A stretch of 64,000 nucleotides of DNA from Patiria pectinifera. Lineage: Eukaryota; Echinodermata; Asteroidea; Valvatida; Asterinidae. Made by a program: the position numbers and the translations under genes. The notes below the pieces were generated by a model. That model was not told the DNA's origin, searched no databases, and worked only from the letters and a program-made list of their open reading frames with translations. This document shows positions 1 through 64,000 of this stretch, piece by piece. The stretch spans positions 5,061,717-5,125,716 of the forward strand of contig CM057150.1 in NCBI GenBank assembly GCA_029964075.1, in the 5' to 3' direction. Every line of letters starts with the position of its first letter. The first letter of the stretch is position 1.

Positions 1-860
1 ACTAGTCAGCTGACCTCGGCAAGCTTGATGGCCAAGTGATGAAGATTTTTGATCCCCGCTTTTTGTATGGCTAAGGTGAATCATCAGTCAAGGTGTAAGC
101 ATTGGACCTATAGGCCTACACGTAATTTTCTAGACTTGATTCAACTATGGGCGTCAATCCCGGGGGGGGGGGGAGAGGGGGGAGACAGGGGGACATCCCC
201 ACACACTTTTTGAAGGATGGGGGACACAATATCAAATGTCCTCCCCCCCCCACCCCCCCCCCACACCCGATTTTTGAACTCGGGTGTCTCAGTTACAGGG
301 CCCTATTATATACCATGTATAATTTGCTAAGAAAATATTGGTTAAAGTGGTCAGAAATTGCCTTAGAGATCGCACCACAGAGCATCTAGATTCCAAAATG
401 TTCGGGGCCTTTTAAGCTGGCCCCGAAGCCAACGCCTTTAGCTCAGAATATAATAGCTGAATCAATGACTTAAACCTCGAAAATGTTGTTTAAATTATTA
501 TTATTAGCTATTCAGGAGATACTGGTTAAAGTGGTCAAAAATTGCCTCAGATCGCACCATAGAGCACGTTATAAGGGCTTCGCGCTCGCATTAGTTCTGA
601 TCAGGGTATGTCCCCCCCCCCTACTTTTGAGAAGCGATTGACGCCCTTGGATTCAACTACATTGGAGAACATGTATTCTCTATCGCGTACGTATAGGCTG
701 CAATTTCAGAGGGCACTTTGGGTGCCTCATTTGTGTCGGATTTCTCCTTTTCAAATTCCCTTGGGCGGTGGCACAGGGCTAACGGGAGGGGGTCAGTTAC
801 GTCACTACCCTTCCGATAACCCCCAGGGTCTCAAATTAGTTGAAGTGAACAGTTAACGCT
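1..860. repeat. G/C-homopolymer-rich repeat with an internal direct duplication
   Basis: Long runs of G at 161-186 and C at 241-264 and 609-620 flank an imperfect direct duplication: 335-384 and 519-566 share TGGTTAAAGTGGTCA and ATCGCACCA words. It looks like a decayed dispersed repeat. No gene is visible. Confidence 0.5.
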
Positions 861-3250
861 AGTGAGGTGAACAGTACATGGTAATCGTTGCATTCCGGCT
901 AGCAAGCCTGATGAAACGAGAGGCGATATAACGATGTTGCGCCCCTTGAACAAAGATATTGACGAATTAGGGAATCGCCAACGTATGAATTGATCGCCAA
1001 CATACAATTTGAATTTAGAAATAACGTTACGTCGAAATCTATGGGCACAACAAATAAAACAGCCGTTGACAAACTGCCACGAATCAGCTCACATTGTTTC
1101 CAGCGGCGGGAAAACTGCAGCGCAGCGTGCCACGCGTGACCAAATTTGCTCGCAATCGTGCCTGGGTGACGAAAACTGGGTCCATCGACATTTATTTTCG
1201 GTATTTTCCCCACCATTTTCAGGTCAACTATTCAGTAAATGGGGTCGCGTTTGCATTCATGTGTGCTCTGAATTTTGTCGATCGAATTTTTTTGTTTTCG
1301 ACGCATTTAGTCGAATAGTTGCTGATTATAATTATGTGCTGAATAATTTCACTTAAAGTCTGGCCTATAGATGTTTACATTTCATTGATCTTTTTGTTTT
1401 GTTCCTTTGTTTTTCCTGACATATTTGTGATCATTTTTTCTAATTGTAGGATGACGACTTTTGATGAAAGTACTTCTTGCGGAAAACAATTTCAAAGGAG
1501 ATGGCGGATATCGTGATGCATTTTTACCAACTATGTTGACAAATTTGTTTATGGACAAGGTGCTATTTTTTTTTAGTGTGTGGACAGTTTTGACGGTGGT
1601 TTCTATGTGCTAGATGTACCAAGGTTGTCAAAAAAAATAAGCTTTGGCTCTTGGGAAACTATTGTCAAGATTGACTTTTCCCCTTTTTATTATATTTTTT
1701 ATTCACTTTGTATATACCTTGGTACCCACCCCTTTGGGTAATATACTTTTAATTGTCGAATTATCAGCCTCTTCGTGTTGTCCTATGTCTCTTTATGTGT
1801 AACATTAACTTCAATCAACCAATTTATTGTGTACGCTTATTGTCATTCTAATTCCGAAAAAGTAATATTTTCAATGTGTGTTACTGCATAATTTAAGGGG
1901 ATCTCTGGTTTACAAGCTCTACTTTTAGCAGACCTCCTCCACTTATTGTTAAATGAGATTTTGGTAATTAGTTTATTGTTATTTCTTATGAATTGAATAA
2001 GCGGAAATAAACGAACTGAGCTGAACTGAAAGGGTTACGCGAAATGTCTCCTACCAATAAATCATCCACAGCAAAATAAATGTCCCTCTTCGTACCAGTT
2101 CGAGGCATTCGCGACCTCCTCAGAAAAAAAAATCTATCTTCCGTATTCGTACAGCATCGTCAATGGCATGCCGCAGCCCACACGCTAAGTACCATCACGC
2201 CCACGTGCACATTGCATGTTCAGTACTCCTGCCTTCGTGAAATACCACATAAATAAAAATGTGCACTCACCCACACATGAGAACCGGATAAGCTTTCCCA
2301 AATGAACGATCCTAAGTATCGATATCATTAGCAGCCAGTTGATTAGTCTAACGTAAAATCCTCATTAGTCGTGCACTTAATTAGGTACCAAGAGAAGTGA
2401 ATCTCATTACTTAGTAAATGACCATATCCTTGATTATTTTGGCGCGCTATGGTATAGGGAAGATTATACCCTTGAGGTTTCTAACAAAAACAAAAAACCT
2501 CATTACTACTTCCACTTAATTGGCTTCGGAGAAAGTACCAATTAAGGATGATAATCCCTGACTTGTAGCAGTACTTAATTACCGCGAGCGGCTTTTTGTT
2601 CTTAATTAGGCATGTGTGGGCTCCGCAATATCTTTACGCAATGTAAAGGCGCGACTGGCATGCACTGAAAGACTGGTTCTGTAGAAATCGTATGTTGGAG
2701 CCAATGTGAGACATCGATGGACACGTTGTCTGAATGGTCCACATTTATTATAACGAGTTCCAAAAATGAGGCAACACGGAGCTGTAAATTTCAGTCTATT
2801 CAACCGTCATCAAGTCAATTCATGAGTTTAGCTCACTCGTACATTTTATATACACAACTCATTTTAGAAAAGGACATTGATTTACTTTGTGCCTGGCAAA
2901 ATCGATGATCGATGAAATTTGATATCAAGAAAAGATTTGCTATGCAAATCAGTTAGTCACCCACAAAAAAAACAGATACAAAATGGGTGATGCTCAACTT
3001 CAAACGGTGGATAATCACATACCTACCTTGGGGCACTTTAAGCTTAAATTGTAAGCTTAAATGGAATATAAGATTTGAGGCTTTGCATGGTGGAGTATCG
3101 GTATCGTTTCGGTTTGCGGTAACACCATGTGGTAATAACTATTGCTTAGAAGATATTTAGTTCTGAAAAGAACTTGTCCTGCTTATTATCAACTTTTGCT
3201 AAATAGTTTTTGTTCTGATAAGAACAGTCCTGCTTTAAGTTCTTACCTGG
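861..3250. other. Intergenic, with a possible LINE 3' tail
   Basis: Mostly AT-rich unremarkable sequence. Around 1700-2035 it resembles a LINE 3' UTR ending in a short tandem tail (GAACTGAGCTGAACTGAA). At 3112-3175 a fragment TTTGCGGTAACACCATGTGG is shared with 10130, 39350 and 55370. Confidence 0.3.
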
Positions 3251-3755
3251 AATAACCACATTGACAAAACTGTCACCAAAGCCATGGCCAGCGAAACCCT
3301 AGGTCTTCTAAGACGTAACTTTTATCATTGCAACCAAGGAGTGAAAGCTACGGCATACAAGACTCTCGTCAGACCACAGAGTATTGTTCAACCATATGGG
3401 ATCCTCATCACCACAGTTTAATACATTGATGCTTTGGAAGCTGTTCAAAATCGGTCTGCCAGATCTGTGAAAAGTGACATCAGTCGAAGTACGGTGTTTC
3501 TTCAACTGTTCGACACCTCACATGGAAACGACTCGAAGAGAGAACATCCATCGAGGTAAAACAAGTTCTCCGCCAATTCCAGCCAAAGGAGATACGCTAG
3601 AAAAATCTCAGGTCTGTCATTCTCTCGTCCTTAAACAAATAAGGGTGTTTTCCTTCTTGCCAAGAGCTGTAGCCCAATGGAACACTCTAACGGTACATAT
3701 AAGGGACTCACCAAGTCTAACTGTCTTCAAATCTGAAATCAACAATACAGGTTGA
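3251..3755 (+). pseudogene. 5'-truncated non-LTR retrotransposon (CR1/Jockey-like) reverse-transcriptase C-terminus
   Basis: Translation shows the typical end of a LINE reverse transcriptase: HIDKTVTKAMASETLGLLRR, ATAYKTLVRP, then LEAVQNRSAR. In another frame it reads FLPRAVAQWNTL and PSLTVFKSEIN. Family members have closely similar blocks (TAYKTLVRP, VQRRAARF, FFPRTIxxWNSLP). An in-frame TAA at 3419-3421 and at least one frameshift between the blocks make it inactive. A mariner-like element is inserted at its 3' end. Confidence 0.8.
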
Positions 3756-4249
3756 GCCAAAAAAATAAACGAAACCCAAATGTCGGGACCATTGTTTAAG
3801 TGAAGTTCTGCATGTAGCAATTTTAATATCAAGGACGTAAAAGCCCATTTCCTAAGCTTTCTTTTAGTACAAGAATCATTCAAATCACTCATGTACTTTT
3901 CAAGTTACGGAGTTTTAAACACAACCGCCGTTTTAAGGTTCTGTCCACGGATCACAAAAGAAGTTCAGTGTTCTTTCAGCAAAACGAAAACAAATCACAT
4001 AAGGATATGTGTGAATTATTTTCGTTTTCCTAAAAGAACGCACATTTTTTTTGTGATCCGTGGACAGAACTTTAAAACGGTGGTTGTGTTTAAAACTTGA
4101 AAAGTACATAAGTGATTTGAATGATTCTTGTACTAATAGAAAGCTCACAAATTGGGCTTTCATATCTTAGATTTTGAAAGTGCTACGTGCAGAACTTCAT
4201 TAAAACAATGTTCCCGACATTTGGGTTTGGTTTTTTTTTACTCGCCCTG
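3748..4249. mobile_element. Mariner-like fold-back MITE with TA target duplication
   Basis: Long terminal inverted repeats start CAGGTTGAGCCAAAAAAA and end in TTTTTTTACTCGCCCTG. They are flanked by TA at 3746-3747 and 4250-4251. Arms pair for well over 100 bases (for example CTGTCCACGGATCACAAAA and its complement). No transposase. Ends resemble the element at 24949-25612. Confidence 0.75.
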
Positions 4250-4251
4250 TA

Positions 4252-5070
4252 GAAATCTGTTCGCACTCACAAAGGGGTTCTTAATTAATATGCTGCTAGT
4301 ACCGCGTCTGTGCCCTGTCATATAGTTTGTAGAGTATTTACAGATGCAGATGTACAGTGACGAAATACAGGGTGTCTCAAAAATGTAGCAGTCAATCCAT
4401 CAACATTAAAATACTAGCACTCTCTTTTTGCAAAAGTTACATATAGAGTCTAAAGGTGTAGTCAATATTCTACACAATGTTTTTCTAATCCAATCTCATT
4501 TGGGCACCCCAGTCCAGAGATACAGCTGATTTAATGAAATGACTGGAATTCCAAGTTGGGCCTCTTCGCATCTAATGAAACTGCATCCACATACCAAGAA
4601 GGTGAACAAAGTTGCCAATTATTTTGATAGTCTTCACAAGCTTTGACGTAATTTTTAAACAAAAGATTCAAAATCACACAGAACAAAAATCCTTTCAAGG
4701 GTACATACTAAAAATAAATCGATATAGTTTTTTCAGAAAAAAAAGGTTTTTGACTTCTGCATTTTGTTTGCTTTAGTATTCGTCACTGTTCCCTTGAGTT
4801 TCCCGCCGACCTTTCCTCTCGATGCCGACCTTGGCAGAAGACCACGCCGGTTACCAAGGAATCGATTCTCCCGGCCTTGATCAAGAAGGAGCGGCATGAA
4901 AGAATCGTTTCTTGCGGCCTTCACGAACGAGTCTCGATCGAAATTAAAAGCCGGTTATGCAGTAGTCTTTGCCCAAGACGTCAGTGATCAAGAGCGATAG
5001 TTGCAATGTTCTGCAGCGCCCCTGCAATGTACTAGCCCGAATTGCTTTTTACGTTCTCTATTTAACGTCT
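4252..5070. other. Intergenic; isolated mariner-like end
   Basis: No gene seen. TACAGGGTGTCTCAAAAATG near 4368 resembles one end of the CAGGGTGAGTC-type elements, without a partner I could find. Confidence 0.3.
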
Positions 5071-5073
5071 GGC

Positions 5074-5340
5074 ACGTGTGGTCTAGCGGTGGAGCACAGA
5101 ATTTATGATCGTGAGATTGTGGGTTCCAGCCCCGCCGTGGCCATGTGTGTTGTGCCCTTGAGTAAGGCGCTTTACCTCAATTACTCCTCTCAACCCAGGT
5201 GTTAAATGGGTACCGGCATTATTCAATGCTTGGAAGGTAACAGACTCGCTGTGGAGGAGGTGTGGCGACCCCCCCCCCCTCCCCACAGTAGCATATGAGT
5301 CTGGCCCAATAGCTAACGAAAGAGAGATGGGCACTCCGTT
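5074..5340 (+). repeat. tRNA-derived SINE
   Basis: Pol III A box TGGTCTAGCGG at 5079-5089 and B box GGTTCCAGCCC at 5122-5132 are followed by a body with TTGAGTAAGGCGCTTTACCT. A second copy, 31089-31293 on the minus strand, is near-identical over about 200 bases and keeps a better B box. Confidence 0.85.
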
Positions 5341-5496
5341 CCCTACACAGGTTCGGCCTCTTTATCTAACGTCGTCATTTCGTAGAAATGGGGGCGTGGC
5401 CATATTATGTAAATAGGACCGTCTGTATAAATTCGAACAACTAGTTCCCATTTGCCGCAGTCGCGCCCTCGCGCGGGGGTATCACTGCGTCGCGAA

Positions 5497-5666
5497 TGTT
5501 TACAACCGTCGGTCGAGCCATTGAACAATACTCGATCACTGATTGGTTCCCTAGGAAAGCGATATGATGCTGGGTCACCACACGTATATTATAGCCCGTA
5601 TGTTTACAACCGTCAGGCAAACCATGGAAACATTTTCTAGATCGCCGATTGGTTCCCTAGGAAAGC
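5497..5666. repeat. Direct duplication, about 65-bp unit
   Basis: 5497-5560 and 5601-5666 share TGTTTACAACCGTC at the start and GATTGGTTCCCTAGGAAAGC at the end. They are separated by 40 unrelated bases. No terminal features of an LTR are seen. Confidence 0.7.
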
Positions 5667-6089
5667 CTGGGGAGAAAATAAAGACAAAGTTAAACCGCTG
5701 ATACGAAATGGCCAAGACGTTAGTGCGAGTAGGGCCGCTGGTCTCATTGTTGTGCCATTAGAGGGCGCACTACGCACTTTCAAATATCGATCATTAGCGT
5801 CTTGGGCCAAGACTAGCCATGCAGGCGCACATCGAACGCGTTCACTTGCGCGAGCCAAAGCCTTGTCCTCGAGAATAAACCGAGAAGTAATTTGCTCAGG
5901 ACCGTCGGATTTCACAATTCACATCACAATTATGCTAATGTTAGAGTGAATTGTATATAGGTCAGTGTTAATGCACGTATATTAACCTCGTGAGGTAAAG
6001 AATGTATACCTGCATTAAAGGTGCGTACGTGCTAGTTTCGAGTTTCACCTCGAAAAATAGATTAGTTTTTTTAAATTGACATTCACTTT

Positions 6090-6360
6090 TGAATGAGACA
6101 TCGAGCGAAAAAAAAGAATCAACGACGTTTTGTTATTGAACCATTTCTTCACAAAAATCGAATTATTGGCTGCCAGACTATAATTAGGCTCTCGCAGGGC
6201 GGGTTCGTTTTGCGCAAAAATTCCTTTTGCAGATGGTATCAGACGTCCAAAATCGGTATAACGTATTTTTTTAGTTCGTCGTTTAAACAAAACATACAAG
6301 TTGAAAATTCGTGAGGAGAAAACAATCCACCTTTTGGAAAAGCACGGGGTATGCATCTAA
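6090..6360. repeat. Dispersed repeat family X, copy 1
   Basis: It shares blocks in the same order (CATCGARCGAAAAAA, TTATTGNCTGCCAGAC, AAAACATACAA, GTGAGGAGAAAA) with copies near 12590-12945 and 41985-42410. No coding content or clear termini. Confidence 0.5.
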
Positions 6361-6520
6361 CATTGCCCTTTGAAGTACACAAAGGTAAACAATTCCGATT
6401 ACGTAGAGTGTGTTCTTGAATTCAAACTTCCCCTTCGTCATGTCAGACTTCAGAGGCACACTTATTAGTTTATGAGGGCAAGGACGTTTTGATCTTGTGG
6501 CCCGAATAACGCACCGTAGG

Positions 6521-6632
6521 TCAGTCCGCGGAAGGACGCGGCGCAGACTTCATCAATTTGTGCTCACTTTGGAATCAGTCCGCATGCAGAAGGACGCGGT
6601 GCAGACTTCATCAATTTGCGCTCACTTTGGAA
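6521..6632. repeat. Tandem duplication, about 56-bp unit
   Basis: Two adjacent units each run from TCAGTCCGC through AAGGACGCGG, GCAGACTTCATCAATTTG and CTCACTTTGGAA. It is young enough to retain about 90 percent identity by eye. Confidence 0.75.
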
Positions 6633-6639
6633 TGAGCAG

Positions 6640-9365
6640 TGGCCCTTTCAGACGAATTACCGGTCGCCCTGTTTGTTGTCTGCTTGGGCATATTTGGAGA
6701 AAATTATATTTCAAATTAATAAATAAATATAATGGCATGCTGGTCAAAAGGTCACGGGTAAAATTTAAAATAAAAGTATGCACCGCCCCCTTGAAAATGT
6801 CGGTTCTTGAAGCAATTCACTTAAGCTCCGCAGAGGGCGCTTTTCTCAAAGTCGTCTAATTTAGTGGTGTGCTTTCTTTGTAATTTTCACTCATTGTAAA
6901 TGAACATTAACCTCTGAATGTGTCCTTTCAAAGATGAAAGCGACCACATTACCGGCAACCATGCCTTGAACAGTATGTACTGTTTGTGTTGCATGTGAAA
7001 CTTTGTTTAGGGGTTAGAAAGCCATAAGACATACCCTTCGATAGAAAGTTATCATGTGACGTCAGATCGCCGCCATGTTGGATTGTTGCGCGTCTGTCCC
7101 ATTGTCCGCAAGGTAATAGCTACCTCTATAGTAGGTCGTGTCTGACTAACTTGGCCACGGCTTGCAATTACACACAAGTCTATGGGAAGTGGCTGTATAG
7201 ACTCGTGTGTACTTGAATTTCAAGCCGTATTTCAAACACGGCCGTATACATCTACGATTTAAGCGTATGTGCTGCCACCAACCGTCCGAATCTAAAGGAC
7301 ATTGCACGCGTTCTGCACATTGCATTTCCTGGATACAAATGGGGCTGACAGATGTCCATTTTAATACGGTTGGATCATTGGCTCAATGCTAACCTGAATT
7401 AGCAGGTTTAAGCTGATTTGGTTCTGGCAGATTCTTGCATACATCCTTGTCAGACGTAGCTGGCGGGTAATACGATGATCTGATCATGCAACCTAATAAC
7501 AGTAAACCAAGGCCGGCCAATCGACCGCGAGCAAAACCAGTCACTGCCTAATATTAGACCTGAGAAACTATCAGCTGGTTGATAGACCAAGATCCCAACG
7601 GGTAGTATTCAGCCATCTCCCAAGGGAAATTAAGCGCGATGAAGCCGCGTACGGTCCCCGGGAATTGCGCTTGTCACCCCGCGGGATCGCGACCGCTTAG
7701 CGAGGCCTGAGACCTTGTGCGTTTTGGCGGGACAACGGAAGGGCAAATTGGGACGTCAATGCATGCGAGCTCTAAACGGGAGGCCAGACATGACACTTCG
7801 GTGGATCATGTTTAATCAAGACAGATTTGAAGAGATAATGGGAAGAAATCACTTATCATATTAGTGTCATATCCTTTGAATGCGAGTTCGTGTCAGGGCT
7901 CGTCAGCCTGATACCACGGCTTATGGTACGACACTGTGTGGTCACGCTGCATGTTTCGGTCTTGCTCAGCAGATGGGATTGCGCCTTTGATGATACAAGT
8001 ATGGAATTTGGCACACAGTCATAGTATGTCTGAGAAAGATATTTGGCTATAGGGCGATCGCAGAATTATTGTCCTTTGAACAAATATAGGTAGAATAACA
8101 AGCAATGGCAGCCATTTTGAAAACTCTTTTGTAATAATGTATAATTCATTTTGCGGTAACTTGATAAATTGTTCTCAAAGGCCACCTAGTCAACCAAATT
8201 ATGAAAGGTCACCTGGAAAAAATATAATAAATACTATTTGATCGCTGTTTACTCTATTTCAACTCTGTTGCTGCCTCGGCAAACGTAGAGATTATGGAAG
8301 ACAAAGTTATAGAGGGAGGTCTTGTGTTGCTGCACATATGTTATTACTCAAATGTAGAACTAGGAGTTTGACGGAGTCTTTAACGTCCTTGGTTTCTGTG
8401 AAACATATGCGTATCTTAAAATAATTTTTTTGTACGGCCTCTTTGCCTTTGGTATGAGCATAGCTAACGAAAGAATGGTTCGTGGCTATACAATGTACGG
8501 AATATAAATTTTCTGCATTAGGATATGAGATGAAAACTGGTACATCACACATGTACGCACATCTCTGTATTAGGGTTGATGTTCATACAAAGTTTCAAGT
8601 TCAGTGGTTGTTCGGCTTCTTTTTAATATTAAAACATTATTTGAATTACACGCGTGCATACCGAGTGACTACCTGTGCTTGTTTCCAAGCAACGAGCTGC
8701 AAATACATGTAAAAGGGTCCTTCTTTTCCTTTAAACCGCTCCGTGCTTGCTGTGACATTTGATTCTATGTTTTGTAATTAAATGCTTCGGAGAATATTTT
8801 CAGGAAAAAAATATAAATATTTAGACAAAATGCTGGACGGGAGATTACCATCGAGGTTTCACAGAATGCCTAATGCATGCTCATTATGGCGGATCTGATG
8901 ATTTCCCTTTTTTCTCTTTATGCGAAATAATTTTGAAACCATTTGGAAAATTAAAAATTTCAATCCTCCCTCTATCCCATGGGATTAAGCATCGTGTTGT
9001 GCGTAATTGCATCTCGATTCAATTTCGATCTCTTCGATGGTAATGACGTAAATGCCTCAATTAGCGCGCCTGTAAACCGCCTATAAACACAGCAGCACCG
9101 TGTCGGTGCATTACGGTTCATTGTTCTCATGAATGGAGTCGTCCATTTCTATGGAAACAAAGCCCTTTACCGATGATTTTTCTCTACAGCGCGTCCCAAA
9201 ATACCCCCACCTTTTTTGGCGAGGCTCTAGCTCTAGCTCTGCACAACACATGGTAATGCTTTGTGTGGACAGAGCTCGCTTCGCAAAACCTATGATGTAC
9301 ATTTAACACGGGTGATATCTTTTATAGGACCAGTTGGGTAAACACAGTTGCTTCTATGGTTACAC
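6640..9365. other. Intergenic, no gene seen
   Basis: Neither coding sequence, RNA gene nor clear element termini were recognised on either strand. Confidence 0.3.
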
Positions 9366-9505
9366 CTCTATGTTCCGACACCCCTATGTTCCGACTGCAC
9401 ATATTCCTATTCCTAACCCTAACCCTAACCCTAACCCTAACCCTAACTCTAACCGGGAGTAACACAATCTAGGTTGTCGGAACATAGGGGTGTCGGAACA
9501 TAGAG
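9366..9505. repeat. Inverted repeat enclosing an interstitial telomeric array
   Basis: Perfect 30-bp arms (9366-9395 and 9476-9505) each contain ATGTTCCGAC twice. They enclose a (CCCTAA)n tract at about 9413-9450. The animal telomere repeat is TTAGGG/CCCTAA. A related structure is at 15915-16038. Confidence 0.8.
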
Positions 9506-9986
9506 CAGTCACCGCTTCTATTACAGTACAACTGGGTTAAAATGTAACATGCTAGTTTTTGCAGTGTGAGGGTAACGGTTGTCAGTGTAGTGCCAAGTGT
9601 TATAGACCTTTCTTTCGTTTTAAAACACCGAGCGCCATTTTTGGGGGTTGCCACAAGGGCCGGTCGGCAACAGATTTTGCCAGGAAATGCAAATTAACAC
9701 CTTTATTCTGTTAGAAAGATGCATCTTTTTTTTTATATTAAGTCTCGGGTATTTTTATTGGCTACATAATTTGAATTTTCGACAATCCAACTGTAATGTT
9801 TGGAAACATTAATAGAATAAATAACGACGTTGACCTTCCATTTGCCAACTCCTGGCTGACAAACTGGTTGGCAAAGAGAACAAGGTCGATACGCTTTTCC
9901 CAGCAATCTGATTACATTTGCAATAGTGCCGACGGCTCCTGACGATGCAACAGAACAACGCGTGGTACAATGGTCGTTGTGTGGCT

Positions 9987-10050
9987 GTGTGCTCTGTCCG
10001 TCCTCAGTAGGCTGAGTGAACTCACCCTCCTGAGGACGGACAGAGCACAC
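9987..10050. repeat. Perfect 21-bp-arm hairpin
   Basis: Arms 9987-10007 and 10030-10050 (GTGTGCTCTGTCCGTCCTC and complement) are perfect and separated by 22 bases. Size is like a pre-miRNA, but the right arm overlaps a hammerhead-like core, so an inverted duplication of a repeat is more likely. Confidence 0.6.
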
Positions 10051-10069
10051 TGTCCGAAACGTCGAGTTC
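10018..10069 (+). ncRNA. Degenerate hammerhead-ribozyme-like motif
   Basis: In order: GAACTC (stem I 5'), CTGAGGA (CUGANGA core), GGACAG-AGCACA-CTGTCC (stem II), GAA, ACGT (self-complementary minimal stem III), C, then GAGTTC pairing with GAACTC. This is the order of a type I hammerhead of the dimeric minimal-stem-III kind known from animal retrozymes. Six extra bases lie between stem I and the core, and one extra C follows CTGAGGA, so it is probably inactive. Confidence 0.4.
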
Positions 10070-10074
10070 TACAC

Positions 10075-11880
10075 CCTACCAACCGGTTCTTTTCAGAACC
10101 ACACTTCTTCCAAGAAGAGATTTCTTTCCACACGGTGTTACCCGCAACTTTGTCTATTTTATGTCATCCGCCATGCAAAGCTTCGAGTCATTTATATCCC
10201 TTGAAACCTTTACGCACCTTTGTAAGTATGGCTAGATTGAGGCACGTGGGTACGTAGTGTATTGCTCCACACTGCTCTCCCAAGTTTCTGCCGTTGAAAA
10301 GCCCTCACGATTTTTGGCCACGTTCAGCTAACGCACGCCCGATCGGAGCGTCTTTCGTGCGGCACCGACATGATTGATCAGTGCCGAAATACGATCCGTC
10401 CTCCTCGAAGCTTAAACGGCAAAAGCCACTTGTGATGTTCAAGCTCGAGCAAGTGGCGTTTTGACAAGTAACAGTGATCGATGATATTGTTGAAATATGT
10501 TTTTCAATCCATAGCCCAAGGATGCACTCATGGGTGCCCAAGCAATGGTTGCGCTCATGTATTGAGAGCAAAATTATGGTGTTAAAACCTTTGTACCGAA
10601 ATTGTGAGTAATAATGGTCCGCAACATTAACAGGCCTAATCCGGACATATTTTAGACGGAACAGGGTACTTTAAAACTGAAGAAATTGCTATAAAAATGA
10701 AATGCTTCAAAAATGACACCAACTGGCGAGAGTGTAAAGACTGGCTAAAACAGTAACTGCAACCATTTTGGTGACAGTACGTGGGGGCGCTGTGGAGGGC
10801 TAGTCTACCGCTTGGTGGCAGCATACATGTACTGGACATGCGAACGACGTCAAAAAGTAATGTAACAGCGACATAATTGTGATCAACCATCTGTTTGTCA
10901 TGAAGTCACTCACTGCATGATTGTGCTTGCAGTAAATATTGTTCTCTTTACGCTTGAGGTCTTCTTAACCGCGTGGGCGTGTATTTCTGGACGGGCGCCA
11001 TTATGAACGAACGATGTGTCCCAGCAACCTCGTCCCCAGTGCTTACTTTATTTCCAACCGCGTTTCCAATAGTAAACCCTGGATAGGAAACTTTCTTCCT
11101 GTATCCCTGTATCCTGCGCAATGGCCGCAATGGATTTTTATCGGTGCCTGGTATATATATATCACAAACGTGTATACGTGTTCGCGAACATTAGTCACGC
11201 CTTCTCGAAAATAAATTTCCTTTTCAATTTGCTCATATTAATATGAAATATGATATACTGCATTGTCTTGATAAATTCGTAACAGTTTTGATTTTCAAAA
11301 TCGTTTTTTTTCGTAACTCACGCTGTGCTCGCTGCTACGAATTGACTCTTTTTTTACCCCAGATACCGCATACAAAACAAAAACAATAATGTGTATATCC
11401 AGGCCACAGACTGTTCCTTATTTGCATACGTCTGCAAAAAAATAAAATCTTGCATGATCAATCAATAGGTACCAGAGAGCAGGTAGTGGTGGGCGCGTAC
11501 TGCTCGACACCCTGGGGACGAGGTTGGTGTCCCAGCTGCTGACGAACGGAGCAATGTGGTCTACAAGACCTCCAAACGACCTTTAGCGGCCTCCGTATCA
11601 GCCTTAGATAAGCAGCCATGACATTCAAGATACAGGTTAAATTCCTAACAGAAATCAATTCCCACTCTCTGCATGCAAAATTGCATTCGAATCTCCAAGG
11701 TGTATAGAAAAAATAATGTCAATTTACAACTTTTTAAACTGATTTGAAACCAAGGGTCTTGGTGCTCTCTTTGTGATGAGGATTAAATGAATAACAGTAG
11801 GCCCACACCCGGTGTCATACAAAGACTTCGTAAGACTTCACTGGTAGCCTCGGCTTGGCTGGGAAAAAAATAACTAGGAT
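10075..11880. other. Intergenic; repeat fragment, then nothing recognised
   Basis: 10075-10150 (GGTTCTTTTCAGAACCACAC, CCACACGGTGTTACC) is shared in pieces with 3112-3175, 39290-39365 and 55363-55385. Beyond that no gene or element was recognised. Confidence 0.3.
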
Positions 11881-11895
11881 TATGAGAGTAGTAGC

Positions 11896-11950
11896 AAGGT
11901 ATTGATTGATTGATTGATAAATGGTTTATTAAATCAGCTTTCTCGCCACC
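11896..11950. repeat. ATTG microsatellite with possible LINE-type tail
   Basis: TTGATTGATTGATTGAT precedes AAATGGTTTATTAAATCAGC. Short tandem tails of this sort terminate CR1/L2-type LINEs, but no reverse-transcriptase sequence is attached. Confidence 0.4.
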
Positions 11951-12068
11951 TGTAGCGGAATTGTGTGAAGCTGTAACAATATGTATTAAGAAAGCATTAA
12001 TTTAAAAATACTAAAAAGTAATCATCATTACAATTATACTATTAAGAAATGATAAAGCAAAATGTAAG

Positions 12069-12208
12069 GACCCCAAAATTGATAAAATAGCAAATCAACA
12101 ATTACATGTTTAACCATTAAGATGCAGTAATGACCCCAAAATTGATAACCCCAAAATTGTTAAAATAGCAAATCAACAATTACATGATTAACACTTTAAG
12201 ATGCAGTA
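12069..12208. repeat. Tandem duplication, about 70-bp unit
   Basis: Two adjacent units share ACCCCAAAATTGATAA, ATAGCAAATCAACAATTACA and TTAAGATGCAGTAA. Confidence 0.7.
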
Positions 12209-12589
12209 AAAAATTGGGTGAGTGGTGGGGGGAAAGGACATATGGTGGGTAGGGAAAGGCTACATTATTCGGGAAGGGAATGGGAATCCACAATAAAGTT
12301 TGGAATATAATTTGGGATATTAGGATGAGGAAGTTTAAAAATCCAAGTTATTATTTAACATTTAAAAATCTCAGACACAGTGTACATTGCATAAATAAAT
12401 AAAAATCTCAAAACATACAATGTAGTTCAGCTGCTGTCAAAAATTACCTTTTACCAATGCACAAATTAAGTCATGGAATTAATTAGTCGCGAATATGACT
12501 ATTAAAGGATCTACCTTAACATCCTGACAAAAATAGGTTCCCTTTCTTAATAATTCCTCTTTTTCTAGGAATACAAAAGCAACTCCTTT

Positions 12590-12945
12590 TTGAACGAAAC
12601 ATCGAACGAAAAAAGTGAGCCCACATTTTAGGTATTGAATGATTACTTTACACATTTCGAATTACTTGCTGCCCGACAACAATTCTGTTCTCGTGGGTTA
12701 GCTGGTTCCCGCCCCACAATCAGTATCGATAATGCACAGATCGGAAACCAGTTTGCTCGTAATACCGATCTATTCGTGGCCAAAATGAAACCGTTTTTGA
12801 GAGGGTTGCCGGTGTAGCAAAAAAAATAAAGAATAGTTTTTGGATTGGAATAAAACATACAAAATGAAAATTTAGTGAGAAAAAAAAATCAAATTTTGTT
12901 AATTTTAAAGAGCACGACCTAGGCCCTATATGCATTTTCAACTTC
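12590..12945. repeat. Dispersed repeat family X, copy 2
   Basis: Same block order as at 6090-6360, with AACATCGAACGAAAAAA, TTACTTGCTGCCCGACAA and AAAACATACAAAATGAAAAT. More decayed than copy 1. Confidence 0.45.
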
Positions 12946-12996
12946 TCGGGTATTATCTTATATTAAATGAGTGACTCACAACATACAGAAGGTTAA

Positions 12997-13235
12997 AGTG
13001 ACAATCCGCGCTTCCACGTTTCCGTGATAAATTATCACGGCCGGAAAGATGGAATACTGAGATATTTAAGACGTCTTTCCCTGATATCTATCTCGGAAAG
13101 ACGTCTTTCCTCAATCGGATATAAAGAGGTCTGTCTATATAGTGAGGAATCTAGAAATGGCGTCTTAAATATCTCAGTATGCCATTATTCCGTGATAATC
13201 ACTATCACGGAAATGCGGAAACGCCGACGGTCACT
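12997..13235. mobile_element. TTAA-flanked MITE with long inverted repeats
   Basis: Ends AGTGAC and GTCACT are flanked by TTAA at 12993-12996 and 13236-13239. The arms pair through TTTCCGTGATA, TGAGATATTTAAGACG and a central AAGACGTCTTTCC palindrome. TTAA target sites suggest a piggyBac-type mobiliser. No transposase. Confidence 0.65.
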
Positions 13236-13774
13236 TTAAGCTTCTATGAACACAGACACCACAAACAACGACTTAATTAAACAACAAAGTGATTTTGTTG
13301 GATTCGGAGACTATACATTTTGACAGCTACTTTTAGTTTTACAACCTTCACTTTTAACCACGATCGCGACAAACATTGACTTGTGTTGTGTACAGCTGGG
13401 CCTTGAGGATGCATCATCGATGAGGGATGTCCTTCGAAAGGAACGTAAACAGCGACGGTAAGAAAAACACCGAGCAGACGAGGAATTAATTTCGATACTT
13501 GTTAGTGACAGCATTGCGCTCCATGTAAAAATCTGAATAGCCCAGCAGGGATGGGGGATATATTCCTCCTATACTTTTCGACCAGAATTGTATGGTGATA
13601 AACCAAGAAATGCCTATTTTGAGGTTGTATTTTAACTTCAAGCGCTCTAAATTTAACAAATAGTTTTGAAAAACGGAGGATCAACGGTATACATTACTTG
13701 AAATGATCCGTTTTTTACATGGAGCTATAATTTATGTAAGGTTAGGAGACGTAAGCGCACAGGTGCATTTTAAT

Positions 13775-13865
13775 GTGGTCTTCTTTTTTAGCGAATGCTT
13801 TGTACTTTGCCATGTTGTTAAACAACATGGCAAAGTACAAAGCATTCGCTAAAAAAGAAGACCAC
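13775..13865. repeat. 91-bp near-perfect palindrome
   Basis: Two 45-base arms (13775-13819 and 13821-13865) are exact reverse complements around a single A. No mismatch is visible, which implies very recent origin, gene conversion or an assembly fold-back. Confidence 0.85.
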
Positions 13866-13869
13866 ATAA

Positions 13870-14313
13870 ACTACATGTATATTATGCAGACTGAAATTGC
13901 ACGTGTTGTTTTTCTTCGAAAATGAAACAATTCAATTATGACAGTGACATAGTGCATACAATATTAAAAAGCAAATATGTACTGACAATATAAATCAACA
14001 CCTGGCTATGCACTATGGTATATGGTATATTTGTATTAGACATACAATGTACTTTGGCTTTTTAATAAATGTAGGTGTGTGTACATGCGTAAATCATTAA
14101 TCGTTGTGCTAACATGAATACTTTGCATTATGTATGGACAGCAGACTCTAAAGATCAAACATAGCGTGACATTTTTGTACCGGCCGTACTTTCAGTACCG
14201 TCATAGAATATCGACGTGAGTGGGTTTTCCCATTTCTCATTCATTAGGCGCTATTGAATTGCAGATAGCTTTTCACGGATGGTTCTACCGTACATTAATG
14301 ATCTTCCGTTAGG
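13870..14313. other. Intergenic, no gene seen
   Basis: AT-rich, with no recognisable feature. Confidence 0.3.
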
Positions 14314-14321
14314 CCTATACC

Positions 14322-14853
14322 CAGTGTTGTAGTCGAGTCCTCCTCATCCGAGTCCGAGTCCGAGTCCGAGTCCTTGAGCAAAGGACTCGAGTCCGAGTCC
14401 GAGTCCTTGTCAATTTTTGATGTCCGAGTCCGAGTCCGAGTCCCGAGTCCGAGTCCTACAACACTGAATATTGAACAAAAAGTCCAACACATCGGCAAGC
14501 AACTGAATAACTGATGAATCGATTTATTTGGTGGGCAATTGGCTAGGTTAGGTTGGAATGAATCAATTGATCATTGATCAATCGGCAAGTTATTTTTGCG
14601 AGCGGCAGAACTGCGGAATTCGGTTCCACAGCAAAACCAAATCAAGGTGAAAGACATAAAATAATTGAAATAGAACACCTAAAAAAGACCCGATTTTGCC
14701 GGACTCGAGCCGGACTCGAAGCCGAGTCCTCGAGTCCTTGGGGTCCGAGTCCGAGTCCTTGAGCAAAGGACTCGAGTCCAAGTCCGAGTCCTTGAAAAAA
14801 GGACTCGAGTCCGGACTAGAGTCTGAGTCCCGAGTCCGAGTCCTACAACACTG
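14322..14853. mobile_element. hAT-like non-autonomous element with GAGTCC hexamer arrays
   Basis: Terminal inverted repeats CAGTGTTGTAG and CTACAACACTG are flanked by a perfect 8-bp target duplication CCTATACC (14314-14321 and 14854-14861). Both ends are built of (GAGTCC)n-type arrays, 14333-14455 and 14700-14842. An extra inward CTACAACACTG at about 14455-14465 closes off the left array. The middle 230 bases are unique. No transposase. 8-bp duplications are characteristic of hAT (also P and Merlin) elements. Confidence 0.85.
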
Positions 14854-14861
14854 CCTATACC

Positions 14862-15914
14862 ACGTCTCAATTTCTCAACCCGATGTTCTCGACCGTAAGG
14901 AACCAATTTGAAACTCCATGTTTTGGTACCCTCCCCGAGGGATAATGAGTAGGTCTACTCTATACATATCTTTATTATTAACATCTGCTGCCGTATGTGC
15001 TACACAACGGAGCCTCATTAACGAAACGTAATATTGACCATGAGTGTGAACGGGGGGGGGTGGATTGAAAAGAAGTGATGTTGATGATATTTCGCGCGGA
15101 ACAACATTCACGCACCGCACGGCGCGACAGCGTCAGTTGCGCGATGAGGTCGCTTGTTGTGTAGAGTTCGTCTGGTGTTCAGTGGAGAACGTGCCAACCG
15201 CAACAAACGCCCTTGTATACTTCACAATGCACTCGACACAATGGCGCTGGCCGCCTGGATAAAAGTCTACAAGCTGGAAAGGATGAATTGACTTCAGCCA
15301 ATTAATTCCCTTCCAGATATTTTGACAATCAAAATGCCAATTATCAAAGCCGTCCTTACTACCTTACAAGGCCTATACACAGCTTTTGCCTTTCTCTAAT
15401 TAGTTGCAGAAAAAGTGTTTTTCAGGAATTTTATTAAGTTCGAATTCCCAGCCCGTTTTGTTTTCCCCACCAAAATAACCATGCATTAAATGACATATTT
15501 TAGGAGGGGTAAACAGCTTTTGTCCAACTGCCTTGCTCAGCAAAATTTGATAGAGTCCACTTGGAAAATGGGTGCAATATGGTTGTTTCTAAATAATACG
15601 GCATGACGCAGTGCAAGGTCCAGCCAATATGAATGCACCACTGCACGAGATACCGTACAGTTGTCGTCTATGATCGTTTATTTGGCAATCTGTCGTGTCT
15701 CCTTGAAAACAAATAGTTTTGATTAAATTACCAATTGAAATGAGTTCACCTCTCTAGGTCTTATTATCTGCTTTCTGCACAGGAATACATTAATGATCTC
15801 AAAAAGGTTTGTTAATTTCGAAAGTCCCTAATTATTTGCACATTCTCATTCTCATAATTGATGAAACTTTGACGTGCAGGCGAAGCCAATTTAAGTCTTG
15901 GATAGGGGTGCAGC
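14862..15914. other. Intergenic, no gene seen
   Basis: No coding sequence or element termini recognised. Confidence 0.3.
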
Positions 15915-16038
15915 ATACCTATGTTCCCCAATACCGATGTTCCCCAAAATCCTTACCCTATAACCCTAACCCTTACCCTAACCCTGACCCTAATCCTAAG
16001 GATTTCGGGAAACATCAGTATTGGGGAACATCGGGTAT
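15915..16038. repeat. Second inverted repeat with telomeric-like core
   Basis: Arms of about 40 bases (15915-15955 and 15998-16038) each contain ATGTT(C/T)CCC twice, with ATACCGATGTTCCCCAAAAT and its near complement. They enclose degenerate CCCTAA repeats at about 15956-15997. It resembles 9366-9505 in plan but the arms differ in sequence and have several mismatches. Confidence 0.75.
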
Positions 16039-16640
16039 ACCCCCTTTAATAGGGCACACTTGTGGAAAGTCACGAAAGTTGAAATTAACAACTTTGGCGC
16101 AGTTACTGGTAGCCCATCTTTATCATTCTAGCGTGAAACTAAATGTTCACACAACGTGAACCTCTACAACAATTTCTGATAATGTTTTGAGATTAAAATG
16201 CATAATTATGACATCAATTTTAAAGAACACGTCAATTCGAAAATAACAAAGGGAGGACCTCAAAAAATGGAATTCAACTTTGTGCCCTTCACCTAGGCCT
16301 ACTCAATTTCACATATTAGTGAAACGATTTTAATGTCAGATAAATATCAATGCTTTCGATTGCTTGAAAAACAGCAACAAAATCTAAAAATTTAATTCAG
16401 TCTTCCCGGAGTGTAATTGACTGTCTCATTTACTGGTGTTTTTTTTATTATTTTTTAATGAGCGCGATCTGCATGCACTGCAACGCCAAACAATACATTA
16501 TTAGTCCCATAGGAACACATCAATGCTATCAAAACAGTCATGTTCTCTGTTTTTCAACATGCCACGTTGGGTCTGATCGTCTGCTAGAATCGAGACAGGC
16601 TCTTTGTAATGAACATTTTTGTTTTTACTGATTCCCAATA

Positions 16641-16824
16641 GACCGTTGCGCACGGTACCGCCATCTTTGTGGTCACGTGGTAATCTCAGGGAACATTACA
16701 TTGAAAATATGTCCCATCATGCATTAGGATCCAATGGCATGATATGGGACGCATTTTTTGCACGACACGCTCCTCTGAGATTACCACGTAGTAACCAAGA
16801 TGGCGGTATATCCGTGAAACGGTC
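16641..16824. mobile_element. MITE with about 50-bp inverted repeats
   Basis: GACCGTT, ACCGCCATCTT and ACGTGGTAATCTCAG occur in order from the left end and as complements from the right end. Target duplication not clear. Confidence 0.65.
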
Positions 16825-17329
16825 CATGATTCGATGCTTGCAGGAAATCGCGATATATCAAACCAGAGCGAGGCTTTACTTTCACAACAAACGTATTTTG
16901 GCATTTTAGTGTTTATTGCTATTCCCGAAGTATCCATTAAGCTTGCCTGTATGTGGGGTCTCTTTAAAGATGAAAGTACCAAAAAACACAACACCGTTGA
17001 CCAGACTGAGAGGAAACTAATTTCGTAATAAAAGAAAATACACGGGTAACTCATCCCAAGACGCTTGCACCATTAGTGTAACTATTTTTGAAGCCGGGTG
17101 GGAGTTAACCCCACCCCGTAGGTCCGCCATTGCCAATGACCTATCATTAAATGATATTATCCGTTGTCACTTTCAACTTTCATTTGATTGATGTTAAAAA
17201 ATGTTATTGTTGACGTATTCAGGCTCCTACTTCACTTAACCTAAATGTTAAAGTTTTCAAATAAACCACAAAGGGGAACTGACTAGGTGCATTTTAATAA
17301 CAAATATCAAGGTTGAGCACAGAAAATGA

Positions 17330-17403
17330 CTGGGGCGGGGTTTGAATCTGAGACCTCCGGATTGCCGTTTCGATGCTCTACTAACTGAGCTATCCAGCCC
17401 TAT
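17330..17403 (-). repeat. tRNA-like sequence, probably a SINE head
   Basis: On the minus strand TAGCTCAGTTAGTAGAGC (A box) and GATTCAAACCC (B box) have tRNA spacing. The anticodon and T stems do not pair, so this is not a functional tRNA gene. Confidence 0.7.
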
Positions 17404-19490
17404 ATGGCGGTTGCCATTTTGTCAATGTCTATGTTCAAGGGGCGCTAGTCAGAAGCCAGAAGCCCGTATATACCATGCCGCGCCGCCAGGGATCACTCCC
17501 GAAGTCACGTTGCTATAGCAAATTAGCAATGCTGCAAACCTGGGAGATAGCAAACGGAGATCACTCAAAGAGGATACGGCTTTGTTTAACAAATGTTCAA
17601 ATAAACCAAAAAGTGAAACTTTGTCAATATCCTCTTGTGTTTTCTTTTAAATACCTAGTACCTGCGGGGGAAGGTACGTCGGAGGGCATTCTAGAGCTTC
17701 ATATAGGAAGTGGTTGTATTTTACAACATATTTTCTCCAACGTATTCATTCTCTTATTTCACAAAATCTAAATGGTATAACATTTTGTACATAATAAGCC
17801 TATGCCTGTGTAGGCCCTATGATGTCCCTTTTTTCAAACAGACATAAACCTTTCACTGTTTAAATTTAACCATTGACATTAACTGCCCTACTGAAGAGAA
17901 TGTGTTCAAGGGCCAGAAATTCGGGGCGGAGCATGCACGCCCACGTTCCGGAGCCTTGCTTTGTGCCGGGGCCGAACATATAAAGAGCCGTCACATTACG
18001 GTGCGAGGAGGCAATTCCACTCAAAACCAAGTGATTTATCACACTTATTTTAGGCCCATTAACAGCGTAAAATAGTCGCAACGTGAGCGCGTGTGGCCGG
18101 CAGCGCGGACGCACTCGAGTTAGATGGGAAAAAGGTTATATAGGAGGGGGGGGCATCAGAAAACTCGAGAGCTCTTGAAATAGATTTGGACAACCTTGTG
18201 AGTAACGAGCTTTACAATTGACATATCCGGACCGAAGGGCGTTTTTTTTTAATTGAACACAAAAGAAGAAGACTTTTTGTGTGTTTATGTGCTGATAACC
18301 ACTTTGCGTAAATTTCAACTGTATGTTATTTCGCCAAAATAGCATTTTTTTATTTTCACAGTATTAAATTTCAAGAATGTTCAAAGTATTTAAGAGGGTA
18401 AGCCTCTGTTGTAATTTATATACATGTAGTCTCTATGAATCTGAGTAAAAGAAACGCACGTTTACAGTTGTGGGAAAAAGTGCGAATGCACGATATAAGC
18501 TTTGGCCGTGTGGCAAGTCTTGCATGAAAACTTGCATGAAATCGATCAAAATGAACCCTGCCAAAGCTGAAAAAAATGCGACGCCGAAAAATGCGACGCC
18601 GATGGCACACCATACGTTTTGTCATTTTCCGGGGACAGACTGACAGACCGACCGACCATACTTGACCAGGTGACGTGTAGAAGCTCCTGCAAGAGCTTGA
18701 ATCTGTCTGCCCTGTATGGGCAGAGTTCTAACTCCGGTCACAGTGTTGCATATTGACATGTACCTATTTGTGGGGGTGGATCTAGGTTTGGATCAAGGGG
18801 GGTGGGTTAGCTGCCAAAGGGCGAGGGAGGTTGCAGGGGGTAACAGGCATTTGCTGTGTTACTGTTTGCACAATTTCCCTATTTTTTTGCGGCAGGAGGG
18901 TTTAACAGCCCCCCCCCCCCATTCGCCATTATAATGTAAATGATTGAAATGCCTATGATTCCGAAATCATTTACAAATCAGGCTTTTGAAACGTTTCGCC
19001 CGTGCTGCACGATCTCCAGTTTGAAACCACAAAAATCAAAGTTATTATTCATACTCCTCGGGTTAATATCTAACCGCATTGAGCTCGTTCTGTTACAAGC
19101 GAGCGCGCTTTTATCCACTTTCACCTACTAAATTAGTGTAATGGCCTCGACCCAAATCTAGTAATTTATTTCCCGTGCCATCGGGAAAAGAGCTCTTTAA
19201 ACAGAATGATGCAGTTCCAGAAATGAAATTACTGTTCCCTGCTCTTCGGACGTATTTTAGGCAGGCGTGTTCAGCATTCACGCGAGACCAATATTTTGTG
19301 GGGTGCATGCAGTGTGTAATTATTGTAAGTGACAGTTTACACATACTTTAATGTGCTGCTCATGCGCAGTTGCGGATCTAGGGGGGAGGGGGCAAAAATG
19401 ATAAATGGAATGCTGAAGTTCCTAAATTTGTTCTTGAATTGCCTGAGATTGCAGGAGAAAGCATCGTAGATTTCATATATGCCCCGGGCA
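17404..19490. other. Intergenic, no gene seen
   Basis: A C-run at 18910-18919 and a G-run near 19381 only. No coding sequence recognised. Confidence 0.3.
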
Positions 19491-19498
19491 TACCGCGG

Positions 19499-19907
19499 CA
19501 CCGTCGGTATCAGAATTGTCAATAATCAATATATCGGAAATCCAATATCGAGAATATTCGATATATCAATAACACCACGTACATAAAGGTGCCCCTTTGA
19601 CTAAAAAACAAAACACAAAACAAAACAAAAATGAAATTTTTAAAGTCCCAATTTTCGACGGCTTTCTCTGGAGTATATTGCTCAAAGTTTTTAAAAAAAT
19701 TGTCAGCAAACGTTATTAAACACAAAGTAAAAGCAGAAACGGGAGATTTATCTAGACGATAATCTGATGCATTTTCTACATTTTCGATATCATTCCTCAA
19801 TGTCGAAAATTTCGATATTTCGATATGATTAAAAATTTGCTATCGGCGATATCGATATCATAATATCGAATAATCGAGTAATATCGATGTATCGACGGGT
19901 GCTCACC
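19499..19907. mobile_element. Putative inverted element with ATATCGA arrays
   Basis: GCACCGTCGGTATC at the left and GATGTATCGACGGGTGC at the right are imperfect complements. Repeated ATATCGA words fill 19519-19570 and 19785-19885. TACCGCGG on the left (19491-19498) and TACCACGG after the right end may be a decayed 8-bp duplication. Confidence 0.5.
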
Positions 19908-19909
19908 TA

Positions 19910-22799
19910 CCACGGCACGCCTCCATCACGCATTGACTCACCCCCGCCCCTCCCTTCAACACCCCCTCCCGGTCCCCCTCGTTCTCTAAAAGATAGAGCC
20001 GCCCCTGTCATGTGACTGTACACACCCTTTAGTATGTTTTTTTTTGGAAACAGCTAGTCTATAGGAACAAATCTCATCGTTATTTCGCAGTCGTCTGGTG
20101 CATGTTTTGGTACACTGGTACCAAACCACGACAGAGGCAGGGCACTAGAATACATCATTCATTTATCTAAATATGGTGGGACTCAGAATGTGCCAAGGTG
20201 ATAAAAGGACCATCAAAGTGTGGGAAGTGTGCAGTACAATATTATGATGAATCACCAACAAAAGAGTATTTTTTTTCATGGCAAAATACCTTTGTATATG
20301 GAATCGGATTTTTAAAAAAAATATACAAGTGTAATAGTATAATAATTATAATCATCGGTATATTTTGACTATGAGGCCCCCTAAAGATACAGAGAAACTT
20401 TATTTCTTCCATATGGGCGTCGCGAGGGGGGGGGGGGGCAAGGGCCCATGGCCGCCCCCCCCCCCCCCCCGGAAAAGCAAAAAGAAAGGAGGGGGGGGGG
20501 GAAAGGTGCAAAGTCATATTGCTATTCAGTTAATGCACATTTAACGCCCACCCTCGAAAAATGATAAATTGAGAATATTCCGCAAGTAAATGGATTTTGG
20601 GAAATATCGTGCTTTGCCCCCCCCCCCAGAAAAAAATCCTGGCGGCGCCCATGTTCTTGCGTGTTTGTTTCCCGTGGGCAGGTGTTCATATTTTCCCCAT
20701 AACTACTAAAAGCAAGCATAAAATAAAACATTTCCAACAATTCAATTTTGAAATTACAGTGACAACTCTGGAAGCCATTACTGGGACGCTTTCATGCCTG
20801 AACGCCCATCACACGTGCGTTTGGTATAGACACGTCACTAAATGGGGTGCATGCCGCATGGTGTGAAATGCCAAAGCGAGCCGTGGAGCGCCCCAGTTCC
20901 GGCAGTGGAAAGCCAACCTTGTAATCAGAAAAAGTTGGCAACTCGGGTTGGTCTATACGAATCAGGTATGCTTATATTTTGTTCAAAATTGCGTTGAAAG
21001 CACCGGAGATAGCTGTATAACAATGTTAGCTGCACCTTCGCGATTGACATTAGATTAAAACAAATGGGAAAGTTAGATTCTATAATAATCTTCTGTTCAG
21101 CAGTTACAAATATTACTGCAGTGAATGCTTATAAATGCTTATACAGAGACAGGCGCCTTCAGCACGCAATTCTTTCGAAGACGTCATACCGCTATAAGTT
21201 AAAACCTTGCTTGGATATAACAACAATCAATTTGAAACTCGAATCGGTAATCGCCGCAACTGACGACTCCAGTCAATTGTAGAGTCGTTCATGCACGGGA
21301 CAGCTACGGTAATCATGACCTTCGGGTCGATCTGGCATATCGGCAGAGGAATTACAGACAGGCCCCCGCTCGTTTAACAAAATCACCGAGAGTCTAAATA
21401 TAGAGTTACTGATCAACATATTGCTTATAAATGCGTAATAATACACATTTTCCGACCGATTCATCAATCAGGCGATTAATTTTCTGCCACAACAGACCTC
21501 GCTGTAAGAAGAACCGCATGATTATACGTATAAATGATCGAAACGTATTATTATTTCATAACTAACCTTGCGCGGACTTGTCGAATAATCATTTTGAAAG
21601 TGAATAATTTTTGTATTGCTAGAGCAACATATTCTTCTATTTTTCTGGGTGAAACTCGAAAATGGCACAGACAGTATTATGTTAATGAGTTAATAACGGT
21701 ATGGCCAATTGTCGGATTTAATTACTCGATTATTCGCTGGAGGATTATCCCTCAGCAGGGGTGGGCTTAATTGCAATGAACAATAGGCCCACTGGATGAA
21801 TATGCTGTCAATTATTACCAAATATCCACAGAAATATATAATAAAGAATACATTATTGCAGCTCGAGTATCTCCATAATTTAGTCTATAGGGGCCGAGTA
21901 AGCATAATGTTGAAAAGGGTGATTAATGTGATGGTCTAAAAGGTGGTCGTAGATTCTTCGGCGTTAGTGTGCAATAATTTTTAAACATCCATATTGAGGT
22001 TGAACTTTTTTACGTATTGTGTCGCATAATATAGTTTCGTTGTTGGCAGCTAGAAACCAGTGCAATAGACCTTTATCATGCCGGCACCATTTCAGTCATG
22101 GTCCCTGTATCCAATAACAGTACTGGATGATAATGTTGTCTGTGCAGAAAGGAACCAGACTATTTTTCCTTCCAGCCTCGCTTTGGTTAAATTGATTTGA
22201 ATGGGAAAACAATCATGATGGCCGCAACATGATCTATTACAAGAAATGGACGATTATGGCGCTTATTAAAGAAATGACTGTGATGGAGTCTGCCTTGCAT
22301 TAGCTGACACTTTTGTGAAGCATTCGGCAAGGTTTACGTTCAAACCAGGTGTCATATGAAATTTGGACTTCCCCGAAATCCTGTCCCTTTACCATATATG
22401 AACTCTAACCCTCACACGTGATCTGCCTCTGTGCTAGGTATGTCCACTTAGGCATGCGCAATTCTACCAATTAGCCTGTATTTCGTAGAGTCCAACATAA
22501 ATTTCACACTTCACCTGGCCAAGGCAATATGTAATCATGGAGGAAGGTTTCTATGGAATTCTTTGTATTATGTTATGTTACATTTGCTATAATATTAGTT
22601 AATATTTCAATATAGGCCTATGAGATATTGCTTTTAAAACCATGCGGAGGGCTCGCCACAGGGTGTAGTTTTTGGCTATTTCCTTCCTCCATGCTTTTAT
22701 AGGGAGACATAACTCCCATAGGGTTGTGCTCAAAAGTTTACCGACTATAATGGCCCCTTTACCCTAGCTATTTTCCCTGGTCCTACCCCACGAATTTTG
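19910..22799. other. Intergenic with G/C homopolymer tracts
   Basis: 20426-20510 has runs of 9 to 17 G or C flanking GGGCCCATGGCC. Another C-run is at 20618. The rest shows no gene. Confidence 0.35.
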
Positions 22800-22807
22800 G
22801 TATATAT

Positions 22808-23142
22808 CCGTGTTGTAGTACTCGTACTCGGTACTCGTACTCGAGTACTTCTCGAGTACTTTTTTGGAGTACTCGTACTCGTACTCGTACTCGAATGTCA
22901 AAGTACTCGTACTCGAAATGACGGTACTCGTACTCGGGCAGCAAAGTACTCGTACTCGAATAGCAGTACTCGGGGGGGGGGGAATGGTGTAGCTTGGCTA
23001 TATACCACAGACTTATTTTTTCGATACTTTCAGTTTGAAATGGTTGACTGACTTCTGGAGAAATCAAAGTTTCCTGATTTTCCTCTGTGCACGTACTCGG
23101 CAGTACTCGGTACTCGGAAAAAAGTACTCGACTACAACACTG
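22808..23142. mobile_element. hAT-like non-autonomous element with GTACTC hexamer arrays
   Basis: Ends C(C)GTGTTGTAG and CTACAACACTG are flanked by perfect 8-bp duplications GTATATAT (22800-22807 and 23143-23150). Arrays of TACTCG/CGAGTA occupy 22816-22970 and 23092-23130. The termini are the same as at 14322-14853, but the hexamer differs at one position (CGAGTA against CGAGTC). Confidence 0.85.
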
Positions 23143-23150
23143 GTATATAT

Positions 23151-24290
23151 TTTGTTCTGGACCTCAGACAATCGATCTATAGCCTATTTGCGATATTAAA
23201 AGATTGCCTCTAAAAATAGTAACTTTCTTTATGACTTTAGGGAGACATTGAAATGTTTTCCCAATGTGCGGTGTCTCCCTATAACTTATGACGAACAATG
23301 TCTCATTAAGGGAACATACAGGAATCAAGCTTACACAAACGCCATACAGAGGCACCGTGTCCGTCTCAAAAGATAATACTGATGTGAACGTGCCACCTGA
23401 CACGATTGTATTTTAATGGCCTGCTCGCTAATGCTCACTGTTAAGATACAATAAGGATCTCAATATTCTGTAATACAGAATATATATCGTGTATAAAAAA
23501 AGGCGAGCATCGCTATAAAGGAAGAATGGTCCTATAGCAGCTGACACATTCCCATGGAATGTGAAAAGTGGCTGACAATTCCCCCGATGAAAGGTTTCGC
23601 GCCAAAAACGCTTTATTATACGATCAATAAAAAATGCAAGCTCGATTGACCCAGATATCAAAAAGGCTCAACATTGCCACTTGAAAAAAAAACCCATTAT
23701 AGAATATCGGGTGTGAAAGCCGTCAATTTCTCGGTTTTATAATTATCGTTTTCCTGGAGCACTTGATGCTCGGGGCATGCATCTCGAAACACGCTTCGGC
23801 CAATTAGCGTTTCCGTTAATACCTTCGCAAGAGGACTGAGTATCTGCATTCTAATCTAAGATGCCGTACCATTGGTCAATTTAATTAAACGCTGTCCAAT
23901 GTACAGCCTGTACAATTGTCTTTGATAATGAGCATAACATGAGCCATGGGGCCGATGAATTCTCGTTAATTATTAAACATTTGACCTCATAACTTTTGTT
24001 CGCATTTGCATTTAAATCGAACTCTGTCTTTTAATAATGCTGGTATGCAGATATAATATTAATAATTATCATCAACGGGTAGCATTGTCTTTCAATGTTT
24101 GTTTTTGATAGAAACGGTCTATCACATGAAAGGAGTTGTAAGGATACATATGTATGGTTCTATAAAACGCATAATTCGCATTTGTACAAGTCACACTCCA
24201 TCATAATCAAATGTTATATTGTAAATAAGTACATGCATATTTCAATTTCCTTCAGTTTTTCTACTATTATGCCAAGTAAATAATTAATTA
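23151..24290. other. Intergenic, no gene seen
   Basis: No feature recognised beyond AT-rich sequence. Confidence 0.3.
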
Positions 24291-24295
24291 ATTAA

Positions 24296-24558
24296 TTTAT
24301 TGACCACTGTTTTAAATTATAGCTATAATTGTAGTTTATTTCATAAGTTATTCACAAACGGGACCAGGCTCTGTATAAGCTTAGGCTTTTTTCCTGGTTC
24401 CCCCATCTGTCACCATTTATGATAATTGATCAAAGTGTTGTACATGTATTAGTATTCTATTAAGTTTAGTTATTGTTGTATAGTAAATAATCTGTTGCAT
24501 TTGCATTATATTAATTTGTGACAAATGGAAATAAAACAATACAATACAATACAATACG
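24296..24558 (+). repeat. Likely LINE 3' UTR with AATAC tail
   Basis: GACCAGGCTCTGTATAAGC, then GACAAATGGAAATAAAACAA and four ATACA units resemble a CR1-type 3' end. No open frame upstream. Confidence 0.5.
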
Positions 24559-24948
24559 TGACATGAAATTAACGAATTTCGGAATGATGCCTGGGGACAT
24601 ATGTAGCAGTGATTAAAAGCATAAGGGATCATTTTCTTTTCCATGTAATTTGTTCGTTTCCAATAATGCCTGTGAATGTACCCTTAATGAGACATTTTTC
24701 GTCATACGTCACAGATTACGGAGATAAGGTAGAATAGGGAGACATTTTAATGTCTCCCTAATGTCGCAACTCCTATTTAGTGTCGCAAATAAGCTAGATC
24801 GATTGTTTGTGGTCCAAAACATAAATGCATTACAATTCGTGTGGGTAGGATAAGGTAAAATGGGGGTTAGGGTCACGAAAGTTTGATTTGTGTGTGTGTG
24901 TGCACAATCCTATGGGAATGTCTTCCCAAGGTACAATTCTTATAATTA

Positions 24949-25612
24949 CAGGGTAAGTCAAAAAAGCGGAACCCAAACCCCCAAAATTATATTTCATATT
25001 GAAAAAAATATATGTAGCACCAACAATAATAATGACTGGAAAGCCAATTTCATAAGCTACATTTACTAGAAAAAATGCTGAAATTGCTCAATCCGTTTAA
25101 AGAATATCACCATTTAAAGACAATGACCCTCAAACCTCTTTCGTCCAAAAATGCGATTTCAAGAATCGTCGTCACAATTGTCTTCAAACATCACCAGCGA
25201 TAAATCCTTAGTTTAAAAGCTAAAAACATTCAGCAAAGTCCTTTTTATGGTCCGTCTTTAAAAAAAAGTGGATTTTATAAATCATGTTGTTTGCCTCAAC
25301 AGGGTTGTTAATAAAGATATTGTGTACTACAGTTGTTGACAGTTGTTGAAACAAGTATTCTGTGTCATTTTCATTGGTGTTCCAAACTGTCAGAATACAT
25401 AATAATTTTTTTTTTTAACGAGACAGGTTTTAGAGTCATTAGTTTAAATAGTGATATTCTTGGAACGGATTGAGCAATTTCAGTAATTTGTTCATCTAAA
25501 AGTAGCTTATGAAATTGGCTTTCCAGTCATTATTATTTTTGGTGCTACATATTTTTTAAAATATGAAATATTTTTGGGGGGTTTGGGTTCCGCTTTTTTT
25601 TGACTCACCCTG
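24949..25612. mobile_element. Mariner-like fold-back MITE with TA target duplication
   Basis: Ends CAGGGTAAGTCAAAAAAGCG and CGCTTTTTTTTGACTCACCCTG are flanked by TA (24947-24948, 25613-25614). Arms of about 150 bases share GACTGGAAAGCCAATTTC and ATTGCTCAATCCGTT. The middle has no transposase. Confidence 0.8.
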
Positions 25613-25614
25613 TA

Positions 25615-26690
25615 TAATAACACCACTCGAAATCCAACGACAAAAACTTAACCTGTTGAAGTTTCAGCTTAGTGGAAATTACAATTTTCGAGAAACGATA
25701 ATAAAAACAGTGAAAAACCGTGCACAACCTTTTGATCACGAAACACGATTTCGCCAACAGGACTCTTTATTTCCCCAAAACAGGCCGTTGACTGATCATT
25801 GGAAATCGCCCACATTTCTCAGAATCTTCTCAATGACCGCAAGCCAGAAAGCATAATTGCACATAATATTTAGTATTAGTAATTTGATAATAAAGTACTT
25901 TACTTTTGGGATAATGTAAATGATCGTATGCCTTTAAATTCCTTTTCTCTCTGTTTTTTTTTCTTGTTTTTTTTTGGGAAGGCGTTGTCCAGGGATGCTC
26001 AAGTTCCCCCACCCTTAAAATCCTTCATCTCTCTCGCGCTAGGTTTCCTGTGATTTTGTTGTCGCACCAATTCTCTCAATTAATCTGCGAAATAACCGCA
26101 TATGTTTTTATTTTGGCAGTTCTTGAAAAACCCAGTTTATTTTATGTTACCAATAATTATTATAACAGAAAGCAATTGAAGTGTTCAACTGCAAGTTGGC
26201 GAACTTTCTGACAGTTGATGCGCGACCGCGCTCTGCGATTTGCAGAAAATATTTTAACCGTATTTGTTTTGTTTCGGTTTTTTTTAGCTCACTGTAAAAA
26301 TTGCGGCGCAAATTTATTAAGACCGGTGGTGTTGGACGGCGGAGTTAACATTTTACACTGGTGGCACATGGTGTTAAGTTTAAGTGCGGTTAAAAAAATT
26401 GATTTATTTTGAGTGATTTATTTTCGAAAGAGACGAAAGAAACTTCATGACGTTATTCGACAAGATATTTTCAAAATGTAATTGAGTTGACTCGCTACGT
26501 TGCACGTGGGTGATTTGAGGGCAACACGATGAATACATTTCTCGGTCAAGTGCGACATCGTCACAAGTATTAAAAACCTCTACATTTGGTAACATTTTGA
26601 GCAAAGATGCATCCATACCTAGCGCAGAAGAGCAACTTTGTGACGTCCATGCATCTGCTTTGCCAACAGACAGAATCAGGAATATCGTTC
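25615..26690. other. Between the MITE and the minus-strand exon; presumed intron of that gene
   Basis: Sequence immediately left of 26697 should be intron of the minus-strand gene. I found no convincing exon here. Confidence 0.3.
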
Positions 26691-26696
26691 ACTCAC

Positions 26697-27849
26697 CTTT
26701 TGAAGGACCCGTGAGGCCGGTGCTAGCTCGTGACGTCGATTCAGCGGAGCTGTTCAAAATCACTCCGGTGGACGGTGAGCGCGAAGCCGGCGACGTTTGC
26801 CGCGTTTCCGCTGCCAAGTCTCCCGGGGTAACTGTGTCCGTTTCGGCTTCAGTAAAGCTCGAAATGCCGTCTGTGACGGTTGATGACTGACTGAGTGTAC
26901 TCGGTTCAGGCGAGTTGGAGTCCCGGCGAGCGGAAAAGGCGGTTCCTCCCGTGGTTTCCGGGGGAGTTGTGGGGCGGGCGTTGGGATCATCTGGGGTGTT
27001 CGGGGAGGTTGGGTTGGGCAGGGTTGACCCGTGTGGTGGGATGAAGGTGGGTGGGAATTGGAATGTCAATGACGCGATTGTGGTACGTTGTGATCCAGTG
27101 TCTGAGAGGGACGGGGAGGGAGGAGTAATCAGTCTGGAAAAGCCACCCGGTCGACGATTTGTGGTGGCTTCTAGTTCTACTTCTTGGACGCTGGGCGTCG
27201 ACTGCAGATAGCTGCTAGTTCTTGCATAACTGGTCCCCATATCAGAACCGGACTGCGCACTTGCCGTGCTTGCATAATCAGGCACTGGGGTGAAAGTACT
27301 AACACTTGACGGTGGAAACTCCCCTTGTTCCGTCGGGGTGGGCTGAACAGTCCAATCGGTGGGGGGTAAATCTGACGCGTCAGGGTCCACAACCCCCCGA
27401 CGATGCCTCCTCGACTTTCTCCGAGTTTTGCTCCAGGAAAATCTTTCAGTCCTGTCATCAGCACCTTGCCGAACGGTGGTTCTTCTTAAGATGTCGTGCA
27501 TATTATTATTGTAGTCTGAATCTTGTCTTAAAGGCACCTTATATGAAACATGCTTGTTGGTCAAACTTGTCAGGGGAAGTCTTTGTCCTACGGGGTTGGC
27601 CGGCGGGCCGTACCGTTCCAACTCGCCCCCTCCTCCCGTAGAGTTCTCCTGCAGGTACTCGCTCACCGTGCCCGCAGCACACAACCACAGGTACCCTTCG
27701 CGGTGCTGGGACGGGATACCGAGAAACAACAATAGGATTGGGAGAGCCACCAAATTGCTGGCCGGGTTAGTGGGCCGTTCTCCCCGTCTCCTGCCCCAGG
27801 CTAAAGAAAGCTCTTCCGGGTGAAAAGCAGATGTCCACCATTCACGCAT
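26697..27849 (-). CDS. First coding exon of an unrecognised Ser/Thr/Pro-rich secreted or membrane protein (partial)
   Basis: I do not recognise the protein. The exon reads from ATG at 27849 for 384 codons and one base to CAAAAG|GTGAGT, so the apparent stop just past it is intronic. Residues 33-44 are strongly hydrophobic (LVALPILLLFLG), fitting a signal peptide or signal anchor after a long N-terminal region. Residues 141-152 (KTRRKSRRHRRG) form a polybasic furin-like cleavage site. About 160-384 is a low-complexity Ser/Thr/Pro-rich stretch, as in mucin-like O-glycosylated stalks. A phase-1 junction is typical of extracellular modules, so EGF-, Ig- or similar domains may follow. I could not identify downstream exons to the left in this window. 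No in-frame stop in nearly 1.2 kb of GC-rich sequence, plus a matching donor, make a chance frame unlikely. Confidence 0.72.
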
Positions 27850-28376
27850 TGTACCGTGTATCTACGATCCTCCTACAAAACACAGCGGATACTGAAAAGC
27901 CCGCACAAGCGCCAAGTGCACGGCGCGTTTTATGTTGCGACACACATTCTGGCCTGACCCTGGCCCTGGCAGCATCAACATACGCACTCCATGTTGAATG
28001 ATGACAGCATTATTATTGAACCATCGTTCTCTGTATTGAACCGTACACACCAGTGGTCGTTTGATTGTGATCCTCGTCTATATCCCCATCCTCACTTGTG
28101 TTCACTAGCTTCACTGCCTTGTCCGCCTCATCAGCATCACGCACGTCGAGCACACCAAACACTGACTGTAGCACGCACGCGGTCATCAACTATAAGCAAC
28201 TAAAACTATATACATGTGCTATGCTACGCCTCCAATAAAACGCATAGGCTAATATTAATAGGGGCCTACCAGTCAGTAATACAATTGCCCGAGTATTGTC
28301 CACGGTCTCCCACGACTGGCAAACTGTGGCAATAAATGAAAGAGTCGGGAGGGAGATGCTGACAACGAAAGCACTG

Positions 28377-28390
28377 GTTACCATGGTAAC
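28377..28390. promoter_or_regulatory. Perfect RFX X-box palindrome
   Basis: The 14-base palindrome GTTACCATGGTAAC fits the RFX X-box consensus on both half-sites. It lies about 530 bp upstream of the ATG of the minus-strand gene. RFX factors drive ciliary and neuronal genes in animals, so it may mark this gene as ciliary or sensory. That last step is inference. Confidence 0.5.
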
Positions 28391-28853
28391 GCATCACTCA
28401 TCGGCATTGAGAGACGATTATTAATATTATACACGGCCGGTCGCGCGCTACACTCGGGCGAAGATGGGCCAGCGCGCCAGCATGTATACGGGTCTAATTG
28501 CTCACACTTTTTTTTGTGTGCGACAGGCACACAGAAAACCGAATAATAATTTGATACTACCCGATGAATTATAAAACAGCATATGAATAATTGATGTCTT
28601 CATAAAAGGTTTGGGAACAATTCATTTGTGGTTCCATTGTGATAGAAGGCCGAAATTTATGAGGTTTCCGCCCAGTTGCGCATTATGCATGATTGTAGAT
28701 ACGTAAGTTCTCAATTTTATGGTTGACTTTACTGACGTCATTCCGCAACTAATTGTTGTTTCAGCCACGCGTCATTGAATCATATTACTTTGGAGGCCGG
28801 TTGGTCGTCTGACCGCCTGCCGTGCCAGGGACATAGTAATCTGGGCTTTTTCG

Positions 28854-28868
28854 CCAGCAGAGGGCGCT
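28854..28868 (+). promoter_or_regulatory. CTCF-like motif
   Basis: CCAGCAGAGGGCGCT matches the core vertebrate CTCF consensus. Partial AGAGGGCGC words occur elsewhere (5757, 6831, 47447), so it may be repeat-derived. It sits between the minus-strand gene and a TATA-containing segment. Confidence 0.3.
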
Positions 28869-28908
28869 ACCCATGATTGCCTACTCTGCATGCATGTATG
28901 CAGCCCGT

Positions 28909-28920
28909 ATATAAATACTG
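28909..28920 (+). promoter_or_regulatory. TATA-box-like element with no assigned gene
   Basis: GTATATAAATAC is a strong TATA match, followed about 30 bases on by pyrimidine-rich sequence. No coding exon follows within the next kilobase, so it could serve a non-coding transcript, a short-exon gene or nothing. Confidence 0.25.
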
Positions 28921-29760
28921 TACTGATGCCCTTCTAATTCTCGCACTTGGACCCGTCCTGTCCGTCTCATCAATGTGATTGACTTAAATCGACAGGAAAT
29001 GCGGATGACTATGCGGGGATGGCCCACGAAAAGATACCCCCTCCCCAATGAAAAGAATATGCCGACCAGGATACTTACATTACCACAAAAAGAAAGTTAG
29101 TTGAAAAGGGAATATTAATATTGAAGAGCTGACATTGCAAGACGTAGACACTCAGCGCGTATACAAATTGTGTTGAATTTTCTGTTTATATACCAACAGC
29201 GCCACCAAGACTGACCTACAGTGTCACATACCGACACCCCATCTCCCTTTTCACCATCTTAGTTGGTGTTCATCAGAAAGTGTCAAGAGTTGCCAACCAT
29301 TCACTCCACTCGTCGGCATAAATAATCGCGCAGTGTGGTGTACGTACGTGTATCGAGGTGGGCGTGGCGGCAGGGGCAACTTGCCCCATAGCTCCCTGGC
29401 GAAATATTGGATCGGCAACTGTAGCCGCTGCTATTAAGTTATATACCTCCCCTCCCCTCCCCCCGGTATGTCGCTTTTTGCCGGCAAAATCGTCGTCCTG
29501 TCGGCAAAACCGTGTGCTTGTCGGAAAATAATGTTGCAGGCGTGGCCGGGTAAACAGGCCCAATATTGCCCACGCTGGCCAAATCACGATTTGCATCATG
29601 CCCTCTGCTATTAGAGTATTTTGTGGGCCATGAGCTTCAGGGTGCCTTAAAAAAAGTGGAAGGCCTGGAAGCAGTATACAGCACCGCGAGCTCGCATTTC
29701 TGCGAAATTTGAATGAAATTGGGACCTCAAATTGCTCTATAGTTTGCAATGACGATGGGC

Positions 29761-30475
29761 TTCAGGACTGCTTTAAGTGGCGATCATTAATTTGATGGAC
29801 ATTTCTTCCCTAAGTCATTCTGACCACCCCCCAAAAAAATGAACAGAAAATGAAAGATGATGAAATAAGCGTTAACTTGATGTGTGTCGAAAACACCTCG
29901 GAGAGTTGTGAGTATTTTTCCTGAATTTTGGAAGCGGGGATTTTCTTGATTGTTCCAAATATCTATTAGGCCAAAAAAAAGTCTCCGGTTTCTAGTATGG
30001 TGACTGCAAATGGTCCCCGACTAAACTTAGTGCAAATATCACGTTAAAATTGTGCAGCAGCAGGATTCCAGTCAAACCAGTGAGTTTGGCGGAAATTTTG
30101 AGACATCATCTTTCATTGAAAAAAAGGCCGACGCGCATTTATGTTGAGACAGCAATTTAGAGCGCTCTTAATCATGTGCTGAGATCACTTCACTGTTATT
30201 ACAGCAGATCATCTATCCAGGATGACCGACTCCTTGTGTCTCTCCGGAGACCATCCTGACGGTAGAGGGCGTCATCAAGCACCCATGATAAAATGCCCCC
30301 ACATCAAAAATCGGGGAAAATGCTCGGAACTGATGATCAAAACACACATCAAATTAAAGCTTGATTTACCCTCTTCCACTTGTTTCTTTTTCGTTAAGGG
30401 GTGGACGGAAGTGTTAACCGGTGGTCTTTGGAGTCCCTCCACTAAAAAATAATCCCCCTTAAAAGCAGTCCTGAA
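29761..30475. mobile_element. Putative inverted-terminal element
   Basis: TTCAGGACTGCTTTAAGTGG at the left and CTTAAAAGCAGTCCTGAA at the right are near complements. They extend imperfectly to GATCATT/AATAATC. No clear target duplication. Confidence 0.5.
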
Positions 30476-31088
30476 GTCGATCGCATTTTTAATGATCCTT
30501 TCATTCCACCGCCAAACAGAGCGACTTTTTGGTTCAATTTCATTCACAATTTCACAGAAATAAATCATAATTATATGCCTACACGTTCGAAGACCGGTTC
30601 AGAAGAGGAATCATTCATTCAAATCCTCACGTACACGGGGGACCATGCGCAAAATAACTTGTAATATGTATACAACACAACGCCAAAGGTATAATAAAAA
30701 CCAACCCCTCTCCCCCATATTTTTTAACGACAGCCGTTTTTTTTACGAGTGCCCCCTATAGTCAGTGGGCTTGTGGTAGCCCATATGCATTTTCGGGTAC
30801 ATTCTTTGAAACTCTCAGGATCAAAAATAGATAACCACCAGAAAACCACTTGATGCCATTTTTTTCTGACCCTTTTATGGGCAGGGCCATGACTTTAAAA
30901 AGTGGGGGGCATCGTGCGCAAAAAAAACATGATTCAGATAATTTCACTTGTCTTTTTAGCATTTGGACAGCTCGCCCAAGTGCCACATCACTAGAAAAAA
31001 ATCCAGAATGTTTGCCTCCTCGGGGGTGGGGCTTAATTTTAAATAAACGGGAGCAAATGTCATTAACAGAAACTCGAGCTGTAAATGC

Positions 31089-31293
31089 TGTGGGGGGATC
31101 GCACCCACTCCCTCCCGAGCGAGTCTGTTACCTTCCCAGCATTGAATAATGCCGGTACCCATTTAACACCTGGGTTGAGAGGAGTAATTGAGGTAAAGCG
31201 CCTTACTCAAGGGCACAACACGCATGGCCACGGCGGGGCTCGAACCCACAACCTCCCGATCATGAATCCTGTGCTCCACCGCTAGACCACACG
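31089..31293 (-). repeat. tRNA-derived SINE, minus strand
   Basis: Minus-strand A box TGGTCTAGCGG and B box GGTTCGAGCCC with canonical spacing. Near-identical to 5074-5340. Copy B of the surrounding duplication reads straight through (CTGTAACGGA), giving the empty site. A short GTAA may be the target duplication. Confidence 0.9.
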
Positions 31294-31545
31294 TAACGGA
31301 CATTTATTTGGCGTTTTTGGTTTTTGTTTCCAATTCAGTACAGTAACCGGGTGGACAGAATGTTTGCCTGCCAAATCATAAATAATATTGTTCCCCAATT
31401 GGGGCGGGGGTGTGTCACATTTTTTTACGGGAGCTCATATGCATTTCAGGTATATTCTTTGAAACCCTCAGGATCACCCATGGACACCTCAATTAACAAG
31501 TCCCAAAAAAAATCGCTTGGTCCCATTTTTCCAGCGCCCCGCCCG

Positions 31546-31931
31546 CGTATTTTTTTTCCTAGGAGGGTTAGGGGCAATGTCATGAATAATTCAGTTTTTC
31601 CTTTGAATCATATTGCAAGACTTAGGTTCTCGTTCTATTTTCCCCTTAATTTAAAATTATCTCAGTGATAAATTTGGAGAAGAAAAATAGCTGATGAAAA
31701 TGAGCAGCAACGACGTGGATTCGAACCAGGGATCTTTGTATCCATAGCTAATCTTGCTATCCACTAGGCTACTGTGTGGTAGCTCGACGACAACTGTTCT
31801 TTAAAATGCTTTAATGTATTGTAACTAGTTGAGTAACTAACAACAATGCTGTTGATGTCATTGTCCGTTCTCATGGATAAACATGATTATTCATGACGTT
31901 GCCCCTAACCCTCCTAGGAATAAAAATTACG
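31546..31931. mobile_element. Mutator-like MITE with 11-bp target duplication
   Basis: Long inverted repeats (CGTATTTTTTTTCCTAGGAG and complement, continuing TTAGGGGCAA and TCATGAATAAT) are flanked by CGCCCCGCCCG at 31535-31545 and 31932-31942. Copy B has a single CGCCCCGCCCG at the matching place. 9-11-bp duplications fit MULEs. The core holds a tRNA-like segment. Confidence 0.85.
31708..31791 (-). repeat. tRNA-like segment inside the Mutator-like MITE
   Basis: Minus-strand A box TAGCCTAGTGG at 31761-31771 and B box GGTTCGAATCC at 31718-31728, with GGATAGC after the A box. Either a nested SINE or a captured tRNA-like core. Confidence 0.75.
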
Positions 31932-32048
31932 CGCCCCGCCCGGGATTGCCATTTTGAATGTCCAAATGGCAGCCATTGTAAACATCTATACACCTATACA
32001 TTGACAAAATAATCGACTTTTGAGACATTTATACTTTGATCTTTTACA

Positions 32049-32393
32049 TTATACAACACCTGAATAAATCCCCGTCATCTGATTTGTGGATCATTGATCA
32101 CATGTTATTGAATTATTCGTGCCAACGTACGGCGCGCAGCGCACAGTGCAATGGAAGTTCCATTGCACGGTGATGAATAGAACTTCCATTGCACGGTGTC
32201 ATCGCTGCTGGCAGTGGCGCTGTTTTAAATCGAGATTACTTGAATATGATGGTTCTCAACCTGTTGAACAGTTTGCATAAATTAAATATGATAAACTACC
32301 TTGTCAAACTTTCAAACAGTTTTTAACCTGAATTTAATTGGCTGTTAAAAGTCAACCAATCAGATGACGAGGATTTATTCAGGTGTTATATAA
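32049..32393. mobile_element. Inverted-terminal element, copy 1
   Basis: Ends TTATACAACACCTGAATAAA and its complement. Inside is a second inverted pair GTGCAATGGAAGTTC. A copy at 44598-44946 shares ends and body. Both are followed at once by a hairpin. Confidence 0.75.
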
Positions 32394-32430
32394 AACAAAT
32401 AATGAATGTTTCACGTTCGTGCAATGGTAT

Positions 32431-32594
32431 ACAAATATTGAGTGGCTCAGCGTGGAATGGGAGGAATATCATCGCAAGGTAAAATCTGGACTTTTCCATT
32501 TCACGAGGCGAAGCCGAGTGAAATGGAAAAGTCCAGATTTTACCGAGCGATAATATTCCTCCCATTTCACAATTTAAAGCCACTCAATATTTGT
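32431..32594. repeat. Long fold-back with GAGGCGAAGCC centre
   Basis: Arms of about 75 bases (ACAAATATTGAGTGGCT, GGTAAAATCTGGACTTTTCC and complements) fold around CACGAGGCGAAGCCGAGTG. The equivalent hairpin after copy 2 has other arm sequence. Confidence 0.75.
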
Positions 32595-32653
32595 TTTATA
32601 TAACTGACATAAAGATCCTTGTCATTTGATATATTTGAACTTTTATTTCAATA

Positions 32654-33440
32654 CAAACGCAAAAAAAACGTGTAATATGTATACAACACATACATATCAT
32701 AAAAAAAAACCTCCCCCTTATTTTTTAACGACAGCCGGTTTTTTTACGAGTGCCCCCTATAGTCAGTGGGCTTGTGATAGCCCATATGCATTTTCGGGTA
32801 CATTCTTTGAATCTCTCCGGATCAAAAATAGATAACCACCAGAAAACCACTTGATGCCATTTTTTCTTACCCTTTTATGGGCGGGGCCATGACTTTAAAA
32901 AGTGGGGGGCATCGTGCGCAAAAAAAAAAAGATTCAGATAATTTCACTTGTCTTATTAGCATTTGGACAGCTCGCCCAAGTGCCCCATCACGAGAAAAAA
33001 ATCCAGAATGTTTGCCTCCTCGGGGATGGGGCCTAATTTTATAAAAACTGGGGGAAATGTCATTAACAGAAAATCGAGCTGTAACGGATTTTATTTGGTG
33101 TTTTTGGTTTTTGTTTCCAATTCAGTACAGTAACCGGGCGGACAGAATGTTTACCTGCCAAATCATGAATAATATCGTTCCCCTTCTGGGCGGGGGTGTG
33201 TCACACTTTTTTTTTATGGGAGCTCATATATGCATTTCAGGTATATTCTTTGAAACTCTCATGGACACCTCAATTAACAAGTCCACAAAAAAATCGCTTG
33301 GTCCGATTTTTCCAGCGCCCCGCCCGGGGTTACCATTTTGAATGGCCAAATGGCAGCCATTTTAAACATCAATACACGTATAAATTGACAAAATAATCGA
33401 CTTTTGAGACATATGCTTTGATCTTTTATATTGTATCATG
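32654..33440 (+). repeat. Segmental duplication, copy B
   Basis: Matches copy A in the same orientation. It lacks both insertions found in A. Contains AGTGCCCCCTATAGTCAGTG and TGGGAGCTCATATATGCATT. No conserved reading frame. Confidence 0.85.
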
Positions 33441-34093
33441 AATGCAATGCTGGCCTCCTTGGCAGTACATGTACACTCAAACTGTAACAGCCATTTTAAA
33501 CTTCAAAATGGCCGTGTAGTAGTCTGGTTCCCTGACCCCATTGTCTTCGGGGTGCACGCCACCATAAACCTTTAAATTAGTGCGCGCGAGCTCATGGATA
33601 TTTTGTGACCCCACAGTTAATTTTGAATATATGAATTTGTCCTGCACACAGAAACTACATGTATTTCCCCAAAGCATGCACACTGCCACAAACGTGTGTG
33701 ATCAATATATACATGTAGGCAGTTGTACGTTTTAAAGAGAAGTTTTGATTAAACAAGAAATAGTTATTGTCCAAATGCCGGTGGTTAACATTGACCAATC
33801 GCAGTGTATTTTTGGAACAGTGATAGCTAAGGGTTGGTAATGTGTATTATGAGTATATACAGGATAGAGAAAACGCTTTTCTTTTAAATTTTCACTAAAT
33901 GCCGGGGACAAATTTAATTTTAAAAAACCATCAAATTTATATGATAAAATAATGTACACATCAAACTGTCTGAGGGAGAACGAACGAAAATATTAGCATA
34001 AGTGGTTGATCTGTCACGATCAGATCTTTTAAAAATGAAGTGGCCTATTTCTAACGTTTCCTTGTCGCTTCGCAATCACGTCATGATGTGCGG
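33441..34093. other. Intergenic, no gene seen
   Basis: A TAGTCTGGTTCCC word at 33520 matches the end of the element at 37216-37310. Otherwise unremarkable. Confidence 0.3.
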
Positions 34094-34780
34094 CCGGTGT
34101 GGACGGTAATTCTGTCCCCAGTTAAAAGTGTCCCCCCTGTCCCGTTAATTCTGTCCCCCTCCAGGTAATTCTGTCCCCTCCAGTTAATTCTGTCCCCCCT
34201 GCATTGCACGCATAGGTTGTTATATTGATGTTTATTTATTATAATGAATTCAGCGCACAGGGTATACATTTTTAGATTTTTCCACCCTTCATCAATGATT
34301 ATCAAAATGAAATTAACGTTTAGATGTTAATCAACCGATCTATGTTTCTGCAAGAAAGCAGAAAAGGCACGCGTAGTAATACTCAACCTATCGCTAACGC
34401 GCGCCCTCCCTCCTTAGGTGCGGTACACTCGCGCGCACGCCCACCATGCAAATCGCTCGCTCCCGAATTGAAGTCGTCATCAAAACGGGAGTTGTGCTTT
34501 GCCGTAAGCACCATTCCCGAATTAAGCAAGGCGCCGCGCAAAAACAGTTAATAACTTCACTAATATACAGTCTGGGTGCTAGACTTGTGACGTTGCACGG
34601 GGACACATTTACCAGGGGGACACATTTAACGTCGTGCAGGGGGACAGATTTACCTAGAGGGGGACAGGTTTACCTAGGTAAAAGTGTCCCCCCCCCCGGA
34701 CAGATTTACCGGGTCACGACCTGGTAAATCTGTCCGGGGGGACACATTTACCAGAGGGACAGAATTACCTGCCACACCGG
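34094..34780. mobile_element. Inverted element with arrays of a GTCCCC-containing motif
   Basis: Ends CCGGTGTGG and CCACACCGG. Just inside are four or more copies of GGTAATTCTGTCCCC-type units on the left (34105-34200) and complementary GGGGACA(C/G)ATTTACC-type units on the right (34598-34768). Near 34697-34735 they form a local palindrome. The middle is unique. No clear target duplication. Confidence 0.75.
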
Positions 34781-36692
34781 CGCGCGCCGTTGTTAAGTTC
34801 CCCCATTGTAGAAATATTTATGTCAATCAAGCACTTGTGACTTGTGGCTTCCAACTCGGGCGATTTTATTCGAAAAAAAAAAGCAGTCGGACTTGTGGGT
34901 CGATTTCGCATATGAAGCGGGGGCTACATTTAGACCGGGGCCCAGAGATTAACAACCGTTTTAGGGGTGGTTTAGGGGGAGGGGAATAAAAAAAAAAACA
35001 TTGACCCGGTTACCACTAATAAAATTGAAAAGAAAAATGTTCAGGGCGTCGCAATCTTTAATTTCCAGGGACATAACTAAGCATATTTTCACAATTTAAC
35101 GTTTATAATTGAGTAGTTAAAGCATTTTCAGGTTAAGTGATACTAAAACCTCTAAGATAGATGGAATATTTTACTGAGTAAATTCGTGTCAAACCTTTCA
35201 AAGCGTTTTTCTCCGATTTGTATTTCTGCAACGCTGACCACCGGGTGTCAGTTCGTGGTGTCGGTGACGAATTTGGTGTGGTGAAACTTCGGACTTCAAA
35301 AATGGGGTCCGGTTATGTCATCAGCACACTACTGTCAATGTTGCACACTGAAGACTCGCAGCTTAATTTTCTTAGGTAGAGCCGACTTCCAGATTTATCT
35401 GCTCTCCAAGCTAGCCACTTGCTACGCCACTGATATATAGTACGGACTGGGAGCAAGTTGCTCGCACTCGGATCTGCTTTTGCCCAAACAAAGTGACCTT
35501 TTTCAGAGGGCTATTCCTTGCAGAAACTGAAAAAAGAGGTTTTGTTTTGTTTGAAATCAAACAAAATCGAATTTGTTAACGAGCACGCGTCCGGGGAACG
35601 CAAATTTAAACAATGGAAAAGGCCCCTTACCTAAATCCCGTAGCAGCAGGTAGAGTGCATTATTTTGATGATAAGATTTTATCAAGAGGGGACTTGAACA
35701 TGAACTGTACGGTCCCAAAACTTTTTGAACAAGTTTTGGACTGCTACATTTTCAATAAAAGGAATATAGGAATAATTTATTGTGTGGGATCGATCTGTTA
35801 CTGTTTCTTTGTTATACGTGCGCGGTGCGCCGATTATATTGTGTTCGATTTCGAGGTTATTTCCTGAAGTTTATTTGTTTCCTGAATAAGTGACCCCGAA
35901 TGACCCTTGCTATTTATGATGTGAATAAAGACCGTCCAGACTCGACTCACGCTCATTATTCACAAAATCGTCTCGTCCGAAAGCTGTGATCATATAACGG
36001 TACAAGTGTACCTTAGCAACAAAATAAAGAAATCTTGTTACTAGACATAAAAGAATCTGCATATGATTTAATGGAATTGTTTTCTTTTTTTGGAAACGTG
36101 TTTTGTACAATTTTGTTTTTAAGAATAATAATGGTTATATTCCATGCAAACTTAGATTGATGTACTTCAGTACATTTAAATATAAAACGATTTGTATTAT
36201 TACACGCTCCACTGTTTGGTAACATAATTATATTTTGAATGAGCCCAGAATGCCGGCGCACAACCGATCAGGCCACACACGTACACGTGCAGCTAGCGTA
36301 TTGTAGTACAAGTTGAGCACATGGTGATCACATGCACACCCTCATTCCATTCATAAGTGAAAACGGAAGCATCCATTCGATTCTCGTAGGGGTTAACTTT
36401 CCCATCAACAACCCAATATACATAAATTCTAAAAAGTCCAACTTAGTGTTCGCGTTTTCTAATGAAACATGGTCAACATTTATATTTTGTCTTGCAAGAT
36501 ATTGAAAATGCACATGTTCCGACAAATTATTTTGTATTAAGTGCCAAAAATACCTGCTTTGTGGAAGTGAATTTGTGGCATTTTCGCGCGTAATTTCGGC
36601 GCTCGAACTGAAAAATTGCGCGCCAACCCGGCTTTCACGATCTTACGGTCCATTATCGTCGCGTTACGTACGTGTGTAGAAACGACTAGCTT
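34781..36692. other. Intergenic, no gene seen
   Basis: Short frames (for example 35613-35867) have no recognisable motif. CG-containing words are frequent at 36580-36670. Confidence 0.3.
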
Positions 36693-36700
36693 AGATCTAG

Positions 36701-37533
36701 GGGTCGCACTAAAAAGCGTCAACACAGCGTCAACACAGCGTCAACACATGACAGAAGCGTCAACACACCGTCAACACATCCATAACACATTCTGAATTAA
36801 CAAAAATGGTATATAATTGTAAAGCATTGAATAAAAGAGAATTTCCATTGGTTTGAGTTTCCATTTACTTGTTAAAAATATAGTATTTTCACGCGAAAAA
36901 ATGACCTTTCGCTTGCACGGCCGTTGTCCGCCATCTTGACCTCGCGCAAAGCTTGGACTACACCATTTCAAGTAGGGATGTAAAGTAATGGCATTATCTT
37001 GTCATAAACAACAGAGGGATACCAGATCTGTGACGACTGAGGATCGGAGTGGTGGATCATTATTTTGTGAGTTGTGTTTATGTTTCATTTAGTTTATTGA
37101 AATGGACATCTTTTGGTATTGGCCTGCCGCGCCCTCTCTGTTGGTTTATTGTACAACGCTATCACCCATTAGCATAATGGTATGGTCCGCACTGCCACTG
37201 AGGCAACATGGTAGCTAGTCTGGTTCCCAGACCAAAAGATGCCGACTATTCCTGATGAATCTTAGACGTGTAGACGTCGGGGGAAATTGTCAGGTCGGGG
37301 AACCAGACTACATGGTAGCCGATTTCGGAGCGGCACGGAGAGCCAATTTTCTTGAACTGAAAATCAAATTTTCAGACGTTTAACCTATTAATTTTAAGCC
37401 AAAATCTTGTTTCTGACCATACTATATGGGTTACATACTGCTTTTGTAACTTTTAATGCATTTTGGATGTGTTGACGCTGTGTTGACGCTTTGGAGTGTG
37501 TTGACGCTGTGTTGACGCTTTTTAGTATGACCG
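36701..37533. mobile_element. hAT-like element with GCGTCAACACA arrays
   Basis: GGGTCGCACTAAAAAGCG at the left and CGCTTTTTAGTATGACCG at the right are flanked by 8-bp duplications AGATCTAG (36693-36700 and 37534-37541). GCGTCAACACA units repeat about five times at the left and four times inverted at the right. The interior has a nested element at 37216-37310. No transposase. Confidence 0.8.
37216..37310. mobile_element. 95-bp element with 9-bp target duplication, nested
   Basis: Ends TAGTCTGGTTCCC and GGGAACCAGACTA (one mismatch region inside) are flanked by CATGGTAGC at 37207-37215 and 37311-37319. Solo end sequences of the same type occur at about 33520 and 49931. Confidence 0.8.
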
Positions 37534-37541
37534 AGATCTAG

Positions 37542-40289
37542 TATCTGCCGGCTGGAGAAAATTAGCACGTGTGAAATTTTCGACTAAATATTTGCCAATT
37601 TGATCTGTTTTTGTGCCAAAATTCATCCTAGTCTGAAAAGGTGTCGACGATCTTCGTTGAAATCTGCTTGTTAGGTGAGTAAATACATGTGTTATTAACC
37701 ATAGAGCAAGTATTAACTGATTGATGCTGCTCGATCATGTCTGAGATGCCAGCTTGGATGTTCAACATGTTCAACCCCATTCATCATTTTCACGGCATGA
37801 TTCATGTTATTTATTATTAATATTATATTAACCATGCTAAATCATAAAATTCATGACAATTTTGCAGCTGAAGTTTACCTAGTATTGTAGGCCATACACT
37901 TGAGCTGGAAATTTCATGATCGGACTACGATTGACGATCCTAGTGTAATTTTTAAGGGGGAAAACCGTAGGCAAAAAGCCCTTAGGCTTAGGCCTACACT
38001 CTAGTTAGGCGTACACAGCCTTAAAGTTTTACCTTTAGGCAAAAAAATATTACTGGATACTGTTACTGTGTTAGGCCTACTTACTTAGGTGTTTATGATA
38101 TTAGTAAGTATTACAGAGCCAGAGGCTATGTTTCCAATAGGCCCTAGGCCTTTATTTTCTACATTTGTTTTTGATGTGGTTTTGTAGAAAAAACTTAGTC
38201 AAACATGTCAAAGGAACATTTTATTACAAGTTTGGATTTCTTCGGAATCTGCCAAAAACAAGGCTAGATTAAATTAAACCAGGAATTTTTTTATGAGACA
38301 CTGAAATGTGAATGCAGAGTTATGTGATTATTTTACTCCTTTTTGTATCTAAACTTTAGATACAAAAAGGAGTGCAAAAATATGATTGAAATGCTCAAAA
38401 CTCACATTTTTTTTCAGAATCTTTGCCTTAGTCTGAAGTTAGACTTGTCTTTAGCCTACTCATCATGTTCATGCTTTATAAATTAGGCCTATAATAAGCT
38501 ATTTCAATAATTATATTTCTGTATCACCCCCAGCATGCCCAGACGGCAATCATGATTTCAAAAATTCTAATATTTGAATTTAAATGAATGTGCAAAAAAA
38601 GCAGAATGTAAATCACAATTTCCTATTCAGACATGTCAGAAGAATAAACCTAAACAATGTACAATGTCCTAAAACATGTAAAAATTTACAAATTAAATAT
38701 AGGCATAGCTAGGCCTATTTACTGCAAAGGTATTACCAGAAGGGGCTCTGGCGCATCGTCAATTTGACTAGTGCCTAGTATCACCAGTGTTTACTATCTA
38801 ATCTTGCCTGATGTTATTTCAGGCTAATCCCTATTGAAGTCATATCTTTGCACTTCCTAAAAGATCGAAATACACAACGTAGTTGATTCGACCTTTGGAC
38901 ATAAACAATAAACACAAAATGTTATCAGTATTTGAAAGGTCGATGCCTTGTGATCCCTTCGGTAGGGACTTTAGTCTAGACCTTCCTTTACTGAAAAAGA
39001 GGTTGCCCCAGTTGGAGCTGAACAATTATTCATTAACGCGTTTTAAGTATATTATATAAAAAAAAATTTAAATATGACATCACAATGACGTCACAAATTT
39101 TCGAATTTTTTGTATTACCTACCAAAACCTATTACAAAACCAGTTTCAAGAATTTCGACTTCAGCATGTTTTGTTTGTCAGGTATGCAGATGAGATGAAA
39201 CATTGAAAAATCGATACAAAAATTTCACATAAACTAGTGAAGGATTGCGGTATGTTGTGGATATCACTTTTGGGAAGATGTGTATTTCTGAAAAGAACTG
39301 GTTGGTTGTAGAACCACACACCTTCCCAAAAAGGTTTCCACATGGTGTTACCACAAACTTTCACTAGTTTATTCTACCACCATACAAAGAAAGAATCTTA
39401 CTTCAAAATTCACATGACCTCAATTTTCATCTATACTCACAAAACTAGATGCCAAGTTTCACGAAGACTGCAGTCTGTTTATTGTCAAAAGTGGCACCCT
39501 TCGAATGAAAATTGTACACTGTAGAAAGTCTGTGGGATTTGGGATAGAAAAAAAAAAAAGTAAAAGAAAAAAAATCAGAACAAAAAAGGTTTCTCCGCCC
39601 ATTGTTGTAAGACAACTGACCCTGAAGTGTTTGGTCATGTTGGTCTATAGAGTTGGAAGTTTTATTTTTTTAATTTTATTGTCGGATATTTGCTTTTTGA
39701 AATTAATTTCATCTTTGTACATGAATGTATTGTTTGTTTTTGGGAGGAAAATCAATCCCCCCAAATATGAGGCTAGAATACTGGTAATTGCATTACCATT
39801 TCCTTCACTGAGAAGCAATTATAATTGCTCTCTCTTCTGTAATCAGCTTTTTGAACAGCAACCAACAATCATACATAATATCAGTAAGGAAAAAAGCAAG
39901 GTTGCACCTAAAAAAAAAATTCTTTTGGATAATTTTTGTGGAGGTTAAATTTATGTAAGAATCCGTTTAAATACTGAGTACACCTTGCAAGTACAGCTTT
40001 TCTGTCAACCAAACCGTGCAAAGCATCGATCAACCGTGTCATGCTTGCCTACAAAATAGATCCAAATACTATAGCATTGCAGGCGGTTTTTTTTTAGTAC
40101 AGTGCCTTTGTTTCCCTGAGGGAGACACATATATTGTTACTGAATATAAAAAAAAAAAATCACCCCCCCCCCAATGCTGAATGCAAATGGATGTATTGGA
40201 TGTTGTGGAAGAGTGGTTTCAGCACACTGCCCTGTTCTGCACTTAAAACAGGTTTGGAAAGTATTTTTTTTCCTGGAAATAAAACCTCA
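37542..40289. other. SLC20A: Upstream of the PiT coding region
   Basis: A 5' UTR exon could end at GTTAG|GTGAGT near 37672. A second weak candidate acceptor is near 41143. A short palindrome ACTCCTTTTTGTATCTAAA with its complement lies at 38337-38374. 39290-39365 carries the AACCACAC and GGTGTTACC repeat fragment. No other gene. Confidence 0.3.
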
Positions 40290-40486
40290 AAGTCCTCAAA
40301 AGTGCCGAAGGCACAGTAGCTTGCAAGCCTGAAGAAATCAGGTAGGGACTGAAAACCCATGGAATCAGGTAGGGACTGCAACTGAAAGCCCAATCCACAT
40401 ATTGACCCAGGCAGGATTCGAACCCGGGTCACAGCGGTGGAAGGCGAGGAAAGTACATATTGCTACGCCAACCTGACTCCCCCTGC
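40290..40486 (-). repeat. tRNA-derived SINE
   Basis: Minus-strand A box region GGTTGGCGTAGCA at 40461-40473 and B box GGTTCGAATCC at 40414-40424. The body has two CAGTCCCTACCTGATT repeats. Confidence 0.8.
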
Positions 40487-41198
40487 TGCATAATGTACGA
40501 TACGATGAAATAACAATTGTTAAGGCCAGTTCAATCCTCGCCCGAAATTGAATGCAACATTTTTGACGTCAGGCGAAAGTTTTATGCTGCGAATTTGTAA
40601 GAGTTTTCAAATTTCGAAGTAACTTTGCACTGAATGTTTTGTGACGTCAAAGTCACTTCGCATTCGTGTGACGTACACGTGTATGTATAAACCGTTTTTT
40701 TTCTTCAAATTGGTTGCTGTTTTTGCCAGCCGCAGTCATAAAAAGAACGTCATAGTTGACATCGTATGTCAGTGTTTCCCCTGGCTAATGAAATGAGCGA
40801 GATGGTAAAAATTAAAATTGATGATTGAAACAAAATTGATGCAGTTTGCAAACTCAAAGAGATGCTGCCCTTACAAAAATGCGAGACGATTCCATTTACA
40901 CATCCAAATTGGAAGTTCTTGATACCTACAGGTCAAGGAAAATGCTCATAAATTACACAAAAAGAACATTTTCCGATTAGTATTTCCTTTACATCACAGC
41001 GAGGTGGTGATGTTGGCAAAAATCGAGCGAGGTGGTCACTGAAAGTAGCGAGGTGGGCCGCCTCACATTTGAATGGGCAGGGGAAACACTGTCGTATGTA
41101 GTGTGATGAATTATACCATCCCTCTTCTCTTGACATTGTATAGATCCTGTTGTTGGAGTCAACATATTGCTGTTTACTTCGTGACTTAATCCATCGGG
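40487..41198 (+). other. SLC20A: Proximal upstream sequence and probable 5' UTR of PiT
   Basis: TTGACATTGTATAG near 41130-41143 could be the acceptor of the exon containing the start codon, leaving about 55 bases of 5' UTR in it. The transcription start is not identifiable. Confidence 0.35.
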
Positions 41199-41562
41199 AT
41201 GGATATCACAACTGCCGTACCCGACCTCAGCTGGGTGACCTCCATGCTCCCAGGCACCGGAACCGTTGGACCCATGGACATGACCCCGTACGTCTGGACC
41301 CTGGTGGTGGGTTTCCTCATCTCCTTCGTCCTGGCTTTTGGTCTTGGCGCCAACGACGTCGCAAACTCCTTCGCCACCTCGGTGGGTTCGCGAGTGCTGA
41401 CGCTGCGCATGGCATGCATCCTGGCTTCCTTCTTTGAGACGGCTGGGGCGGTGTTGCTGGGGGCGAAAGTCTCAGACACCATCCGCAAGGGCATCTTTGA
41501 CGTGTCGCTGTACGAGGGCATGACGGAGACCCTGATTGTGGGTCAGATTGCTGCGCTGGGAG
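41199..41562 (+). CDS. SLC20A: PiT coding exon 1 (residues 1-121)
   Basis: The exon carries the N-terminus, first membrane spans (about 32-49 and 70-88) and the GANDVANSF signature. It ends in phase 1 before GTAAGA. An in-frame stop 10 bases upstream fixes this ATG as the first possible start. It is strikingly GC-richer than the surrounding introns. Confidence 0.95.
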
Positions 41563-44500
41563 GTAAGACATTCCCCCCCCCCACACCCCGTCAGATTATT
41601 AAGCCCCGCCCACTCTGCGCTCGTGCAGCAGCACTACTGCCTCTCGAATGTCCCACTACATTAATAAACGGCACTCGTTTATACTGTGCTGCATCGGGAG
41701 TCCTGTTTATTACGTCACGATTTACTATGTTTTGTTTGCTGCCCCAAACACGTTCGACACGCTCGGGTCGAAACAGGACCTGAAAAACGGCTCTCAAAAG
41801 TACCTTTTGTACTCATTTCATGACAGACACAATAGTCGTTTTTATTTCATCATACCTTAGGCTTCATAAACCCGGAAAATGACGGAAATGTCTTCGAGCA
41901 TTCCACAACCTCTTTAAAAGTTGTTCAGTTTTGAAAGAGGCATGGAACAAACGCATCCACCAACACTTACAAGTGTACAGGTGCAGGTATTGAATTATTT
42001 CTTCACAAAATGTGATTTATTGTCTGCCAGACAATAATCCGGCTCTCGCTGGGAGGTAATCTGTGCAAAAAAAGTGAAAGCCCCCTTTTTTCAGATGGTT
42101 GCAGATGCCCCAAATCTGGATGAGGCAAAAAAAAAAGTCTCCAGTTTCTGGTATGGGGCTTGCCCCAAAAGTGGTGCGGTGACGCTTTATATGTATTTTT
42201 TTTCAAAAAGAAAAACCTTGTTATTTTGCTGACGCTACGGCAATGCGCGCGCAGACCAGACCAGAAACCAGACTTTTTTATTGGCTTATTTATTAGTTTT
42301 TTTTATTAAAACAAAACAAATTGAAATTTGCAAGGAGAAAAGAACAATATCAATTTTATTTTTAAGAGTATGGGGTTTGGATTTTATCTTCAATTCAAAG
42401 TCGATTTTTCATGCATTGGAGCCCCGAGGTACATGTACATACATGTACATGTACAACCACGATTAAAAGCAAATCAATCAACCACCAACATATCATTTAT
42501 GAAATCGTATGTACCAGTCCTTCTGATTTGAAAATCACAGACGTGTGGAAAAAGACACACCTGGATTTTTCTAGGTTTTCTAGGTGTGTGATCTGTGGTC
42601 CAGGGAAATTCAGGCGTGCAATTATTCACACTTCTCGGGAAGCTTTTAGGTGTGCGATGGTGTGGGGGTGTGATCGCACGCCTCAAATCAGAAGGACTGA
42701 TGTACATGTTAATGTGCATTGCAAAATGAATCCAAACAAGGAGTAATGCAAGAGTGAAAGGATTGAAATATTAGCTAAAAGGAAATATCAAAAACGGAAA
42801 ACAGATGTAAATGTTGTACATTTTATACCCACATCAAGCATGTAGTCGATATTTCTCTGCGTTCAAACAACTTATTGTCCCCTATTTCCATCTTCAAATC
42901 TATACTCCCTCAGCTAATCAATAATTCACCGCATGCTTATTCAAGCCGTCAGCAATTTAATCCACGGACTACGGTACCACAGCTTTTCAACCTTTGGCAA
43001 GTTGCATCCGTGCCTGTTCTTGGTTTTTGGCTATCACTGCCGAGACGGTTAAACTAGCTAGACTTCAGATTACATGTATGTGATATGTAGATCATGTTCT
43101 CAAGGATTTTGAGTCATGAATGAACAGAAACCACAAATAAAAACCAAAAGAAAATCCAAATCAGGGACCTCAACCAGTATTTTAAAATTGGATTTAAATT
43201 TTTGCTAAATTCTTAAATCCTGTTGCTAAAATTCTTAAACCGTGTTGCCTAAATTCTTAAGCTCTGTTGCCTAAATTCTTAAAACCCGGTTTACACAGCG
43301 AATACATTGTTAATTGCGATACAAGTTGTCAAAAACTACAGTCATCAAAAATTCCAAATTGGAGGCCCAAAATACACCTCTATTGCCCTGCTTTTGATAA
43401 TGATAATAATGATAATGATTCTTTATTGTCCGCATCTTATAAATACGGATAATCATATTCCATTGGCAACACAATTACATTAAAACACTAATATTACATG
43501 TACATCAAAACCCTGTTACATAAATCAAAATACAACACACATCTAAGTACATGTATAAAAGAAGGAAAATAAGACGAAATGAAATTGTTTTCAATTTATA
43601 CTCAACAATTTACTACCATAAGATGGAATTTTGCGTCTGGGTGATATAAATCAAATTAGGTTTTGCCCTTCACTGACGTTTAAACACTGTATACTCGGTG
43701 TGTTACCTCCCGAGTGAAATTTGGAAAAAATCACTCGGGTGGGACTCGAACCCACGACCTCCTGCTTTCTAGTGCAGATGTCTTTACTACCAGTTCTTAA
43801 AAGTGTATTTTATTATTCACGTACTATGTAAAAGCCAGTACATGCACATGTGATTAAAATATTTATATTTATTACGTAAAAATATATTGGCCATTTTATC
43901 GCTTGGTTAGTGATAGTATAATATTCATTTATTTTCATTTTTTTTTAGATACAAAAATAAAGAAGAAAAGCCCCTCAGCGACACCCAAACCTCTGCCGAT
44001 TATTTAATGTATTTTTCGTCTCATCTCCATCAAGTATAAAACTAAAAGTTAACAAACATCGCAATATGCAACTGCCAATGGTGTGACATTTTTGGATAAA
44101 TCCAGTGTGTAATGAGGATAATTTTCTCCACAAATTGCAGACTGATCGCATCAGTTTGGTGCGCACTTAGATGCTCCCCGCTCATCACTGTAGCCTTGAG
44201 CAGAAGAGGGCGGATTAATTTCCTGTTTTGTTCTTCGTGCTCTTTCGTCCGATTTGGCATCCCTCTTTATTATAGTTAGGAATAAATCAACATCAGCCTG
44301 CATTGGCTGGGTCAATTTGGGATGCCCTACATGCAGCCACGCACATATTAGTCTGGGACTGTGCATCTGATACGGCTGGACAAATTGAGATTTTTGTATT
44401 GGGGCGCTTAATGGCTCTTCTAAATAAATTGTCTGAGAATATTTTAAAGTGAAGTGAATGTTCATGTATGGTCATTTATTAACAGTTAATGTTTGGGAAC

Positions 44501-47500
44501 GAATACAGAAAAACATAAAAATCATGAAAGGGGTCATATGGAGAGAGCAGGACCTGCAAGGAAAATTCAAACTTGAATATCCAACGTCTTGCTTAGTTTA
44601 TACAACACCTGATTGGTGGATCGTTGATCACATGTCATTGAATTATTCGTCCCAACGAACGGCGCGCGCGTGGCGCAACGCAGAGTGCAATGGAAGTTCT
44701 ATTGCACGGTGAATAGAACTTCCATTGCACGGTGTCACTGCTGCTGCTGGTGGCGCTGTTTTAAATCGACATAAATTGAATATGATTGGTCTAAACCTGT
44801 TGAACAGTTTGCATAAATTAAATATGATGAAAATATGATGAAACCTTTAAACAGTTTTTAACCTTAAAAATTGGCTATTAAAAGTCAACCAATCAGATGA
44901 CAAGGATTTATTCAGGTGTTATATAACACAAATAATAAATGTTTCAAGTTTGTGCAATGGAAAGAATAATTTCATTCGGTGACAAATGAAATGTTCGCCT
45001 CGTGGAATGGAACATTTCATCTGTCACCTCATTTTTCTTACCATTGCACTCACAAACATTCATTATTTACCTGAAGCCTGATCATAGAGTGTCCCAATTT
45101 AAAGGCACGTACATGTAGGAACGTTTGCAAATACCAGGAAACAATTTAATAAAATCCGTACTCAAGGTGAAGATTCACTGAAGATATGCTGGTATCAAAT
45201 ACACTGTGAAATTATTTGGCCTAAAATGGTTTCATTCGGAAGAAAAGAATCAATGAAAGAGGTTTAAGAAAGTGTGCCGGCGGGCACATTTAAAAAATTT
45301 TTTTTACATGCCTTAGCGACAGAATCCAGTTACAATGTACCCCAAAACTTGTGGTCGCGTTTTCTCAAAATGTATAGTATCCACTGAGCTCAACAAGTTA
45401 GTTTTGCACCCTTCTTGAGCAATTTTGTAGCTGCAAACCAAAAAAAACAACCCGCACAAATCCTACCTGTAGATGTACAGTACATGTAGTAGACCTTTAA
45501 GCTACACAAAGGACTGTTCATTTATACATTAAATCAAATAAATGTGGGAACACTAAACCCATTTTCGGGTACTTAAATTTTGAGCAGCACATCTGACGAC
45601 TGCAAAATATTTACATGCCACTTAGACAAAATGAGGGTCGATTGTTCCGTCGACGTGTCTGTCAAACCTAAAAAAAAAAAAGGTTATTGGGCGGAAACAC
45701 TCTAAATAAAATTGGCCCATCATGCCTTGATTGTGTGCTTATTACAGGTCATCCCATGTTTATCGCAAGTTCTCCACGTGAACATGTGTGTACTTCACAT
45801 TTCTGTCACATGTTCACCGAGTGTTTCAGGTGTTTTTATCACATGGTTCTGTGGAACACCGGGCAGTAACCCTAAAATAGTATGTCCTTTGGACTTGAAC
45901 GATAATTGGATCAGGCCCAAACAGTCAGATTGCAAGTGTATGAGTTCCTGAATCAATACCTGTACAGAGTGAAATTGAATTGATTTGGGTTAAAGATAAG
46001 ATTGGAAGTTGGGGTGGGGGGGGGAGGTGCTTTTTGATTTTGACTCTGCAGGGTATGGACTCTGTGTACAAGTGCGCCCTCGACGGTTACAAAGAGAGAG
46101 TTGGTAAAGAACACTGGGAGGGACATTCAAACGCATTGCCGATGGCGCCTAACGTTCACCCTAAGACACTGCTGTCTTGTGCTTGAGATTAAGAATAAAA
46201 ATAATTGTTCACACATGCTTCGCGCCGCACACGTGCCAGTGCCAACCATAAAAAGTATGCGCATGCGGTGTTTCCCTCCCTTGGAGCTCTCGAAAGCGGT
46301 TAAAAGTGCCATCTACATTTGCACGGACTATGCACGCATGGAGTCCATACACTTACAGGTATTTAAGGCAAATGGTTTTCCACAATCGGAAAATGGACGG
46401 AATTCGCCGAATCTGCTCCACGAAACGGACAACGGAATTCAAATTCAAAGAAAATAACTTCCGCAATTTTATTGATAAAAGACATAATTTTGTAAAATTT
46501 AGTGAGTCCGAAACGAATTGTTGATTGATTGAGCAGACGAGCCATAACAAATGAGCGTTGTTTAGATTACGATAAATGCATGTATGTCTCAAGATCAGAA
46601 CAATAAATGTTAGGAGATCATTACCGTAGTGGCATTACAGTAGTGACAGACCCGGCGCACGCCGTAGTTGTCGGTCAGCGCACTGGTGTAAATCATCACA
46701 CACATGGCATGCTCTCGCAGGTCTCTTTTGCTCCATGAATTTTACTTTGGCCAGCTGATGTGTGTGACGCTATGATGAATATATGGCTATTGCATGTTTC
46801 TATTGTGGTGGTGGCGGTGCAGTATTAATGACTTGACGGTGGTGAAGTTAAATGGCAGGCCTACATCTGTAAATTGATCGGCCGTTGATAAAATAGCAAT
46901 CTTTATGTATCTAATATCTCTGTATTTTATCTGTAGGAGCCTGCATTTGGTTGTTAGTGGCAACCTACTTCAAGCTGCCCGTTTCTGGCACTCACAGCAT
47001 CGTGGGATCCATGATTGGTTTCCACCTCGTCGTGTTTCAGACGGAGGGTGTGAACTGGAGCAAGTTTGGTCTCATCAGTAAGTCTTACAAGAAAATGCAT
47101 TCACAAAATTAGATTTGTTATATGGTGTCAAGAACTCAACAAGATAGGTTGCAGTTCTCATTGCACAAAGCTAAGGCCAAAAAACAAAAAATATTCGGTC
47201 TCTGGTCAGACCAAAGTTCCGGAATTGACGCGGCGACGCGGCTTTGTTTTTTTTTGGCTTTTTTTCTTCAAGCTTGGATTGTACAGACAAGGTGGGGTAC
47301 TATTTTGCTTTTTTTGTGTCCTCATGTACATGTACATTGGTGTCCTCCATAATTTGCGTTGGTGCTCTCGATCATTTGCCTTGGTGCAATTTCCCATTCC
47401 TTGGTGCTCTTTGGTAAAAAAAATTGAGGAGGTGCGGCAATAGAGGGCGCTGTTGGAGCTACCGCGGAACATTTTGGAAAAAAAAAAGATTGACGCGCAT

Positions 47501-50500
47501 GATTAAAATCGACGCGCGCGCTGACCAGAGACCGACTTATTATTTTTTTTGGCCTAATCTAGCGCGCCGGCAGGTTCCACAGGCACAAGCAACAAGCACA
47601 ATGAACGCAGTGCGATGTCACCCTCAGTGTGTGACATGAATTTTGATTGTCCACACACGTGGCCATAATCCTAGACCAATGAAATTACATTATCCAAGCA
47701 CACGATGCAACTATAGTGGAACGTCGCTATACCCAACACCGCTATACTGAACATTTGGCTATACTGAACATCGTCCTTGGCTCCCGATTTGTGTGTACAA
47801 AACCAACCGAACATTGGTGTTGAAAACCGTCAACAGAAGAGCAACAAGTGGCTATTATTTCCCCAAGGCATAGAACGGGAAAGCCACCCATCGATGTAGG
47901 TAGTAAGCCCGAAACTGTGTAATTACATTATTCAATAGTCGGCACGTGTTCAAAGTCGTCTTTCAGTACCAGGGCGTACAGGGTGAAGTTCTGAAGGGCG
48001 TCATTTATTGGAAAGTGAGTATCGGAGCACCGGCAGCTTAAAATCACTATACCGAACGATCGCTATTACGAACATTTTCTGTGGATCCTGCGATGTTCGT
48101 TATAGCGGCGTTCCACTGTAATACATTGTACATTGATTGTACAACTTTCTACTTTTATTGCCTCTCTGCAGTTGCATCCTGGTTCATTTCTCCGTTATTG
48201 TCGGGCTTCATGTCTGCCGTGATCTTCCTTCTCTACAAGAAGTTTGTTCTGGACAAGGTAAGGTTTTGCAGGCTCTCGTTTGAAGTAACAAATCAATAAA
48301 TATTAACACTAAATAAAAAGTAGATGCATTTTTATTTTATTACTTTTATTTTATTTCTTTTTATTATTTTATTGACATTTTTAAAAATCTGTGTAGCTAA
48401 AAGTATCGTGGAAGATTTCATTAAAGAGGAGAAAACTATTTTGCCAAAGTTATTTTACCATAATTTCTTTCAATGCCTTGTAGAATTTGTAATGTTTTTA
48501 TTACATTATTTAAAATAATACCGCGCACTTGGCTTGTTTTTGATGATCTCAGAAAAAAATGGAAATCTTCACATTTGAGTGAATGGCTAACGTTGTATTT
48601 TTGAGGGGTAACTAAAGGCCATTTTGTCTTTAATGATAATATCCTTATATGTAATTCCTCGAACTTGCCACCACAAAGACTTGAAAAAAGTGAAAACTAT
48701 ATAGTCAGGGTTCTCCCAAGGATTTTTTCAACCTGTGGGGGAAGTTTTGTTGTGATTCAACAACCTGCGAAGCCACAGCATGGGGTTCGGGGTCCTCTTA
48801 AGGGCCCCGAAAAAAATTTGAACTTCAGAAGCTCTCTGGCATCTGGTGCATTTTAGAGCAAATCTTGGGGTCTTTAAGACAGACTTTTCCTTAAAATTCA
48901 GAGGAGAATTTGTCATATTTTTGTAAAAAAAAAAATCAAAATTGTTAACTTAAAAAAAATTCAACATTTCACAACCTGTGTTAAAACTTCCTGATCTAGG
49001 ACAGTATGGATTACATTTACAAGTAAGTTTCAATTAAGAAATTCGGGTGAAATTAGGGAATGTACATGTAATGCCTTGGACAGATTTGTCTTAACTACAT
49101 TACTACACGTACAATTTCATGTTGTACACTGGTGCCAAGCTTGTACGTGTTAGTGTGCACAAGTGCACGTGCCGTGTAGTTCAGTCTAAGTTCAAGGAGG
49201 ATGCTGGGCATTCCTACCTTGTACACATGATCAGCCTGCAACCTTTGATGACCTACATACTAAGGCATCATAAATTATTAAGCTTGGCTCCATTCACCTG
49301 CCCAGATCTGGCCAACATCTAATAGTGCAGTTAACTTAATGGATTTTAAACACAAAAAAGTATTCAAGACCCATGTGACTTTGATGGCAACAAAATACAA
49401 TCGTGGGTGTACATACATTCTGAGTGATTTTGTCCTCACAATCATTATTCACGTTGGAGAATTGTTTTTGCATACATGTAGGTGATACATGTACATGTTC
49501 TACCCTGAATGCAAGTTTTTGCCTTCTTGAAAGCTTTCACCGTTCCTAAGGATTTTTTGTGCAATTGTTTTCAGACATGAATTTTGCTCTTGGTGATTCA
49601 CAAAATTGTTTAATGTTTTTGGTGAGTTGATTTTTAAAACTGAGAACATTTGTAAGTTTTCAAATCATCAGTTATCACAGATACTAAAAAGAGAGAAGAG
49701 AAATATAAAAATTCAGCTGTGTAAACTCTGACGTTTATTTCCCTATCTTTGTTGTTCCATTTTCACCGACTGTTTGGGCCACACATGCATGTAGCCAGTG
49801 GAGGAGCCCAAACTATTCTGAAAATCATTTTGAATTGCAAAACTTTGTAGATCTTAAACATCACAGCTGTGGGCTCTGTGCACTTGTAAGTACTCCTTTA
49901 ACGGCCAGAAAAGGAGAGTTGGGGGAGACCTAGTCTGGTTCCCGGTCCATCCACTGCGTATTTCGAATGATCAAAAGTTGTTGGAGGCGGGGATTAGTCT
50001 GGGAGACCATCGCAAGTTAAATTCGAACGTATTATAAATCACGCCGCCGCCGCCGGATGCTCCCACGAAGAAGCTGTGGCTAATAGCTTTGGCACATTCA
50101 GGAAGTCGTGCACACTTCGCGTGCGAACCAGCACAGTACAGTACGCACACGCTGCGTGTCCTGTCCACAGGGCTCTCAAAAGTGTCAAAAACGCGCCCTC
50201 TTTTGTTGGCGAACGGAGCCCATAGAAAGCAATCTCAAATCATAAACTGCTCATCTACATTTCAGACTTAAGTTTTTGTTACATTGTCATTCGCTTCCCT
50301 TAAAAGTACCAAAACCGCAGAAGCCTTAAATTTACTTGAAAACTTTGCAGTTTTGTTGAATCTAGTTTTTTTTTTACGTGCTTCATGTACCTGTACATGT
50401 GCAGACGTTGCAAAAAATATAGTTTTATTGCAGGCCTCAAATGAAAGGTACTATACCGTGATTATAATATAAATTAGCATAAATATATACTTCAGTGAAT

Positions 50501-53500
50501 TTAATTACATTGTAAACCAAATACACTTAACCTTGGACACTAATATTAAAAACCTAGGACAGGTTTTGCAGAAATGCTTTACATGTACATTGGCTACCAG
50601 CTAAAATAATGGACAATAGTCGTGGGCCTTATTCCGGCACGAGCCATATTCAATTTAAAGTAAGGTAAAATCTTTATTTTTAGAACTTGCAAAGAGAAAT
50701 GAAAGCAATGACATAAAGTTAATTGCACATTATACCAGTCTGCTCTATTGCATAATTTTAAATTTCTGATTAAACATACATGTACCCTAATGTTTTAAGC
50801 CACTAAAAAAAAATAATATGAAAGTGACTCTAGGATAGTCTTATATCATCGCATTCAACAGTTCACAATTAATAAAATACATTCAGGGAACTAGACCAAA
50901 ATGGCTTATTTATCAATAAGGCTGCATCCGAATCAACTGTAGCTCGAGCTAGGTCTAGGTCCGCGCCCATCGAAAATACGCGGGGACGCGCTGACAATAG
51001 ACGTAGCCGTAGCTCTGGAAGCCCGTTTCGGACACGGCCTAAGGTCCATTGACATTTGGCTGGTTCTTGTTTGTAATTATATGCACTAACAATGCTTCCT
51101 TTCAAACAGAATTGAAGCTTAGTGTTTTGACAGGGATGGCAGTCCTGCAACTGCCTAATTTCAGCTTTCTTTGCAAATTATAAAATATTTTCACACCCTA
51201 TATGTGTTTACTTTTCCTTTATAACTCAAATTTCAGGCAAAACTGTCCAGAGTCTATGGACATCGGCCTGGTTTCAAGCCATTCAGTATTAAACATTTTT
51301 CACCTTTCAGAGAGTTGTTTCATTAGAATACAAAGTTAAAAAATAAGTTTAGACACTCGGTTTCTTAATTTTCATTTAAAACACACATTTCAGGCAAAAA
51401 TGTGAAGGGCAAAACCTAATTGATTTACATCACCCCAACGCAAAAATTCCACGTAAAAGCCCGGTTCATACTGCATGCGAAAGCAAATGCGAAGCGAATT
51501 TGACGTCATGGAACGACATTCGCTGCGAAATTCGGGGGAGTTGAAGTATGTTCAACTTTTACGAATTCGCAAAGCGAATACTTGCCATGCCGTCACAAAT
51601 TCGCATTCGCTTTCGCTTTTGCGCCGAGTATGAACCGGGCTTGATGAATAACTTTCATTTGCTCAGTTTATGACTTTTTTTACAGAAACTTGGATTGGTA
51701 TGCAATGAAAGTTGAAGGTGATTTTTTTATTTCCCACATAGGATGAGCCCTTGGAGCCCGGTCTGAAGGTCCTCCCCATCTGCTACACTCTGGTGCTGCT
51801 TGTCAACGTGTTCTCCATTACCTTTGATGGTCCTGAATGTGAGTAGGAATTCAATTTGAGCCCCAATCCATAAAAAAAGGAAAATTATAGAAAAAGTGGA
51901 ACAATCACTATTGTAGTTGTACACAAACGCAAGGTTGCTAATTTGGTTGTAAAGGCGATAGTTGCATCACTTTATATGTGCCCCCCCCCAAAAAAAATAC
52001 CTCAACCAAACAAACAAACAAACCAAACTATGCCCTGATAAATCCAACTTAATTCCAAAACCCAGCTCAATGCTAATCAACCCAATCCAACCCATCCAAA
52101 TCCAACACAACCCAACATGCCTAACCCATGCCATCCCAACCCGACCTGACCTAACCCAATTAAACCCAACACAACCCACCCAACTCAACATGCACAATCA
52201 AACCAAACCTAACCCAATTCAACCCAACCCAACCCAACCCAACACAACACAACTCAACCCGACCCAACCCAACCCACTCAAACCCAACCCAACCCAATCA
52301 AACCAAACCAAACCCAACCCAACATGCCCAATCAAACCCAACTCAACATGCCCAATCAAACCCAACTCAACATGCCCAATCAAACCCAACCCAACATGCC
52401 CAATCAAACCCAACTCAACATGCCCAATCAAACCCAACTCAACATGCCCAATCAAACCCAACCTAACCCAAGCCAACCCAACCCAACATGCCCAATCAAA
52501 CCCAACCTAACCCAAGCCAACCCAACCCAACCCAATCAAACCCAACCCAACATGCCCAATCAAACCCAACCCAACCCAACCCAACCCAACCCAACCCAAC
52601 CCAACCCAACATGACCAATCAAACCCAACCTAACCCAACCCAACCCAACCCGACCCAACCCAACTTGCCGAATCAAACCCAACCTTACACAAGAATTTTT
52701 TTTCAAATTCTCTCCCACAGTACTAGGAATGAACAATGTGCCTGTTTGGGGAACCTTCATTATAAGTCTGGGTGTTGGACTCATCACGGGGCTGATTGTG
52801 TGGTTTGTGGTCGTCCCGCAATTGAGGAAAAAGCTGCAAGGTTTGTAAATATTACCAATTACATTGGTGACAAATACAACAGATATTAATATTTACAAAT
52901 ACAAGTAGTGTATCTCAGAAATATTAATCGAAAGCTATATGGGTGTTTACATAAATGTGGAGGCCAGGGGTATAATGCACATGTTCTTTCCTTTCAAGGG
53001 CCATTTCCATGTTAAAATAACCAGCTTGCTAATATTTGTGTTTTTACTTTATTGCCCATATCACTATGTACCCACTGAAATAAAAAAAAATTAAATCACC
53101 ACAATGCATTTGTATAATTTTGATCAAAAATTAGCCAGAATTATGACATTATTAGGTAAAAATGCGTGACATTTTTACAGCTTGTCCAATGGTGCACAGT
53201 TTTCATTCTTTCAATTGATAAATTTGGTCCTTTTTAATTCTAAATGATTGATGATAACCCAAAACTTAATATTAAACACAATGTTCGTGCATCGGCAACT
53301 TTGTATCATTTTGACATGCCCGCTAAAAATACAATGTACCATCACTCTGTAACATTTGGTGTCAGCAAATCCTGTTACAGAGTGAACTTTACCATTGATT
53401 ATAATATTTGTAGAAACTGTCAACTATTCTAAATTTTAAGTGATTATTGAAGTCTTTTATTAAATAAAGAGACTAAAGAAGACCAAAAGTGAAATTCAAA

Positions 53501-56500
53501 GAAGTACAAGTTTTTTGTTTTTGACAAAAATATAGACCCTAGACTGCAAAACCATGTGAAGCTGAATTTAATTTGGTTATTTTGAAATTTGACCCTAATG
53601 TCACACACTGGCCTCCACATTTATGTAAACACCCACATACATTGTACATAAACATTCAACTATATGGAATGAATTACTGATCACGGGATGGGCAAAACCC
53701 TCACAGAAACCCTTTTGGAAAAAAAACTAAATATCACTCTGTTGTGAAACGACTTTTGTGATTTGACTTGTGATTGACTTGTGATTGACCCTGTTGCAAC
53801 ACTGAAAAATGTCACGTCAAAGCCTTAATTACATTTAAAAGGCGTGCAAGTGGGGGTGAAGTGGCATGCCCAAGGACACAACATATGGCCAGCAGCTGGA
53901 TTCGAACCCTCTGATCATTGGTCACAAAACGCTAACCACTAGGCCACACTCCCCACATCCTCTACAAAACAGTAATCACTGATTTTTTTTCCCAACGTAT
54001 TAGGGGCTGATAGTAAATTCTCGGCACTACCATGTGTCAGCCTGGAGGACGTCAAGATTGAACCAGATGTCACCATTGAAATGAAAGAGAGCATCACTGA
54101 AAAAGGTAACGGCATTTTAACCCCGACTCCTTCAGAAATTTTGCTTAAGGCCTTCCCAATTTCTACAAAATCCTCCTTTGAGCCCTCCTTCCCGATGGAG
54201 TTTGGAGCATTCATAAGGTTTCTAACAAAACCGCTTTGTACCAAGGGCAAAAGCTTTAAGTCCTGCAGCCGATTTCAAGAAGCTATTATTGCACAAGTTG
54301 CGTAACATTTCGGTTATGACACATTTCACGAAAGTTGCACAGTATGTAAGTCTGTCTCTTACGCAAGACATTATGGCGTAACTTGCGCTTTCACTTTAGG
54401 TGGTGTAGTTATTTGGGTAGCGACTGAAAATTCAAAATACATTTTTTTTTTATCGAGAGTCTTCTAAAGCCTGTCTTGTCCAAAAACGTTGCCCAGGTAC
54501 GCCAAGTCTCGTGAGATCGGTAACAAGTTTGTTGTGCAGCAGCTGTGCAACAAATTTGTTGAATAAAGCCTACTCTTACGCAAGTTATGCAAAAAAATTT
54601 ACGCACGATTTTTTGGGAAAACAGCTGCTAGACATTTCTCACGATTGTATTGTACAACCCTAGGAACCAGAGAAAATGACCCCCCGGTAGAAAACAAATA
54701 GTTGGATGCAGAAATTGTGACTTCCCTTTTGCTTGCTTCAAAATCTTTTCAGAAGAGCCTTTGAACCCAGAGAAGACTGACATCGCTGCACTTGATGAGA
54801 AACTTCGAGTTGTTGACATTGAGAAAGCTGCAGCTGCCAATGTTGAGAAAGAACCAATGATGATAATGAGTATGTCTTGCTGACTGTTTATATGTAAACT
54901 ATTTAACCCTCCGAGCAGCGAAGTGGTGATTTCATTCTCCACATTTTCCAAAAATGACCATTTTTTTTTCTTCAATGGGCCAATAAGGCCAAGCTTCCAT
55001 GTAATCCTCACCCCTACTATACACCACAAGCCTGTAGACTCCCATTGGCCAGTCCCTACCCACTCCGGAGTAAGGAGTGTTGAAAGACAGAAGCCAAGAT
55101 GGCGCCCAATGCCTTTGTGCAGTAATTGGAGATCTTAGTGGCCAGCCCTAAGTGCCGCCGATCCCTTTGTGTCAACCCCTCGTGCCGCCAGGAGCCCAGA
55201 CAGGTTGTAAACAATCCCTGGCCATGTGAATGACCTATATCTTGTGCATGTACAGGCATGCCAGGGTTATTGACCTATAAACACATGTGGTGATCAAATT
55301 CTCCACGTGTTTCCACGGTGTGATTTTTTTTGGTAAGCTGCTCGGAGGGTTAAAGGAAAGGGAGGTTTGTGGTAACACCATGTGAATGGTATCTCTTAGG
55401 TCACTGAATCTGCAAACGTTTACTTGTTTGAGTCTGAGTACTTTACACAAGAGGTTATGGCACTGAGACACCTCAATGATCGAATCTCAATCAAAAGCCA
55501 AAGAGATCCATTATAAACCATAAGTATGAGTCATTCATATATCCGAAAAGAACAATGAAATTATGGGGTGTGCCCTAAAAATTGTACGAGTTGTGAACTG
55601 TTTTGGTAATGGTTCGATGTGGCCACTGTACATGAACATGAAGCCAGAGCAGATTCTGTAAAGCCTGAGGGAATCATGCTTGAAATTCCTTTGGTGTATT
55701 TTCCACAACGCAGACCCTGAACTGGACATATCCTGCGACACCAACAACACTTCCCTTCAGTCCTCGCAAGACCTAAGCTTCTTCCAGCGATTCATGCTGC
55801 GGACAGGGTGGCGTAAGATTGAGAGCGCTAGCACCACGCCCGGCAGTGCCACGCCCGACTCGCTGCGCTCCTCCACCAGCAGCAGCACCCCTCCCAGGAG
55901 AAACCTCGAGGCGTGGAAGAGCGTAGTGGATCCTCCTGAGGTGGCCAAGCTCTGCAGTCCCTTGCAGATTCTGTCGGCTGTCTTCGCTTCATTTGCGCAC
56001 GGCGGAAACGACGTGTGGTAAGCATACTAAGGGCCGGTTAATACTCAGGCATGCAACTTTTGCTTGGATCCGCGGATTTCCTCGTTTTTTACTTCCTGTG
56101 ACTGGCATTACAAATTGAAAAACACTGTACAAATTCTTGTGTGGTTTGGAGTTTCCTCGTTTTTTTCTAAATTCTCAGTTGCATGCCTGAATACTCGGTG
56201 TTGAGTGGAAATGCAAACGGGAATGCGAATTTGAGGCGTAACATCAACTCTTTCCACTGCGAATTTGCAAGAACTGAACATATAAAATAACAGTGTCGTG
56301 TAAACACCCTGACTGTAGTCAAATTCCATCGACAGACCAAAGAGGTAACTGGTAGGTACAGCTGGCATGCAGTCCTTCTGATTTGAAAATCACAGGCGTG
56401 TGGAAAAAGGCACACCTGGATTTTTCTAGGCGTGTGATTTTTCTAGGCGTGTGATTTTTCGAGGCGTGTGATTTTTCTAGGCGTTTGATTCTGTGGTCAA

Positions 56501-59500
56501 AGCTGGGACTGAATAATCTGGATTTTTTTTTTATAATATTCATCTAGGTTAACAGTAAAGCCATTTTCTCTTCACTGATATACTTTTCCCCCACTAATTA
56601 TGAAGCATAATTATGACGAGGTGTGGTGTACAGAGGGATTCAGGCGTGCGATTATTCACAGTTCTCGAGAAGCTTTTAGGCGTGCGATGGCGTGGGGGTG
56701 TGATCGCACGCCTCAAATCAGGAGGACTGGGCGTATCAATCACCTCCAGTCAAAGCATGGCTTTATCAAAGTAAGAAGGGAACTCTTTATCCCTGGAACC
56801 AATGTGGTAGCAGTGATTACACCTGCTGATTAACTTCCTTTCCTCTGTGTAGCAATGCTGTGGGTCCCCTGGTTGCGCTGTGGTCCATCTACCAGTCCGG
56901 GGGCGTCGGCCAGAAGCAGAGCACGCCCATTTGGATCCTGTTCTACGGCGGGCTGGGCATCACTATTGGGTTGTGGGTGCTAGGCCGTCGAGTCATTGAG
57001 ACAGTCGGCGACAGGCTGACCCCCATCACTCCATCCAGGTGGGTTCTCAATGAAAGCACGTTGTTCAAAAACTGTACCCTCCCCAAAAAATTGTTGCTGG
57101 TCCTGCACCCGATTTCATCAAACTCTTCGTAACTTACGATGCATCGCAGCGAGTCGTATCTCTACGATGCGTCGCAGCTGCGACGCGTCCTGCGATCCAT
57201 TTCACAAAACACGTCGTAAGTGCGACGCGTTGTAGGTGTATTTATAGCACAACTCGGTGACTGTTTTATGTATTTAGTCAGCGTACAGTAAATAGTCGTC
57301 TGATATTCAACAAAGAGTCGTCGGATCTCAGCTCGAAATTTGTTAAAACGTAAAACAAAATGGCGGCCGTGCGATGCAATTTTGAAGGAAAACAAACTCT
57401 CATTGGACTGTATAGCTACTTTGAAATTTCAATTCTAATATTCCGGTCTAATTCATAATTATTCAATGAATTTTCTATTTACAACTTTACACGCATTGCC
57501 TCGGTATTATAATCTCGTTAATGTAATGTTTATGGCATAAAACTGGCTTAGAAATGACTCTTCTTATTTTGCGACGACCACAAGACACGTCTTAACTTGC
57601 GACGTGTTTTAAGCCGTTGTCAAGGAACTTACGACGCGTTCAACACATCGCAACTTTCGTGAAATGGAACATAAGACGCGTCGCGAGTTGCGACGTGTTA
57701 CACGTCGTAACTCGAGTTGCGACGCGTCGCAGCGCTTCGTGAAATCGGGTGCTGGAAGACCAGCCTAGTGTCCTCTTTGTATCCGACTGCATGACTGACT
57801 GACTGACTCCCCGACTAACTGTCACTTGTGGATTGGGCTGGATACCTATCTCCTGGTTAATACTGATCTCGTTCACCGACTGTCACCTGCTTCACTAGGT
57901 TGCCTATTCATGTCATGTAGCATGTACACCACATATCGTCACCGTTTTCACGAAGGGACGGGCATATCAAAATTGACAATTTTTTTTATTTCAAGTTTTG
58001 TTTTCACTATCTTGCTTCAAAACATGGTAATTAAGCATTCTGACATGTTTCCGTAAGCAAAACATCATTAATACCGGAATTACATTAATGACGCCAGGGG
58101 CAGGCATCTCGATAATTGCATTTTGCGTTTTCACGAAGAGACGCCAACATGCCTGCCCCTTGAACACGTACAAAACGTATTGCACTGAAAGGCGTAACAG
58201 TAGGTCAACTGAGATTTTCGTTTTCTCGAAGGGACGGGCATCTTTGTTACATTCTTAGCTGCACGTGCGTAATCACAGGACCCCCTTCCCTATGGAAAAA
58301 CACATTGAACAAGAGGGGCGTAAATGTGGAAAACTGGGATTTTCGTTTTCACGAAGAGACAGGCACCTTCACTAATCAATTTTGGCCAATTAACCACTGT
58401 GTTAATTATAATTACTGGGTTCAAATTAAAGTTTACCTATCAAAGAATTATGTCAAGGTTTCTTTATTGCATAAAGTTGTTGCAAAGTAGTAGTTTTTGC
58501 AGTTTAAAAACGGAGAAACTTCTCTTGCGATTATCTCGAAAACGATTTTTTTTCAAAATCCACATGCCCGTCCCTTCGTGAATTCGGTGACGATATGCAT
58601 AGTCTGGCTGTAATCATTTCATGTACTTTCATAAACACGTACATGCGTAGGCAATATAAAGTCAGTGGCGGAAGTATATTTTCCATTTTGTGTCAAGTTA
58701 CTACTAAAGTTTATTTTAACTTTTTATCCATTTTGAGTCCTTTTTCGTCGTGTCCGTGCAACAAGGTTGTATTTCCTAAAAAGGGCCATACGTGAAACAC
58801 GAGTAGAATGTCAAAAGGTTGTATCTTACTTAAAATAACCTGGATGTACACTCAATGGACGTGGAGTTGCGGCCTTGTTTGACGGAGTGTATTCGCACGA
58901 GATACGACTTTGTTGCAGAACGGAGTTACAACCTTGTTGCACTGACTTGACAATCAACAAGATTTTTTTATACTCTGGAACTAGCTTTAGTGGGGTGGGC
59001 TTGCCCTTTATTTATTTGTCTTTAAAAAAAACATTTCCAAGATTTTTTTGTTCGCCTGAGGACATAATTTAAGCTCTCCACCTATAGCTTCCCGTCTCAA
59101 AACTCAAACTTTTTCGCCCCTTTCCCCTCAGTTGTTCTGAAAAGAATCTGTCAATATATTATTTAGCTAAAATCCTGAGCAATATGCTCTTTCGAAAACG
59201 TTGATATGCAAAGTTTCCTCGAGGAGCCATACCTAAATCTTGCAAAACAATTCGGGCGATTCACAATGCAGTGCACCACCAAGAGTTTTCCACGGAGAGT
59301 TCATTTTTCCCAGTGCATTGTGGGAGATGGTCGACAAATTCGCAGCGCGGGACATTTGAAATTGTTAGTTTTTCCGGGCAGTAGTTTCGTAAGCGTATGA
59401 TTCGAGTATCTATTTGCCCTTCTGTTTTCTTTTTATCAATATGGTGTTTTTTTTTGTAAGGCGGCAGAACGCCCAAATCTATAACAAATTAGCTCAAGTT

Positions 59501-59900
59501 GTCTACTGACACTTATTCAAATTGTTCATGTTTTGTCGACTGTAAACTTAGACTCTCAATGGCAAACTCTTGGTGGCGCACTGCATTGTGAATCGCCCGA
59601 ATTCAGCACAAGTACATGTAACTAATGGGTTAAACTTGAAACTCTCTGCCTTTTCCCCTCAGCGGTTTCACCATTGAGCTGGGTGCTGCCACCACTGTCC
59701 TCGCAGCCTCCAAGCTAGGCATCCCCATCAGCACCACCCACTGCAAAGTGGGCTCTGTCTTCGTCATCGGCCTTGTCCGCTCCCGCGCTTCGCTAGAGTG
59801 GAAAATCTTCCGTAATATCTTCCTGGCCTGGATAGTCACACTACCCATCACGGGCGGCATCAGCGCAATACTCATGCTTATTCTGCAAAACGTTGTATGA
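41199..59900 (+). CDS. SLC20A: SLC20/PiT family sodium-dependent phosphate transporter, complete 10-exon gene
   Basis: Coding exons read 41199-41562, 46937-47077, 48172-48257, 51742-51838, 52721-52840, 54004-54105, 54753-54869, 55714-56017, 56853-57038 and 59663-59900. All junctions are GT/AG with matching phases, giving 1755 coding bases and 584 residues plus TGA. Seen: [15 protein letters not shown] at about 50-64, SGTHSIVGS at 138-146, [10 protein letters not shown] in exon 3, GGNDVCNAVGP at 439-449 and [10 protein letters not shown] near 528-537. These are the duplicated PHO4/PiT halves. Known of the family: plasma-membrane symport of Na+ with monovalent phosphate, about 12 membrane segments, and a large cytosolic loop between the halves. 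Here that loop (about 270-420) is shorter than in the human proteins (652 and 679 residues) and is Lys/Glu- then Ser/Thr-rich. An in-frame TAA at 41187-41189 supports the ATG at 41199. A 5' UTR splice acceptor is likely near 41143. Which vertebrate paralogue (A1 or A2) is closer cannot be told by eye. Confidence 0.96.
41985..42410. repeat. Dispersed repeat family X, copy 3 (PiT intron 1)
   Basis: Shares ATTATTTCTTCACAAAA, TATTGTCTGCCAGACAAT and AAATTTGCAAGGAGAAAAGA with the copy at 6090-6360. Confidence 0.45.
42515..42699. mobile_element. CAGTCCTTCTG-ended MITE, copy 1 (PiT intron 1)
   Basis: Ends CAGTCCTTCTGATTTGA and TCAAATCAGAAGGACTG are flanked by ATGTAC (42509-42514 and 42700-42705), a 6-bp duplication. 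Interior repeats include TTTTTCTAGG and GTGTGAT. Confidence 0.8.
43393..43500 (-). repeat. Probable LINE 3' tail, minus strand (PiT intron 1)
   Basis: A GATAAT microsatellite borders TTCTTTATTGTCCGCATC, as in 3' ends of CR1/L2-type elements on the opposite strand. Confidence 0.45.
43731..43793 (-). repeat. Truncated tRNA-derived SINE head (PiT intron 1)
   Basis: Minus-strand GGGTTCGAGTCCC (B box) is preceded by CTGGTAGTAAAGAC in the A-box position, partly eroded. Confidence 0.65.
44598..44946. mobile_element. Inverted-terminal element, copy 2 (PiT intron 1)
   Basis: Shares the TTATACAACACCTG end, GTGCAATGGAAGTTC pair and ACAGTTTGCATAAATTAAAT body with 32049-32393. Its left end has lost part of the AATAAATCC block. 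Confidence 0.75.
44947..45070. repeat. Fold-back following copy 2
   Basis: Arms of about 55 bases (TTTGTGCAATGG, GGTGACAAATGAAATGTT) pair around CGCCTCGTGGAATGG. Its outer edge AATGTTTCA and GTGCAATGG matches the hairpin at 32431. Confidence 0.65.
45071..46936. other. Remainder of PiT intron 1, no further feature
   Basis: No exon, element termini or RNA gene recognised. Confidence 0.3.
46937..47077 (+). CDS. SLC20A: PiT coding exon 2 (residues 122-168)
   Basis: The acceptor CTGTAG and donor A|GTAAGT give a phase 1 to phase 1 exon reading [20 protein letters not shown] and on to WSKFGLI. It includes the SGTHSIVGS motif typical of PiT proteins. Confidence 0.95.
47563..47702. repeat. Dispersed repeat Y, copy 1 (PiT intron 2)
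   Basis: About 140 bases match 60679-60821, including CACCCTCAGTGTGTGACATG and CTAGACCAATGAAATTACA. Confidence 0.8.
47714..48118. mobile_element. Pogo/Tigger-like MITE with TA target duplication (PiT intron 2)
   Basis: Ends TAGTGGAACGTCGCTATACC and TATAGCGGCGTTCCACTG are flanked by TA (47712-47713, 48119-48120). Subterminal CGCTATACTGAACAT units repeat. Ends of the CAGTGGAACxTCGCTATA type are known from Tigger elements. Confidence 0.8.
48172..48257 (+). CDS. SLC20A: PiT coding exon 3 (residues 169-197)
   Basis: The acceptor CTCTGCAG and donor AAG|GTAAGG bound an exon reading [20 protein letters not shown] and on to FVLDK. This is a membrane segment conserved in animal PiT proteins. It ends in phase 0. 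Confidence 0.95.
48258..51456. other. PiT intron 3, largely featureless
   Basis: A TAGTCTGGTTCCC word at about 49931 matches the nested element at 37216. Otherwise no gene or element recognised. Confidence 0.3.
51457..51642. mobile_element. MITE with GCGAATG-type units (PiT intron 3)
   Basis: Ends AAGCCCGGTTCATACT and AGTATGAACCGGGCTT. Between them GCGAA/TTCGC words (GCAAATGCGAAGCGAATT, AATTCGCATTCGCTTTCGC) repeat in inverted order. Target duplication unclear. Confidence 0.75.
51742..51838 (+). CDS. SLC20A: PiT coding exon 4 (residues 198-229)
   Basis: The exon follows the acceptor CACATAG and ends at GAAT|GTGAGT. It reads [20 protein letters not shown] and on to FDGPE. It corresponds to the loop and the following membrane segment of the N-terminal half. 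Confidence 0.94.
52076..52690 (+). repeat. CCCAAC-rich minisatellite (PiT intron 4)
   Basis: An imperfect hexamer array with a higher-order 24-bp unit (AACATGCCCAATCAAACCC plus AACYC) repeated about eight times at 52321-52560. It ends only about 30 bases before exon 5, inside the polypyrimidine region. Long frames across it on both strands follow from its periodicity. Confidence 0.9.
52721..52840 (+). CDS. SLC20A: PiT coding exon 5 (residues 230-269)
   Basis: The acceptor CCCACAG lies directly after the CCCAAC-rich array of intron 4. The exon reads [20 protein letters not shown] and on to [10 protein letters not shown], a membrane span ending in a basic cytosolic boundary. The donor is GTTTGT, weaker than its neighbours. 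Confidence 0.93.
52841..53849. other. First part of PiT intron 5
   Basis: Inverted words TGGGTGTTTACATAAATGTG near 52938 and CACATTTATGTAAACACCCA near 53617 could be the ends of a 700-bp element. Interior CACTCTGTAACA also inverts. Confidence 0.5.
53850..53957 (-). repeat. tRNA-derived SINE (PiT intron 5)
   Basis: Minus-strand A box TGGCCTAGTGGTTAGCG at 53930-53946 and B box GGTTCGAATCC at 53898-53908. The body GTCCTTGGGCATGCCACTT is a common SINE core motif. It ends about 45 bases before exon 6. Confidence 0.85.
54004..54105 (+). CDS. SLC20A: PiT coding exon 6 (cytosolic loop, residues 270-303)
   Basis: The acceptor GTATTAG and donor AAAG|GTAACG give a phase 1 to phase 1 exon. It encodes the hydrophilic start of the central loop ([20 protein letters not shown]). 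The loop diverges quickly within the family, so support comes from splice phase and position more than from residues. Confidence 0.85.
54753..54869 (+). CDS. SLC20A: PiT coding exon 7 (cytosolic loop, residues 304-342)
   Basis: The acceptor TTTTCAG and donor ATGA|GTATGT bound an acidic and basic loop segment ([20 protein letters not shown]). Phase 1 to phase 1 means it could be skipped without a frameshift, as could exon 6. Confidence 0.84.
55714..56017 (+). CDS. SLC20A: PiT coding exon 8 (loop end and start of C-terminal half, residues 343-443)
   Basis: The acceptor ACGCAG precedes [20 protein letters not shown], a Ser/Thr-rich region with candidate phosphorylation sites. It then reads into [20 protein letters not shown], the second PiT signature. 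The signature is split across the intron after GTG TG. Confidence 0.95.
56034..56198. mobile_element. MITE with CAGGCATGCAACT inverted ends (PiT intron 8)
   Basis: TAATACTCAGGCATGCAACT at the left and AGTTGCATGCCTGAATACTC at the right are near-perfect complements separated by about 110 bases. Confidence 0.65.
56370..56729. mobile_element. CAGTCCTTCTG-ended MITE, copy 2, with expanded array (PiT intron 8)
   Basis: Same ends as 42515-42699. It holds four tandem GATTTTTCTAGGCGTGT-type units at about 56408-56485, where copy 1 has one or two. The flanking duplication is not preserved (GGCATG against GGCGTA). Confidence 0.8.
56853..57038 (+). CDS. SLC20A: PiT coding exon 9 (residues 444-505)
   Basis: The acceptor GTGTAG completes the GGNDVC codon. 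It continues [20 protein letters not shown] and on to [10 protein letters not shown], followed by donor AG|GTGGGT. This is strongly conserved PiT C-terminal membrane sequence. Confidence 0.96.
57105..57752. mobile_element. Inverted element with GCGACGCGTCGCA arrays (PiT intron 9)
   Basis: Ends GCACCCGATTTCA and TGAAATCGGGTGC. Units around TGCGACGCGT/ACGCGTCGCA fill 57135-57240 and 57570-57735. The middle is AT-rich and unique. This makes a CpG-dense island within an intron. Confidence 0.8.
57932..58597. mobile_element. Inverted element with TTCACGAAGGGACGGGCAT units (PiT intron 9)
   Basis: Ends CATATCGTCACCG and CGGTGACGATATG. The unit TTTTCACGAAGRGACGGGCA recurs at about 57945, 58128, 58214 and 58340, and inverted at 58563-58582. 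No open frame of note. Confidence 0.75.
58598..59662. other. End of PiT intron 9
   Basis: AGTGCATTGTGGGAGATGG near 59311 and inverted CACTGCATTGTGAATCGCC at 59578 suggest one more small element (about 59250-59600), not resolved. Confidence 0.3.
59663..59900 (+). CDS. SLC20A: PiT coding exon 10 and stop (residues 506-584)
   Basis: The acceptor CCCCTCAG is followed by [20 protein letters not shown], the [10 protein letters not shown] motif and a last hydrophobic span ending LQNVV and TGA. A very short C-terminal tail is usual for the family. Confidence 0.96.
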
Positions 59901-60389
59901 TAAACAGCCCCTTACCTAGCCCTCCCTGTACAAAGTAATTTTTTTTCCTCACGAATTCCTCCAGTTTTAGTCGTTAAAATGCAGTTTAAATGCAGAACAC
60001 ACTGTAATTTTTATGTAAAACTTTTTTACAGTATTCTTTCTGTAATTTGCTGTGTGTATGATCTATAGATCTCTCTCATAGGACACCATCTTAGGAAAAT
60101 TACAACTGCGTGTTCAGGGCAACCGCTGCGTGTACACGCAGTGTGCAAAATGTTCTAAACACGCGTGTGTGTTGCTCGAAATTTCTTCGATGTGCGTCAC
60201 GAAAATTTGACGCCCAAAATGCTGATGCACGTGGCAATCTGTAGGAAGTGACGTCATTTGAGAGACCTATTGGGGTGATATTTATGAGTTAACTGAACAT
60301 TTATTGACCTCAGGATTGACAAATGTTGGTCAGATTTTGTAGTGGGGAGTTCGTGACGTAACAAACCTGTTCCCTTGATTGATTTCTTG

Positions 60390-60527
60390 TTAACAATTGT
60401 TGACTGCTGTGATGTGGGATATGACATTTTTAACACCCGAGTGGCGCTTCGCCTCGGGTGCCATGCGGCCCGAGGGGGCTAAAAACGGCTTATCCCATAT
60501 TACAGCAGTCAACAATTATTTTGTTAA
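60390..60527. repeat. Fold-back with TTCGCCTCGGG centre
   Basis: Arms ACAATTGTTGACTGCTGTGA and complement pair over about 32 bases around CACCCGAGTGGCGCTTCGCC. The centre resembles that at 32431-32594. Confidence 0.7.
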
Positions 60528-60678
60528 ACCGTGCCAATAACTGAAAAAAAGATAAATGGTTGTCACTTACTGTGTGAGAAATAAATTAAATCACTGTGAT
60601 GTGACCTTTGATAACTGAAGGTTTCGATGTTCTGCCGGACATGAGACTGAGCGTTTGACGTTGCAGTTCTCATCGGGC

Positions 60679-60821
60679 AAGCTAACGCGCCGACAGGTTC
60701 CACGCACGCGCACAACGCACGCAATGAATGCAGTGCGATATCACCCTCAGTGTGTGACATGCATTTCTATTGTTCAGACACGTGGCCGTCCTAGACCAAT
60801 GAAATTACAGTATTCAAGCAG
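60679..60821. repeat. Dispersed repeat Y, copy 2
   Basis: Matches 47563-47702 in the same orientation, about 80-85 percent by eye. Confidence 0.8.
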
Positions 60822-61480
60822 GATTTTAATTAACCTGCGTCACAAATCAACCATAAGTCGACTATAAGTCCCTGATTGAACCTACTCATTGGTGATAATA
60901 TTGTTGAGAATTTGAGACATTATGACAAATGTTGGAACTTACTCCAACTTGTCAAAATGAACGCTTTTGCGATCAGAACTCGTGCAACATTAATGATGAG
61001 GGTTGTAACATGAACTCGGTAAAGACGGGGTAAAAAGTAGTATTACATGCAGAAAGGCTAGTGCTAAAAATAATTCTGAAGGCATTAATACAGACTGACA
61101 TGCATAATCCACTCGATATACTTCAATCCTTTTAAAAGTACAAAATATATGTACATGTATTTTATTATGTGTGCCACTAACTTGATTACACCTTGAAATT
61201 CAAAGATGTACTATTACGTATTCTTTCTCTGAAACTTTTGTAAATTTAAAAAAAAATTGCTTTGCAAAAAGTTGACATGCCTTTTTGTCTGCTGTTGAAA
61301 TTCAAAGCTAGATATAATTACATAGGTAATTTTCTTGCAGATTTGGTAAAGAAATTTAGTACTGGATGTATAATTAATACCCCCCCCAAAAAAAACAAAA
61401 TCAATAATAAAAATACATTGATGCCCCCTAAAAAAAAGTAACAAGTCATAATTATATAATAAAGAATAAATAAAGGCAAA

Positions 61481-63092
61481 CTAAAGAACATTTAAAAGAA
61501 AAGTTCCAGTGGAACAGTCAAACAGAAAAAAAACCAATTGAACAAAAATCTCAGGGTTATGATTTATTAACAACAAATGTAATTTATTGCTTTGGTGTGA
61601 TTAACTTGCTTTAGTTTTTGCCCTTCAGTGTGTTCAAAGCTGTGTGAGTTTGGGTGTGTCAGCCACAAAAACCCTTCTGGATGATCTAAGCTTAACTAAA
61701 TGTAGGCTTGCTGAAGAGGGGGGCGGGGCGGGAGGAGGAGAATTACGACAGAAGGCGGAACTCTCTTTGGGCAGGACCTGTCATGTGTTTTTTATGTAAA
61801 AAGTGTGAGATCGATCAACATTATATTGCCAAGGTGTTTGTAACAAACTGTTCCCTCAAATTCAATTGTATATTATTTATGAAGTTACATCGTTTTCAGT
61901 AATTTATATTATGTACAAAGTACATCTGGGCCATTTTCCAAAGCATGGCTTGTCTTCAGCTTCGCATTCATTCTGGATCCGGAATAACTTTTCCTGTCAC
62001 GATCTATGATTTGAAGTTGGGCCGGTGTAGTCCATGTGAGCCGAAGCTGGACACAAAGCCAGTATTTAAAAAGTCCTCTGCAATCAAGTTATTTTTACAC
62101 ATTGTCATTGTGTATGTTAGCTGTGGTTGATTGCAGATACATTGTAGTACTTGACCAAATGGGTAACGTGTGAGTTAATGTAAAAAAACAATATATCTTC
62201 CCAGTTTTACCAATGTACACTGTACATACAGTTGTATTTGTACAAATTTATATCCATTGCAGGAGAGTGATCTCCCTAAGACTGCATATTTTGTGTGTCC
62301 TATTACACTAGGTATCGGAACTCCCCCATAATTTCTTTTTATTTTCAAAAAAAAGCCTGGGATTTCTTGGTCTATGATCAGAATAATCTGTTAAACATTG
62401 ATTTTGTTTTCATAATTTCCTTGTTGTTTAAAACCGTTCCCATCCATTTCTAATTGGTTACGACATGAATGTAAAACCAAGCCGAATAAATCTGACAGTA
62501 CCTATGAGAAGTTCATTTCGATTGTTAGGCGATGTTTTTTTTTCCAATTAATTTAATTAATTTAATATTGAACGGATCGGTCGTCTACAACAATATACTT
62601 TCGATCCATTCAATAATTTAATAATTCGATATGATCATGGAAGAATGTTTATTTCTCCATGATATACACGCAGGGTCTAAAATTCCTCATGCAACCATCG
62701 TATGTTCAGGTGCGCGTACAGCCCTTAATAGACAACATGACGTCACGCTTTGTTTACGCGTCCCTGCCCACCTGGCTCTCAAGAAAGCGCACATGTAAAC
62801 AGCGAGACATTATGTCTTGGGTATATTTGGAAGCGGCACCGGCGTTTCGTGGACGACTACTGTACTCGGGGGTTATTTCCCTCCTCCATGTTAATACATG
62901 TAAGTCGAGGGGAAATTTAAAATAACTGCACTGCCAAAAAAAAAAGGTCAGAGTTTGCCCAACTTTTTACCCAACGTTGGTACAAAATTCAAGATCCACA
63001 TCTTTTGAGCGAAAAATACCCAGCGGCCGTTGGGCAAACACGTGGCTTAAACTGGGGAAAAATTGCAGACAGAACAGTTGGGTACTTTTGAT
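61481..63092. other. Downstream region, no gene seen
   Basis: A frame at 61945-62130 has no recognised motif. A further AATAAA is at about 62484. Confidence 0.3.
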
Positions 63093-63440
63093 GGGGTCCG
63101 CTCATTAAGTCCGACGCCTCATAGGTCCGACGCCTCATAAATCCGACAAAATCGCACCCCCTACTAACCAATAAAAGCCCATAAGTCCGATGCCTCATAG
63201 GTCCGACGCCGTAACTATGACTCATAGCTCCGACGCCTCATGCATAGCTCCGACGCCTCGTAGGTCCGACAAATTAAACGCCTCGTTGTTCCGACGTCGG
63301 ACTTAGGAGGCGTCTGACTTATCAGGTGTCGGACCTATGAGGCGGAATAAAAATTGTATGCCTCATAATAAGTCCGACGCCTCATTTTCGGACTTATGAG
63401 GCGTCGGACCTATGAGGCGTTGGACTTATGATACGCCCCC
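63093..63440. mobile_element. Inverted element with GTCCGACGCCTCATA arrays
   Basis: About seven GTCCGACGCCTCATA-type units at 63109-63270 face about five complementary TATGAGGCGTCGGAC-type units at 63296-63430. Outer edges GGGGTCCGCTCATTAAGTCC and GGACTTATGATACGCCCC are imperfect complements. Confidence 0.75.
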
Positions 63441-64000
63441 AAATGTAAAGAACCAATTGTCGGTAAGACATTAACCGAAAAATTGTCGATAATTTTGACA
63501 AGTTGGTGGTAAGTATTTTCTCAATTATTGGTTACCGTAGAAGAGTCATAATGTTGGGTACTACATGTACATGTACATTGTATATATTTGCTCCATTTGA
63601 GGGCATTTTTTGTTGACCAATGGTTGGTGTTTGCGGAATGCTTGACTGGGATGCCTTTAAAGCGAGGCTTGGTTTTTAAAAAAATATTTTATTACAAACA
63701 TCTAACAGCAAACTTTTGAACACTTTTAAACTTAAATTTTTGAAGCAAAAGCCTTCAAAGAATTTAAAGGGGGGTTGATCACGCTACATGAGTTTTTTCA
63801 ATCATGATTTTCAAAATACGATTTTCAAAGAGATGATTAAAATAAAATCTGCAAAGTTTCCCTTGATCAACTGACAATAATACGTTGATGACTTGGTGTT
63901 CAATTATTTCAATATTAAATATCCAGACAACATGATATAAAAGTATATGTTGGTGACTTGGTTTTCAATTACTACATAATTAAATATAACTCAAATCAAG
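63441..64000. other. End of window, no gene seen
   Basis: Two similar TTGGTGACTTGGTTTTCAATTA-like stretches near 63886-63910 and 63950-63975 form a short direct repeat. Nothing else recognised. Confidence 0.3.

Follow-up and report, generated by a model that had tools for sequence, protein, structure and literature searches.

Short subterminal repeats that are bound by the transposase, or are important for it, have precedents in the hAT elements Ac/Ds (PMC3260210), Hermes (PMC10368747), and Kat1 (PMC4763223), as described in excerpts of those sources. The Ac/Ds elements of maize have 8-bp duplications, 11-bp tips, and deletion derivatives with variable filler, and their repeated subterminal hexamer, AAACGG, is a cooperative binding site for the transposase and the most likely source of specificity (PMC3260210, in excerpt). 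In Hermes, which has an 8-bp target, several protomers contribute BED fingers that bind short subterminal repeats, whose arrangement is asymmetric between the two ends, and in Kat1 of Kluyveromyces the hexamer AATTCA or its complement occurs six times between the ends and is thought to stimulate cleavage (excerpts of PMC10368747 and PMC4763223, respectively). In a 64,000-nucleotide window of the Patiria pectinifera genome (the whole stretch of DNA that was analyzed), we tested 11 elements, named here by their start positions in the window, and two of them, 14322 and 22808, together with their relatives elsewhere in the genome (referred to below as the clan), resemble these hAT systems. The clan differs from Ac/Ds in its denser array (20 to 30 sites), in the ordered doublets of one of its families, and in that the two middle letters of the repeat vary between sister families with identical tips. 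Hermes, in contrast, has a 4-bp site, AAG(T/C), found 17 times in one end and 14 times in the other, and no tandem hexamer array, and no sister-family code was found in the excerpted description (PMC10368747), whereas Kat1 is a domesticated hAT at a single locus with few repeats (PMC4763223, in excerpt). The new part is the lineage-specific dinucleotide behind identical tips; subterminal repeats themselves are known in hAT elements, and the "undescribed system" of the preliminary description is too strong a term, since short subterminal repeats of this kind had already been described. Within the limited literature collection searched, the portions of text returned held no clan of sister families combining identical tips with a lineage-specific dinucleotide through the whole array, and matches to the motif letters were judged from titles to be unrelated primer or gene matches.

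Element 14322 (14322..14853, + strand) is a non-autonomous hAT-type element with tips CAGTGTTGTAG, 27 CGAGTCC sites (22 + and 5 −) in two arrays, and the 8-bp target site duplication CCTATACC on either side (14314..14321 and 14854..14861). It also carries an additional internal right end (CAGTGTTGTAGGACTCGGACT; 14446..14466, − strand); an extra inner end is present in 5 of the 12 fetched copies of its family, near the left end in four of these five, as in the window copy, and near the right end in L084. Element 22808 (22808..23142, − strand) is likewise a non-autonomous hAT-type element with tips CAGTGTTGTAG; it has 21 CGAGTAC sites (19 in one orientation and 2 in the opposite one) and is flanked by the duplication GTATATAT (22800..22807 and 23143..23150). 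The window copy is shorter than the 23 other paired copies read (484 to 710 bp). The two elements had been thought to have unrelated motifs, yet they have CAGTGTTGTAGTCGAGT and the end asymmetry in common and their hexamers are one base apart; by sequence comparison, they are sister families related by descent.

Both belong to many-copy families. All 12 fetched copies of the 14322 family, window copy included, had paired ends, with a duplication matching at 8/8 positions in 11 and at 7/8 in one. Among 28 loci read for the 22808 family, ends were paired in 24 and unpaired in 4, and the duplication matched at 8/8 positions in 14, 7/8 in 6 (two of which have identical flanks and represent one duplicated locus), 6/8 in 2, 5/8 in 1, and 1/8 in 1; in both families, end pairs were selected partly by the best flank match. 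Insertion, judged from target site duplications in place of clean empty sites, thus took place with an 8-bp duplication in both families, and their copies lie in different duplications, which rules out satellite fragments as their source. The dinucleotide in CGAG-NN-C sites was TC in 380 of 400 sites of the 14322 family and TA in none, and TA in 533 of 570 sites of the 22808 family and TC in none. Non-autonomous elements with private motifs, as initially proposed for the whole list, are borne out for these two many-copy families with duplications. In the TA family consensus, units form ordered doublets every ~20 to 26 bp with non-repeat spacers between them. Among the 40 BLAST matches listed for the 14322 family, eight longer copies have internal blocks in common and differ in their gaps, as would be expected from internal deletions of one longer sequence. 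Seven open reading frames from long copies contained no transposase domain (one TspO match fell far below its cut-off), and transposase remnants in these copies were accordingly rejected.

The longer end sequence CAGTGTTGTAGTCGAGNNC has 1,353 exact occurrences genome-wide, and its backward-read control does not occur (0 matches). Of the first 100 ends listed, 94 have TC, TA, AC, or GC. In 75 distinct ends, tallied by eye from 100 of 718 rows, the first inner unit agrees with the terminal one in 73, and all three units read agree in 70. Code AC is present at 12 of 13 CGAGNNC sites from the tip on in a 353-base stretch and code GC at 11 of 11 in a 366-base stretch; a whole GC element measures 1,867 bp, with a mismatch in one tip and ATTCTTTG on both sides. 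The codes are not absolute, because the last unit of this GC element is CGAGACC, 5 of the 75 ends contain a deviating unit, and one element (L087) is mixed (TA 7, TT 3, and TC 2). A nearly fixed private spacer is found in each of the TC, AC, and GC rows; the codes are lineages with their own spacers, and agreement within them is therefore inherited, amounting to about four events rather than 75. A separate fifth code, TT, was rejected: of the three TT ends listed, two were read, namely L088, which belongs to the TA family but has an altered terminal unit, and the mixed L087. Viral contigs and bacterial genomes were also compared with the ends (0, 17, and 7 stretches; 2 stretches); we treated these hits as chance on our own estimate and because no full-length element was present among the 40 BLAST matches listed.

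In hAT elements generally, tips are of the CAG type, and the target of Ac-type members is nTnnnnAn. The tips are short inverted sequences of 5 to 27 bp, and the target of Buster-type members is nnnTAnnn (PMC3517528). The clan has 8-bp duplications, perfect in 14 of 24 (22808) and 11 of 12 (14322) paired copies, and the short inverted tip CAGTGTTGTAG at both ends, within the longer exact ends counted above. In 26 perfect duplications, T at position 2 or A at position 7 occupied 33 of 52 positions (p = 4e-7 for an assumed background of 0.295), whereas a central TA was not preferred (14 of 52 positions), so that the target preference matches the Ac type and not the Buster type. The genome contains at least 94 matches to the hAT transposase domain PF05699. 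In the part of the genome covered by both the PF05699 list and the end list (C1 and the first ~22.15 Mb of C2; 6 domain matches), no domain match lay closer than ~11 kb to the 100 listed ends of 1,353, and neither this comparison nor the 7 open reading frames of the long copies tied an autonomous partner or transposase gene to the clan's ends.

Our preferred reading, to which we assign a probability of about 0.75, is that 14322 and 22808 are non-autonomous, Ac/Ds-like hAT elements of one clan whose arrays would serve as transposase sites, with the dinucleotide matched to each family's own transposase. The tips (CAGTGTTGTAG) are constant across the clan and would be read by the catalytic part of the transposase; behind them are ~20 to 30 CGAG-NN-C copies, mostly in one direction and with NN fixed by family as TC, TA, AC, or GC, which would be bound cooperatively by its N-terminal (BED-type) finger. 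By analogy with the precedents above, the arrays are probably transposase-binding sites. More tentatively, and at somewhat less than even odds, we suggest a natural addressing code, in which sister hAT families with identical tips had the middle two letters rewritten in nearly every subterminal repeat (GAG-TC-C, GAG-TA-C, GAG-AC-C, and GAG-GC-C), each family being moved only by its own transposase with a co-evolved DNA-binding finger.

The same patterns might arise from a founder effect without function, in which slippage or gene conversion grew and homogenized each array and the dinucleotide is a lineage mark rather than a binding code. The main codes number only four, and in three of these the spacer is private and nearly fixed; copies also differ in their number of bare-hexamer runs, which slippage would produce, and mixed elements such as L087 do occur. 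However, simple slippage does not make ordered doublets separated by non-repeat spacers, as found in the TA family, the tip-adjacent unit has the same code as the array, and the other hAT elements excerpted above have subterminal repeats that are bound or play an important part; we regard this explanation as unlikely, at about one chance in four.

The preliminary description had proposed that about ten families share one end design, reached by convergence or inherited from an ancestor. Inverted ends are indeed present near the positions given for the listed elements, and in 9 of the 11 the most frequent 7-mer was commoner than in any of 200 dinucleotide shuffles, the repeats of 42515 (3 versus 3) and 51457 (4 versus 4) not rising above the shuffled maximum. 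The three perfect 8-bp duplications were also recovered (14322-14853, 22808-23142, and 36701-37533) and were matched by 0 of 4,000 random placements. The arrays are real, yet the listed elements have no single plan in common. The motif is inverted about the center in only 4 of 11 (34094, 36701, 63093, and, for TGCGAA, 51457), has one predominant direction in 14322, 22808, 56370, and 57932, and is of mixed orientation in 19499, 42515, and 57105; periods (6, 11, 16, 17, and about 20 bp), end sequences, and duplication lengths differ as well, and the clearest pair, 14322 and 22808, is related by descent. Two unlisted elements, 9358 and 15908, also have inverted short arrays, but their 16-bp units, compared with each other and with those of 63093, showed no greater similarity than shuffled units did (p = 0.06 to 0.96), so that kinship among the three was rejected, and no array was flagged in the duplication-flanked elements 40770, 11025, and 37216 of the window or C22:5265089 and C22:5375600 nearby. 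A shared design is thus improbable despite the repeated motif in most elements.

The remaining listed elements are instead separate inverted-repeat families, mostly unclassified; the search for further copies of 34094, 36701, 51457, 56370, 57105, 57932, 63093, and 19499 covered one neighboring 200-kb region. Element 36701 (36701..37533) has GG-type ends, GCGTCAACA arrays inverted about the center (5 + and 4 −), and the 8/8 duplication AGATCTAG (36693..36700 and 37534..37541), and within it is nested a small element, TAGTCTGGTTCCC (37216..37310), with the 9-bp duplication CATGGTAGC. Element 9358 (9358..9513), absent from the earlier list, has CTATGTTCCGACAC motifs (2 + and 2 −), a telomere-like core, and the 8/8 duplication GCTTCTAT; BLAST matched it to 5 places in the neighboring 200 kb, including one element of the 15908 type. 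Merlin elements have 5'-GG ends and 8- to 9-bp duplications (PMC8101967, in excerpt), and these two elements alone resemble them in both respects. In 36701, unlike Merlin, the outermost base pair is mismatched, the right end having C rather than G, and the excerpted source mentions tandem repeats inside one Merlin family and no inverted terminal arrays; 36701 may be called Merlin-like, as an unproven candidate member of the superfamily.

The fixed-end test gave no significant duplication for 34094, 51457, 56370, 57105, 57932, 63093, or 19499. Element 34094 (34093..34781; GGGGACA arrays inverted about the center, end CCGGTGTGG...GGTAATTCTGTCCCC) has a second end of its type at C22:5354100, and its test ends were off by some bases; 6 bases of freedom yielded only 4 bp (empirical p = 0.50). 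Element 42515 (42515..42699), with CAGTCCTTCTGATTTG ends and ATGTAC (6 bp; empirical p = 0.0015) on both sides, is a short relative of 56370 (56370..56729), which contains a 17-bp direct tandem array and whose duplication was not significant (4/6, empirical p = 0.11); a third copy of this type lies at C22:5278358-5278712. The palindromic element 51457 (51457..51642; AAGCCCGGTTCATACT...), with inverted TGCGAA motifs and a second motif, AGCGAA, of mixed orientation, has two further copies in the neighboring 200 kb; the window copy has no duplication, and TTA flanks one of the two other copies by eye, the PIF/Harbinger duplication being 3-bp TWA (PMC4482050). Element 57105 (57106..57751; ends CACCCGATTTCA) is flanked by CTG, which was not significant (empirical p = 0.06); CWG is also the duplication of NuwaI (PMC4482050). 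CACTA/EnSpm elements have CAC ends and 2- to 3-bp duplications; in a comparison with these that included 57932, CACC ends were found in 57105 and 19499. Element 57932 (57932..58597; CATATCGTCACCG...) carries four direct copies of TTTTCACGAAGGGACGGGC and one inverted copy at the right end, without a duplication at fixed ends. In 63093 (63093..63440), the 16-bp array CTCATAGGTCCGACGC is largely inverted about the center, and in 19499 (19499..19902), the weakest member of the list, the ATATCGA-rich stretch yielded no duplication at fixed ends that were off by some bases and an imperfect 10-bp repeat with 6 bases of freedom (empirical p = 0.017). That the arrays are chance lookalikes, namely satellite or simple-repeat fragments, is very improbable for the set as a whole: it may hold for 63093 and 19499, which lack both a clear duplication and a match in the neighboring 200 kb, but exact 8-bp duplications at many copies exclude such an origin for 14322 and 22808, and single perfect duplications count against it for 36701 and 9358.

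The clan touches on the open question of how new transposon families gain independence from their parents. In four lineages of one genome, the tips have remained unchanged while a two-letter code in ~25 sites per element shifted in concert, and more than a thousand exact ends are available for comparison, with CAGTGTTGTAGTCGAGNNC as a simple marker by which to sort copies. The arrays of the other listed families may do the same job as those of the clan, and the clan itself makes it possible to test directly, by comparison and by biochemistry, whether a transposase finger and its DNA array co-evolve and block cross-mobilization.

Tandem arrays of short motifs are real in most of the listed elements (named here by their start positions in the window), as the preliminary description had claimed, and yet these elements follow no common plan. 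The commonest 7-mer exceeded every one of 200 dinucleotide shuffles in 9 of 11 elements, with 27 copies versus 6 in the best shuffle for 14322 and 21 versus 4 for 22808; by the same 200 shuffles, no excess was found in 42515 (3 versus 3) or 51457 (4 versus 4). Motifs inverted about the center, the proposed single plan, were seen in 36701 (left half +5 −0, right half +0 −4), 34094 (+0 −5, +5 −1), and 63093 (+7 −0, +2 −6) and for TGCGAA in 51457 (+3 −0, +0 −2), unlike AGCGAA in the same element (+1 −1, +1 −2). Orientation is mainly direct in 14322 (+13 −1, +9 −4), 22808 (+2 −15, +0 −4), 56370 (+4 −0, +1 −0), and 57932 (+3 −0, +1 −1) and mixed in 19499, 42515, and 57105, and array periods are 6, 11, 16, 17, or ~20 bp, depending on the element.

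Target duplications at fixed element ends were compared with 4,000 random placements for 21 elements. The three 8-bp duplications noted earlier held firm, those of 14322, 22808, and 36701 being perfect and equalled by 0 of 4,000 placements. A 6-bp duplication was found at 42515 (empirical value, 0.0015), 3 bp at 57105 (0.06), and a 4/6 match at 56370 (0.11), and none at the fixed ends of the remaining listed elements. With 6 bases of freedom per end, 19499 gave an imperfect 10-bp repeat (9/10; 0.017), which is a lead only, because 21 elements were tested. An imperfect direct repeat, TACC(G/A)CGGCAC, brackets the 19499 stretch at 19491-19501 and 19908-19918 and may be an old duplication with an atypical length.

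The motifs, described as unrelated, are in one case clearly akin: 14322 and 22808 are sisters, sharing in the same orientation the start CAGTGTTGTAGTCGAGT and differing in the array unit (27 CGAGTCC and 0 CGAGTAC in 14322; 21 CGAGTAC and 0 CGAGTCC in 22808). In both, motif sense is reversed at the other end. Searching the genome with 22808 gave 1,580 first-look candidates, 40 of which were scored; ends were paired in 24 of 28 loci read and unpaired in 4, with duplications of 8/8 (n = 14), 7/8 (n = 6), 6/8 (n = 2), 5/8 (n = 1), and 1/8 (n = 1). Alignment of 23 of the 24 paired copies (one of a duplicated pair was omitted) yielded a 560-bp consensus, to which copies are 91 to 96% identical. Its sites point mostly one way (27 versus 2), and many are doublets 6 bp apart that repeat every ~20 to 26 bp. 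The search with 14322 gave 475 candidates; 36 of the 40 scored were 96 to 99% identical, mostly across the right arm, and the family is therefore young. All 12 copies fetched had paired ends, with duplications of 8/8 (n = 11) or 7/8 (n = 1), and were 522 to 1,363 bp long. Eight longer copies have internal blocks in common, separated by differing gaps, as would be expected of internal deletions from one longer sequence. Five of the 12, including the window copy, carry an extra inner end, and the duplication still brackets the outer pair.

Both families belong to a clan with common tips, in which the middle dinucleotide of the unit CGAG-NN-C is a family code (TC in 14322, TA in 22808). A third and a fourth family occur in the neighboring 200 kb (C22:5200001-5400000): CGAGGCC, represented by a 1,867-bp element with ATTCTTTG on each side and one tip mismatch, and CGAGACC, represented by a right end. 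Genome-wide, there are 1,353 exact CAGTGTTGTAGTCGAGNNC ends and none of the backward-read pattern; the first 100 listed have codes TC (34), TA (29), AC (22), and GC (9) and, rarely, TT (3), TG (1), CA (1), and AA (1). An end-plus-later-doublet pattern gave 718 matches, in which a place with more than one gap length counts repeatedly. The 100 listed reduce to 75 distinct ends (by visual count, TC 37, AC 19, GC 14, TA 4, AA 1) and under-sample the TA family, whose first doublet sits further in. All three codes agreed in 70 of these 75 ends, and the terminal code equalled the first inner code in 73; the discordant ends are C1:6462897 (AC AC AT), C1:20767229 (AC AC GC), C2:11806071 (AA TA TA), C3:4125241 (TA TA TT), and C3:23162573 (GC TC GC). 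Within families, TA occupies 533 of 570 sites and TC none in 24 copies of the 22808 family, and TC occupies 380 of 400 and TA none in 12 copies of the 14322 family. Among five small stretches read, AC was found at 12 of 13 sites in an AC stretch and GC at 11 of 11 in a GC stretch; one TT end (L088) is an altered TA copy, and another (L087) has a mixed array (TA 7, TT 3, TC 2). The last (G000:C2:1731875-1732110), with an AC tip, CAGTGTTGTAGTCGAGACC at both tips, and AAGACC-type repeats inverted about the center, is a further variant of the clan.

The other listed elements appear to be of several kinds. Element 36701 and 9358, which was not on the list, may be Merlin-like, both having GG-type ends with duplications of 8 bp (Merlin: 5'-GG ends and 8- to 9-bp duplications; PMC8101967, in part). 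A nested element at 37216-37310 within 36701 has its own 9-bp duplication. The small inverted elements at 9358-9513 and ~15905-16048 have a telomere-like (CCCTAA)n core between ends of two 16-bp units each (nearly so in the latter, 15908); the duplication of 9358 is GCTTCTAT, and BLAST with 9358 placed five matches in the neighboring 200 kb, including a 15908-type element. Elements 42515 and 56370 are one family, for which a 6-bp duplication is possible because a third copy nearby has the flanks TTGTAC/TTTTAC. Two further copies of 51457 lie nearby, and TTA on each side of one (given an element start at AGC) hints at PIF/Harbinger, whose duplication is TWA (PMC4482050, in part). In both 57105 and 57932, one end has a CACC motif with TTCACGAAG behind it; our guess is CACTA.

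In the window (G000:C22:5061717-5125716; assembly size, 613.5 Mb), open reading frames match a phosphate transporter (PF01384) at 41190-41783 and 56830-57132, with a third match at 55662-56021 scoring under the cutoff. The first two are exons of a spliced gene, from which we infer that the window belongs to an animal genome; 42515, 51457, and 56370 lie between them, probably in introns, and 57105 and 57932 are positioned past the second. Also present are a hAT-type element without an array (CAGTGTTTCCCC, 40770-41091; perfect 8-bp duplication TCGTATGT); an element CAACCTCGTCCCCA at 11025-11526 with a perfect 9-bp duplication (GTGTCCCAG) and three diverged, partial relatives in the neighboring 200 kb; a long palindromic element CAGGGTRAGTCAAA at 24949-25612 (8-bp duplication, one mismatch); several direct repeats common to 30710-31409 and 32711-33412 (91 to 94% identity; stretches ~1.4 to 2 kb apart); and a long CAACC-type tandem array at 52078-52664, within the 4-kb segment whose GC skew is the strongest in the window. 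Outside it, a hAT-type element CAGTGGCGTA (C22:5366276-5366524; duplication AGTAATTC) seems to interrupt a 21-bp satellite (GTACGTAC...; C22:5366049-5366805).

Ac-type hAT elements target nTnnnnAn. The clan prefers T2/A7 (33 of 52 positions, p = 4e-7; middle TA, 14 of 52), and this preference, its tips, and its 8-bp duplications are consistent with Ac-type hAT elements; the Buster-type target is nnnTAnnn (PMC3517528, in part). Ac/Ds is the closest model: according to sections of PMC3260210, its transposase binds AAACGG hexamers cooperatively, specificity most likely comes from these hexamers, and some Ds elements are deletion derivatives carrying filler. Hermes has short subterminal repeats, asymmetric between ends and bound by BED fingers of several protomers, and keeps ~70% activity after mutation of all inner sites at one end, so not every repeat is essential (PMC10368747, in part). 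Kat1 has a repeated hexamer with a proposed role in stimulating cleavage (PMC4763223, in part).

The clan inserts, is divided into families, and carries family codes. Its array is probably a transposase-binding site, in which the code would serve as an address for the enzyme of each family. The genome has at least 94 hAT dimerization-domain matches; no transposase linked to clan ends was found among the 100 of 1,353 ends listed with coordinates, and no transposase domain in seven open reading frames from long copies. The codes are lineages, the TC, AC, and GC ends each having their own nearly fixed spacer in the matches listed, and the evidence for coevolution therefore amounts to about four events. 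A founder origin, in which re-amplification spread a mutated unit that has no function, would also yield such lineages, and we regard it as less likely. The clan, whose tips stay constant while the dinucleotide of the subterminal arrays differs by family, is a variant of hAT in which the address reading is directly testable.
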